A program made the translations under genes and the position numbers. Of a stretch of DNA of 64,000 nucleotides, positions 1 through 64,000 are shown in pieces. Each line of letters starts with the position of its first letter. The stretch's first letter is position 1. The stretch is from Bryopsis sp. KO-2023 (taxonomy: Eukaryota; Chlorophyta; Ulvophyceae; Bryopsidales; Bryopsidaceae): the NCBI GenBank assembly GCA_030272585.1, contig BSYQ01000009.1:1426001-1490000 (forward strand), written 5' to 3'. The notes under the pieces are model-generated. The model searched no databases. It was not told where the DNA came from and saw only the letters and a list, made by a program, of their open reading frames with translations.

Positions 1-168
1 ATTTCGCCAGATACTAATCATCCCTCATTTACACTACCTGTGCTGTTTGGAGGGGGGGGGGGGGACCAAAAAGATAGAAGCAGAGCCCCCACACCTTAGT
101 TTTGTCTAGACTGTTCTAAGTTCGAATGGGCCATTTTTTGCTGATGTATGTGTGTGGCTTTCCCTCAG

Positions 169-3100
169 GATGTTTGGGATATGAAATGGAGCAAAGACAG
201 CCCCAATCACATAGCCATTTTGGAAAAGAGCCGACTGTACATTCTCAGGGGCACCGACCCAGAGGAGCCTGTGCAATCGACCGCCCATTTATGCGAATTC
301 CAAGACTTAGAAGTCAGAAGCGTGCATTTAGACGAAGTCATGGTAGACCGAGAAACCCCCACTCTGGACAAGTTCGTCACTTTCGAGGCCAGGAGCTTGA
401 GGGACACCAGGAATTTGCTCCAATCCACCACCCTTTCAGATGTTTACGAGTTCGTGGATAAGAACCCACACCCCAAAATGTGGAGAATTCTGGCGGAGCA
501 TGCGCTGGGCATCCAGGATTTTTCCATGGCGGATAAAGCTTTCGTCAGGTGGGGTTGGCGGTCATGTCGATCCGGAGCTGTCGATTGTGTGGTGTGTGCA
601 TGCATGCGAGTTTTGCCATGAAAACAGGACACTAATAGGAATGATGTTGATTGAGGAAGTGCCAGTGTCGAATAGATTGTGCAGTGGATGGCCGACATAA
701 GCAATCAATTAGCAATGATTGGGTGCATTAAAATAAAATAAAAAATTGAACATTGCTGGATCATGGGGGTAGCCTGATTTTCTAAGCGACATAGACACTA
801 CACCGGCCTAGTTGTTCTTGTTTTGAATCCTGCATGAATGCCAAAATCGGCTAATGTATTGTTCTGTTTTTTGGATCAGGTGTGGAGAATACCATGGAAT
901 TCAGTTTGTGCAGAACCTCAAGCGTCTGAGCAACCCCGGGCTCCAGAAAGCTGAAATAGCGTTTTACTTTCAAAAATTTGACGAGGCGGAAACCCAATAT
1001 TTGAAACTGGGGAGGCCTGATCTGGCAATCGACATGCGTGCGAAATTGGGGGATTGGTTTCGAGTGGAAAAATTGATTTCGCAGCATGGAAGCGACGACA
1101 CCACTTTGGCCATTGCCTGGAATCACATTGGGGACTACTATTCAGATAGGCACAATTGGCCAAAGGCCGTCCAATATTATGCGCAGGTGATTTGAACATT
1201 TTTTTTTCAGTGGTGGTTTTTCCAAGCTCTGAGCTACCCCCTCCTATTTCCAAAATTAGCAACAGTGAGTGAAACGGTATTTACATCTGTAGCAAAAACG
1301 GTTTTCCACGCTTCAATGCTGTTGAAAGCACCACTCTTTGTTGAATGCACCACTCTTGATTGTTTTCTTCAAATCGCTCCCCATTTTCGACCCTCAATCG
1401 CTCAGCTTACTGCTGGAACAGGCCAAGAACAGCGAAAAGCTCGTGGGGTGCATGTACGCCCTGGAGGATTTCGAAGGGCTGGAAAAACTGGCCAAAGTGC
1501 TGCCGGAAGGCTCCCCCTGCTTGAAGGAAATAGGCGATCAATTCCAAAGCATAGGGCTGTGCGAAGAAGGGGTTGCAGCTTTCATGAAGGCGGGCGATCC
1601 CAAAAGGGCCATCGATTGCTGCGTGTTGTTGAATCACTGGAATCATGCCGTCGATTTGGCAGAAAAGGAGAATTTTTCTCAGATCGAGCAGCTGATGGGT
1701 AGGTATGCGTCCAAGTTGATGGAGAAGGGGAGGATAGTGGAAGCTGTGGAGCTATTCAGGAAGGGTAACCGGAATATGGAGGCGGCCAATCTGCTGTTGG
1801 ACCTGGCGAAAGATTTGGTCGAATCAAAAGTGAGGGCGATGAGAAAAGCTTGCCAAGATTCCGGCGTTTTTTTTTTTAAAGATTGTGTTCTTCAGCAACA
1901 CTATTTTAGTTGAAGAAGACTGTCAAACTCCATCCAATCGGAACATATGAATAGTTTTATTTTATCAACTTTATAATAAAAAAAGTTTGCATTCTTTTTT
2001 TAAGTATAGAATGGACAATATTTTTTTCTTTTGAATATTGGTCATCTAGGAAGCCGGCTTAGGAAAACAATGCTTTTTTTAAATTTTGCTTTTTTTTTCT
2101 AGGGGGCATCTCAGAGGTTTGGGATGGTTTCATCAAACTTTCATGGTGGGTAAATTTTTTTTTGTGATTTTGATCAGGTGCCACCTCTGCACATCAAGAA
2201 GCTTTACGTTTTGGCCGCTCTGGAAGTCGAAAGATTTCGCAAAAGGGTGTTGGAAAAGCCTGAAGGCTTAACAGCCCTGGTCACAGGAGCACCCACTGCA
2301 GTGACAGCAGCTCAGCCCACCGCTGCCCAAACCCTTGCAGGTTACTAATAGAAAGAAAGCCAGCATCACAACAGCAAGTGTGCCTTTTTTCAGTGATAGG
2401 TGCTATTTTTAGATTTATATTTTGGGGCAACACAATAGCAAGTGTCTTTCAGTGATAGCTGCTATGTTTAGATTTTGATTTTGGGGGTGTTTCTTTTCGA
2501 CAGGGCTGATGACCTTGGATGCAGCCTCCGCCCAATCAAACACTCAAGCTTTTGATAATGCTTGGCATTCGGCGGAAGCTTACCATTTCTGGATGTTGGG
2601 TCAGCAGCAATTCTACGCAGGAAAGCCAGAAGCGGCCATGCGAACGGCTTTGCACTTGAGGCAGTACGAGGATGTGATTTCCCCGGAGAAGATCTATGCT
2701 CTGTTGGCCATCGCTGCCCACAGTTGCAAATTCTATGGTCAATGCTCGAAGGTGATTGCTGTCCACTTTCTATGGGATTTTTACATCTGCGAAATTCCCC
2801 TGAGGGGCCAAACAGCCCCAAAATGAAACATAAGCCCATATCGTTCCTTCGTTTTCTTTTCGAACAATTCTTGTTTTGAGTGCCATGTGATGTGGCATCG
2901 CTGATGTTGAAATCTTTAAGGAAAGCAGTTTTATAGCTAGGGGCCCATCAGAATCTTACTATTGAGAAACACTCGACACAAGAAGGTCAATGTGGGCAAC
3001 CTCAATTCTTCAAGATGCTTCTCCTGCCCATCGATCAACCATTTCATCCTGTATCTTTGCAGGCCTTCGTCAAACTCGAATCATTGCCAGAAATCCCTGA

Positions 3101-3464
3101 AGAGAAACGCCAGCAATACAGCGACATTGCCATGCCCATCTTCCTGAACAACCCTCCTGTAGATCCACGCCAGCTTCGGGAGTCCAAATCATCCAAGCAC
3201 CCCACCCACAGCGTATTGGAGGATCTGAAACACTCCAAGGAAGATGTTTGCGTGGCTTCTGGTCGCATCATTCGAGATTCGCAGTCGATCAGGTGCAAGT
3301 CTTGCAAACATTTGATGATCGCTGCGGAGGTGCTGGGCAGAGATGCTTGTCCGCTGTGTCATGCAGTTTTGCCCAGTGGGGGTGGGGGAGGGGCTGACTG
3401 GGATGGGTTTAGAATGAGGAACCCGACACCAGGGAAGTGGGACTTGGGTGCTATCGACGAATGA
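169..3464 (+). CDS. WDR35: WDR35 / IFT121, C-terminal half (partial; 5' exons lie outside the window)
   Basis: Intraflagellar transport complex A subunit IFT121, which acts in retrograde ciliary transport and in entry of membrane cargo. Six exons are visible: 169-548, 880-1186, 1422-1829, 2178-2340, 2504-2751 and 3063-3464. All have GT-AG borders and compatible phases, giving 635 residues. The joined protein matches the animal WDR35 C-terminal half in order: a DPEEP block, NPHP..W..LAEHAL, AFVRC.EY.GI.FV, LGDWFRV, ALEDFEGLEKLA, KKLYVLAALE, AEAYHFW, ALHLRQYEDVI and a terminal zinc motif with two CxxC pairs (CKSC, CPLC). The N-terminal WD40 propellers lie upstream. The middle is a TPR-like helical solenoid. 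After the zinc motif comes a short Gly-rich tail ending KWDLGAIDE. RPSA follows 560 bp downstream on the same strand. The family call is firm; exon ends come from splice signals and homology remembered, not aligned. Confidence 0.93.
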
Positions 3465-3856
3465 GAGTGCGGTTTGAAAGAGGGAGGGGGGGGTGCCTCT
3501 AGGAACAAATTTGAGTAGCTAGAATTTAGCCGCTAGATGTGATGATATGGGGAGGGGATTAGGGGTGTGGTTTAGGTATTTGTAATATTTGACCCTGGCC
3601 ACCATTTGGTGCCACTTTTGAAGAGAATATCCTCCTTATGTTCTGTTGCAGTGAGTGCATGGCCTCCCAAGCATTTGTTGTTGGTTTGATGGTCGAAAAT
3701 TCTTCCCAAAGCTTCCCAATGTGGAGTTTGAAAAGGGATCCAATTTCACATGGAGCAGCTGAATTTGATTTCCGCCCTCTCTCATCGATCTTCGAATCCT
3801 GGCCCATGGGTAGATTACGGTTCGGTTTCGTAACGCATCGGCCATTACGCCACGTC

Positions 3857-3925
3857 ACTCCCTTCCCCCTTTTTTTTTCTCACCCAATACTGGCGGCTTT
3901 CTCTTTTTTACCCCCAACGACGCAA
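3857..3925 (+). promoter_or_regulatory. Pyrimidine-rich 5' leader, possible TOP motif of RPSA
   Basis: Long C/T runs (ccttccccctttttttttct, then ctttctctttttta) lie 100-170 bp before the RPSA start codon. Ribosomal protein mRNAs in many eukaryotes begin with such a terminal oligopyrimidine tract, which couples translation to growth signalling. The real transcription start is unknown, so this is only a candidate. Confidence 0.3.
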
Positions 3926-4026
3926 AGTTTACGAAAGGCGGTGGATAGAGGAGGTCGTTCCGTTTTTTTTCGAAAGTGGGAGAGCGGGCGCGCAGCTGGA
4001 GGGGAGACTAGAGGAGACTCGCAACC

Positions 4027-5115
4027 ATGACGACTCAGAAAGAGCAAGACATTCAGATGATGTTGGCCGCAGGTTGCCACCTGGGGACCAAAAACTGCGA
4101 CTTCCAGATGGAGCGCTACGTTTTCCGTCGCCGTGACGACGGTATCTACGTTTTCAACCTGGAAAAAACTTGGCAGAAGCTCCAGTTGGCCGCGCGGATT
4201 ATCGTGGCTATCGAAAACCCCCAGGACGTTATCGTTGCGACGGCCAGGCCTTACGGACAGAGGGCGGTTCTGAAGTTCGCTCACTACACCGGGAGCAAAT
4301 ACCAGGCCGGAAGGCACACGCCCGGAACTTTCACCAACCAGATTCAAAAGAACTACGAGGAGCCCCGTCTGTTGATTCTCTGCGACCCACGCACCGACCA
4401 TCAGCCCATCAAGGAGGCGTCTTACGTCAACATCCCCACCATCGCTTTTTGCGATACCGATTCTCCAGTGAGGTTCGTGGACGTGGCCATTCCAGCCAAC
4501 AACAAGGGAAAACACTCCATTGGAGTCTTGTACTACATTCTTGCCAGGATGGTCCTCCAGATGAGAGGAACCCTGCCATATGATGAGCCTTGGGACGTTA
4601 TGGTGGACTTGTTCTTTTTCCGGGACCCTGAAGAGGAGAAGGAAACCGAGGAAGCTGCTTTCCCTAATCAGATCACCCCTGGTGCTGAATGGGCCGACTC
4701 TGGTGGCAAGGGAGATGAATATGCTACACCGGCACCTGGAGGTGCTTCGAATTGGGATGCTGCTAATGCTGCTGATTGGCCTCACGCTGGTGCCGACTGG
4801 GGCTCCGCCCCCGCCCCTGATGCTGGTGACTGGGCTGCTGCTGCTCCCGCACCGACTGGAGGTGACTGGCAGGCTGCTGCCCCCTATGAAGGTCAACCCG
4901 CTCCTGCTGGACAAGAGTGGGGAAGTGCTGCTGCTCCTGCTGAAGATGAGTGGGGTGCTGCCCCTGCTCCAGGTGCAGCCCCAGCTCCGGCTGCGGCTCC
5001 TGCTCCAGCTGCTCCTGGGCAGGATTGGGGTCAGGCTCCCGCACCCGCACCTCAGCAACAGGATGAGTGGGGCGCTGGATACCAGGGTGGACAATACCGT
5101 GGGGCCGGATACTGA
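4027..5115 (+). CDS. RPSA: 40S ribosomal protein SA (uS2, laminin-receptor family)
   Basis: Structural protein of the small cytosolic ribosomal subunit, needed for 40S assembly. A single 362-residue ORF with the first ATG in good context (caaccATGACG). Residues about 8-205 are a textbook uS2 core: [100 protein letters not shown] and [15 protein letters not shown]. The wording is closer to plants than to animals. From about residue 215 the tail is an Ala/Pro/Gly-rich stretch holding ten acidic-Trp or Asn-Trp units (EW, DW, NW) and ending in a Gly/Tyr motif. The family usually has 260-310 residues, so the tail is long. No intron interrupts the gene, unlike its neighbours; a retrocopy origin is possible, but no poly(A) trace is seen. 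Confidence 0.97.
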
Positions 5116-6408
5116 ATGCTGAATCGATGGAAAAAAGGTGGTCATGGTTGATCGAGTGATTTTGGAAGCGTGGAAGAAAAAAAGAGAGAAAACACGGTGG
5201 CAATGGTGTGCGCGAAACGGGGGTGAAGAAAGAGTATGTTTTGGGGGAGGATCTGTGCGTGAGTGTGTGTTATTTTCTGTGTCGGGGTTTTGGTTGGAAG
5301 CCGGTCTTTCGTTCATTTGTCTGGAGTGGAGGAAGAGAACAACAGAATGCGTCGGGACACGTGGTGGTTGGTTTGGAGGATGATCTATGTTGATGGTATT
5401 TGGTGAAGGAGGCGTTTGAGGAGGGGAAATGTAGAGCTCTTGAAAATCAATCATCGGATCGACTTTGGGTCTGGGGGGAAGGGGGGTTGGGTTGATAGGC
5501 TGTCTCAATGTGGGGAGGGGAAATGTTGTGGACAGGATAATTTTGTTGCCAGTGAGAATCCCACCTTTTTGTCTTTTGGAGTATTGGTTTTTGGGGAATA
5601 TAGTTAAAACGAGATAGGAAAGGCTAGACCACATCCCCCCTTTTCTCCTTGTCAAAGTTTTCTTTATCGAATGAATGACAAGCATTCATTCGGTCCTGGG
5701 AAGAGAAATGAAAGTAAGAAAATGAAAGTAGGAAAATCTAGGAAACATAGGCCTTTTCCCAAATATTTGCATATGTTCAATGCTCCCTATAAATTATAAA
5801 TAAAAGTATAAATGCTGTATACGTGCCAACCTTTTTTCAGGAATCATAGTGTTCATAGTGTTTTCTATTATTGCTATTTTTTTTGGGGGGGGGGAGATAT
5901 ATTCTGTACTGTCTAAGATGATCCCATTTTCTAAAAAAAGTGAGGTAGATATTTGGCTGGTTTTGCTTCTATTTGTAGTGGGGGGCTCTTTATCGTAGCC
6001 TGGAGGATGGCAGCAAGAAAAAATCCTTTCAAAATCCTAAGCTAACAGATGCTGGCTACTTACAGTGTTCCGATTGAAATTAATTTCGTAAATTCCCTCT
6101 TTCTAGCCCACCTCTCCCACATTTCTTTCCTTCCCCTTTTTCAAAAAAACAGTACAAAGCCCCATTATCGTACAAGTCACGACGATTTCGTTCTTTTCCT
6201 TTTTTTTTCGATTCATTCAAACTGCGTTCGATCTTCGGCCTCTGGAACCTCGCGGCTGCGATCCTCCAAAAATGGATGGAAAGCCATCCATTGAAATTAT
6301 TCTTCGAATTTGCTCCCTGTTGACCACCACCACGCTGCTCTTATCCTCACAGCTCCTTGCGACGATCGGTGGATTATTCCTGCCTCGACCACCTCGCTTC
6401 GTCCCTGT
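5116..6408. other. Intergenic region between RPSA and the ankyrin gene
   Basis: Convergent 3' ends of RPSA (+) and the ankyrin gene (-). An aataaa-type signal occurs near 5,800 (ataaataaaagtataaatg). T-rich and G-rich homopolymer runs occur near 5,880. A long antisense reading frame across RPSA and this stretch is a by-product of RPSA codon composition. No gene is seen. Confidence 0.5.
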
Positions 6409-8424
6409 TCAATGTCCGAAACAATATCGCGCTGAGCGACGATTCCCTTTTCGCTCTGAAGACAAATGCGCTGAGTGTTCTGAGCGATGAAAGCGATTCA
6501 GTATTTCAGGAGGGACGTCGTGGGTAGCCACACTTTTCCTACCCCCTCGCCGCCGCCGCCTCGATTCTCTGTCTTCGAGCGGAAGTCTGTGAGGCTCGTA
6601 TTTGTGCACCTCGATCACGTTGGGATTCGAAGTGGGCTTCACTTCTGGTTGGGGTGGCGGGGGCGGGGGGGCGACCTTCACTTTCGAGAACGCTGCCCGA
6701 GGGACGACTTGTGGATTGGGTGGCAAAATCGCGGGTGATTGCTCCTTGAGGAACTGCGTCAGCTTCTCTACGCATTTTCTTTGGCCGTGGGCCTGCGCCA
6801 TCTGAATCGGATTATTTCCACGAGCGTCCAGAAACGTCGCCAGGTCTGGAAGCAAGCAAGCATCAGAGGAAGCCGTCTTAAAACAACGACACCACATCCG
6901 AACTCCCGAAAGTGGCATTTAAAAGACGTCACAGACGTCATATGGAACACTGCGGAGGAGCTGGGGAAACACGAGATCGGGGTCGCCTCACCTTTTCCCT
7001 CTGCCTTGGCCAGAATGAGCATGTGTTGGGCGAGGTGGGTCTCCCCCAAAGCACATGCGAGGTGTACTGGGTAGCCGAAACAATCCTCCTCCACTCGGAA
7101 AAGGACTTCTGGATTTTGCTGAATGACATTGACGGCTTTCACAAACGCCCCCATACGAATGCTAGCCGTCAACTCACGCACTTGCAGTCTGAACCACATC
7201 AACAGCACATTTCTGAGGCCATCCCAGTGCCTGCTATTTCTTTCAAGACACTCAACTGTGAACAATCGCCTTGTCTTAATTCGGCCGGAACTAGAATGAT
7301 CGAAAACAACATGATTCCAGAAATTTTTTCTGGCATTTGAAATATGTCATGCTTTCTCTTTTGCATGAATAAGAATTCTTGCCTGAGGCGATGGACTCGG
7401 CTGAGTTCAGGTGGAATTGGACCAGAGCTTGAACACATGATGTTGATGTCTTCCTGGCTATAGTCAGCAAGGATCCCACCCTCCAGGTGACAAGACAGCC
7501 ATAGATCTCGGCTGAATGTCGTTTCCAGCAGCTCTTGTGGAGTCGATCGTCCATCAGTCATCTTTCGAGCAAATCTGTGCCTTCCTCTTTGGATTATTCG
7601 AATCGTTCGGCAGCGTCCCATTCCCTTCATTTCAGCAACCCCCTCCTTATTTTATTGCTACTCAGCTTTTTCAAACACAAGACAAATAGTGTGCACAAGA
7701 ATTCATGTTCTGGAAGCACAACCTCTGTTTGATCAGGTGACCATCAAAATTTTCACCTCAGACATGGATGCAAGGCCGTGGTCGGTTGCCTTGATGTGCC
7801 ATTTGCATCTATCCTCCTTGTTCATTTCATCTGTGAAGTGTAGACATGCACTGGGCAAGAAAAAAGGCACAAATGCTTATCAATTTCAGCACAATCTGAA
7901 GAAATCAGATTCCTATTGTCTGTCGACAGTGAGGTAGCGGGCAACGATGCTATAATCAATCCAGACAAACTTGAGCAATGCACATGGTGTTTCCAGCTTT
8001 TAAACTTTTTTTTCCTCACCCAATGTCTCCATCTTGATGGTTTTTGTTGGTCTTTCTGGATTCCTCCGCAAACCATCTCAAAAGCCTGTTGCCTTCCACC
8101 CAAAGAGGTCGAGTAGTTCCTGTCAAAAACACCTGCCCAGAATTGCCACAAAAACCAAGAAAAAAAAGAAATATCATAAAGGTACTTTATCAACACACAG
8201 CTGCCATTCATGAGATGCCAGACATTTCATGTTCGTGCACCGATTCAACAGAGGGACGTCTCGTTTCGCAAACAAGGACGGGAGGTTGGAGAAACCGATC
8301 CACGCTTGCTTGGGGAGTTCGGTCGATCGGGGCGACTCACAGTGAAAGGCTTCGTCAGGAGGTCCACGGGGACCGGAGTTCCTGCTAGCGAAATCGGGCT
8401 GCCTTCCGACAAATGCAGAGCAAT
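6409..8424 (-). CDS. Ankyrin-repeat protein of unknown function (multi-exon)
   Basis: Minus-strand exons in reading order: 8424-8341 (IALHLSEGSP...LLTKPFT), 8132-8020 (VFLTGTTRPLWVEGNRLLRW...), 7850-7757 (ACLHFTDEMNKED...ASMSE), an exon ending at 7383 whose upstream edge is unresolved (about 7,625-7,650; contains PQELLETTFSRDLWLS), 7188-6992, and 6845-6409 with the stop. Phases agree at every resolved junction. The intron 7382-7189 appears to use a GC donor (CTCAG|gcaag); the joined frame then reads through without a break. Ankyrin character spans the last junction: FGYPVHLACALGETHLAQHM, then ATFLDARGNNPIQMAQAHG and CVEKLTQFL, about two repeats. The C-terminus is basic and proline-rich (a PPPPPPQP run, RRRRRGGRKS). 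I do not recognise the N-terminal half. The start codon is not certain. Confidence 0.72.
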
Positions 8425-8453
8425 CTGCGTGCAACAAGCAATAAGGATAAGGC

Positions 8454-8594
8454 TTATGTGCAATGAGTTCTTCCCGGAGTTGGATAAGTCAGGCCGTCAG
8501 CGTTCAAGCGCAGGAGCAAGAACTGCGGGCGTTCGACGCCAAGCGCCACGTTCGTTCGCAGATCGCTCTGGGGATGGTCCATGTCCTCGATCAT
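8454..8594 (-). CDS. Possible first exon of the ankyrin gene
   Basis: An ATG at 8594 (minus) opens a 46-codon frame beginning MIEDMDHPQSDLRTNVALGV, which looks coding, just upstream of the well-defined acceptor at 8424. I cannot find a convincing GT donor that joins it in frame to the next exon; weak candidates are AAC|gtggcg or GGC|gtcgaa. It may be the true N-terminus or a chance frame. Confidence 0.35.
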   Translation of the reverse strand: MIEDMDHPQSDLRTNVALGVERPQFLLLRLNADGLTYPTPGRTHCT

Positions 8595-8599
8595 GCGTT

Positions 8600-10033
8600 A
8601 AGAACTAACTAATGGTGCTCTCCAGCGCCCGCCCCAACTGACATGGACGGTTAAAGTTCAAATCACCGACGTGCTACAGGAAAACTGCGGGGAATTTTTT
8701 GTTTTGAGAGTGTTTTTTCGTCAAAGACGTCTAGTGGTTTCTCGCCTTGAATCCCTTCTCTGATTTAGCGCCACATGCCGGCCTTCGCAAGGGTGGTCGC
8801 TGCAAATGCATGGCTGCGATCACTGTTTGAACTCTCGCTGTTTCTTTCTCTCTGTACGGATGTACGCGTTCCCTAGCCCTTTCCCACGAGCCCGATAATG
8901 TTCGCGCTGGAGCTCTGTGGTAGAGGTGGCTGGTAGGCTTCCCTCAGTAGATCTGCCAGCAGCTAAAAGAGGCCCGAACGTTCAATTAAGTTCGCCCAAC
9001 CACCATTCAAAAAGCTGACGAGGACAGATTAGGTCCGCCGTTTCGCAGGCCAACCTCATCAATCCATTACACCCAGTTAGCAACCATCCACTGCGTGCTG
9101 CGCACTGTCCCTGCGCACCTTCGCAGGGACCTGGCTGCTAGCCGTGGCAAAGATGTTCACCCCCTTCACTTTATGCTGTGAATGAACTCTGTGTTTTCCC
9201 ATAAACTTTTGCACAGAGTGAAAGACTCGAATTCAATGTCACGAAAAAATGAAACCAAAAGGAAGGCAAAGGAGAATAATTTTTTTGGGGGGGGAATTCA
9301 GTCAACACATTCCCTACATCTCACATCCGACAAGCTTTTCCAGACACACTGCAGCTATCACCAAACAGTCAGCAGGGCAGCCAAATGTTGAAACCAACTG
9401 TATACATCGTGAGCCTCTGCTTTGCTGGAGCAATTTCCACTGCTGGTGCACTGATGTCATTTGCAACAGACTAGTCTTGGTCATGTTCGTGTTTGTTCTT
9501 TTTCTGATGGTCACTTAATTGGATGAATTAAAAACATATGTAAAAAAGCAAACCAATAATAAAATAAAAAATCACCCCAAAAGCTCCCCCAATTAATGAA
9601 AAAGAAAAAGAAAAAAACTGCAGTTGGTTTTTTTTGTCCCCTTATCTCTTTTGCATCAGTTGGGGGTTTGCTCTGTGCTCACAGCAAAGCGGCTCCTCAG
9701 GCAACAGTGTAATCAGTGATTGATTGATTGACTGACTGATTGTTCTTTCCCCAAGCAGTCGTCTCTTTGGGCCATGTCATAGAAGCTGCAATCGGCTGAC
9801 TTTTTGCAGAAACCAAGCGGTCTGATCACTGTTCGATCAAGAAAAGAGGAAAGCATTCGATGTCCCATCTTGTCAAGGAGTCATGAAAAAACGTCGAATG
9901 GACTGCCAGTGGAGTCCCTGTGTGATCAGCCTCCACTCACGTCGCCTGGCTGACCTCTTTTATTCTTCAGAACGAGTTAGGTTCTCCTAGTCCTCGTGGG
10001 TGTAGCCCCTCAAACAAACAGGGAAAAAACTGA
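8600..10033. other. Gene-free stretch, divergent promoter region
   Basis: Lies between the minus-strand ankyrin gene and the plus-strand cysteine-module gene, so it probably holds both promoters. Contains a short TGAT/TGAC microsatellite near 9,717-9,740 and A-rich runs near 9,540-9,620. No coding exon or RNA gene is recognised. Confidence 0.4.
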
Positions 10034-13000
10034 ATGAGAGCCATGTTCCTTCGCACACCAAAGTTCGTGCTGGCCGTCGTTCTATGTGAGTGTCGTGAAA
10101 CTCTTGCATGATTATTATCCTAGCTGCAGCGGCTGCTCCGGATCGAGCTGAGGCTTTTTTTGCCATTTGACTGCAGTATTGAGCGTTGTGTTGGCGGAAG
10201 ATGGAGGTGGAGGTGGAGACGTCCCTCTTGGACAGGTTTTGATTTCAAGAGGAGGAGGTGGACCGGATGGAAAGCCAGCCCCCACCTTGCCTCCCGTGGA
10301 TCCCGAGGCGAGCCCGACAGGTGAAAGAGAGGATGCGTACTTGCGCCCCAACACAACTTAAAAGTTGTTCTTGCGAAATCAGCCGCCAGAGATATCTGTC
10401 ACTGCTTTCATTCCCATCTATTCCCCTCCTTTCCGTACTGACGCGTCAGATTCCCATTGCCCTTACATTGCTGCACATGTTCTGCTTGACATCCAGCGTC
10501 ATAGAGGAGTAAGATCAGAGATGCTTCGATTCTTCTCAGATCCACCATTCATGAACTTCTCTGCACGCTTGATGGACCCTGGTCAAAATATGTGGTGGAA
10601 GCTGGGATGCTAATGGGGATCTTGTTGTGAACAGGTGACCAGGAATGGACCCCAGCAGACGGAGCTAACCCCCCTGTGGTAGCTTCCAGTGGTCACTCTC
10701 CCTCTGCAGCACCACCAAAAGCCACCCCAAAACGGACTGGTGAGCAGACTGGTCCGGCTCCCGCCCCTGTGGAATCATCATTCCCTCCCAAGGAGGCGCC
10801 TGCTGTGCCTCCTCCCTCTCCTCCCCAGGAAAAGCCAGAAGTGCCTGAGACTCCCCAGCCTCCAGAGGAAATGCCAGAGATTACCCAGCCTCCACAGGAA
10901 ATTCCAGAGATTCCAGAGAAGAAGAAGCCAGAGGCACCGCCTGTGGACCCAGTATGTGGTGGTGCCGCATTTTTTTACTCTTTTATATCTTGAATTGCTT
11001 TGTAACAAAAGTCAGCACTCCAGCTATCAAAATATACTTCATGTGGGGAGGTGTTGATGGGAAGTGTTGTGTGTGTGCATGATTTGCAGGAGCCCGAGCA
11101 GCCGGGAATGCTTGGTATGTTCTTCATCCTCTTGGAATTTCTTGAGTGCAAATGAAATAGACACAGAAATGAAAATTGACGTCACGCATGGAGAGAATAA
11201 CTGCTGTGTTCAGTTTAGATTATTTCTACGGGGGCTAGCTCATGTTTTATTTTGTGTGCAGGATGTTCTAGCAACGAGGATTGCGAGGGCATTGAAACCT
11301 GTGGATCTGATGGAACATGCAGTAAGTTTTGGGGGTTGGGTCAGTCCTCCTGAATCTGATCTGACTGTCTGAGTGTATTTGGGGTCGAAATTGTCTGTAG
11401 GTTGTGCAACGGAGTGCTGCAAGCCAGCAGACTGTACTGGAGAAGGGGAGACATGCGAGTCTGATGGATCGTGCAGTAAGAGCACTGGGTTTCTTGATTC
11501 TGGCATGATGGCATAAAAATCATGTGGGTTTTGATGAGACAGGTTGTTTTTGGCTAAACAGGCTGCCCTACTGAATGCTGCAAGCCAGAAGATTGTACAG
11601 TTGAGGGGGAGACTTGTCAGTCAGACGGAACATGCGGTGAGTTCAATTTACAGCAAAGATCTCATTGAGATTGCTCTATGCATCAATGCTCAGCAATTGT
11701 CAATAAGATTATTCTGTTTGTATGTGCAGCATCCCCTGGCTGCACCAGCAACGAGGATTGCGAAGGCATAGAAACCTGTGGATCTGATGGATCATGCAGT
11801 AAGACACCTCAAAATGAATCAAATTTCTTTCATTGCCGACTGCGAGGATATGCTTGGTAGATCTAAAGGCTTGGAGTGGCATGCAGGTTGTGCAACCGAG
11901 TGCTGCAAGCCAGCTGACTGTACTGGAGAAGGAGAAACATGCGAATCTGATGGATCATGCAGTAGGAACTCTGATTGACAGCTTCAGACACACCTTTAGT
12001 GATTCTTCCGTATTCTTCCAGGGCACTTTGTTTATTACTGATCTTGATCTTTCGGACAGGTTGCCCCACTGAATGTTGCAAGCCGGAGGACTGTACAGTT
12101 GAGGGAGAGACCTGTCAGTCTGATGGAACATGCGGTGAGCATAGTTCAATTGTGTCAAGTAAGAGACTCTGCCATGGGTGTTATGATCCTCTATTTTGCT
12201 AATTGTATGCTGTTCTGTCTCAGCAAAACCTGGCTGCACCAGCAACGAGGATTGCGAGGGCATTGAAACCTGTGGATCTGATGGAACATGCAGTAAGGGA
12301 ATGAAAGATATCACCGCACATTATGAACAAATGATTTGGCCCAGGGAGATGAATTCACTGATTTAGTCTTGGTTTTCAGGCTGTGCTACGGAGTGCTGCA
12401 AGCCGGCTGATTGCACAGGGGAAGGGGAGACATGCGAATCCGACGGATCCTGCAGTAAGATTTTACTTCTTTGGTGTTACTATTTATGCAAGGAATGCAG
12501 GATGGATGCATATCATTGATATGGAGACTAAATTTCGATGTATTTATGTTCTGTACAGGCTGCCCCACTGAGTGCTGCAAGCCTGAAGACTGTATGGTTG
12601 AGGGGGAGACCTGCCAATCTGATGGAACATGCGGTGAGAGAGGAAGGGATGCTTTTGACCTGAGTTTCTATTGAAAATTCTTTTCATGATTGTTTTGTGA
12701 TTTTTTGACGTTTGCTTCATGTGGGGTTTTCACAGCGTCCCCTGGCTGCACCAGCGATGAGGATTGTGAGGGCATCGAAACCTGTGGATCCGATGGAACA
12801 TGCAGTAAGCTGAAAAAATTCCGACCTGGTTTGATTTAATTCTACTTCCGACTCTTTGGCCCCATTAGTGATCATATTCTTTGCTTGATCACTTTTTCAC
12901 TTTTGAAGTCTTTCTGAGAAATAGCTTCGTTTTCCAACATTTGTTTGCAACATAGGTTGCCCCACTGAATGCTGCAAGCCGGAGGATTGTACAGCTGAGG

Positions 13001-13724
13001 GAGAGACCTGTCAGTCCGATGGAACATGTGGTGAGAGCTTTAGTGTGTTTGTTAAAAATTTACCTGCAGCTTACCCTATATATATGTATGGAATGTGTTG
13101 GCTGAAATTTTGATTTTCCTTTGCCTTCCACAGCCTCACCAGATTCGTCAGAAAATGGAGGAGGGGAGCAGGTAATGCACTAGCATGCTATCTTACAAGG
13201 TGGTGGTGGTGGTCTGTGAAGATTCAGGCCACCCCCCAGAAATATCTAATTGAATTCTTGCAGTGTTGAAATGATTATGTGTATTGTGGGGATGTTCTTC
13301 CAGAAACCACTATCGTTTGTCTTTGTTGCAGACTTTTGAGAGATCGGGTACACCAGAGGCCACACCAGAGGTTGCATCAGGACCTGCAACAGAGGTTTCA
13401 CCAGAGGCTACACCAGAGGCTGCACCAGAGGCTACACCAGAGGCTGCACCAGAGGCTGCACCAGAGGCTGCACCAGAGGCTGCACCAGAGGCTACACCAG
13501 AGGCTACACCAGAGGCTACACCAGAGGCTACACCAGAGGCACCAGGACCTGCAACAGAGGTTTCACCGGACGCTGCACCAGAGGTTGCAACAGGATCTAC
13601 AACAGAGGTTTCACCGGACGCTGCACCAGAGGTTGCAACAGAAGCTTCACCAGGACCTGCACCAGAGGCTGTGCAAGAGGCTTCACCAGGACCTGCACCA
13701 GTGTCTGCACCAGAGGCTGAATGA
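10034..13724 (+). CDS. Secreted modular cysteine-rich protein with Pro/Glu linkers (17 exons)
   Basis: Exons: 10034-10085, 10177-10320, 10635-10951, 11090-11114, 11262-11321, 11401-11475, 11562-11636, 11730-11798, 11887-11961, 12060-12134, 12224-12292, 12380-12454, 12559-12633, 12736-12804, 12956-13030, 13134-13171 and 13332-13724. The phases close exactly, giving 586 residues. A signal peptide spans exons 1-2 (FVLAVVLLLSVVLAE). A Gly-rich then Pro/Glu-rich linker follows. Eleven consecutive phase-1 exons each encode one 20-25-residue module of three types: A (NEDCEGIETCGSDGTC), B (CATECCKPADCTGEGETC) and C (CPTECCKPEDCTVEGETC), in the order ABCABCABCAC. Type A has four cysteines, B and C six. 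The last exon is a low-complexity EATPEAAPEA tract to the stop. I do not recognise a named domain; an EB-like or wall-protein cysteine module is a loose comparison. The protein is probably extracellular, disulfide-bonded and O-glycosylated. Confidence 0.85.
13350..13720 (+). repeat. Tandem coding repeat, PEA-type (CCAGAGGCT unit)
   Basis: Imperfect 12-bp units (acaccagaggct / gcaccagaggct) encode (T/A)PEA repeated many times, and a longer unit (ACCTGCAACAGAGGTTTCACC) recurs within it. It forms most of the last exon of the cysteine-module gene and is likely length-polymorphic. Long frames on the other strand here are by-products. Confidence 0.85.
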
Positions 13725-14988
13725 GCATTCAAAGGAGTCGATAACCTTTCCAACACTTTATCATAATATGGCAGTAACACCATCACCTATAACTTGTGAT
13801 CTAAAGCAAATCAAAATAAAATAAAGCAAAATATTAGCTTCTGAGAGAGGCTTTTCTTTTTGCACTAGTTTCAAATTTTGAAGATGTTGGGGTATTTTTG
13901 GGGTTTGGTCGACCCCTTGTTTGCTCCTGATGTTGTTTCCCCAGGTTTCCTGGTTTTGCACTTTTCCATGTATTTCGTGAGTTTGCTCAGAGCAAACACT
14001 TACCTGGTTTTTTATTAAGGACTTTATTAGCATCATTATTTTCGTTTTTGCAAAATATATGGTCGATTTGAATGCCTATGACAGCCGAAGTGATCATCAG
14101 CTTGGATCATCCTGGTTCTGGTAGATTTGAATCATTTTGCATACCTCTGGATTTATTTTAAGAAAATAATATGGACATGTAAGATGATGACTGCAGATAA
14201 ATTTTGGAATGGTGAAATTATGTGTGCTTCAACAATTGATGTACATAAATTGGTGCTGCATGTACCACCCTAGGGACCTGTGATACCTTGAGTAGCATGA
14301 GATGAGCAAACCCCCCATATACCCCCCCCCCCCCCATATGCACTCGCTCAACAGAACTCCAATCAAGAATTAGCTGGTCTTCTGCACATGGGAACATGTT
14401 TTATGCTAGCTCTCCTATCCTGGGTGGGCTTCTGGTTCAAAAAAAGTTTGGGTTTGGTTGCTCACATGCTGCACAAACCAAAAAAAATAACACTCAAACT
14501 ATTAACTGCGAGCACAGTACCCACGGTAGACTGGTTCATAGATCAGGAACATGCAAAGCCTAAAATCTCTTCCTCAATATCCATGCTCGCACGTAGCTAC
14601 GTATTTTTCTATGGAAAGATAAACGATATGAAATGATTTCAATCTCACGGTGAGCTATCATCACTGAGAAAGGTTGGTTGTGCCAGCCTTTGTCTGCAAC
14701 AAATCATAAAAGTTCTGTCTTTTCCTGTGCAAACCATAACGCTCACAGGACCAAGTTTCCCTCGACCTGATTGCACTAGATTTCTTGGGGATGTTCTTGC
14801 TTTGACCCCCCCACGTGGCTGTGCGGATGGGACAAGTGCTGCCATGTCAAATCGAAATCAATTGATTGTAGCCATCGTTCCTCCCTTTCCGGGCAGGATA
14901 AGAGGCGCCTTCAGCTGTTTGCTTCACCAAAGGGGAACCAGTCTTTTGGGTGTCGACAGGAAGTAGGAGAAAATCGACATCGACCACC
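13725..14988. other. Gene-free stretch between the two secreted-protein genes
   Basis: Begins with the 3' end of the cysteine-module gene (AATCAAAATAAAATAAAGC near 13,808) and ends with the 5' region of the FAS1 gene. A C-homopolymer run lies near 14,320. Nothing else is recognised. Confidence 0.4.
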
Positions 14989-17950
14989 ATGGCTCGCACA
15001 ATCGGAATTTGCATAGTGCTGGCTCTAGGTGGGCAAAGTAGTCCGAACCACCGATCGTTGTTCCCCCAGAGGAAGCATTGGCTGCGTTTCGCGTGTCGTT
15101 GCGGCTAGGTTTCCTGTGCGGTGATCTGATCGTGTACTAAGCTCCTTCTTTCTTGTTGAGAGACTGACAGTTGGCTGTTTCTCTGTGGGTTGTGATCAGC
15201 GTTGAGCGTGGCAGTAGCGCAAAATGAAGGTGGTGGAGTACCGACGGCGCACTCTTGCGAGATTTCTGTTTCTTCGCTGGATCCCGTCGATTTTGTGAAT
15301 CGGGCTCTTGGTGGCGATGTTGGTTGTGTGGATATGGGCGACAAGTCGAGCTGCTGTAACAAGGTCAGTCCCCTCGATCGTGTATCTGACTATTAGATTC
15401 GATCAACTGTCTAGTCCATGCAGCTGGAAGGGAAAGAAAAGGAGTCGCTTTGATCAATCGAGTTTGGTTTCGTTTGCGGTTGCAGCTTCGAGGGCTCTTC
15501 GGATGGGACGGACCTGCGTCTTTGTGTGAGTGCCTTTTTCCCAGCAGTTCGATACGTTCAGGTTGATATTTGTTGTCACCGCAATGTGTAATTAAATTGT
15601 GTTAATACCCCAGGCTTGTGCAATCGTGAATTCTACTCTGCATTGGTGTTTCGCTTGCCTTCTTCGAACGATGTGGATGCTCAGCGCTATTCCGAGATGT
15701 GAGTTTGCATTGGCCCTCATTAACTATGCTTATAAGCATCTGGTTAAGGGAAAGTATCAAATCCAGGTATAATTTAGAAACTGAATGACTGTTTTGCTTG
15801 CTGCTCTTACTTACAGGCTTAGCGGGTGTGATATTCCAGTTCTGGGAAAAACCAAGTGCCCAGGTACAACGGAGGAATACCAGCCAGAGCCTTTGGCCGA
15901 GTCGCAGGTTTTGGGTGCTCTGCTTCTTGCAAGGGCGGTTTCTGGTGGATCTGGTGGAGGCAGAGGTGGTGGCAGCAGTGGTGGTGGTGGAAGTCCACCA
16001 CCTCCACCTCCTCCTCCTCCTCCTGCTGCTCCTGTCCCACCAAAGCCTCTTCCTATTGGAGGACCAGCTGGTAATGGCCCACCTCAATGAATAATAGCTG
16101 TGTCAAGCGACGCTTGCAGCACTTTCCAGTGATTGAGTAATTGAGTTCAATTTTATCATCGGTAAAAATCATTCTTTCTTACTCTTTCAACAAGATAGAG
16201 AATGTCCTTTAAATTCAGGATTGTAGCATCTTGGAAGAATATCCATGTTTTGACGTGTTTTTTTGGATTGCAATGTAGGTAAGGCTGCCAAGCCAGTGAT
16301 TTTCAAGACTGCTGCTCCTGCTGTTGTGGTGCCCACGACGATGCCAGCCCCTCCACCCCAAAAAGTGGTAATTGATGAGCCTAAACCTGCCCCACCTCCA
16401 CCACCTCCTCCTCCCCCTCCTGCTTCCCCACCTCCTCCTGCTTCTCCAACTCCTCCACCTCCACCTCCTCCTGCTCCTTTGCCTCCAGCACCAGTTGCTG
16501 CAAGGCCAGAGCCAAAGGTGTCAGGTGCCCAAGCTAAGTCAACTGGAGCTTATGCCCCAGCAAAGGCCACTGGTTCTTTTGTTCCTGCAAGCCCTGTGGA
16601 GAAACCTGAAAAACCAGCTCCAGTTGAAACTCCGGAGAAGCCTGCTGAGGTTCCAGAAGAGAAGCCTGAGGCTCCAGCTGAACAACCAGAGGAGGTTCCA
16701 GAGGAGCAGCCTGAGGGTCCAGTGGAGCAGCCAGAGGAGCAGCCCGAGCAACCAGAGGAGCAGCCCGAGCAGCCAGAGCAGCAGCCAGAGGAGCAGCCCG
16801 AGCAGCCAGAGGAGCAGCCCGAGCAACCAGAGGAGCAGCCTGAGACTCCAGTTGAGCAACCAGAGGAAACTCCAGAGGAGCAGCCCGAGGAAACTCCAGA
16901 GAAACCAGTACGACAACCAGGCACTGTTTCTTCTGTTCATATGATAGATGCATTGATGTGTATGCATGGAAGATCATTAACCAATGGCTCTGATTTTTGC
17001 AGGCATTTGAAAGGTCGCAAGAAGCAGATGGTATGTGAAATTGTGGAGGTTATCCTGAACTGCGATGTTCTGTTGAGACTATCCTTTTTTTCTTCCTTTG
17101 TAGCTAATATGTTTTCTTTACTTTGATCTTCACATTGAAGCAGGTGGTGATGGTGACTGCACATCAGTTGCTGATCTGGTGGCATCAAACCCTGAGCTGT
17201 CCACATTGAAGCAACTTGTTGATGTGAGTATTGCATGCGAAGCCACCACTTAAATATCTTGTTCTGCTTGTTTTTATCCTGTATTCATCTCTGAGGATGG
17301 TGGGAACCTCCCCACATTGTGGCTTAGAGCATTTTAAAGAAATCCAATAAGAAGCTATGTTTTTTTTGGATAGAGGGGGTGGTTCTTGACAATGTTGTGT
17401 GTTTCTTCTTTTTTGGTAGGCTGCTGGAATTGGTGGATCCCTTGGACCGGATTTTTCAGGAACTGTGTTCGCACCTAATAATGGAGCTTTTAGTAACTTG
17501 CTGACCAAGCTGGAGTTGGATCTTGCGATTTTGCTTGACGAAAGGAGCAAGGATCTTGTTACCAAGGTCATACCAAGGACAGACAGAAATCATTTTATGC
17601 TTTTCAAAAGAGATTTTTTTTTTGGAGCAATCTTCTCAGTGTGATAACCATGTCTCTGTGTTTTTTGCCACCAGATTTTGCAGTTGCATGTCGTCCCAGG
17701 TCAGGTGCTGAAGGCTGATGCCTTGACTGGTGGCCAAACCTTGAACACTCTGCTGGGAGGTTCAGAAACTCTTGCAGTGACTGCAGATGGAGGAGTGCTG
17801 GTGTCTGGCCCAGGCAATGAAAGCGCCGCCAAGGTGGTTGCAGCTGATGTCGAGGCCTGTGGAAGTGTCGTGCATATTCTTGAAAATGTTCTTGTCCCCA
17901 GCCCAGAAGTTTCCTCTCAAGCTGGTTTTGATTTTGGCCTCGCGGGGTGA
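14989..17950 (+). CDS. Secreted LTP-like (8-Cys) - proline-rich - fasciclin (FAS1) protein
   Basis: Ten exons: 14989-15028, 15200-15363, 15486-15525, 15614-15698, 15817-16070, 16279-16907, 17003-17030, 17144-17223, 17420-17566 and 17675-17950. The phases close, giving 580 residues. A signal peptide covers about residues 1-20 (ICIVLALALSVAVAQ). Residues about 33-124 hold eight cysteines in the order C, C, CC, CLC, C, C with a final CDIPV...KCPG, the plant lipid-transfer-protein pattern, though the spacings are longer. Then come a Gly run, polyproline and a PEEQPEQ stalk. Residues about 414-575 form one FAS1 domain: TVFAPNNGAF, a DLVTKILQLHVVPGQVL H-box, GGQTLNTLLGG, and ADVEACGSVVHILENVLVP. 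The protein is likely wall- or matrix-associated and adhesive. No C-terminal GPI-type hydrophobic tail is seen. A shorter paralogue lies at 54,734. Confidence 0.9.
16640..16905 (+). repeat. Coding repeat of EQPEE / EQPEQ units
   Basis: Imperfect 15-21-bp units (ccagaggagcagcccgagca) encode a Pro/Glu/Gln stalk in exon 6 of the FAS1 gene. Long leucine-, serine- or arginine-rich frames in the other registers are by-products. Confidence 0.85.
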
Positions 17951-18670
17951 AGATTCTCTTCTCCAATTCCATCCATCCATTTTATATGTGATGTATGCTC
18001 AAGGGTTGATTTTTCTTTTTGTGGTCGGAATGACAGAGAATGGGTGTGTTTTCAGATTAGGTTTCGTGAGAGTTGAAAAAGAAATAATGTAGGGGATTGG
18101 TGAGGTTAATCGCGACCAGCCACTGACTGTTTTGCATGGGACATTCGGAACCCCTGCCAGAAAAAAACAAGGAAAAAAAAGAGAACAAGAAGAATGTCTT
18201 GTTTTCATAACAAAGAAAAGAGTTGTTTGGTTTTGTTGATATTTTTTGGGAGTGGCGGGCTTTTCTTTGGATTTATGGTGCTGATAAATTGCTGACTGCG
18301 TATTATTTTTTGGCATGGGAGATGCCTTCTTCCATAGATGGGGGTCATGACGAGTTATTGCTTTAAATAAAAACACTTTCAAAACATCTTGGAGCATCCT
18401 GTTGAATTATTCCACAGTCGTTCAAGAACGCAATGTATCTGTGCATGGGTATGTACTGTATGTGTGCATGGGTATGTACTGATGGAACAGGATGTGATCG
18501 AACGATGAAGCTGACACCAATATGTTGGGAGTACAGGGTCCATTGCCAAATTTTTTATGATTCTGTAACTTCACAGAACACACCACCTGTGCTAGTTCCC
18601 CACTGTGCTAAATTCGTAACATTCCCCACCTAAGCAGTTTGATCGTATAGCCGCCTCCGTTCCTGCATAT
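17951..18670. other. Gene-free stretch after the FAS1 gene
   Basis: 3' flank of the FAS1 gene with a possible AATAAA at 18,366. A short tandem duplication (tgtgcatgggtatgtactg, twice) lies near 18,440-18,482. No gene is seen. Confidence 0.4.
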
Positions 18671-19458
18671 CTTGTTCTTTCCCAAGACTGTTAACTGCAC
18701 AATGAGCTATTGTGAAGCGGTAGGAAAAATCCTTCCTTCCAATCCTATATAACGATTTGACGGACCATCTGCATGATGCAGATGCAACACAATCGATCAA
18801 CACTCCATCATGCAATGAAAAACTGGTTTCAAGAATCCTTGCAAACAGCAAAGGCCCCTGTCCCCTTGTTTCTGATTCAGAATTGGGGGTTGATTTCGAG
18901 ACCAACCCCCTCCAAAATGGAAACAATGCCGTCTTTTTCCTTTTCTACCTTCACATTTTCCCTCTCAAATTTCGCTCAGTGACCTACAAAAAAACAACTC
19001 ACCAAAGCGATGTAAGTAAAAAGAATGATCCTTGTCGTTCCCAGAAAAAAACATCCAATATGCTTCCTACAAAGCCACCTTGTCTTCCTTAAATACAAAC
19101 AGAAAATATCTGTTGGTGGGAAGTTTTGTCTTGGGAGTCTGTTCTGTTTTACCGAGTCCCACTAGGATATGGAAAGACAAAATTCCCCACCCATCCCCAT
19201 GGGTGTGCAAAGTGCAAGCAAACATCTTGAAAATATGTACGCCAAGCCGCCAACACACAATAAAACACTTAAGCGGGGCTTCTATTGAAAATGAACGTGG
19301 TGAGTAGGGTTCGACCGTTGTGCGTCAATCCTAACCCTGACCGTGAGGTCGGATCATTGGCCCGACACGATTATATACTGGTGCACACACGTGTGCTGAC
19401 AGTTATTAATGAATATTGAGGATACGTGGTTTCAACGGCGCAACTGGTCGTGAAGCCT

Positions 19459-19531
19459 GCCCCGGTTGCGTTGCTGGCCACGCACCCGTTCGTTATAAGG
19501 GGGGACGCCAGTTCGATTCTGGCCCGGGGCA
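19459..19531 (+). tRNA. tRNA-like gene, copy 1 (Asn-like GTT by spacing; identity uncertain)
   Basis: A 73-nt cloverleaf: acceptor GCCCCGG/CCGGGGC (7 bp), D stem GCGT/ACGC with GG in the loop, anticodon stem CCCGT/AAGGG with one G-A mismatch, five-base variable loop, T stem GCCAG/CTGGC with loop TTCGATT, discriminator A. Canonical spacing gives the loop TCGTTAT and anticodon GTT (Asn), but position 33 is C instead of the near-universal U. A shifted loop would give TAT (Ile). A T-run (Pol III terminator) follows at once. It could be a real tRNA or a tRNA-derived repeat. Confidence 0.6.
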
Positions 19532-19794
19532 TTCTTTTTAACACCACTTTTTTCCCCAACCCAACCAGCCAGACTCAAAAGCATCAAGGAAAAGATAAAA
19601 GTGATTCGTTGAGCTCAAAGTGAGTAAAAAAAGAACACGCAATTAAGGATCAAATCTGCATATCAACCTCTTTTCCATTGTTGGACGCAATGCTAGACAC
19701 AGGAGGCATCGATCCGCTCTTGCTGCTGGATTTCCCCTCACACCTAAAGAATAGCACGTAGAATCGTAGAATTCTAATTTTAATCATTTAGATG

Positions 19795-20090
19795 CTACAA
19801 ATGTGTCGCATGAATTTCACAGCACGAAGATTACCCAACGTCAGCGAGGGCAGCCGTCGACCGGATAGGAAAAATCACAGTATCCACGCATCAATACTTC
19901 TCGTCAAAACTCCGGTCGTAGCGCCGTGCGTTATGCTGTTCCGGTATATTCCACGCGAAAACTTAACGAATCAATTCTCTTGGCTCGTAAGCGGATCATA
20001 CCTGAAATCCGTCGAACAAATCCAAACGCACGTTCTTGTTACGCAATCCCAGGGATAATTCATTTCGCGAACCGTTTGCGGCGGCCTAAA
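19795..20090. other. Conserved block of the segmental repeat (paired with 60,375-60,670)
   Basis: About 290 bp starting near TGAATTTCACAGCACG and ending near ATTTCGCGAACCG. It is much better conserved between the two copies than the surrounding sequence, with only scattered substitutions. A frame reads through both copies, but the differences include replacement changes and one copy ends earlier. I could not match it to U1, U2, U4, U5, U6, SRP or RNase P RNA from memory. Candidate structured RNA or regulatory block. Confidence 0.4.
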
Positions 20091-21060
20091 AACAAATTCA
20101 AGTTTGAGTTGCACCACTGCGTTATCTTTACAAGTATTCATTTGTTTCTTCTCTGATAACGTTATGAGTTTTGTGTCCTTGGTCCGCTGTTGATTGTGGG
20201 GTGTTTTTGAGTATAACTTCGTTTTACGCTGGTTATCAAGTGTTTGGTGGTGAGCATACTATGGATCCGATCACGATCAGATCGGTCTCCGATCAACCGG
20301 GAGACCGATCATGATCGTGATCGGCCGATCACCGATCTGATCGGTCGCCGATCAAGTCTGCGATCGGCCGATCATCGATCACGATCGGCCGATCATCGAT
20401 CACGATCGGCCGATCATCGATCACGATCGGCCGATCACCGATCTGATCGGTCGCCCAACCTGATCGGCAGTTTTTGATCGGCCTGATCGTGATCGGCCGA
20501 TCAAAAACTGCCGATCAGGTGCCGACAGGGTGCGACGCTTGATCGAGATCGTGATCGGGATCGGAGCTGCCGATCAGATCGGTATCATGATCAATTGATT
20601 CCGATCATGATCGGTCCCATAATCAATTGATCGGTCAATTGATCGGTCCATCACAAATGCCCACAAGTCACCACCCGAAAGTGTTTCTGGAGGTGTAAGG
20701 ATTCGAACCTAAGACCTCACTGACTGGAATCAAGCAAATCAACGCTTGGACCACCCTGAACCACGATCACTAGGTTCTCCGTGTTATTATATACCTCAGT
20801 TTGTCGGACTGACTGATCAGGAAAATAATGACACGGAGCACACTCTAACCGTAGCTCAGAGTGGTCTAAGCGTCGATTTGCTTGATTCCAGTCAACGAGG
20901 TCCTAGGTTCGAATCCTTACACCTCCAGAAACATCTTCGGGTGGTGACTTGTGGGCATTTTCGTAAGACCGATCAATTGACCGATCAATTGATTATGGGA
21001 CCGATCATGATCGGAATCTTAAATTAAATTCCGATCAATTGATCCATGGCCGATCATGGT

Positions 21061-22127
21061 CATACTAGGGATCCGATGCCGACATGTCGGTCATCGATCA
21101 AACCGATCTCCGATCAAGATCGGCACCTGCGATTTCCGATCAAATCGATCATCGATCAGATCGGTCCGATCAAACCGATCACCGATCAAAATCGGACCGA
21201 TCACAAAAATCGGTCCGACTTTTCCGATCAAAATCGGCCGATCACCCAATTCTGCCTCGGAAACCAGATCGGATCGGGATCGGGATCGGCGTTTTCCGAT
21301 CAGATCGGATCTGCCGATCACCCACCGATCCCGATCCGATCATGATCGGAAATCGGGTGACGCACAAAGTAACCCCCGCAGGGTCCCCAGAACCCAAGGG
21401 AACCGAGTGGGATTCGAACACCATACCGCACGATGCCGAGTCATCTACACTGAGCGCTAAGCCAAGTGGACCACGATGATTCTGTGGTTGTTGCAATAAT
21501 ATACCCTAATTTCACAGAATTACAAACAGATTAAGGTATATGATCGCAACAGCCACGAAATCATCGTGGTCCACTTGGCTTAGTGCTCAGTGTAGATGAC
21601 TCGGCATCGTGCGGTATGGTGTTCGAATCCCACTCGGTTCCCTTGGGTTCTGGGGACCCTGCGGGGGTTACTTTGTGCGTCACCCGATTTCCGATCATGA
21701 TCGGATCGGGATCGGTGGGTGATCGGCAGATCCGATCTGATCGGAAATTTACCAAATTCACCGACTTCGCGCCTTTCATACCGATCATGATCGGTTCTCC
21801 CCGATCATTGTACCGATCAAAAAAAAAACGCCGACTTTGATCGGCCGACTATTCCGATCACAGCTCCGCGCCTTGATCGGATCGGGATCGGGATCGGCCG
21901 ACGCCGTTCTTTGATCGGATCGGTCGCCGATCTCGATTAATCGGTCCGATCAAGACACCGATCACCGATGATCGGCACCGATCATGATCGGTAAAAAAAA
22001 AAAAAAAAAAAAACCGATTATTTTTGTATCACCCTATAATAGACATTAGTGAAAATCCGATCCCGATCCGACCCCGTTTAGACCTATTTTTAGCAGGCCG
22101 ATCATTGCCTATCATATCCCTAGTATG
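21061..22127. mobile_element. hAT-like palindromic element, inner copy nested in its relative
   Basis: Ends are CATACTAGGGAT and ATCCCTAGTATG (inverse matches with small differences inside). The perfect 8-bp duplication ATCATGGT lies at 21,053-21,060 and 22,128-22,135. Length 1,067 bp. The body has the same GATCGG-word arms and the same poly(A) block near the right end as the outer element, but a different tRNA-like core: an inverted pair at about 21,345-21,500 and 21,555-21,735, with a B-box-like GTTCGAATCC at 21,621. The core includes a GACCCTGCGGGGGTTACTTT stretch shared with the 465-bp family. Insertion into a relative's arm is direct evidence of mobility. Confidence 0.88.
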
Positions 22128-22346
22128 ATCATGGTCGGAGCTGATCGGATCAACGGCCGATCAATCGGCGTTTCACCGATCTTGATCGACCGATCACGTG
22201 CCGACAGGTCGCGACGCTTGATCGTGATCGTGGTCGTGATCGGAGCTGCCGATCAGATCGATAATCGGAAGCCCGATCCCGATCACGATCAGGCTTTGAT
22301 CGGCCGATCACGATCATCGATCAGGTTTTAATCGGCCGATCACGAT

Positions 22347-22811
22347 CAGAGATAGGACTTGGGCCAAATTTTTGGTCCGACTCCGGTCCGGTCCGGTTAC
22401 GGTCGGGTTACGGTCACCGTACTACGGCCGTAACTCCGTACCGTAACCGGAGTAATATGTTGTTTTTACGGTACGGAACAGGTACGGTATAACTACGGTA
22501 GGCCCTAAATCACCGTGAAGTAGCGTGGTTCAGTGCTAAAGCGTTAGGCTGCAGTCAGTAGGGTCGCGGGTTCGAATCCCCCTGGGTTCCTTTGGAATCG
22601 CGGGACCCTGCGGGGGTCACTTTCTACGGTTTACGGTTGTTACGGCCGTTACGGTCGTTACGGTCCGGTACGGAGCGGTACGGAGTGGTACGGTGCTACG
22701 GTTACGGCCGTAAAAGTACGATTTTCTGACGAAAATTGTACTCCGGTTACGGTCCGGTTACGGTGGTTACGGTCCGGTTACGGTGACCGTAACCGTAAAG
22801 TCCTATCTCTG
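22347..22811. mobile_element. 465-bp hAT-like element with tRNA-like core (CAGAGATAGG family), copy 1
   Basis: Ends are CAGAGATAGGACTT and AAGTCCTATCTCTG, exact inverses. The 8-bp duplication ATCACGAT lies at 22,339-22,346 and 22,812-22,819. The arms are built of TTACGG/CCGTAA words. The centre holds a tRNA-like module with an A-box-like TAGCGTGGTTCAGTGC, a B box GGTTCGAATCC at 22,569-22,579, and GACCCTGCGGGGGTCACTTT after it. It sits in the right arm of the outer CATACTATGG element. Non-autonomous. Confidence 0.9.
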
Positions 22812-23070
22812 ATCACGATCACGATCATCGATCATGATCGGTAAAAAAAAAACAAAAAAAAAACCGATCATTTTTAGAATCATGTGGAACGAGATCGTGT
22901 CAGGTCAGATTAGTGAAACGACCTGTCCTGACATCGAAAATGGACGGCCGATCATTTCCGATCACGTCCATAGTATGGTGGTGAGAGCGATACAAATGGG
23001 CAGTTGAGGTTGATTTTTCGATGGTGGAAGCTCTGGAGGAGTATCTGCCTGTGAATGTGTACACAAGGAA

Positions 23071-23118
23071 GATCATCCCGAAGATCATCCCGAAGATCAT
23101 CCCGAAGATCATCCCGAA
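23071..23118 (+). repeat. Four tandem 12-bp units in the first vWA exon
   Basis: GATCATCCCGAA occurs four times in a row, encoding repeated IIPK. Normal vWA helices do not need this run. It begins with a GATC word, like the arms of the element next door, but the unit differs. Confidence 0.85.
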
Positions 23119-23912
23119 GATCAATCAGGAGCACCCAGATATAAAAGTCGAACTGCGATTTGCGATGGTAGCCTACAAAGACCATGGAGATGATGAGCAG
23201 TGCTACAATTTACCAGAAACGCACAATAGTTGCGGAGATTTTTGCAGGGATTGGAATCAAAAGGAGGACAAGATGGACCAGAATATGTTTTGGGGGCTTT
23301 GATGACGGCTACTCAATTGGGGGATTGGGAAGGGAGGGTGAAATTTGTTGTGCTCATCACAGACGCCCCAGCCCACGGCATCGACTGCAACGATGACCCT
23401 GGAGACAGGTGATAGAAAAATGCCATTCAAATTGCTCATCTGAAAAAAAGAAAACAGTTGAAAATCAGATAAATATGTGTAGGTGATTGAAAGTGGCTTT
23501 TGATGGGTTTTTCCTTTCTCAATCTTGGTGAGCGTTTCTCCTGTGTTTGCGCAGATTCCGTCAAGGTGATCCAAAAGGCCTGACAGTAAAAACGGTGATG
23601 AAAGAGCTGAGAGATCAGGACTTGGAGTTGATGTTTTGCCGTATCAAGCAACACGCAACAGCAAAGATGGAAGCCCAGTTCAGAAAATTCTATGATGACC
23701 AGAAAATTGGCAGGAAGTTGAAGACTACCAACCTTTTTGATCCCTCCAAGGTACTGCTCATGTTTTTGATGCCATGTGCACACCCGAGAAGGTCTATCCT
23801 CTGTTGACCTATCGTCTTTTGCTGAAACCTTGTCCCCTTTTTTGATATTTCATTGTTGCATGTGCACGATTTCATTTTGATGATTTTTTGTCATCGTCGT
23901 ACCTGTTGGCAT

Positions 23913-24377
23913 CAGAGATAGGACTTGGGCCAAATTTTTGGTCCGACTCCGGTCCGGTCCGGTTACGGTCGGGTTACGGTCACCGTACTACGGCCGTAAC
24001 TCCGTACCGTAACCGGAGTAATATGTTGTTTTTACGGTACGGAACAGGTACGGTATAACTACGGTAGGCCCTAAATCACCGTGAAGTAGCGTGGTTCAGT
24101 GCTAAAGCGTTAGGCTGCAGTCAGTAGGGTCGCGGGTTCGAATCCCCCTGGGTTCCTTTGGAATCGCGGGACCCTGCGGGGGTCACTTTCTACGGTTTAC
24201 GGTTGTTACGGCCGTTACGGTCGTTACGGTCCGGTACGGAGCGGTACGGAGTGGTACGGTGCTACGGTTACGACCGTAAAAGTACGATTTTCTGACGAAA
24301 ATTGTACTCCGGTTACGGTCCGGTTACGGTGGTTACGGTCCGGTTACGGTGACCGTAACCGTAAAGTCCTATCTCTG
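23913..24377. mobile_element. 465-bp hAT-like element with tRNA-like core, copy 2
   Basis: Same length and ends as the copy at 22,347, and near-identical (the one difference I noticed is gGccg against gAccg in an arm). The perfect 8-bp duplication GTTGGCAT lies at 23,905-23,912 and 24,378-24,385. It sits in the last intron of the vWA relic, a few bases before the final exon, where it may displace the branch point and polypyrimidine tract. B box at 24,135-24,145. Confidence 0.92.
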
Positions 24378-24994
24378 GTTGGCATAAAAGGGTTCCACTT
24401 CGTGTTTTGCTTGGATGAATCGCCTCTATGAATGGTCGGCCCTGGCAGGATCTTGTGAACGCTTACAATCTTTTCATCCAGCGTCGGTTGAACGATCAGG
24501 GAAATGAGGATCTCGTGACGGCAATTCAATTTGCTTCCTCCCCTCGAGTGATATTCAAAGGGCAGTCCATCAGAAGCCAACCCAGACTCACCACCCAACA
24601 AGGAGTGGGGACTTGCTTCGCACCTGCAATACAAGCAGCAAAGAAGCATCTGCTTTCATATCCACAACATACCCCATTGCTGATTTTCATGTCAGATGGT
24701 GAAGACCATGGCAGAAATGGTGTGGAGCCAATGCGGCGAGTATACAAGAAGTGCAGTATCCACGGACTCCAGGTCCATACTGTAGGGTTTGGATCTGGTG
24801 CACAACATGCGTTGCTGCATCAAATGGCGCAAGCTGCCAATGGCAAGCACCACACTGCCATAAATGGAGTAGAACTCTCAAGTGTCTTCGCCAACATCGC
24901 TGCTGGGTGCAATGCCATGGATGGGCTGATCACCAGATTTGGAGAAATCATTAGCGGAATGGTGGCCAACAGAATTGTGCTTGATCATTTGTGA

Positions 24995-27212
24995 ATTGTC
25001 TCATTTGAAGTACTCAGTGCCCGACCTCTTCGAATTGGGGAGGGCCATGCTGCACCAGTTTTTGTATTAAGAGTGTTAGGCTAAAGTCGAGCGATGTTTT
25101 TAGGGTGGTTTTTTCTTGATCTCACAACTGGCCCCATTTTTGGATACAAAGGGAGTCGTATTGGGAGCTTGTTTTTCCACTATAATTGTTTTTTAAAAAT
25201 TACGTATGCGTTCATTCAACCCAGTTGATTCCCCAGTTGAATCAATGATTCTTTTTCTTTTGGTTGGTTTTATGAAGAAAAAAAAGGGAAAGATATAGTA
25301 AAGGTTTGACCTTATGTTTGGGAAATATGTGTTTTGACACTTTCTATCTTTCCTCCCTGGGCAAGCAAGGAGATTCTGGATCAATAACAATGGTTAGTGT
25401 AAGGGGGTTGAAAACACAATGAAGTCCCTGCTGTATGTTACACGGGGACATATTGTGGGCTACTGAATTAAATCTCTGCACATATTGCACAAAACAAGAA
25501 CAAACCCTTCTCCCCCCCCCAAAAAAAAAGGAAAGGAATAAAAGCCCTTGCACACAAGCAGTCGAAGTTCAGGGCAGTAGGAAGTTATTCATTTTGGAAA
25601 GAACCAATAGATACTTGGAAAGGGATCGGGTTTTTTTTCCCCGAAAACTCGTTTCCTTTCTTTCCTCAAGCTGTCTGTTTTTTACTTGCGAAGAAAATGG
25701 CCTGTTTAAGGACTTCACACCGATCCGATTTTTTTTGTTCTCGCGCAAAGGCATCCATCTCCTCCCAACTCGCACAAGTCGTCACAGTGAAAGTCGACAC
25801 CACCAGCCATCGCTTCCGAGCATAACTCCGGATCAGTATCAATATTAAAAAAACAACACACACACACTAAATGAACCAGAGCACCGTTCTCGAAGCTCTG
25901 GTGTTCGACCTCAGCGAGCGTCTTAGAATCGACTGCTAGCCTCTGCGACGTCCTCCACATTCGTGTTCAAAATCTGAGTTTCGTGATCCGTGAGCTTACC
26001 GGCGACGCGATTGCCGCGCGCTTCTCGGTGACAAGACTTTCAACGCGAGCGGACCCTCCCTACAACCGTTTCCACAAAAGCGTCGTCCTCTTTTACTTGA
26101 ACAAGTAACTGTCGCCGCCATGTATATTTACGGTTCCGCAGGAAGCGCGGTTCCTTTTGCGGAGTTTTAGGGTGGGACGATTGAAAGGACTAATTGCTGA
26201 GGTGGTCTGTAGGGGTACCTTTTTGGAGTATTGGATCTCAGTAGTTTGGGTTCTTAAGCTCACTCAGTTGGTCTTTCTTTACTCGGTTTTTTCACCCATC
26301 CCGGAACTGCGTTCTTCCCTCCCTTTTGGAGATTATTTTTTGGTGGGCTTTGGGAGTTTTTATATAGAGCTAATAGGGACATTTTGATTTACTTTTGTGG
26401 TGCTTGGGATGCACAATTTGGCAGAAATTGGCACTATTTGTTTGAAGGGTTAAACGAGGGTTACATTTCTGTAAAGGTTTTCGATCTCTGGGTGTGGAAG
26501 AAAACGTAGCAGTCGAAGGAAATATATCCACCATTTCGACTGCAGCCTGCTCAATGGTGGCTTCCGCTTCCACGACCGGAGGGGGTTTTCGTTTCTCCAC
26601 GCGCTTTGTTTTTTTGCTCGCGGCGTTCGTAGGGGTGAAACGTTCGACTACCGCCAGTCTCGAAAAGCCTTGGTCCGTCACATCGAGTGGTTGCTCAAAG
26701 TGTGAAGGAGGAAAAACGTTTGAATCGATGTCACAAGTGCAATTTTGTGACAAAACACTTGTTCCAAAAATATCAAATCGCTGCATTTCCTCGATCATCC
26801 GTGTGATCGATGATCCGTTGATCCGCGTTTCGCCTCGTTTCAAGTTAAATTCGTTTCAAAAGTTCAATTTCAAGTTTGCATTTTTGTTCGAAGTTCGTTT
26901 TCTCTTCAATACTCATTGTCGTTGGTTTGAAGTTTTTCGGTTTTGATCGAGTCCGTTTGGTGGTGGACCTTTGTCCGCGCCAAAAAAAAAAAAAAAAAGT
27001 TTAGGAAAGAAAAAAAATCGAGTGCTTGGAACTCGAAGGCTCTAAGAGGCCGTGTTAGGGGAAAAAAAATCCTATATGGGAGGCTCGAGTGGTGGCTAAT
27101 TTGAATGGAAAGGAGGGACCCAATAAGGTACTCGGTTTTTTTGTAACTTTGTTTCCCGAGTCATAAATAAGAAAACTAAAAAATCCTCGTAAAACGGGTG
27201 GTCGGGTTTTTT
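24995..27212. other. Mostly gene-free stretch after the vWA relic
   Basis: 3' flank of the vWA relic, then A/T-rich DNA. A GC-richer patch at 25,870-26,130 could hold a small minus-strand gene: ATG at 26,120 in the context tacATGGCGGCG, and a strong donor gtaagc near 25,998. I could not extend it to a convincing product. Homopolymer A runs lie at about 26,981 and 27,062. Confidence 0.35.
26370..26798 (-). CDS. Hypothetical ORF, 143 codons
   Basis: Opens at an ATG (26,798, minus) beginning MIEEMQRFDIFGTSVLSQN and ends at 26,370, with a basic patch KKTKRVEKRKPPP in the middle. No domain is recognised. Composition is protein-like, but there is no neighbouring exon, homology or splice support. 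It could be part of an old element. Confidence 0.25.
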   Translation of the reverse strand: MIEEMQRFDIFGTSVLSQNCTCDIDSNVFPPSHFEQPLDVTDQGFSRLAVVERFTPTNAASKKTKRVEKRKPPPVVEAEATIEQAAVEMVDIFPSTATFSSTPRDRKPLQKCNPRLTLQTNSANFCQIVHPKHHKSKSKCPY

Positions 27213-27776
27213 TTATGCTTTTGTTTTCCGACCCATAAAAAAAAAACAAAAAAAAGGACGGGCTCTAGGAAGCCCGTTTTGAAACAAAATCGTACATGGG
27301 AGACTCAAGTATCTTCGTTGTCTGTCCACATTTTCGTATCGACCAGTTTCTATTGCCAAAACAGAACATCCCAATCTAAACCTCATATATAAAGAGCGAA
27401 GACTTCGATCTCCAATTGACTCTAAACGTTTTAAACCATCTCGCCCACAATAAAAAGAATTTAAATAGGACTCAACTTTAGGATACCGACCAGCCGAATC
27501 AAACGTTTGAGAAACCCAATAAACCTTGTATGCTCTTTGCCAAGCCTGAATGTCAATAGAACCATCCTCTAATAATAAAGGAGATGATGAACTGGAAGTG
27601 AAAGAATCTAACAATTGCCTCATTTTTTGAAACCACATAACCGTCCCAGAATCTTTGCCTTTAGCAAACAATCGAGCTGCCATATTTTGTACCGAAGGAT
27701 TGACCAAATGATTCCAAAAACGAAAAGCTTGTCGAATAAAATAAAAATGAAGAGGTTTCACTTTGAGGTCCAACAA
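27213..27776 (-). mobile_element. LINE (non-LTR retrotransposon) reverse-transcriptase C-terminal fragment
   Basis: The minus-strand frame reads PLHFYFIRQAFRFWNHLV, later YMRFRLGCSVLAIETGRYEN and RQRRYLSLPCTILF. The pattern R.R.G...L..E.GRY......R and a following Cys region is typical of the end of LINE reverse transcriptases, although the usual closing Cys-Cys pair looks altered. No RT catalytic core is seen upstream (higher coordinates), so this is a 5'-truncated fragment, as is usual for LINEs. It lies between direct short repeats and A-rich tracts. Confidence 0.55.
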
Positions 27777-27786
27777 TATTTTTCAC

Positions 27787-27960
27787 TTTGAAAAACTCGA
27801 CCAGCGCCTTTTGCACGCGAGAGATGCAAAGATGTATTTTCGTTCGATCCCTTGGATCCCTTTGTTGCTGCCGCCTTGTTTTGGACGAAACCGAAAACGA
27901 TTTGAACCGCCTGAAAACTCGACCCAGCGCCTGTTGCACGCGAGAGATGCAATTTTTTTA
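27787..27960. repeat. Pair of about 45-bp repeats
   Basis: GAAAACTCGACCCAGCGCC followed by TTGCACGCGAGAGATGCAA occurs at about 27,787-27,833 and again at about 27,912-27,958 with small differences. Function unknown; it may mark the end of an old element. Confidence 0.6.
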
Positions 27961-28047
27961 CAGACCAAAACTCGATTCAAACCAGTTCAGCAAAAATAGA
28001 ACTCAGCGAAGGGTGGGAATGACTGTCGCACTTCGAAGTTGACGGCC

Positions 28048-28291
28048 TGATACGAACATTATGTGTTCGTAGTGGTCGTCCGTGACTGGAATACGTCCGT
28101 ACCATTTGGTCGGACGAGATCTAGCCCATCCTGGTTGATCGACTTGGACGAGGACGAGATCCCTCGATCTCGTCCCGGACAGACCCTATAAGTACCGTCC
28201 CTAAACCACAAACCTAACTCTCTGATTCTCCCTCAACAACCTCGTGAGCCCCAAAAAGGCACCCGGCCCTATGGGCCTAGATATTGTATCA
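28048..28291 (+). repeat. Left LTR of the outer element
   Basis: 244 bp, TG...CA ends. Appears identical to 53,522-53,765. Confidence 0.95.
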
Positions 28292-31070
28292 ACTGGTTTC
28301 GGAGCAAACCTCCCGTTCACCTCCATTCTTTCCTGACGGAGCAATGGGGACCGCGTGCTTCAAGGACGAAGACGAAACCTCTTCCCGTGATGTGTGCTAA
28401 CACAAGCCTACCTTCTAGGCACTTTTGAAGCCAAGGGAAGACGCCCAGACACGGTACGTCGAGAGGGTCACCTCTAACGACTATTCTCTCGACTTACAGG
28501 ACCATCACTTCCGCCAATCTTTCGAAGAGCCATCGTCCGCACCACCAGTCCGCAAGGAGGATCTACTTCGTCTCCCAGAGGGACGAGCAGGTCGAACACT
28601 ACGAACCTCTGTTGTGACTCGCCCGCGAGAAAGGAAAAGAGTGAACTCGGACGGGCGAGATAGGTCTGGAAGAGCTGTTAGGTCCCTGTAGGTTTTAGTG
28701 AGTCGTTGCTGAAGTTGAGACTGGGGTCACACACTTTCACAAACCAGAGAATTAATTTTACAAGGTGTTCTCTCTGAACTTAACCCCCTAGAACCCGTAC
28801 TAACCCGTACTACACACTCGTACTGCAAAATGAGTGCGACAACGTATCAAGAGCTGTCTCTCAACGACCGAGCTTATGTTCGAGAAGGAGAAAGACTGTA
28901 CTCTTACGGGCCAAGCAGGAAGGAGTTCCAGCTTCTACCAAGTTTGCGTGCGTATTTATCGGCCGAACTGGTGGGAGGCTGTACTGTGGATCATGAGTTA
29001 TGGGACGAGAACGAACTGAATTGAACGAGTGGAACAGTACAAGTGGGCAAGAAAGGAAAGAAGTCCGAGTAGTTCCACCTCACACGGCTTCGTTCAGCGT
29101 AAAAAGCGGAACGGAACGTGTGGGCTCTGGTTCTCGTACCACAAAACCTCAGACGAAGATCTTCTATACCTGGACTTGTCTTCCAGCGTCTGGAGACGCC
29201 AGCTGAAAAGTTCAAAGAGGTCAGCGAGCAAGGCAAGTAGGCTGAGTGCGTCAGAGAACTCAAAGCACAGATCGAAGATGAGCCGAGGAAATCCGGACGG
29301 GAAGGAAGAAGAAAATGGGTCTGAAGAAAGTCCAAGGACCGATACCCAGTTCCGCGGAAAAGCACACGAGTCGGGGCGGGGCGAATTCTTCGAAGAACGC
29401 CTCAAAAAGTACAGATGAAGGCAGATCTTCTGAGAAGATGAAGAAAAGAAAGTCCCAGGAGAAATGAGGAACTGGTGATCCACCAGTGCGGACCAACGGA
29501 AGGGAAAAAGAGCACGGAGCTCCACGCAGCTCGGTCTGTGAAAACACGTCGCACCAGTGCCAAAGGAGCAGCAATCAGGTCGGACCAGCAAGAAGAACCA
29601 CGGACAGGACGAGACGATACCAAAAAGCCGTGCGCGGACCGTCCTGGAGCGTATCATGCATCATACATATGTGCTCAATAATTGTACTGCCCAACTCGTC
29701 CGAACTGAAGGATCCCAAGTACCACAAGGACGCCGACTCCCAGAAGACTTTTTGCCACTACAGTTAGCCTTTGCGTTCAGCCCTGTTGCAGCCGTGGATC
29801 TGTTTCAAGTTGCTACGAAAAATGGAAAGGAAGACGCAACCAACGCGGACCACGGGCGAAGGAAAAGATGGTCTACGACAAAAAGTGACGTGTAGAGAGC
29901 CAGTAGTGACAGTGAAGGAGGACTCCTGGTAGCCTCCACAAGATCGCTCTAAGGGGCGCAAGGGGGCGCTCAAAGGAGATGTATCGAGTAGTCTCGAGTG
30001 GGGCCACTCAAAGCGGCCAAGGCGACTTGAATGAAGACGGGACGAAGACACCAGTCAAAGAGTACCAGTGCTGGTTGAACTATACTGCAAGAGTTTCGCT
30101 TGTTTGAAAAGAGAACGTTTACGTCCAGAGGTCGCCGAGTTGTGTACAAAGTATCTGAGGACATATACAGGAATCTGTGTTATTGGGCGTGAAAATGCCA
30201 ACACAGACCGTCAAGGTTTTGGTTGGTGCTAAACCGCATTGCTGGTAGACTACGTTGTTTTGTAGTGACGAATGTTTGGTTGACGATGGAATTTTCTGTG
30301 AGGTCGCTATGACGAAGAGAAAAGAAAAGAAAAAGTGGTTGGCCGAAAAGAAAGAGTTTTGGCTGAGAAAATGTTGCTCTGCGGAAAAGAACAGAACAGA
30401 AGGACGATACATCGTTACTCACAGACTGTGAGGACGTTTTGGTTTGTCTGGCATTGTCTGTTGCCCGTGTTATTGGAGTAAGGTTTTTCTGGTCGTTTCA
30501 ACTCGGCCGTGAAAAAGAAGGCCGATGAAAAGAAAAAAAAGAAGAAGAAGTTTGTCCAAGGGGAACAAGCCAGTCTGCAATAAGAAGAATCTTATTCTGC
30601 AGGCGAATTGACTATTCCAGCCAAAACGAGGCTCATGGACCACGGATGTGAACAACCCAGGACGAAAGCGACCCAGGAGTTCTCGTCCAGGACCCAAGGA
30701 CGTCGATGACCAGCGACACACGGACGTACACGTGACCAGAGCAACGAGGACGGGAATCTTTGAACGTCGGACCAATTACCTCGGACCGTGCCTCATGACG
30801 ATTCTCGTTGTAAGCACGAGCAGCCAGGAACCTGTGCATGCGTTAAGGGGTACAGGTCCACGGCCACAAACATCAAAACGGCCAGGGCCACTGCAATAAG
30901 GGGACCATGTTATGTGCATACTGACACCACCCCAAGCAAGCGGACGAAGTTGCTGCAGCCATGAACCGAAGCGCCGAGGAGTTCTGGATATTTCTGTACT
31001 ATACTGCAGACGTTACAGTGGACGGTGTCACAGTGGACCACTATCGATACCACTGGAAATAGTGGGTCGT

Positions 31071-31504
31071 TGTAGTGATTCGGCAGAATCAAAGGCGATT
31101 CAGGCAGACCTGCAGGCTTGCAGACTGGCAGTGATTGGGCTGACAGGTTAGAGCTGCAGGTTGACTGCTATGATTCTGCAGAAGCAGGAATGGTTCAGGT
31201 CCTTCAGACCTGCAGACTAAAGGACTGGTAGTCAGCAGATTGGCAGACTGACGAAGTGGCAGAGTAGTCGGGCTGACAGGGTTGCTGATGGCAGACAGGT
31301 GCTGGCAGCGTTGCAGAACGTGGGCTGCAGAGCTGGCAGGCACAGGGTTCTAGAAGGTCTTAGGTGGCAGACTCAGGACCGCAGTACCGTGCAAGGTGTC
31401 TGAGGCTGCATGTCATGAAAGGGGACTGAAAGGAACTTGGTAGTTTGATGGTCTGCAACACTGATGCAGACTGATGTTATGGCTTAGGATCAGTTTGGAT
31501 CAGG
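31071..31504 (+). repeat. Left end repeat of the middle element
   Basis: 434 bp shared with 47,262-47,695. No difference noticed by eye. Confidence 0.92.
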
Positions 31505-32024
31505 CTGCAGAGGCAGCAGTATGCGCGGCAGGCGCGCAGTGAGAAGGCGCAGAGGCGCAGAACACTAGCAGGCACACAGCACAGTGCAAAGCAGAGGTTT
31601 GCAAGGCAGACAAACGCCAGTGCTTTGCAGATTTGCAGTTATCTATTGGAGTGTTCGAGTGTGCTGTGTGAAGGAAAGTCGCTGAATCAGCGTCAGGAGT
31701 AGAATGGGCGCAGTGTGTGTAAGAACACTGCGGCAGACAGATTTCGCAGAAGTGATGTGTAGAGCGCAGGGCAATACATTGGAGTATGTAGAAGCGCATC
31801 TTACACACAGGCGCGCAGCATTGTCAAGCGCAGCACGACTATGCAGCGTCGCAGGAGACGTTGGGTGGCGCAGCATTTGGAGGAATGCGTCGCAGGTGCA
31901 GAACTGCGCAGCAGATCCAAGATTGCGCCGCAGATGCAGAGTTCTACCGCAGATGTGGAATTACGCTGTTGATACAAGGTTGCGCAGCGAATATGGAAAT
32001 GTACCGCGGGCAGGATTGCGTCGC
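31505..32024. repeat. GCGCAG-rich internal stretch of the middle element (continues at 39,586-40,170)
   Basis: Irregular GCGCAG/GCAGAG wording, e.g. gcgcagtgagaaggcgcagag. The Gypsy element splits this stretch with a GTCGC duplication, so both halves were one block before that insertion. No product is supported. Confidence 0.6.
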
Positions 32025-32291
32025 TGTTAGACTTGGGGGTGCAAGTCTAAGAAGAGCTAAAAACTAAAACTTATGAGTCCATGACCTTGAAGCCCATTAA
32101 TACCATGACCCCCAAGGATCCTAGCGTCCCCGCATGGTACCTAGGACAACCATCCTAGGTGGGCACCCGACATAGGTCTAGTCATCATGACTAGACCTGA
32201 CTCACATGTCCACGTCAGCATGACTACGCATGACTGTACATGACTGTACATGACTGGACCTGACTGGATGTAGCTCTTAACATCCCTAACA
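32025..32291 (-). repeat. 3' LTR of the Gypsy element
   Basis: 267 bp. Contains CATGACTGTACATGACTGTA short repeats, also present in the other LTR. Confidence 0.95.
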
Positions 32292-32795
32292 TTCCTCCCC
32301 CCCTAATCAGTCTCCTCCTGGAGACTCCTTTCCTCACTTCTATATAGCCCATAGAATGATACAGAGCCCCACAACGAACCCCAACTCTTATCATTCAACT
32401 ATATAAAGTGTTTCGATAACTTGGAGATGTTATCATAAGTGTATTCGTCAGAATAAGCCCCTACTCTGATATAGGTCATCCGAGTCCTTCTCATACACGG
32501 AGTGCTTCTCGGATCTACCAAGACCATACACTTCTCTACACTGGTGGCGAACCAATGTACATCAACTGAAGTCTCGCAACTTCATCTACTTCCATTTATA
32601 TTCTCATTTTGAATGGATCCCAACTCGAGTTCAAAATAGAATATAGCGAGAAATTCAACTTAGTTCACTAGTTCATTGAAAATGAGATATGTTCATAAAC
32701 ATGTCCTCACTTAGCAAGAACTTGATCTCGTTCACAAGATCTGGAACTCTTTTCATATCGACACTCGATTATGAAGAAACATTACCCCACACAAG

Positions 32796-35700
32796 TCACG
32801 AACGAAGTCGCCTACTTCGACGTACCGGAATAGGGGGAATCAACGTTGATTTCTTTCTCTTCTGGTACTGCTCTACCAGCTCCCGAGCGTTCTCCAAATT
32901 CGCTTCAGGCTCCCAAGAGTTGTGCTCATGTGAGTATCCCGTCCACTTTACCAAGTACTGCGGAACTACTCGTCGACCGACCTTTACTTCACGGTAGTCG
33001 AGGAGGTCTTCTACCTCATACTCTAATTCTTCCTGTATATCCACAGGTGGCGGAGGAGGTTGTGTCTTTCCATGCGACCAATACCTCTTAAGTAAAGAAG
33101 CATGAAAGACTGGATGAATAGGAAGCGAATCAGGCAATTCCAATCGGAATGCTACCTGTTCTGCCATCGGTTTTCGTTTTTGGACACCTTCCAAAACACG
33201 AAAAGGACCCAACCAACGTGGCAATAACTTCCTTGATCCAGGGTGTTTCAATTTGATATGTCGTGCATCCAGCAAGACCATATCGCCTACTTGAACATCA
33301 ACTGGACACCTACGCACATCGGCATGAGTCTTCATCCTTTGCTGAGCACTTTCCAAACACCGCTTTGCTTTGACAATCGCCTCACGAATGTCTTCAGTCA
33401 TCTTCTTCACCGCCGGTACTCCAATTTGTGTCCTTTGTCTACTTAGACCTCTAGGACCCATGACATTAGATGTCTTGGATGGAAGTTGTACCGTTAATGG
33501 TGTCCACGGATCTCTACCGTAGTTCAAGAAGAACGGTGTTTCACCAGTAGCCATCGACTTAGAGTTGTTCAATGCAAACTCTACCACTGGCAACAAGTCA
33601 CTCCAATCTCTTTGACGAGGTCCTACGAAATGCCGTAAGGTATCTTCGAGGATCCTATTCATTGCTTCAGTCTGTCCATCACTCTGTGGATGAAAAGCTG
33701 TCGACAATGCTTGAGTGACCCCTAAGGTCTTACAAAGCTCTCTAAAGAACTTTGAAGTCCACCTAGGATCTCTATCGCTTACGAGGTGCTTAGGAAGGCC
33801 GTGCAAACGGAAGACCTCAGTAACGAAGAGTTTCGCCGTTTGTACCGCATCACACGTAGTGTGCGTTGGTACGCATCGCACCATCTTTGTGAGTCGATCC
33901 ACAAAAACTAAGATGGCATCAAATGCTTCTGCTCCTGATTTAGGCAAATCAGTAATCAAATCCATTGAAACTGATTCCCATCGACCATCAGGTATACGTA
34001 AAGGTTGCAAAGGACCAGGCACCTTGCCGCGTCGGTGTTTGTTCCTTTGACATGCATCGCATCCTTTTACGAAGTTTGCGATATCTCCTTCTACGCCAGG
34101 CCACCAAAAGTATTTCAAGACTGTTCTTTGGGTCTTGCGGATCCCAAAATGTCCTGCATATACACTTGCATGGCTATCATGTAGGATATCTTCTCTAAGA
34201 TTATCCCAATTTGGTACTACTACTCGTGCACCATTCCACCACAGGCCTGAGTGCTTTTGACAACCTGAAGCGGCGACATCTTCGGTTTCAAACCACTCAT
34301 CCCTAGTGATCCCCTCAGTCAATCTCTCCTTTAGCATCGACGTACCGGGCCGGGGCGAGGACGGATCCCCATTCCAAGTTGGTCGTTTCTGGCCACCTCC
34401 CAGCTCCGAGAGTATTCCGATCTGCTGAGAATACGACGGATATCGTGACAAGGGGTCTGCCACGTTCGTCCGACCCGGCCTGTATTCCCACTCGAACCGG
34501 AACCCCTGGAGGACTTCGAGCCAACGTGCCGACCTTCGAGAGAGAGTTTCCTGGGAATGGAAGTATGTGTTAGGCTGGTGATCACACACCACCTTAAACA
34601 CACGCACGTCCAAGTAGCATCGCCACAACTTAAGAGCATGCACTACGGCGAACATTTCCTTGTCACCTATGCTCCAGTTAAGTTGGGCTCCTGATAACTT
34701 TCGACTTTCAAAAGCTATAGGATGTCCCTCTTGCAACAAGATTGCACCGATCGCATAATCCGAAGCATCTGCGATAACTTCAAAATCCTTTTCGAAGTTA
34801 GGCATTGCCAAACAAGGTGCATGTGTTAAATTCTCTTTAACACCATCAAAGCCTCTTTGACAATCCTCGGTCCAACTCCACTCTTTACCCTTCCTAAGTA
34901 AATTTGTGAGTGGGGCTACAAGCTTGCTGTAACCTTGCACAAATCTCCGGAAATAGTTAGAGAGCCCTAAAAATGAACGCAATTCCGCAACGTTCTTTGG
35001 GACTGGCCACTCTACTACTTTCTCTGTTTTCCTCTTATCAGCGGAAATACCATCTTGATTTATAACAAATCCAAGATAGTGAAGCTCTTTCTTAAAGAAA
35101 TCACATTTTGATCTCTTCAAGAACACTTTGTGCTCACGCAAGCGTTTCATCACCGCTCGCAAATGTTGCACATGTTCCTCCGGAGTTTTGCTGAATACAA
35201 GTATGTCGTCAAGGTAGATTAGAACCGACTTCCCAATCATACCCGAGAATACTCGATTCATCCAAGTCTGGAATACTGCAGGTGCATTCGTCAAGCCCAT
35301 TGGAAGCACTTTGTATTCATACAGACCGAATGGGGTTTTGAAAGCAGTCTTCGGTTGGTCTGACTCCTTCACTCGAAGTTGCCAATACCCTGCTTTCAAA
35401 TCTAAGGCCGAAAAGAACTTCGAACCTTGCAGTTGATCAAGGAGATCATCTATCCTTGGTAGTGGATACTGATTCCTGATCGTCAACTTATTTAAGCCTC
35501 TATAGTCGATACACATCCGTCGAGTACCATCCGGTTTGGGAACAAACAAGATTGGTGCACCCCACGGACTACAACCAGGCTTAATCAAACCCTTCTGCAG
35601 CATATCAGAGACTTGCTCCTCAATCTCTTTTCTTTCACCCGGTGTGTAACGAAACATTGGTCTATGTACCGGTTTCGCTCCAGGGACAAGATCGATTGCT

Positions 35701-38102
35701 GCATCCTCTTCTCGAGATGGAGGGCATTCCGCCAACTCATCTGAGAATCTGTCTTTATACTCTGTTTGATATGAAGACACTCGAGGATTTTTGGGCAATT
35801 CGGGTACCCCAGATTCCTCCCCCTCAAAAGGGTTCAAGACCTCCCGAACTATAACCAGAAAAGGACAAATCTCCTTATTACGGAGTTGTCTTCGAGCTTG
35901 GGCTATGCTCAACAAGGGATTGATCCGTGCATTAGGCGGACTAGGGGCACGCACAACCAAATTAGGTCGTATCGTGAGTCGGTTTCCCCGTGTAGCTAGA
36001 ACCGAAGCACTACCAGTAGAAAAATTCATCAGTACTCGGTGATTGCATAACCACACATCCCCGAGGTACAAATCAAAATGCTTTGTAGTGATAACTTGAC
36101 ACTCGATTTTCATCCGCAAGCCTTGCAAACGCAAGTTAATCGAGGTTATCCCTACGATATCCAATGGAGTTCCATCGGCCATTTCGATTTTGGTACCTTG
36201 CTTACATCTGTAACTAAGCCCTGTACTTTCGCAGAAATGCTTAGAGATATAAGCGTAGCCAGCGGCGCCAGAATCTAACAGAATCTGACCAGGGGAACCA
36301 GAAATCAAACCTTTGAACGACATTGACATTCTGAGATTACAATCCTCTCCTGGAATCGAGTTACCGGGTAACTCCGCTGTAGGTGGATCGTAATATATAT
36401 CAACGGGCCAAAGAAGACCTGGTGCTTTACCGCTGCTAAGAGCAAACAATTTTGCTCCTTTTCGATATTGTGCAATCAATCGCATTTGATTGATTTCTTT
36501 TTGTCTAACTACCATATTATGAGGGATTAATAGGCAGCAACTCGTAGAAGAAGGTGACTCTTTCTTGCAAGCAAAATAATGCTTTAAGAATTCATTCAAA
36601 TTCTTTCGTCCAGGATCCATCCAAACATGGTGTCCCGCTACTGACGATGCAAGAAACTCTTGTCCAGTGCAAAACTTTTTACAAATCGCAAATCTTTCAT
36701 CATTAGTAGATGAGTCAAAAGTGAACTCTCTATTTGCATTCTGCAAACGATGAAGTTCCGATTTTAAAAGTTGCATTCCAGAGATGCAATCGTTCTCCGG
36801 CACCTTCTCTTCTTTACTAGGCATAGGATCTTGGGCGTCCCCAATGGGATCGACGTCCAAATCATCCTCACCACATCGGATAGAGTCATCATTTCTGTCA
36901 ACAGACATAACCTGGTCAGGGTCATTCTCCACAGAAATATCCGATTTGTTCTCGGGCTCCGTAATATCTGTATCCATCGGATCAAATATTACATCTTTCG
37001 GATCTGAGTTTTTCGATACCTCCTTTCGAGATAACCCAGATGCAAGAACTTCTATACTAGGAAGTTCTTTCCCGAAACAAGCGAGACTCTTCCGTACCTT
37101 TCCAGTATCACACACATGACCTGGAGAATAAGATGCTCCACATCTGAAACAAAGGTTCGCGGCCTTGCGCCGTTCCCACTCTTTCTGGCTAAGACCCGCA
37201 GGAAAAGATGTTTTACCAACTTTACTCTTACGAGTCTGTTGAGAACTACCACCAAATCTCGGTGAAAAACTCGGCATCATTCGGTTTTTCTTCCGATTAA
37301 CCGGATACACCTTTCCTTTTTCTTCTTTCCGAGATCGCTTTGATCCAACGGTACTCTCCTCCTTTTCTTTGGCACCTTTTTCCAATACTGGGTATCGCTC
37401 ATCATGCGATACTCCTTTTGCCAATACATGGGTACGGAATTCCTCATATGAAGTCCATTCATGACCCGAAGTATCAGTGGCAACCGCTTCCTTCAACACT
37501 CCATGGAGGTTGCGGTGTAAGAACCAAATTTTTGAAATACTATCAATTTTGGTCTTACGAAGAGTAAAATATGTGTCCATTTGGCGCACATATTCTCCAG
37601 TATTGCATCGCCGGTTAATGTGGTCTTTGAATGTGGACAGTTTTTGCGTCACCGCATATTCGGTGGCCAACTCACCAAAACTTCCATCATCCATAGCAAC
37701 ACACATTTCCTCCCAAGTCAGGTTTCCTCCAGAAATTTTCTCTTCCCCGACTCGAGCGATGAGGTGCTTGATTCCCTTGGGTCCCAAGAATGTTGGTCCA
37801 ATCCGACCCCATTCTTCTCGAGGAACCCCCTCGGCAATCCAAAAGATCTCCAAAATGACCTTATGTTCTTTCCAAGGACATTGGCCATCAAATTTATCAG
37901 GCTTGGCCGTGGAAGACTTTTTGCTTCCCGACCCTACAGAAGTACTACCCTTTCTGGTAGCCACTTCACGTTCCCGCTCACGGTCATCCACCTCTTTACG
38001 GAACGCCTGATGTTCAGATTGCATCAAAGCAATCCGATTTTGGAGTTCTTCTACCGTTAAGGTGGTGATGTCCTCTTCACCAGAAGGGTCTGGTCTCGAC
38101 AT
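32796..38102 (-). CDS. Gag-pol polyprotein of the Ty3/Gypsy chromovirus
   Basis: 1,768 codons, ATG at 38,102. Domains in order: gag with a plant-style zinc knuckle (CFRCGASYSPGHVC, about residue 320); aspartic protease (LLDSGAAG); reverse transcriptase (YRGLNKLTIRNQYPLPRIDD, then YLDDILVFS); RNase H (IADASDYAIGA); integrase with an HHCC zinc finger (GHFGIRKTQ...CDACQRNK), a catalytic core (MDLITDLP, VSDRDPRW, TEAMNRILED); and a C-terminal chromodomain (YEVEDLLDYR, YLVKWTGYSHEHNSWEPEANL). The chromodomain places it among chromoviruses. A single fused gag-pol frame is common in this lineage. Confidence 0.97.
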   Translation of the reverse strand: MSRPDPSGEEDITTLTVEELQNRIALMQSEHQAFRKEVDDREREREVATRKGSTSVGSGSKKSSTAKPDKFDGQCPWKEHKVILEIFWIAEGVPREEWGRIGPTFLGPKGIKHLIARVGEEKISGGNLTWEEMCVAMDDGSFGELATEYAVTQKLSTFKDHINRRCNTGEYVRQMDTYFTLRKTKIDSISKIWFLHRNLHGVLKEAVATDTSGHEWTSYEEFRTHVLAKGVSHDERYPVLEKGAKEKEESTVGSKRSRKEEKGKVYPVNRKKNRMMPSFSPRFGGSSQQTRKSKVGKTSFPAGLSQKEWERRKAANLCFRCGASYSPGHVCDTGKVRKSLACFGKELPSIEVLASGLSRKEVSKNSDPKDVIFDPMDTDITEPENKSDISVENDPDQVMSVDRNDDSIRCGEDDLDVDPIGDAQDPMPSKEEKVPENDCISGMQLLKSELHRLQNANREFTFDSSTNDERFAICKKFCTGQEFLASSVAGHHVWMDPGRKNLNEFLKHYFACKKESPSSTSCCLLIPHNMVVRQKEINQMRLIAQYRKGAKLFALSSGKAPGLLWPVDIYYDPPTAELPGNSIPGEDCNLRMSMSFKGLISGSPGQILLDSGAAGYAYISKHFCESTGLSYRCKQGTKIEMADGTPLDIVGITSINLRLQGLRMKIECQVITTKHFDLYLGDVWLCNHRVLMNFSTGSASVLATRGNRLTIRPNLVVRAPSPPNARINPLLSIAQARRQLRNKEICPFLVIVREVLNPFEGEESGVPELPKNPRVSSYQTEYKDRFSDELAECPPSREEDAAIDLVPGAKPVHRPMFRYTPGERKEIEEQVSDMLQKGLIKPGCSPWGAPILFVPKPDGTRRMCIDYRGLNKLTIRNQYPLPRIDDLLDQLQGSKFFSALDLKAGYWQLRVKESDQPKTAFKTPFGLYEYKVLPMGLTNAPAVFQTWMNRVFSGMIGKSVLIYLDDILVFSKTPEEHVQHLRAVMKRLREHKVFLKRSKCDFFKKELHYLGFVINQDGISADKRKTEKVVEWPVPKNVAELRSFLGLSNYFRRFVQGYSKLVAPLTNLLRKGKEWSWTEDCQRGFDGVKENLTHAPCLAMPNFEKDFEVIADASDYAIGAILLQEGHPIAFESRKLSGAQLNWSIGDKEMFAVVHALKLWRCYLDVRVFKVVCDHQPNTYFHSQETLSRRSARWLEVLQGFRFEWEYRPGRTNVADPLSRYPSYSQQIGILSELGGGQKRPTWNGDPSSPRPGTSMLKERLTEGITRDEWFETEDVAASGCQKHSGLWWNGARVVVPNWDNLREDILHDSHASVYAGHFGIRKTQRTVLKYFWWPGVEGDIANFVKGCDACQRNKHRRGKVPGPLQPLRIPDGRWESVSMDLITDLPKSGAEAFDAILVFVDRLTKMVRCVPTHTTCDAVQTAKLFVTEVFRLHGLPKHLVSDRDPRWTSKFFRELCKTLGVTQALSTAFHPQSDGQTEAMNRILEDTLRHFVGPRQRDWSDLLPVVEFALNNSKSMATGETPFFLNYGRDPWTPLTVQLPSKTSNVMGPRGLSRQRTQIGVPAVKKMTEDIREAIVKAKRCLESAQQRMKTHADVRRCPVDVQVGDMVLLDARHIKLKHPGSRKLLPRWLGPFRVLEGVQKRKPMAEQVAFRLELPDSLPIHPVFHASLLKRYWSHGKTQPPPPPVDIQEELEYEVEDLLDYREVKVGRRVVPQYLVKWTGYSHEHNSWEPEANLENARELVEQYQKRKKSTLIPPIPVRRSRRLRS

Positions 38103-39318
38103 CTTAAAGAAGGCTAGTGATTAACCTGCATCGCAGGAAAATCAATCCATCAGCATATTTTCCTCATGTATATTGGTTCTTATCAAAGTACCAACTATAC
38201 ATTGACATTCGTGGATCAAATTTGTATCTCAATACAAATCATCCCTATGAAAATTGACCTTGTATTCAGTGAAAATCATTCACTTTCGCAAATACAATCA
38301 ATTTTCATTGAAGGCAACTCATTTTGCCTCATGCCAAATCAAGAAAATAATCGCTATTCATTCTCTCATTTTAGCGGATTATCTCTTCAACTCGATTTTA
38401 TCGATCAACAATCGTCTGTCTCCATTAGCGAATGACGACAAGTCCTATTCCTCTAGGCTCAAGAGAGCGTACCATACCATACGAACCACTAACAAAAGCC
38501 CTCAATTTTACACAGACCACTGCGCTAGCAAACCGATCCCGAAAGACCAGGGGTCTAGTGATTTCAAAGGGCAATAGTGACTCTCCGTACAGCTAGGATA
38601 GGAGTGCCGAGTAACGCTTTTTAGACGTGAAAATTGCCGAATCGATTTAATCAAATATCCAAGATCAACCCTAATAAAACTCAAGAGAAATGAACTTCCT
38701 TCTTCTTACTTCCCTCATCTCCTTTTATTGACCAAATAAAAGGTCTCCTTTTGTTATACCGACTCAAGCTCCCCTAGCACTTGAGTCCTTATACTCGTTC
38801 CACCATCTAAGAGAGTACTCTTAGTGGCTTCTCGCGAGCATATGGTACAACAACCTCTTTACTCTTAGTATCTTCAGGTGTTAACCCTGCCCATACAAAG
38901 TTAACCCCACCCTTTGGATAAAAGAGAAACTTTTATAGTTCAAAAACTATACTATCTTAAAGTCGCAACGTGTCGACGTTCAAAATGATTCTAAAACATC
39001 ATTTCGATCGTTCAACACCTAGAACCGACACGGACGACCTCAAAACACTCAAATTCCGACGCGAACTTTAAAACGTCATAACTTTGCGCACACGCATCGG
39101 ATTCACTCGCAACAAATTGCAACGGATGCATCTTGTTCCGTAGATGCTTTTAGACACCTTATATGTTCGATTCCGTGACGTATACGGTCCGGAACGGGCC
39201 AAAACGTGTCGCTAATCGAACAGCTCCGATTTCCCTGCAGAAAATCCGCGCGCCGCAATAAGCAGTGCGACTCCACTTTCCACACGATAGGATGCTTGCC
39301 AAAGCTCCGAAACCAAGT

Positions 39319-39585
39319 TGTTAGACTTGGGGGTGCAAGTCTAAGAAGAGCTAAAAACTAAAACTTATGAGTCCATGACCTTGAAGCCCATTAATACCAT
39401 GACCCCCAAGGATCCTAGCGTCCCCGCATGGTACCTAGGACAACCATCCTAGGTGGGCACCCGACATAGGTCTAGTCATCCTGACTAGACCTGACTCACA
39501 TGTCCACGTCAGCATGACTACGCATGACTGTACATGACTGTACATGACTGGACCTGACTGGATGTAGCTCTTAACATCCCTAACA
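39319..39585 (-). repeat. 5' LTR of the Gypsy element
   Basis: 267 bp, adjoining the primer-binding site at 39,304-39,315. Confidence 0.95.
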
Positions 39586-40170
39586 GTCGCACACAGAACG
39601 TGCGCAGGTTTTGCTGGAAGTGCGCAGCGAATGTTGGCACTGCGTAAGTGGATGATGTGACGCGCAGCAGCCACAGGAAAGCGCTGCACATGCGAAATTG
39701 CACTGCAGACGACAGAGTTACGCTGCGTGCAGCGGATTGCAATGTCGATGGGACATTTCGCGCAGATGCAGGCTGGGCAGCCTATGCAGGATGCAGGGAC
39801 TGCGCAGTGTTTATGGAACTGTGCAGCTCTTGATGGAAGTTCGCAGACGATGTTGGGACTGCGTGTCGATTGAAGGAACAGCTGATGCAGGGATCGCGCA
39901 GCTGACGCTAGGATCGCGCAGTTGACGCTGGAACGCGCAGCTCTGTGCAAGGTCGGCACAAGGTGCAGGATCTGATGGACTTGCACAGAACGTGGCAGGT
40001 TGTATGCGAGAGTGAGAAGTGCGCAGCACACATTAAGTTGCTGCGACCAGGAAGAGTTGCAGTGTACGCTGTGAGTGCGACTGATGCAGGCATCGCTTAA
40101 CTGACTCAGGTTGAGCGCAGGTTGAGCGTAAGTTGAGCGCAGACGTGAGATGCAAGAGTGTTACGTACTT

Positions 40171-43100
40171 GCAGGGTTACATTTGAGTGATCTGATCATT
40201 TCGTTGGTTGATTGAAGTGACTTTAGAAGTAGTGAGCTGCAGATTGATTTCAGGATCAGGTGATCTATGATCTTCTGATTGCAGTACACATTCTAGAAAA
40301 GATGTTTGATCACTTTATAAAGGATTTCAGAGTTGCAGTCAAATTTTCAGGCTGAAGTGAGGGAGATGTTCTGAAAGGCTTTGATTGATTACAAGTCAGT
40401 GGGGAAAATTCTGGAAAGAGTCTTTGAGACCAGGCAGATTTTTCAGGAAGTTTTGATATATTCTTTCAAAAGTCTGGTGGTGATATTTGACAGCTTTATT
40501 GGTCAGAAGTTAGGATTTTTCTGATCAGGAGTTCCTCCTTGTTTGCTTGGATTTGTGCATTTGTTAGTGGAGATTTATCCTTGGCTCAGTGGATTTGAGC
40601 AGCAGTGGTGACTTATCATTTCAGAGTGTTGAAGGTTGCAGTGGAAAAATTCTTGGCTTTAGTGGCAGGTCAGAACATGTGTCACATCAGCTTTGATGTG
40701 ATTGTGCATACATATTTTGGATGTTTGTACATCAGGAACACTTGCTACATTTGTGTTGATTGTGGGAACATTTTCAGGTGTTTCAGTGAATGCACAATAG
40801 CTTGAGGGAATTTTTCAGAGTCGTTTCTGAACTTGAAATGAGGAGAACTGAAGGTCAGAACTTATTTTAGAGTTGCTTGCAGAAAGCTAAGGCACTTTTC
40901 AGTTCTACTCTATTGGTCAGTTGAGGTATAGTGTTTGTGTTTCTGTGGAAGGGTTGTCTTGTCTTTTTCTTGATGGACCCTATGGTATATTGCTCTGATT
41001 TCTGAATAGACCAGTGGCAGGTTATTCTCAGAAGAATGTCAATGACATGAAGTTTTCGTTCTATAATAGACTAGTGGCAGATTATTTTCTGTTGTTTGGT
41101 GGGACAAATGACAGAATATCAGTCTTTTTATAGATCAGTGGCAGATCATTTTCTGTTGTTGGCAGGGCAAATATTAGATGTATTGGCAAAGTATTTTTCT
41201 GTGGCAGCCTTGCTTTTCAGGTCAGGAAAAGATGTAGATTTTTGAAGGGACCAATAGGTCCATGGAACTCTTCTTTAGTAGGCTGAGTGATAGTGGTGAA
41301 GTGAAGAAATGTTTGGTACAGCAGTAGCTGATCTTTTCTTCTATTATGGGTGTTCTGAAATAGGACATCTTCTATTTTCGCTAGCAGAAAATTTTCAGTC
41401 AGATACATTGATATGAGGGCAGGTTATTTTGTTCAAGGATGCCCCTTATTGAGCAGTAAACGGTTGCTAGTGATTAGAGAATTTTTTGGAAGGGAACAAT
41501 ACTCAATTGTGGTAGTATTGTTAGAGACTGAATTTTCAAAGATAGTGTAGGGAATTCTGGAAATTAAGCTGTTTGAAAATACTGATTGTCTTTCAAAGAG
41601 AAAAGAAATCAGATGGGGAGGTTGAAGTGATAAAGCAGCCACATCCTACCCATTGATTAAGAGGGTATTTTCTTTGGTTGATGGCAGCATTTTCTCGGTA
41701 CTAGGTTTTTATTTCAACAAGACTTTGGTGGTAGCAGAGTTGGTTGAAGAAGCTTGGTCTTAGAGAAAAGAAATTTCTGGTTACACTCTTGGTTATTTGT
41801 CTTTGAGGTGTTGGAAAATAGGTTTTCAGGATATATCTCATTCTGGAAGTTTATTCAGGTTTCCAGAAAATTTCAGGTCAGTTATTGAACTAGCAGTGGT
41901 ACTCTTGAGGCACAGAAAAAGGGCAGCAGTCTAAAGGGCAGATGGCTGAACAAAAGAGAAGTTTTCTTTGCTTGTTTGGTATAGTTCTGTTCTTCCTTTT
42001 TCATTTGGATGCAGAGTGGTTGCTGATTTTCAAAGGGAGTATATTTCTGATAGTTATTTTGGTAGAGTTTCTATCCTGTTGGCGATAGAAAGTATATTAG
42101 TGATATGCTGGAGTCACCTGAAGTTTTCATGCATTCTTTACACAAAGAAACTGTGGCAGATTTTTGTGTTTGGACTGCCATAATATACTTAGTGGTTTGT
42201 TGTGACAAAAGAAAGAGGTGCACTCAGTATTTTGCTGATTTATTAGGGTAAAATAGGAGGAAAAGAAAGGAAGTTAAATGTGGCAGGTTTTATATTCTTT
42301 TTGCAGCCACATTGTAGTCAGGTGCTTTTTACGAGAAGAGTACAAGTTAAAAAAAAAAAAAAAAGAGAGTTTAAGGTGATAGCACCAGGTGGTGCTTATG
42401 GGTTGTGAAGTGAGAAAAGGAGAGCAAGACTTGCAGATATCTCTTGCAGATGAAAAGCCATGTGTAGCTACATCTGAGGAGATGGTGCATGAGTGGAGTG
42501 CCATGGGAAGCATACACTCATGTAGGATAACTGAGCGGGGAAGCTAAGATCAGCATCCCTCAAGAAAGTTGCTCAGCCCCAAGTTTTCGCGGGGATGGAA
42601 GTCCAGGGAGGACTTGCAGGAGTGAGAAAAGAGGCGAAGGAGGACAGAAGTGGAGTGTGAGAAGGCCGGCGTAGCCACTCACACAGGGTGTTGATACCAG
42701 CTGCTGACGTCCAGGGACGTCAGACGTCAAAAGCGTCATGCATCTGACGTCTGTGAAGCGTCAGATGCATCCCCGGTAGATGACAGCATTCCCCTGAGGA
42801 GATACTACTGAACTACAGCGAGGAAACCACCGCAAGAGCACCTGGTCAAGACAGTGGTTCGATCAACTAAAGTGAGACTCGCGAGGCGGAGGTCTCGGGT
42901 TTGAATCTGAGTGGGAACGTGCTTTAGTCTGGGCTTGTGTGTGAGTGTGTGAGTGAGTCAGGAGTAGAACTGGCGGCTGTGAGTCAGGGTAGTGGGAGTG
43001 TTACGGGTGGTTAGTCACCCTCGGGAAAGTCGAACGAGAGTTAAAAGAATGGGACGCTTGATGTAACCTTGCTTGTCAGTAATTCTGTGAGTGCAACTGT

Positions 43101-46100
43101 GGACCCCGTGTGCGACTCGATTCGATTTTGTGTGACCCTGTGGAACTCAGCCGCCACCCTCTCTCACTCTTTACACGGAAGTGCGTCGGCGTACGGAGCG
43201 CCTCGCGTAACAGGTGTTACCTCAGGGGAGGGTAGCCTATGGGCGCGGAGTCCATTCCGAAGTTGGAGTGCCGGTGCAGCCGCAACTACGGAGAAGTGTG
43301 TAAGTCTGGTGGATGGAATTTCTGCAGGTGGTGGTCCGGGCAAGGACACTGGTGCAGGGAATTCTGGAGACCTTGAGGAGAAGGTGAGCAGTGTTGCAGG
43401 AGGTACCCACTAGGCGACGCGTGGGACCTGCAGACTGTGAGTTGGTAGATGCTGGGCGGGGAGTCGCAGCATCTGCAGATTTTCAAGGAAAAGTTCTGAG
43501 GTGCAGTGCGGGGAGTACTGACTTGCAGAATTTTTGGAGGAGGATTCTGAGCTTGAGGGGGTTGTTGGGCCGAGTGTAGCCACGACTGCTCAGCTCTCGG
43601 AGGCAGGGTGTGTGTGGTCATGTGGGGCCACACCTGACCTGCATGATGTGTTCTGCAGGCACATCAGATTTGTTTTTGTGAGCGAGGAGTTATGGGCTGG
43701 GTAGACCTAATGAAGTCTACTTTAAAGGACATAGTCCAAACTTCGAAGTGAAGTGTACATGCCAGGCAGGCCGTGTGCGGCGTGCGGCTGAAATGAGAAT
43801 ACATGCCAGGCAGATTGTGTACGGCGTGCGATTGATGCTTTGAGAAGGAACTGAATTTTGATTGTCGGTGATTTCATGACGTGGAGAAAAATCGTTTATA
43901 CGACAGGCGTGGATGTAGAATCAGAATAGCTACATCTCGTCTATAAACTAGAAGCTAGCTGGGATTCTGAAGTTGGCTGGAGAAATTTTCAGTGGATGCA
44001 GTAACATGTGAACTGCATCTGATATCACCTTTTCAGATTGATGAAGGAAGGTAGTTGAGTCGAAGGAAAATACAATGATCTTTTCTAGGAGTTGCAGAGT
44101 ATGCAAGACCTCAGCTCTAAAGGAAAGAGGATCAGAGTATTGGTTTAGAAAAATATCTGATGCATTATGAGATTTATCTTTGTGGTGTTAGTATTTGGTG
44201 CCACCTGAGTATGGCTGATAAAAAGGGCAGATACAACCACCTACATAAGAGCTTTCATTTCAGTTTTGAATATGGAAATTGGTTTGGCAAATCAGTGGCA
44301 GAATGACAACATTTAAAAGGCTGGAAAATGAGAGATTTGGGCTCTATTTCAGACTGCAGATGGAGTTGCAGTTTTGTACTCGAAAGGAGGACTCTGATCT
44401 CTATTTTACAGGTCCATAGACTGGTTGTTGGGCTGAAACATTTCTGAGGGACATTCAGGGTTCCCTAGAAAACTTATGATTGTGCCAAAGGGCATCAGAG
44501 ATAGCAATTTTCAGTGACAGAGTTTGGTATTGTTGCAGTCACTTTTGGACTTAATTGGTAGTGACTAAAATCTGGAAAATGCTTTATTTTGATTCGATAC
44601 ATTAGATCTGGTTTGAGTTGCAGATTTTCAGGAGATCAAGAAAGAAAATCAGGAGTGAAGTGTATATGTCTGATTTCTTTGAGAAGTATATATATACGTG
44701 GACCAGCGGTAGTTCAAATATTATTGTGAGAAATATAAAGCTCAGAAGGAAAAGCAAAAGGATTTTCAGTTTCTGAAGATCTATCTCTGATTTGGTGTTT
44801 GAATCAATGGAAATCAGCAGAGTTAAAGAAAAGAAAAGAATAGTTCTCTCAGATTTTCAGGCAGGATTCAGATTTTCAGGTGGATTTCTTTTTGAGTTTG
44901 TTTGCAGTGGTTAGACATGAAGTATCATGAGTTGGCAGCTCTTTTATTTCATGACGATGTACTAGTAAACACAATGGGCTAGTGTTTGAACTTGATGCAT
45001 GGATAGCATGGTGTCAAAGATCAGGAGCTGAAGGTTATGACATTCGATGGTCAGGTTCAGCTCTACATATGAAGAAACACAAGGGACTGTGAAAATTTTT
45101 GCAGGCAGATCTGGCAATGTTATGGGCAGTTGGTAAATTGCAGGTGCAGAACCTGTTAGCTGCAGGGATACTTTGCAGGGCTGCAAAATTTTCTGTGTTT
45201 TCTTTATTTTCTATTTCTTTTCGGATCAATGGAACAGAAATAGCCTTGATCTTTGGTGGTATGATTGGTGTATATTTGTGTGGACAAACTATATCAGAAA
45301 GGTTGAGAACTGAACATTTGGTTACAATCTGGGGCAGCAGATTTTTCTGACTTTGGCAGAGCAAATTCAGGCCTTCAGTTTTTTTTTTTAGGCTTGTTTT
45401 TCTGAAGTAGTTTGTTCAGTTGTTTGGGGTTATTTGGCTGCTCCGCACAGCTCAACTTTCTGTAGCTGGTACAGTGATATGGCTTTGCATGGTTGCATGG
45501 TTTTGCTTGAGGACAAGCTCCATTTCAGATGGGGAGGGGGCCTCAGTTGAACCGATGCGTTTCATTTTTGTTTTTCCAAACTTGCATTTATTTCAGTAGG
45601 TGTTGCAAAGAGACACACATCTTCATCAAGGTTCTAAGGAAAGGAAGAGGTTGTTAGTAGTACTCTTTCAGAGCTGATGGGAATTGATGGATAGTGTTTG
45701 CAATATCTTGGTGGTCAGTAAATATGTGTTTTCAGTTCTACTATTCTTGCAGAGTGGATTAAGCAACTAGGCATAGTTCACTACTTTGGGACGAGGCATA
45801 ATGGAACATTTGTAGTCTTAGCAAGGATGTTTCTGGTGGACTGAAATATTCTGGTACGTGACACATATTTTGCTGTGGATTTAGTTGGTTTGGAATTTAC
45901 AGAAGTTTGCAGGACCATTGATTGAGTCAGTTGGATTGGTGCTCACTTGAGGTTACTGAATTTCAGAGGGTACATTGGTATGGATTCTTTCAGCACTCAG
46001 TTGTAGGATATTTATTTGAGCAGCAGAGTTCAAAAGAAAAAGGAAATGTCACTGAGTGAAGTCTTGTTGGTTGAAAGAAAGGGTTGATTTCATTAAGTCA

Positions 46101-47261
46101 GGATAGGCCAAGTGGAGTTTCTGGGTTTTCATATACTCTGGTTTGTATAGATTCATATATGGGAAAACCGGAGAAGGCATGGAAGAACTCGGGAACAATT
46201 AATGCAATCAATCTGTAGGTACTCTGAACATTCATGACTCAGGAGAGAGGAAGCAGGAACAGAAGGGAGCATGCTTCAGGGAAAAATTGAGGAGCAAGCT
46301 CACTTCTTCATTGAAGAACATCTGGAGACTTGTTGTTGCAAGATCCTATCGCTCGCTTTTCATTGCTATGCGGAAGGCTAACTTGGTGGAGACATGTGGC
46401 AGCTCACTATGCAGCAAGGAGCTTCAACTCTGAGGAGCTGCTGGAGTGACTGGTGATCTCTTGGTTTTCAAAAGGTTGGAAACTTCTTTTGGGAGACAGA
46501 ACTTCAGTCATTCAACCTTCTTCTTTACTCCAAGACAGTTTGCATATTGTGAAAGTGGTATTTTGCTGAGTTGCAAATTTTGGCAGCAACAGTTTGTAGA
46601 GTTCTGGATTGTGGCAGCACCAGTTTGCTGGGTTGCAGACTGTGGCAGTAGTTGCAGAGAATTTGCAGATTGTGGTAGTGGCAGTTTGCAGGTTTTCAAT
46701 ATGCAAATGTTGCTTTTGAAATTATGGGGCAACATGAAGTTTCAGAAGTTTGGGTAGTTGCAAAATATTTGAGCAGAATAGCAACATTCTTATCTTAAAG
46801 AAGGCAGAAAAGTGAATTGCTGAGACTCTGAAAGCTGCAGCAGATTTTTGCTATTTTTCTGTTGGATTTTCTTATGGTCAAAATAAAAATCTGTTGAGTT
46901 AACAGGCTGCAGAAAGGAATTGAATTTTGTTCAGTAGCACAGTACAATTCCGAAAGAGAAGTTCATTCGGGTTTCTTGTTTGTGTTATTGGGATTTTTCT
47001 GAGCAGTTTTCTAGGCAATTCAAAGGTACACATCAGAATGTTGAGAAAGAGGCTATATTTTATTTTGCAATTTTTGTCGAAAAGATATTTTCAGTGGTCA
47101 GTCCTTCCAAAAGGTGTTTGGCAGTTGGCAAGATGGGATAGCAACTTTTCAAACTGAACTTTGAGGCAGAAGTTTTCTTTGGGTGTTTGAAATCCAAGGG
47201 ACAAGGTTGTTATCGTTCTCTTAGGGCAGTAAGGGACTACTGCCAACTAGATGGGGAGGAA
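40171..47261. other. Body of the middle LTR element, no gene seen
   Basis: About 7 kb of moderately AT-rich, CAG-poor to TGGCAG-rich sequence with a few short frames only. A GC-richer island at 42,540-43,640 contains a 114-codon frame (43,069-43,413; its start is not an ATG) and a tRNA T-arm-like CTCGGGTTTGAATCTGAG near 42,894. Neither is convincing as a gene. Confidence 0.5.
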
Positions 47262-47911
47262 TGTAGTGATTCGGCAGAATCAAAGGCGATTCAGGCAGAC
47301 CTGCAGGCTTGCAGACTGGCAGTGATTGGGCTGACAGGTTAGAGCTGCAGGTTGACTGCTATGATTCTGCAGAAGCAGGAATGGTTCAGGTCCTTCAGAC
47401 CTGCAGACTAAAGGACTGGTAGTCAGCAGATTGGCAGACTGACGAAGTGGCAGAGTAGTCGGGCTGACAGGGTTGCTGATGGCAGACAGGTGCTGGCAGC
47501 GTTGCAGAACGTGGGCTGCAGAGCTGGCAGGCACAGGGTTCTAGAAGGTCTTAGGTGGCAGACTCAGGACCGCAGTACCGTGCAAGGTGTCTGAGGCTGC
47601 ATGTCATGAAAGGGGACTGAAAGGAACTTGGTAGTTTGATGGTCTGCAACACTGATGCAGACTGATGTTATGGCTTAGGATCAGTTTGGATCAGGGTTGG
47701 AAGAAACGGTATAAGTTGTTGGGGCTTGGACATTCTTGTAACTTAACCTAACCTTAGTTTGGAACCTGATCTCGCCCTTGAACCTTGCTAGGTTCAAGTG
47801 TCTCTCCCATGGTCGTTCAATAGAACGGCAGTTCAGACTGGCAGACCGGCAGGGTCGCAGTCTTCAATGGACTTGAGTGGAAAAAGCGATCTGCAGGGCA
47901 GATTCGTTACA
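47262..47911 (+). repeat. Right end repeat (LTR) of the middle element
   Basis: 650 bp with TGTA...TACA ends, flanked by the polypurine tract on its left and GTCGT on its right. Confidence 0.88.
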
Positions 47912-48583
47912 GTCGTGGTAAACACCGAAAACCACCGAAAACTACCGAAAACCACCGAAAACTACCGAAAACCACCGAAAACTACCGAAAACCACCGAAA
48001 ACCACCGAAAACTACTCACGAAAACCACCGAAAACTACCGAAAACTACCGAAAACTATAAAAATCGACATGATAAAACGAAAACTTGAACAGTAAAAATA
48101 AATTTATAACGGGGAGTCCACCGAAAAAACCCATTACACACAAAAGAAACTAATACATTCATTTTGTTTATATGAGTGAATATGTTACAAATGGTATGGA
48201 CTCTTGGTTTGGTTCCAGTGGCTCCTTGGTTGGTTGACTCGGGTTCGAATCCCGAGGGTCACACTTGCATACCCACTTGCCGATAAGTACTATCACTCGG
48301 AGACTCACTTGTTACCACTCTGAAAGTAAATGTCTTGTTTGAAATAGTCTTGAATATTTATCTTTCCCTTTTCCTTTTATAAAGGGTAATCGCTGCATAG
48401 TTACAGTTTTTATAGTTTTCGGTAGTTTTCGTGAGTAGTTTTCGGTAGTTTTCGGTAGTTTTCGGTGGTTTTCGTGAGTAGTTTTCGGTGGTTTTCGGTG
48501 GTTTTCGGTGGTTTTCGGTAGTTTTCGGTGGTTTTCGGTAGTTTTCGGTAGTTTTCGGTGGTTTTCGGTGTTTACCACAACCG
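47912..48583. mobile_element. Palindromic element with tRNA-like core (ACCGAAAAC word family)
   Basis: The left arm (about 47,917-48,060) is tandem ACCGAAAACC/ACCGAAAACT words with one ACTCACGAAAACC variant. The right arm (about 48,411-48,570) is the inverse, with the GTGAGTAGTTTTCGG variants mirrored. The outer ends read GTGGTAAACACCG and CGGTGTTTACCAC. The centre has a tRNA-like module with a perfect T arm, TCGGGTTCGAATCCCGA, at about 48,239-48,255. An 11-bp GGAAATAGTGG lies on the far side of the middle LTR element (31,055-31,065) and again at 48,584-48,594, a likely target duplication whose exact limits are unclear. The middle LTR element inserted within the first bases of its left end. 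Confidence 0.75.
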
Positions 48584-51500
48584 GGAAATAGTGGTCGAGC
48601 TGTCGAAATTAGCCACGAGACAACGTTGTACAAACAATGGATATTTGTCCTTGAAGTGGACGGAGCGCCTGAAGAGCTACACTACCTGGACACACAAAAC
48701 CACGCACCTCCAAGAAACGATGTCCAAGGAACGAGCTCATTGCGGCAAAAGACAAAGGACCATCGACATATCATTACACCAATGAACCACGGCCGGGAAA
48801 ACAAAGACGAAAAGCTCAGGGAAGATGAGGTCAGGACTTGGTGGCGTGGAAGGTAAAAAGAGCTCTTAGCAACAAATGGCGAGACACTATGCAACGGTGC
48901 CTGAAGCTTGAAGAGCCTCGCGTGCAGTCCATGGAACAAGAAATGGGCATGCAAAGAGAACGATGCACAGTGACTGAGAGGACAAAGCAAGGAGGAACGG
49001 AGACCGGGAGGACGACAGGGGAAAAAACAACAAAAAGGTTAGGAGGGTGACCTGGGGACAGTTATCACGAGAGAGAGAAAGAGTCTTCGCACCGCGGGAC
49101 GATCCCACGTATGGGACGCGGCTGGACGAGCATGAACGCCGTCCTTAATGACGAAGTTAGCATTCGAGGGGAATGCAAGGTGCCTGCCTGCATGCAACGG
49201 GAGCGACGTCACAGACGCCCGGGGCGCACCTAGGAGAATACTCGTCCGAATAGGGTCGGACGAAGGTTGTGTTCAAAGGAGCGAATGCAACAGAGAGCTA
49301 TCCAGTTCGAAAGGTCGAACGTGGATACAGCCATGTTGAGGAAAACAAGGCAGCGTTCTTTTGGGGCCTAGCCAAGGGGCAGGTAGAACGTGTTCCTTCA
49401 CAGTGTGGACTGTGAAGAGGGCCGACGCTCCTGAAGTCTGAAACTTCGTCTAGTAGGACGGTCAGGTGGTCGAGCGTAGCGTTTATTTTGGTTCGATAAG
49501 TTTTTTAGATAGTTGAGAGTTCCAGTACAGAACGGAAGAATATGGGTTCTTTTGGGGTTTAAACTTTTGATTTCGATAAGGAGTTTTCGACTCAACGACA
49601 AGTGGCAGGTTTGTTTCGAACGGAAAGGTTTTGGTTGGAAAAGCAAAAGGACTATCATACATTTGGGGTTGCATGTTCGGAAAAAGGATACCTCTGGAAA
49701 AAGGAAGGCTACTTTGACAATAGAAAAACAGAAGAAAAAGAAAGAAGACACTGTGAGGTGTTCACAGATATGTTAGCCTGGGGGTTGACTTTGAACGATA
49801 AAACAGTACCTCGAATTTGTTCTGATTTTGGACGATTATATCTCCACGCGTTTACGTCACTGACCAGTTATATTTCTGCCAAGAGACAATTGAAATACTA
49901 CTGAGTTGGAGTCAGCGAGCGGAATGCTCATGAAGATGTGTTCATGCACTCGAGGAATAGCTTCGAGTCGGACGACATGAAGACTGGAGTTCGACGACGC
50001 ATGAACCAGGACCAAAATCGAGTGTATGGAGACGGTTCAACAAGGACAGGACGCCAGCTGCCAAACGAGTATTGAGAGGACACTGCAGAAATAGCATCGA
50101 GTATTCCATTGAGCTGAGACGCTCATGTGAACGAAGACCAAGGCCAGGGCCAATGGCTCAGGGGTCGTGCTTTAAGCAGGCTTCGTGCTTTGACCTGGTT
50201 TGGGCGCGTTTTGGGCGTTATTTCAACGTGTTTGGGAAGTGGCAGACGAACTTACCTACCATCCAAACGAGTCTTAAGCACTACACAAGAGTCGTCAGTG
50301 AAGTTCCCAGCAAACCAGCTCTGCGGAGTTGACCTGTTCTTCGATGAAAAGAGGCTGCTTGTGATCCTGCTCAGTCCTCTTCGGACGCTACACATCCTGT
50401 GGCCAAAACAAAGGTGTTGGCTATTTGGATTACCAACGTTTTGGAGGGCCAAAACTCGTTGGGGGAGGAGGCACAAGTGGATGCAGGAGTGGAACGACAT
50501 GCGATAAAATGGAAACCAGCCCATTGAACAGAGTAATTATACTGGTGGGATCGTCCCAACGGAGCCGGACGAGTTTCCTTCTCCACCAGTTCGAACCAAC
50601 ATGCGGACCAAGAGGTTTGCATTACGCTACGTGGCTAACGAGCCACACCAGAGGCTAGCAACACCAAGAACAGTTGTTGAGCCGACTTGATCATACCGAA
50701 CACAGGAGGTATCACGGCAGAGGAAGGACCGTGGACCATCTTACTCGGGCAATCGCAATGGACTGGGTGATGGTACGAGGATATGCCAGGACGCTGGCGG
50801 AAAGGTTGTTGAACCGACCTCGCTCCACCAAGGAGGAGCACATCACCATGAGTCTCAAGAAGAACTACACAGAGTTCATGAGATTCGCGGCCGTAGCTGA
50901 TTACAGACGATAGGAGGATCAAGGATGCACAAGTTCGTACCAAGTATAAATACGACCGGAAAAAGGAATTTTCTAAGGCTCGAATACATGGATATACTTG
51001 AGGCAAAATAAAGGATTATCCACACACATCACCAAGGTATGTCAGCTCAAGGACATGGAGTTTACATCAACGAGTACGATCACTAAACCTAGAATTGGTT
51101 GTGGACGAGGAGCTCGATTGAAATTGGAGCTCGAAGAAAGCGTGAAGGGAACGTTGTACACGAGCTAAGCTCTAACAAATGTGGACCATCAAGGGGGAGC
51201 AAAAGCTCGTAAAATCCACGTTCTAATGATATTTAGGCTTTGGGCCTGGAATCAAGATATCTTGGAATATTAGCTTGTCTTGTGCTTTGTAACGAAAGTC
51301 AAGACTATTCAGGAAGACCCGTACGAGGAAGGTGGAGACGGAGTGCGTGTAAAGTCAAACTCGTCCCAGCGGAGGGCCGGAATGGGACGGATCGAATCCG
51401 CTGCCACGAGTATTGGTGAGGTGTCTCCAACTCGTACGAACTGGATAAACTGACCCACCGAGAGAAGAACGAGACAAAGTTTATTGATGTGAGGAAGAGT

Positions 51501-53521
51501 TCGATGATATGACGATCGAGCAAAGCAGTTTTGAGTCCATTAATAGGACCAAGAGGAAGTCTCCTGATGGAAGAAAGTCGGAGACAACAGGGACCTTTAA
51601 AGTGAACGACCAGGACGACGAAGAGGAATGGGACAGAATGGTCGTCACACCAGCGAGAATTAAAGGAGAATATGCGCCAAGGACTAGAAGCTAGTCGCTT
51701 GCCATTAGCAGTGGATGAAGATCTACTGGCTGAACTAAAACGAAAGGAGATTGGAAATGGCCCGAAGAGAGAGGAGAAGGACCCTTGGAGGAAGAAACTC
51801 ACGGTTGTGGAGAAGTGGTAAAGACTCGAAGTCACAAGAGTTCGTCTCTGTTCTGACGACAGAGCTGCGGAAGTCAGGGACTGAGAGGTCTGGTGCAGGG
51901 AAGACAGGGTATCACCAGGACCTGAACCAACGCCACTAAAAGAAAAGCCATGTGAAGCGTGACAGTGGTTGTCGTCATTCAAGGAAAGAAGTTAGTCGAA
52001 CGGGCAAAGAAGTCGCCACACAGCAAGAGTTCGTCGGTCGGGGACAAGATTTCACTGTCCGAACAAAGGAGTTCGTCGAACGAAGACAAGAGTTCGTTAG
52101 CCGAGCAAAGGATATCTTTGAACGGGGACAGGAGTGAGCTGACCGAAAAAGAACAGTTTGTTGGACGAGAGTCCGTCAGGCTGGGAACGTCGGCCAAGTT
52201 GAACCCCCACTGTCCCAGTCGAACGAATGACACTGCAAAGTGTGCCATGCTCGTACCAAACGGGTGATCGAGTCAGCTATGGACGAAGGTGGAATCGCTC
52301 GCCAATAGGCACGCGCACCAGCACTCGTCCGAGTTGATGATGTAGCCCTATGCACGATGCAACTGAGGAATCAACAGGACCAGCACCTGGACAGCGCAGA
52401 AGCGAGCGGACGAGGTGTCTGGCGCAAGGCACGAGCTTTTACGAGTGTGGACGAACGGTACAGTGTACTGGCGTTGAGGACGAGTCGTCATTGAGCACTT
52501 CTGGACGCGACTGGTGCAGAGGCCAGTGGATGAAGTAGACCAAAGGCGCGCCTGAACGAAGAAGCTGACGCACACTTCGGACATGGTAGACGAGACTTTG
52601 GGCGACTAGGTACCACCCTGCAGCAGAAGGCGACCACCCAATGACTTCACAATGATCATCATCACCACATCGCCAAGGAGGAAAACGAATCCTCAGAAAC
52701 CATGTGAGAGAAATCAGCATGAGAAGATGTTGCGGACGAACACTTCTGGCAACACGGACGACACTCCAGATGACCAAGGACCAACAGAAGGACAAACCTT
52801 GAACTCGGACGACTACGTCCGAGAAGGCATAACTAAGCGACTATTGATCCAAATGACTTGTACCAGGTATCGTTGGATGCGAAATTAAACAGGCTATCCA
52901 CCGAAGTTTGTTTCAGAGTGGTCGAAAAAGTACTGAAGTAGTTATGCCTGAAAAACTGAGTCGAGGTCACAGGTATTCGGACTAGTCTTTTTGGACGAAC
53001 CAAGTTTATGCGGGACAGTTACGCTTACTTGTTCCCTTCGATTTTTGTGGTTCCGGTGGTCAGGAACTTTATATTTGTGTTTATGGTTGATTGTTTTATC
53101 GGCATTATGCCAGTCGAAGGGTTGAGATATTTTCGCTGCAAGCCAGTAGGTACAGCGTCCAGTGTTGACCTGGATATTTCGACTGTGGTTGGATAATGCA
53201 CTGAGTAAGGAATTTTAGGATGAACGACCACACTTGTGGAAAGCACTGTGGGGTATATGTTCAGTTGATTTCAAGAGGAACGATACTAGTCGTCAGGATA
53301 TTGTTTCGGATTTGAAGAGAAACGGTTGTAGACTTCACAGAGTGGAGTACAAACGGACTTTGTTTTTGAGAGACGTGAAGGGGGGAAGTGAATATTGAAC
53401 AAGGAACAAGTTTTGGACTATATTATTGTTCAGTTATATTCCTTTTAAGAAAACAAAGGGAAGGTTTTGGTCTAACCCCCCACATTCACGAGGGCGTGAA
53501 CTCGTGGGGGGAGGGAGTAGT

Positions 53522-53765
53522 TGATACGAACATTATGTGTTCGTAGTGGTCGTCCGTGACTGGAATACGTCCGTACCATTTGGTCGGACGAGATCTAGCC
53601 CATCCTGGTTGATCGACTTGGACGAGGACGAGATCCCTCGATCTCGTCCCGGACAGACCCTATAAGTACCGTCCCTAAACCACAAACCTAACTCTCTGAT
53701 TCTCCCTCAACAACCTCGTGAGCCCCAAAAAGGCACCCGGCCCTATGGGCCTAGATATTGTATCA
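53522..53765 (+). repeat. Right LTR of the outer element
   Basis: 244 bp, preceded by the polypurine tract and followed by the CGGCC target duplication. Confidence 0.95.
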
Positions 53766-53770
53766 CGGCC

Positions 53771-54733
53771 TCATGATGGACAAACTGTCCGTCAGGTCCA
53801 GGTCTTTACACAACCAACCCCCTTTGTCTGTCAACCCCATTCTACCATCCCCTTTACACAACCAACCCCCTTTGTCTGTCAACCCCATTCTACCATCCCC
53901 AAGATCCATTCAACACAACTTAATAACCCTCATCAGTAAAGCCACCAAAGGTTGCTGCAACCTTGAAGTCCATACAGACCCCCTCTATTTCTGCAAACCA
54001 CTTCAGCCCTTGCGATCTGCCCAGCCATCCACAAGCTCCAAAGGGAAGAACTTGGATGCAGATGCTGTGATAAATATTTTGTAAAGTGTATCTTCGCTGC
54101 TTAAAAATTCTTTTTACAAGAAAACCTGCGGCTTCTTAAGAAGATCAGATTGCTGGAAAAAGGGCTTCTAGTACTGGACTCAAATACCAGATCATTCTGA
54201 TTTCCACACCAAGGGGTAAAAAGAGTAAGAATGGAACTCCGCCTGTCGAAAAGACATGCTCCTGAAATCTACCGGACAGTCGACACCGTCGTTGATTCTT
54301 CACCCCTCTTTCAAACTTTTATTCAATAATTGATCCAGCGGCCTTCTCAAGTGTGAACACATTCCAGATTCCCACCCAAAAAACTTTCCGAATTCCAAGA
54401 AAAAGAACCCCCCCCGAATAAAAAAGATAAAAAAAATAGACCAAACAAACAAGAAACAAACAAAATCAAGACAAAAAAAGAGATTGTTGATGTTGGCTGC
54501 TTGTAATCTTGTTTGTTTGTTTGTCTGTCTGTTTGTTTGTTTGATGCTGGCTGCAAAGTTGAGGGAGACTTTTTGCAGAATTCCGTGAGAATTTCATTGA
54601 GTGTGGACGGGGTTCCATCAGCGAGAACAGCCTGGCGCACAGCACGCACGTAAATAGGCTGGGAAATCCAGTTTCACCACTCCAGGAAACTCAGGAATCG
54701 AGCCACCATTCACTCCCAGATCAAGGAGGCGTC
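53771..54733. other. Flank of the LTR nest; possible 3' end of an interrupted gene
   Basis: A frame from ATG 53,773 to the stop at 54,084 encodes an exact 16-residue duplication (LHNQPPLSVNPILPSP twice, DNA 53,805-53,900) and a tail ending GKNLDADAVINIL. The frame continues in phase for a few codons across the pre-insertion junction (left flank before 28,047). It might be a last exon, but there is no homology support. A TTTG/TCTG microsatellite lies at 54,510-54,543. The remainder is presumably the promoter of the next gene. Confidence 0.3.
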
Positions 54734-55784
54734 ATGTCGGCATTTGCATTGTTTCTCGTTGCGAGTGAGTTCCCTCAAGGCCGCTGTCGCCCCTTTGCTC
54801 ATGCTTCTCAACATGGATTCTGCAGGAAAGGAAACGCTGTCCTTCGATTCGCGATCGCAGGTGTGGTGGCGGCTGTTCAAGCGGGCGAAGTGCCCAGCTC
54901 GGAAGCATGCGATACTTCCGCAATGGCCATGGGTGCCGATGATTTCGTCCTGCGAGCCCTGGGAGGTGACACGAGTTGTATCGGCGCTGAAAACAAGGGC
55001 GGGTGCTGCGAACAGGTGATCTTGTTGTCTGCTGCCCGTTTAGATTGTAGTTTTTGGGATGTTTGGAAATGAAAACACCTGGTTCGTGCAATCAGGTCCG
55101 CGGGCTGTTTGGAGAAGGAGGAGCTGCCGAATTCTGTAAGCGATCACAGGTCTTGATTGATTGTTTGTGTCGATCAGGTCTTTTGGGGCAATCCGTGTTG
55201 AGCGTGTCTTTGACTTTGGCAGGTATGTGCAACGTCGATTTCTTCTCTGGAATCATGATGGCCCTTCCAGCGCACTCCAACATCGACCCTACTCGTTACG
55301 TCGACATGTGAGTGCGGCGCCAGCCACGGATTGCCAACCCCGGTCGGTTTCCGTGATCATAGTTGATCTGATGTTGTGTTGATCTGCCAGGCTCGAGAAG
55401 TGTGGCGTTCCTGTTGCTGGAAAGACGACTTGCCCTGGAGTTGATCAGGAAACGCCCGTGGAGCCCGTGATGCAGGCCCAGATCTTGCTGAAGAAGAAGA
55501 AGATTATTGGGGCATTGGCGCTCAAGGCGGCGGCGGGGAAAGCTTTGGGGACGTGGAGAGCGTTAGCACTACTGTGGAGGACGATCCGGTCCCCGAACCA
55601 ACCCCACCTCCTGTGAAGCCAGTGTATGGTGAGAATCCAACACTGTTTTGCTGGCAGCTCCTCTCTTTCTATCATCTTCTGAAATTTTCTTATTCCTTTC
55701 CTTTGTTTTTTTTCTGAAACAGGGAAGGGAGGTCCAACATATATCGTCTATACTGAAGGACATGGGAAGAGCGGCCGCAAATAA
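54734..55784 (+). CDS. Secreted LTP-like (8-Cys) protein, short paralogue of the FAS1 gene; one apparent frame break
   Basis: Exons: 54734-54764, 54861-55015, 55096-55135, 55223-55307, 55391-55628 and 55723-55784. A signal peptide is MSAFALFLVASVVAAVQA. Eight cysteines follow in the LTP-like order (ACD, TSC, GGCCEQ, FCMC, EKCGVPV, TTCPG). Exons 3 and 4 have exactly the same lengths (40 and 85) and phases as in the paralogue at 14,989. FVLRALGGD and RGLFG are shared with it. The summed exons total 611 nt, one base short of a full frame. In exon 5 the frame used upstream reaches TGA, while the register ending EEEEDYWGIGAQGGGGESF...PPPVKPVYG continues in phase into exon 6 (GKGGPTYIVYTEGHG...). 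A one-base loss near the AAG/GAA run at about 55,490 fits. No FAS1 domain follows. It is either a recent pseudogene or an assembly error. Confidence 0.75.
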
Positions 55785-56274
55785 GTTCGAAATCAGGGCG
55801 TATGGGTTGCTACTTGCAGTTTTATGAATTGAAATGGGATGCTATTATTGACTAAAGCTGAAGATTTTATTACTGACTCAATATTAACGGCAGTGCAGTG
55901 ACTGCATCTGTGACATTAATGGTTTTGATTCATTGTGCTGCAATCGATCCTGGCATATCCAGGATCAATGCAGTTGTGGAGTTTGTGCCTTGATATTTTT
56001 TTCTGGACCACTAGGGGATGTGCTGTTTAAGCAGCTGCAGTATTGGAAGGTTTCTGCGATCAGTCTTGTATTTTTTTATCGATTATGTAATTTTTGTCAG
56101 TTTGAGCGCACGAAACTTCTGTTTCTGTTTTATAATGGTTATCATGGAATTTTAAGAGTGTGCATTTTATGGAATGAATGTGCTGCACTTTGAGCTCAAC
56201 GAATCACTTTTGTCTTTTCTTGATGCTTTTTTGAGTCTGGTTGGTTGGGATGGGGAAAAAGTGGTTAAAAGAAA

Positions 56275-56347
56275 TGCCCCGGGCCAGAATCGAACTGGCG
56301 TCCCCCCTTATAACGAACGGGTGCGTGGCCAACAACGCAACCGGGGC
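56275..56347 (-). tRNA. tRNA-like gene, copy 2
   Basis: Same 73-nt cloverleaf as 19,459-19,531, with one D-loop change (TGTTGGCC instead of TGCTGGCC). Same odd anticodon loop TCGTTAT. Confidence 0.6.
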
Positions 56348-56839
56348 AGGCTTCACGATCATTTGTGCCGTTGAAACCACGTATTCTCAATATTCATTAA
56401 TAACTGAATTTTTTCTTTCCTCCATAGCCTAGTGGTGCTCGGTAGCAGAAACTAAACAGAACAGACTCAAGACAGAACTTTCCACCAGCTACGAAGTCTT
56501 TACTTTCCATTGTTTATTTGCACTCTTTGTTTTTATTAACTTACTGATATATAAAAATTCCCCACCCATCCCCATGTATGCAAAGTGCAAACATCTTGAA
56601 AACATGTACCCAAGTCGCCAACACACACACAGAAAAACACTTAAGTGAAGCTTCTATTGAAAATGAACGTGGTGAGTAGGGTTCGACCGTTGTGCGTCAA
56701 TCCCAACCCTGTCCGAGGTCGGATTGTGGAGCAGGTTTCTGTTGCGTATCAAACGATGATTATGTACACACGTGTGCTGACAGTTATTAATGAATATTGG
56801 GAATACGTGGTTTCAACGGCACAAATGATCGTGAAGCCT

Positions 56840-56912
56840 GCCCCGGTTGCGTTGTTGGCCACGCACCCGTTCGTTATAAGGGGGGACGCCAGTTCGATTC
56901 TGGCCCGGGGCA
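56840..56912 (+). tRNA. tRNA-like gene, copy 3
   Basis: Sequence identical to copy 2 on the other strand. Followed by a T-rich terminator (TTTCTTTTAAC, then TTTTTT). Confidence 0.6.
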
Positions 56913-57420
56913 TTTCTTTTAACACCACTTTTTTCCCCATCCCAACCAACCAGACTCAAAAAAGCATCTAGAAAAGACAAAAGTGATTCGTTGAGCTCAA
57001 AGTGCAGCACATTCATTCCATAAAATGCTGAAAACATAACGGTCATCTACTTCCAGGGACGGGATTGCACAGGCACTTTCAGAGTGGCTTTTAAGAGCTG
57101 GCACAGAAAGGAGTGGCTTCAGGTTAGATATCCTCTGATGCCCTTTGTTCACTGAGATGAGTGAGCTTGCATTGAGTGCTGGAAAGGTTGAGGCCACACT
57201 CGACTTTCTGTTGGGCCTATTTTTGCCTCGAAAAATCTGAAGGCGTTGGGAGACCTTGCTCGGCATCCCACCGGTTCAAGTCGAATGCTTATTTCCTGAA
57301 GGCAACTTTCAATGTTGCATTTGAGTGGTGGTGACTTTTGCTTTGTGCTGTTCTTATTTTCAGCAATGTTTGTTTATCACTGGTCTCCTGGCTACCAGAT
57401 GTATATGTAAATCTGGCTTG

Positions 57421-58453
57421 GTATCATGAGGGGAACTAATCGCGTTTTGAAAATCTAAGCGCGTTGAGATGGTCGAGTCCCTGCAGACTCGGTATTGTCG
57501 TTAACCCAAGGAGTGGGGGTTATTGTACCGTTAGTAGGAAAGTGAATCGAGAAAAAACGGTAAAACGAACTGAGCTGTGTCTCGCTTGGGCGCCCGTCTT
57601 CTCGTTTTCGACTTTTTACTTGTATAGCGTGTGCCGAATTTTTTCGTTGTTATCTTTTTGCTGTGAAGTCATTCTCACAACCTTCTTGTTGGTTTTGTGT
57701 GGTCGTCTCATAAATCAGTTCTTCTTGCTTGTCTTCCGTGTTTATTTTTGTGGTTGCCGTCTTTTTCTTTCTCCGCTTTTTTTCAGCGTTTTAACACGAA
57801 TCCAGGTCGCATAATTTTCTCACCCAAGCAAGGATATATATCATTGCGGAAAGAAAGAAAGTAGAAGTCCGTGAACCAGTGTTGGTGGTTAAACACACTT
57901 GTGCTGTTAAGAGGGTCTGGGGGATTGTCAGAAAAAGTGTGGATGGGTTTAGATCAGTTGTACGAGTGCACGGTCGTTGTCTGTTCTGTTATGTAAGTCA
58001 GTTTGGATGCCATTGAGTGGAAGCCTCTGTTGTTTGGTGGAGTAGTACTTCAGAAGTGCGATTCGTGTTTACATTTGCATGAAAAGAAAGAAAAAACACA
58101 AATTAAAACTTCCAGAATAATTACGCCTTCCTGTCCACAATATCAAATGCAGATAATTGCAATGTGGCCCTGGCACATATGTTCGGTGATGTTTAGGCAG
58201 ATAGGCTCTAGATGTGGCTGACTTTTTTTCTGGCCATTGGAGAAAGGCGAGTCCAGGGGGAAGGAAAAATTGATTAGGCAGCCAGTAGTCTGGGGATAAT
58301 GTACAATTTGGATGCTTTTTGGTGTTGAGCCCCATTTAAGAACAAAACAAAAAAACAATGGAAAAGAATGCTTTGTCATGGGTACTGGTTGCCAATTGTA
58401 TTCCATACAAAAAAGAGCAACTGAAATTGAGGAGTGGTGCTGGCCCAAGCAGA
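57421..58453. other. Gene-free stretch between repeat copies B and C
   Basis: Contains a T-rich patch at 57,600-57,790 read by a Leu/Phe-rich frame without an ATG. Nothing convincing is seen. Confidence 0.4.
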
Positions 58454-60868
58454 CTTGTTCTTTCCCAAGACTGTTAACTGCACAATGGGCAATTGTGAAG
58501 TGGTGAGGGGACGGAGGGAAAATCCTTCCAATGCTACATAACGATTTGACAGACCATCTGCATGACGCAGATGCAGCACAATCGATCAACACTCCATCAT
58601 GCAATGAAAAAACCGGTTTCAAGAATCCTTGAAAAGAGCAAAGACCCCCCTGTCCCCTCATTTCTGAATTCAGAATTGGGGGTTGATTTCGAGACCAACC
58701 CCCTCCAAAATGGAAACAATGGCGTCTTTTTCCTTTTCTTCCATCATATTTTCCCTATCAAATTTCGCTCAGTAACCTAAAGAAAAAAAACTCACCAAAG
58801 CGATGGCAGCAAAAAAAAAAGATCCTTGTTGTTCCCAGAAAAAACATCCAATATGCTTTTTACAAAACGACCTTGACTTTCTGAAATACAAACAGAAAAT
58901 GCCTGTTGGTGTGGAGTCACAAAAAAACACACAATTAGGGCTCAAATCTGCATATCAACCTCTTTTCATTGTTGGACACAATGCCAGACAAAGGGAGCAT
59001 CGATCCATTGGCTAATTCAGGTGCTCTTGCTGGTGCAAACATCTTAAAACATGTACGCCAAGCCGCCAACACACACAAAAAAAGCTTCTATTGAAAATAA
59101 ACGTGGTGAGAAGCGTTCGACCGTTGTGCGACAATCATAACCCTGACCATGAGGTCGGATTGTGGAGCAGGTTTCTGTTGCGTATCGAACGATCATTGGC
59201 CCGACACGATTATATACTGGTGTACACACGTGTGCTGACAGTTATTAATGAATATTGAGAATACCTGGTTTCAACGGCACAAATGGTCGTGAAGCCTGCC
59301 CCGGTTGCGTTGTTGGCCACGCACCCGTTCGTTATAAGGGGGGACGCCAGTTCGATTCTGGCCCGGGGCATTCTTTTTAACACCACTTTTTTCCCCAACC
59401 CAACCAGCCAGACTCAAAAACATCAAGAAAAGACAAAAGTGATTTGTTGAGCTCACAGTGCAACACATTCATTCCATAAAATGCTGAAAACATAACGGTC
59501 ATTTACTTCCAGGGACGGGATTGCACAGGCACTTTCAGAGTGGCTTTTAAGAGCTGGCACAGAAAGGAGTGGCTTCAGGTTAGATATCCTCTGATGCCCT
59601 TTGTTCACTTAGATGAGTGATATGAATAAGCTTGCAGTGAGTGCCGGAAAAATTGAGGCCTCACTCGAGTTTCTGTTGGGCTTATTTTAATGTTTATTTC
59701 CTGGAGGCAAATTTCAATGTTGCATTTGAGTGGTGGTGACTTTTGCTTTGTGCTGTTCTTTTTATTTTCAGCAATGTTTGTTTATCACTGTTTCAGCACA
59801 ATCGATCAACACTCCATCATGCAATGAAAAAACTGGTTTCAAGAATCCTTGCAAAGAGCAAAGATCCTGTCCCCTTTTCTGAATTCAGAATTGGGGGTTG
59901 ATTCCGAAACCAACCCCCTCCAAAATGGAAACAATGATGTCTTTTTCCTTTTCTTCCTTCACATTTTCCCTCTCAAATTTCGCTCAGTGACCTCCAGCAA
60001 AAAAAAACTCACCAAAACCTATTACAACTGGGTTCTAACCTTCACTATTTGTTTTTATTTTTGCCCATCCTGTGTTTTTCCCAAACCTCTGGACAGATGG
60101 ATTTTTCCCTTTTCTTTGTGATAGTAGCAAGGAAAATTATCTTTGTTGTTCCTAATATGCATTTTACAGAGCCATCTTGGCTTCTTGAAAAAAAAAACAA
60201 TTCATGCAGGAGTGGAGTCAAAAAAGAACACGCAAATCTGCATATCAACCTCTTTTCCATTGTTGGACGCAATGCCAGACACAGGGGGCATCGATCCATT
60301 GGCGAACTCAGGTGCTCATGCTGTTGGATTTCCCCTCACACCTAAAGAATAGCGTAGAATTCTGATTTAAATCATTTAAATGCTACAAATATGTAGCATG
60401 AATTTCACAGCACGGAGATTACCCCACGTCAGCGAGGGCAGCCGTCGACCGGATAGGAAAAATCACAGTATCCACGCAACAATAGTTCTCGTCAAGACTC
60501 CGGTCGTAGCGCCGTGCGTTATGCTGTTCCGGTATATTCCACGCGAAAACTTAACGAATCAATTCTCTTGGCTCATAAACGGATCATACCTGACATCCGT
60601 TGAACAAATCCAAACGCACGTTCTTGCGGCTTGTTACGCAATCCCAGGGATACTTCATTTCGCGAACCGTAAAAAAAAAAAGCGTTTGCGGCGGCTAAAA
60701 AACAAATTCAAGTTTGGGTTGCACCACTGCGTTATCTTTACAAGCATTCATTTGTTTCTTCTCTGATAACGTTATGAGTTTTGTGTCCTTGGTCGGCTGT
60801 TGATTGTGGGGTGTTTTTGAGTATAAGTTCGTTCCACGCTGGTTATCAAGTGTTTGGTGGTGAGAGCA
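58454..60868 (+). repeat. Segmental repeat, copy C (two partial tandem units; holds the empty site for the palindromic element)
   Basis: The block seen at 18,671 recurs at 58,454 and, in part, at 59,793 (CACAATCGATCAACACTCCA and onwards). The CTGCATATCAACCTC block occurs at 58,949 and 60,237. The conserved block is at 60,375-60,670. At 60,848-60,868 the sequence GTTTGGTGGTGAGAGCA is uninterrupted where copy A has the 2.7-kb CATACTATGG element, confirming that element's ends and its GTGGTGAG duplication. Confidence 0.82.
59298..59370 (+). tRNA. tRNA-like gene, copy 4
   Basis: Identical to copies 2 and 3, flanked by TTAATGAATATTGAGAATAC upstream and TTCTTTTTAAC downstream. Conserved flanks extend beyond the tRNA, so it moved as part of the segment. 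Confidence 0.6.
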
Positions 60869-61357
60869 AACACCAATGCAAGGACTGGGCGATTGAGGCA
60901 GATCCATACTTGACGTTTAGACGTTTCCGCAAGTTGGCGGCGAAAACGTTAAATACGGTGCAGAATCCGTCCTCAAATAGCTGAATGAGGATAATGGTGA
61001 GGGGAAACGATTTATCAATGACACCAACCTTTGCTGATCGCGCTCTCTGCGCGCGCAACCTGACATGCTGTGGTGACGCACGCGTCAATCATATCCGCTA
61101 GCAGCTGCATTCGAACAGCTATTCGTAGTAAACTGATTGCTGCTTTCACTTTCTTGTCTACAGACGGACGACGCTGGACGAGGGAGGCAACGCCCCGTTT
61201 GGGATATTTAAACGCAACTTTGGCTTGGTGATATCGGTGGTGGAGTGCGCTCCCTTTGCACTGTGGATTCTGCGCGTGGCCGTTCCCTTGTTGTGGGTAA
61301 CGCCGAGGGTGTGAGTTTTTTCTGCGCATCCACCAGGACTTTCGAGGGCGGTTGAAA

Positions 61358-62281
61358 ATGCAAGAGACCCAGCACGGATGGGGCCAGGCTCTTGAAAGTC
61401 CTTCGTACTACGGTTTCGCCCCCGCCACGCCTCCGGCTGTTCGATTCCTTCGACGCGGGGGCGCGAAACAGGACGAGGGCGAGCATCGGTACAAGAAATT
61501 TGAAGATCTGTGGGAAACCAAATGGCACGGTGAGTTACGATCCGCTGCAGTGTGCCAGTGGTTGATCCCAGGGCGGCTGCGTTGCCTTGGGGCTGTGCCT
61601 GTCGAGTTTTTTGTTGTCGGTTCCGGAACACTGTGATATTTTTGGATTCAGTAAGGGTATTACTGTATTCCGATACATCTCCTTTTCCCACTGCGCCGCT
61701 CCGCTGTCCGACGGCGATCGTCTCGCTGGGGAGGGGGGGTGCATGGCAGCAGCATCCATTGGGCGGCATCCATCGAGTGGCAGCGCCACTGAATGGATGG
61801 ATGTCGAGGGCGCGGGCGCGCCAATCACCATTTTCTAATTCGTTTCTATGCTGGAAGAGATTCAGCAGCTTCCAGATGATTTGTCACACTTTTTTGAGGT
61901 TCAGGAGTGTGAGAATTAGTTTCTGTGCCTTGCATGTGGATGGGTGTGGGTTTTCCTTCATGTGTTGAAAATTGAGCTGAAAATCGGGGCTGTGGGTTTG
62001 ATCTGGATCCAAGTTCTCAGAGTGAATGTGTGTGTGCATTCTGGACAGGTGCCTGCGACGTTTCCCTGGAGGATTTGGATGGCCAGCTGCTTCCCGAGCA
62101 TTCCTCCCTCAGTAGATCGTCCCTGATGAGGAGCCTCGGCCAACTGTTTGGCAGAAAACCCACTCCAAGCGAGCCCGAAAAATTCCAGCTGGCGGAAGGC
62201 TTCGAAGACTGGGGGATCCCCCCCTACCCCGAGGATTACGTCGATCCTGCCGAGCTACGGGCCGATGATTTTTATTCCTAG
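61358..62281 (+). CDS. Small unknown protein, two exons
   Basis: Exons 61358-61529 and 62049-62281 (clean cacg|gtgagt donor, ctggacag acceptor, phase 1), 134 residues. The first in-frame ATG begins MQETQHGWGQALESPSYYG; the frame is open further upstream, so an earlier exon is possible. Blocks: FEDLWETKWHG across the junction, ACDVSLEDLDGQLLPEHSS, SLMRSLGQLFGRKP, and an acidic Pro/Tyr tail (GIPPYPEDYVDPAELRADDF). There is no signal peptide, membrane segment or domain that I recognise. The splice phase and codon texture make it a believable gene. The upstream 450 bp is CpG-rich, as for a promoter. Confidence 0.6.
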
Positions 62282-64000
62282 AAAATGCAAAGGAAGAATC
62301 TAGCATGTGATTTGGTCCGAAAATACATTTCTCAAAGGGGCAGGATCGACCACAGAATCAGGGGAAAAAACAAGGGATATGTGAATTAGTATAACATGGT
62401 AGCACAATTAATGAGTCCATGGAAATTCTATGACTAGAAACGGGTCGGGTATGGGGTTCTTCAGAGTTGAAGAATTGGTTTTTTTTTTCTCTATTCTCCA
62501 ATCATTTTGTGAAGGATTGGGCAGGGGGGTTCAATGACGTATCGACAGGGCCGGCCTGCAGTTGACATTCAAACCTTGGGGCGGGAAAAATATTTGAATA
62601 TTGAATTTTGGAGCTTCATAATTGGGTTTGTACCATCTTGGGGTGGGGTTTGTCTGAAATATGTCTATTTGTTGTACATTTTGCGAATAGAGGGGTAGAG
62701 AAAGAGTGAGGAAGATAGAGTAAAGAGTGAGAGAGAGAGAAAGAAAAACCCACAATCAATTTATGGATACTCTCGTTGAGGGGGAAAAAATCAAAACATG
62801 AGAAAAAGGCGGAGGAAACGTTTTTGAAAGGGGGAGGAAGAAAAACATGCATGAAGGAGTTTTAAGGAAGGAAAGTTTGTTTAGTGAGCACAGTTCTATG
62901 AGAAGAGAAACAATGGGCTATATTGGAAAGAGTGAGTATGACTGGTTTTCTTGTCATATATATTTGCCATGTACAGAACGAGTTGACTCTATCTACCTGA
63001 GTCGATGCAAGATTTCGAAAGAGAGGTGGCGACACCACTTTGCCGGTTCTTCGATTCTGAATAATGGGAAAATTGAAGGGTTTGAGAGAATATATTTTTG
63101 TGCAATTTGCTGATTGATGAGTTGGGGATGAACCCCTAAGAATAGCTGTAATTGAAGAGAGAGAGAAGGGGGAACACAACCACCAAAAGAAAAAAAGAAA
63201 AAAAAAAGGCGAAAAAAAAGAGAAGGGGGGGATGGGGATTTTTACTTTTTCCTAACAAGAGAGACAAAAAAATGAAGCCAAAAGGGACGATGGTGGGGTG
63301 GGGTTCCTACAGGGTGTGTCGATTCTATGTCTGACTGTGCGTTGTCATCTAGACAGGGAATGGAGGCACGTGATTCTTCGTGAGTGCTCAATCTTGAGTC
63401 TGTCATCGAGTTTAAATTGGATGGCTGCGTGTTGGGGCAAACTGTCTAAAAACGTGCTCAATTCCATCAAGATATTTGACGCACAGTATGATCCAAAGGA
63501 TCAAAAAAAGAAAAAAGAAAAGAAATGAGGAAATGGAGACCTGGTGGGGGTTGTTTTTGGCTGAAACAAAAGACGATTCGAAACTCGGGAATTAAGAGTG
63601 AGGAGTGGAGTTCGGGGAAACGTATGCCGCGTGTATGTTTCTCATGTCTGATTTTCAATTCTTATTTTTGGAGATTTTTCTGGGTTTTTTTTGTTTTGGC
63701 TGTCCCTCAGGCGTCCAATCATCGTCCGATTTAACAGAAGTTTGAAAGGGTCCCAAGAAAAAAAGAAAAAGAAAAAGTGGATTTCAGAGCATAAAAAAGA
63801 AAATTAAACAAAATGCAAAAACAGGGTGGGACGGAGAGGGAGAAACTTTGTTCGAAGAGATTTGCGCATTTCTCTTAGTAGTTATGATAACTAAATTCTG
63901 ATATATTTTTTTTTATTTTCTATAAAAAAATTGAAGAGTGTTGTTATTCGAATCCTGTGTTTTTTTGATACGTTTGTTTTCTTTATTGCACAGTCAGTAA
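62282..64000. other. Gene-free 3' stretch
   Basis: 3' flank of the small unknown gene. Purine-rich with a GAGAGAGAGA tract near 62,728 and A/G-rich runs near 63,180-63,230. No supported exon, RNA or element. Confidence 0.45.

Follow-up and report, generated by a model that had tools for sequence, protein, structure and literature searches.

Transposable elements with Pol III promoters are usually SINEs, of which the tRNA-derived ones have A and B boxes and a 3' tail. The elements that we describe here share A and B boxes and a 3' tail with tRNA-derived SINEs. Unlike these, they are bounded by TIRs and 8-bp duplications and have a hAT partner, so that their movement presumably depends on transposase rather than on reverse transcription. 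Ac/Ds elements make 8-bp duplications at their targets. The Ac transposase of maize is reported to bind subterminal AAACGG sites (PMC3260210), and the arms of Galileo to hold internal repeats with multiple transposase-binding sites (PMC3688188). Our elements resemble Ac/Ds, as described in that report (PMC3260210), in their short TIRs, their subterminal NCGG hexamers and the existence of derivatives that keep the ends around unrelated filler. They differ in that each arm packs many words into a few hundred bp, in that the word varies by family, and in that the filler of several families is a module of Pol III type. Their long inverted arms of internal repeats recall the Foldback elements Galileo (PMC3688188) and Tetris (PMC4079207), although Galileo is assigned to the P superfamily (PMC3688188) and the abstract of neither report mentions a tRNA-like core. 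The mammalian MER6 MITE also has a SINE piece between DNA-transposon ends, but these are mariner ends and the retained SINE part is reported to exclude the tRNA-related head (PMC6887750). The initial annotation of this DNA knew of no group with such a combination of traits. Long arms of short repeats do have precedent in Foldback and Galileo; a literature search (open-licence PMC, title and start of abstract) found no report in which tRNA-like cores occur together with hAT ends and word arms, and what is new in the plan is that a Pol III-type core recurs in it.

Five elements in the 64-kb stretch of DNA that we analysed (the window) follow one plan of inverted ends, word arms and a core of modules. 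The plan was proposed in the initial annotation and is borne out by the ends, word shuffles and B boxes. The host is probably a green alga: named matches to the ribosomal protein SA of this genome come mostly from green algae and land plants. The elements and their parts are as follows.

20255..22977, no strand assigned: outer GATCGG element; ends CATACTATGGA; GTGGTGAG duplicated on each side; two elements nested inside (the copies at 21061 and 22347)
20651..20801, minus strand: outer element, left module; Pol III-like, type I; B box 20699-20709; faces left
20814..20964, plus strand: outer element, right module; Pol III-like, type I; B box 20906-20916; faces right
21061..22127, no strand assigned: inner GATCGG element; ends CATACTAGGGAT; duplication ATCATGGT; sits within the outer element
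21372 and 21654: paired 3' hairpins of the inner element, spacing 282 bp
21410..21419, minus strand: inner element, B box of its left module (type II)
21621..21630, plus strand: inner element, B box of its right module (type II)
22347..22811, plus strand: TTACGG element; ends CAGAGATAGGACTT; duplication ATCACGAT; one type II module; located inside the outer element
22569..22579, plus strand: B box of the TTACGG element
23913..24377, plus strand: second TTACGG copy; duplication GTTGGCAT
about 47910..48583, plus strand: ACCGAAAAC/GTTTTCGGT element (the 47,912 element); one Pol III-like module; without duplication
48242..48252, plus strand: B box of the ACCGAAAAC element

A script that searches for inverted ends of 12 bp with the same 8-mer on either side recovers four of these elements, along with other pairs, and the perfect 8-bp target duplications noted in the initial annotation are present in all four elements at 20255-24377. 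The words that make up the arms far exceed expectation: GATCGG occurs 53 times in the outer element with nested copies excluded (shuffle mean 4.6) and 50 times in the inner element (3.7), TTACGG 17 times in the TTACGG element (1.4) and ACCGAAAAC 25 times in the 47,912 element (0.1), counts that none of 200 dinucleotide shuffles per element reached. The main words all include CGG.

The words are arranged as tandem arrays. Such arrays would fit ordinary satellites lying beside independent SINE or tRNA insertions, the shared plan being coincidental, a reading already contradicted by exact TSDs and TIRs, by ends that number in the hundreds genome-wide, by the constant order of parts and by the recurrence of the B box; we consider it extremely improbable. 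On contig C1 (below 9.22 Mb), where copies lacking the core would have told against a common plan, 24 of 25 paired TTACGG elements have an exact B box. The outer family gave a more mixed picture, with a nearby B box at 12 of its 21 exact ends in the same region, a hAT domain at 5 and neither at 4. One TTACGG copy (L063) has both ends and no core. Some B boxes also lie apart from the ends used here (41 of the 100 listed), and just 2 of the 17 such loci that we fetched are word-arm palindromes.

Many copies with several different words and one plan, the pattern that the initial annotation named as support, are indeed found across the genome. At least 40 copies of the TTACGG element are identical over 464 bp among the matches listed, and perfect 8-bp TSDs flank 24 of 27 distinct copies. 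hAT transposons prefer targets of the form nTnnnnAn, and the TTACGG duplications agree with this preference, having T at position 2 or A at position 7 in 31 of 48 half-sites (24 duplications, both strands). Outer-type elements have a TSD in 5/5 fetched copies with both ends, as well as in the window copy. Searches that began from nothing but the B box or the 3' hairpin led to two more families, which have TIRs and CGG words and, in the copy examined of each, an 8-bp TSD. One of these two families has ends CAGAGCTGGG and the word GTACGG, and has its end in common with its own separate hAT class. Words and ends thus vary between families as had been claimed, with the correction that the two GATCGG copies of the window belong to families with different ends.

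The autonomous hAT genes with matching ends that the plan predicts are present. PF05699 occurs in h788, h839 and h784, all three of which are complete with a TSD (3/3). The GATCGG elements match h788/h839 and h784 in ends and terminal words, and the TTACGG element matches h350 in its end and terminal word. Compared with h788, the outer element is 96% identical over the left 141 bp and 92% over the right 380 bp; the ends of the inner element are 94% and 88% identical to those of h784. In h788, h839 and h784 the words cluster within the terminal ~600 bp. Inner-family ends adjoin a 784-type hAT match in 20 cases (133 of 150 hAT positions classed); a 21st adjoins a 350-class hAT in which it is nested. 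The right end of h350 is near PF05699 in 24 of 28 loci; its left end was not seen. A TTTTACGG array lies inside the h350 gene.

The small elements themselves have the features of MITEs: they are short, with TIRs, many near-identical copies and an autonomous source, and they contain no stop-to-stop frame of at least 200 aa and hence no transposase ORF. Judged by sequence, they are internal-deletion derivatives of hAT elements in which Pol III-type modules have replaced the transposase centre. We conclude that they are probably non-autonomous hAT transposons, that is, MITEs with Foldback-like arms and a Pol III-type core that would help their movement. The proposal that the arms are expanded transposase-binding arrays draws support from the analogy with known systems and from the autonomous ends, and the arms may well act in this way.

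The small-element centres contain one or two modules with an A box and a B box, and paired modules face outward. All 7 exact GTTCGAATCC sites of the window fall in elements that cover 3865 bp, whereas a looser 9-base B-box pattern has 33 matches spread over the window (mean 14.1 in mononucleotide shuffles). Genome-wide, GGTTCGAATCC occurs 873+853 times versus 5+3 for the reversed control. All seven window modules have an exact B box, and an A-box-like sequence lies 39-56 bp upstream of it in the six modules tested, being weaker in the TTACGG and 47,912 cores. This is the layout of a type 2 Pol III promoter, with A and B boxes at tRNA-like spacing. B-box pairs among 100 listed sites are divergent in 14 cases and convergent in none.

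The cores had been called tRNA-like, which is right for the A and B boxes and wrong if a recognisable tRNA is meant. Scoring with the tRNA covariance model RF00005, with E up to 10 for 19000-25000 and up to 5 for six loci, five of which carry such cores, gave no match; genome-wide, 63 of 8630 candidates were scored and all lay over the cut-off. No T4 run occurs in the ~90-100 bp tested past the B box in the TTACGG, inner or left outer modules. ARAGORN found no tRNA in 20 B-box loci (L086-L105). In the window it reported four tRNA-Asn-like copies and one tRNA-Thr, none of them in cores.

It is possible, and a serious alternative in our view despite falling well short of even chances, that the core is filler with no active role. 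In that case a sequence derived from a tRNA was taken up on one or a few occasions and spread through ends that hAT transposases accept, its boxes being conserved because the copies are young. There are many identical copies, inner and TTACGG cores have 54 bp in common at 85%, and the GTACGG family has the very same 3' hairpin as the inner element, likewise in pairs with a spacing of 282 bp. Three families have core sequence in common, so that their cores are not all independent, and a common filler is also reported among maize Ds1 elements (PMC3260210). Yet modules of the same kind (type I, type II, type III and the 47,912 core) occur in families with unrelated ends, one of them non-hAT. Furthermore, across 16 aligned type I cores the A and B boxes account for 20 invariant columns of 24, versus 59 of 128 elsewhere, the rows being related to one another; the B box, invariant at 11/11 positions, is the longest invariant run, and the A box is invariant at 9/13 columns and the anticodon-like spacer at 10/32.

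Conservation beyond the boxes raises the possibility that the core yields a functional RNA, with a tRNA-like head and a 3' hairpin, acting for example as a small-RNA precursor or as a titrator of silencing factors. Within the 3' hairpin, the 13-nt ACCCTGCGGGGGT does not vary among 9 aligned TTACGG copies that have the core, members of subfamilies among them, and it is found in 24 of 27 copies. The type I hairpin keeps each of its four stem pairs in 16/16 cores, two of the pairs showing G-U changes. Against this, the 16 aligned type I cores show compensatory change at 0 of 28 pairs, single-strand folds of four window cores (DNA parameters) are no more stable than shuffles, and Rfam cmscan of the window gave no match at gathering scores. 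We therefore think such an RNA product unlikely. Rfam matches in 19000-25000 at E up to 10 were mainly miRNA models below the gathering score, which we ascribe to the palindromes.

For a core that aids movement, the following mechanism may apply. Like Ac transposase on AAACGG, the cognate hAT transposase would bind the TIR together with the word clusters, and would move the small elements. TFIIIC would bind the A and B boxes, and Pol III would initiate in the centre, outward where modules are paired. Occupancy by Pol III/TFIIIC could keep the element open and unsilenced, and hence accessible to transposase; the same plan may have been reached in several families because an occupied core leaves the element available to transposase. 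We infer that the core is transcribed and that the element benefits.

It is tempting to speculate further, as a tentative view with a little less than an even chance of being right, that these families form a transposon guild spanning four kinds of hAT-type ends (three in common with hAT genes) and one other superfamily. The central Pol III promoter would be a working part, recruited or exchanged several times; paired promoters would fire outward through transposase-binding arms, and Pol III occupancy would serve cut-and-paste movement by countering silencing or by providing access. Since Pol III-type modules here lie in the middle of cut-and-paste elements from families whose ends are unrelated, alongside open cognate transposase genes, such elements would make it possible to test directly if occupancy by Pol III/TFIIIC aids the movement of DNA transposons or their escape from silencing. 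In addition, a natural hAT series with differing words and matching transposases would be useful for decoding how subterminal sites are read.

The assignment to hAT, originally made for the group as a whole, holds for the four copies with 8-bp duplications and hAT partners and fails for the 47,912 element. The ends of the 47,912 family are GGGTCGTGGTAAACACC and do not start with CA. Eight copies, including that of the window, show a 9-bp duplication in four cases and a 10-bp duplication in two; the window copy and L085 have none. Mutator duplications are 9-11 bp long, a range into which these 6 of 8 copies fall and which excludes the 8 bp of hAT. None of 29 exact 47,912-family ends is within 10 kb of any of 150 scored hAT matches, and none of 13 PF10551 matches, sought as evidence of a MULE partner, is within 20 kb of those ends. 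Sharing the plan and a CGG word, the family could in principle also be hAT with imprecise duplications, but the 9-10-bp lengths with fixed ends, the absence of an initial CA and the distance from hAT matches make this very unlikely. In the 47,912 element the plan recurs with ends that probably belong to a different superfamily, possibly Mutator- or Foldback-like.

Proteins and partners of the hAT-type families can be summarized briefly. A protein search with the h788 transposase gave one strong relative (P0001, 39% identity) and one weak match, and a search with the second ORF of h839 gave none; predicted structures were too poor for use for both the transposase (pLDDT 46) and that second ORF (pLDDT 40). 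Of 100 listed ends of the L086 family, 6 are within 7 kb of a hAT match (150 scored), and these matches are of mixed classes. Two L086 ends, at C6:3043651 and C6:3050481, enclose a 350-class hAT that is a candidate partner.

Reading of the sequence, combined with a scan for inverted ends flanked by identical 8-bp stretches, recovered four clean insertions in the window (C9:1426001-1490000 of a 91.1 Mb genome in 28 contigs). They are listed here with the element at 47,912; the inner element and the first TTACGG copy are both nested within the outer element.

Elements of the window
20255-22977, outer element (GATCGG words): ends CATACTATGGA, duplication GTGGTGAG
21061-22127, inner element (GATCGG words): ends CATACTAGGGAT, duplication ATCATGGT
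22347-22811, TTACGG element, first copy: ends CAGAGATAGGACTT, duplication ATCACGAT
23913-24377, TTACGG element, second copy: ends CAGAGATAGGACTT, duplication GTTGGCAT
about 47910-48583, the 47,912 element: long arms, 96.6% complementary over 146 bp, no duplication

Our comparisons at the sequence level show the small hAT-type elements of the window to be derivatives of hAT transposons, with cognate transposase genes present in the genome. The hAT dimerisation domain was searched for, and 150 of the 185 candidates were scored, each of them a match. Three GATCGG elements named after their transposases are complete:

Full-length GATCGG hAT elements
h788: 6205 bp, GCCAGAGC, perfect duplication
h839: 6811 bp, CCCCCAAG, perfect duplication
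h784: 5991 bp, GTTGTATC, perfect duplication

Their open frames of 788, 839 and 784 aa carry PF05699, and all three contain the D, D, E and CxxH motifs. Among solved structures, the best match of h788 is Hermes (82 residues, 3.2e-9). Positions 1-141 of the outer element correspond to the left end of h788 at 96% and positions 796-1175 to its right end at 92%; the outer element is therefore an h788 in which the middle has been replaced. The inner element, at 94% over 1-249 and 88% over 700-1067, stands in the same relation to h784. Over 105 bp, the TTACGG element is 97% identical to the right end of h350, a hAT whose transposase resembles those of h788, h839 and h784 only in the C-terminal region (60-98 residues, 37-45%). 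In 24 of 28 loci the DNA fetched includes that right end, at a variable distance; the left end was not seen in the fetched loci, the 5' side being cut in L071 and a nested h784 copy interrupting L012.

For 20 of the 42 exact inner-family ends, a 784-type hAT lies 3.5 kb or less away; two of these ends share one gene. The 21 exact outer-family ends in the first 7.76 Mb of C1 divide into 12 with a B box no more than 900 bp away, 5 with a hAT domain no more than 3.5 kb away and 4 with neither. None has both under those limits, and copies therefore hold either transposase or core; at the hAT-bearing end at C1:10996, a B box 1.8 kb off belongs to a TTACGG copy.

Each GATCGG hAT also contains a second, convergent ORF (L072:4460-5500, L073:5059-6075 and L074:4397-5500, all on the minus strand), whose C-terminal ~150 aa are kept across families at 38-63% to the h839 copy. 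Two of the three gave no Pfam match, and the one searched had no relative among 5.8 billion proteins. The GATCGG hAT is, as judged from its predicted frames, a two-gene hAT.

These ends are abundant. The TTACGG end CAGAGATAGGACTT occurs exactly 393+397 times genome-wide, CATACTATGGATCCGATC 120+103, CATACTAGGGATCCGATG 20+22 and TGGTAAACACCGAAAACC 12+17 times, with no occurrence of the control in any case (reversed for the TTACGG end). At least 40 TTACGG copies, among the full-query matches listed (554 candidates at first look, 40 scored), match the window copy base for base over 464 bp. In the 27 distinct copies with both exact ends in the fetched DNA, we found perfect 8-bp duplications in 24, the exact B box in 26 and the exact 15-nt hairpin in 23; the family's duplications have T at position 2 and A at position 7, each in 31 of 48 with both strands counted. 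One TTACGG element (L063) keeps both ends and has a TTTACGG array in place of the core. All five outer-type copies at L106-L110 have perfect 8-bp duplications. L111 and L112 have outer-type ends and no matching second end within the fetched stretch; L111 starts as h839 does at its left end; L112 follows the element for about 70 bp and then diverges.

The initial annotation had predicted varied words on a single plan of inverted ends, arms of one short word and a tRNA-like core. Our test set was the B boxes on C1 beyond the known families, which had not been used to form that plan. The 100 B boxes listed comprise 30 near TTACGG ends, 22 near ends of the outer type, 1 near ACCGAAAAC ends, 6 within other inverted pairs and 41 elsewhere. 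Among the other inverted pairs, L086 and L088 form one family and L087 is a further GATCGG element. The L086 element (1305 bp, ends CAGACCTGGG, duplication CACACTAC) has GACCGG/GACAGG arms, and its ends number 78+67 genome-wide. Of 17 single sites fetched from the 41, L096 and L101 are the same palindrome; in the other 15, inverted arms are absent from the 701 bp fetched. The 3' hairpin GGACCCTGCGGGGGT has 256+220 occurrences genome-wide and is present in 30 of the 34 paired TTACGG elements on C1. Among the 43 hairpins listed for C1, 32 have a TTACGG end no more than 300 bp away, another 10 form pairs 282-283 bp apart and 1 fits neither case. One such pair is held by a GTACGG element (C1:275638-276600, 963 bp, ends CAGAGCTGGGCAGTA, duplication GTTACAGG, GTACGG words), read at both sides of its middle. 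Its end, exact at 25+27 sites genome-wide, adjoins 7 of the 14 hairpin pairs listed on C1 and C2 (1 of the remaining 7 has an inner-family end) and lies within 1.1 kb of a further hAT gene class in 5 of 6 cases. The L086-type and GTACGG families, neither of which contributed to the plan, both fit it, and the prediction is therefore borne out.

At C6:3043651-3050497, two CAGACCTGGG ends stand 6.8 kb apart around a 350-class hAT match, possibly an autonomous member or a nested copy. At L085:365-1305, a GATCGG element whose ends differ (CATACCAGGGA; duplication CAAGTGAG) carries paired cores and is itself nested in a ACCGAAAAC element.

The words of the arms exceed dinucleotide shuffles by at least one order of magnitude. 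In the autonomous elements GATCGG is found mostly in the terminal ~600 bp, with a few inside (per 250 bp, h788 17,1,0... 2,10,7; h784 18,5,0... 8,9; h839 11,3,0... 6,8,0). The h350 of L071 has a TACGG-rich right end, yet an TTTTACGG array also lies within the gene, at L071:4960-5140, in what by eye appears to be an intron. CGG is preceded by A, T or C in GATCGG, TTACGG, GTTTTCGG, GACCGG and GTACGG. The L086 family has GACCGG 15+10 times in 1305 bp alongside GACAGG, without CGG, 13+7 times; in the GTACGG family, the 444 bp read hold GTACGG 8 times, against a mean of 0.27 and a maximum of 3 in mononucleotide shuffles. According to PMC3260210, maize Ac transposase binds AAACGG repeats of the Ac subterminal regions, and Galileo, according to PMC3688188, has long TIRs built of repeats. 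By analogy with both, there is good reason to regard the clustered words as predicted transposase sites.

Paired cores point outward: of the adjacent B boxes less than 300 bp apart in the listed set of 100 C1 sites, 14 pairs are divergent, none convergent and 1 same-strand. Across 16 type I (outer-type) cores from 8 elements, 79 of 152 aligned columns are invariant, including 11/11 in the B box (the longest run), 9/13 in the A box, 11/16 in the 3' hairpin and 10/32 in the anticodon-like spacer. Invariance in the two boxes (20/24) versus the rest (59/128) gives a Fisher p of 0.0008, indicative only as the rows are related. No base pair of the type I cores shows a compensatory change, and no scanned core matched the tRNA model. 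Of the six modules of the window that were tested, five have TATA-like sequence ~24-39 bp upstream of their best A-box-like match; the exception, the right outer module, has none in that zone. The B box is followed by a T4 run in two modules, the right outer one and the 47,912 core; none was found in the other four within the ~90-100 bp tested. Box conservation, the lack of covariation and of tRNA matches, and the TATA-like/T4 pattern together suggest that the core is a putative promoter rather than a tRNA.

A less probable but realistic alternative is that the core is passive filler; Ds elements carry assorted filler (PMC3260210). The inner and TTACGG cores have sequence in common, and the GTACGG core has their hairpin. 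Should types I and II (inner, TTACGG) be related, as their hairpins look by eye, independent core recruitments may number as few as three: types I/II, type III and the 47,912 core. Under the promoter reading, a less well supported proposal is that Pol III would transcribe the core, and that it would be kept since an element with open, TFIIIC-bound DNA would be accessible or would resist silencing. MER6, in the relevant passages of PMC6887750, differs in having mariner ends around a SINE body that retains no tRNA head. Our search of full-text, open-licence PMC papers, by titles and abstract starts, gave no match for hAT ends combined with word arms and tRNA-like cores.

The 47,912 family is Foldback-like in build; Foldback-type elements have arms built of repeats, according to PMC4079207 and PMC3688188. 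With its ends fixed as CGGTTGTGG/GGGTCGTGG, duplications are 9 bp in 4 of 8 copies examined and 10 bp in 2, and are lacking in the window copy and in L085. Of the 150 hAT matches scored, none lies within 10 kb of any of 29 family ends, and of 13 MULE matches none within 20 kb.

tRNA-like promoter modules may also occur in other TE classes of the genome. B-box modules adjoin regions that by eye appear to be Ty3-type LTR/gag at L071:3750-4030 (with a pol ORF beside it), L102 and L092-L094. ARAGORN reported four tRNA-Asn-like copies in the window (19458, 56274, 56839 and 59297), none reaching the Rfam gathering score, two of which form an inverted pair within 56199-56991. The window also holds, at 32796-38120 on the minus strand, a 1774-aa open Ty3/gypsy-like frame, by eye apparently with a terminal chromodomain.
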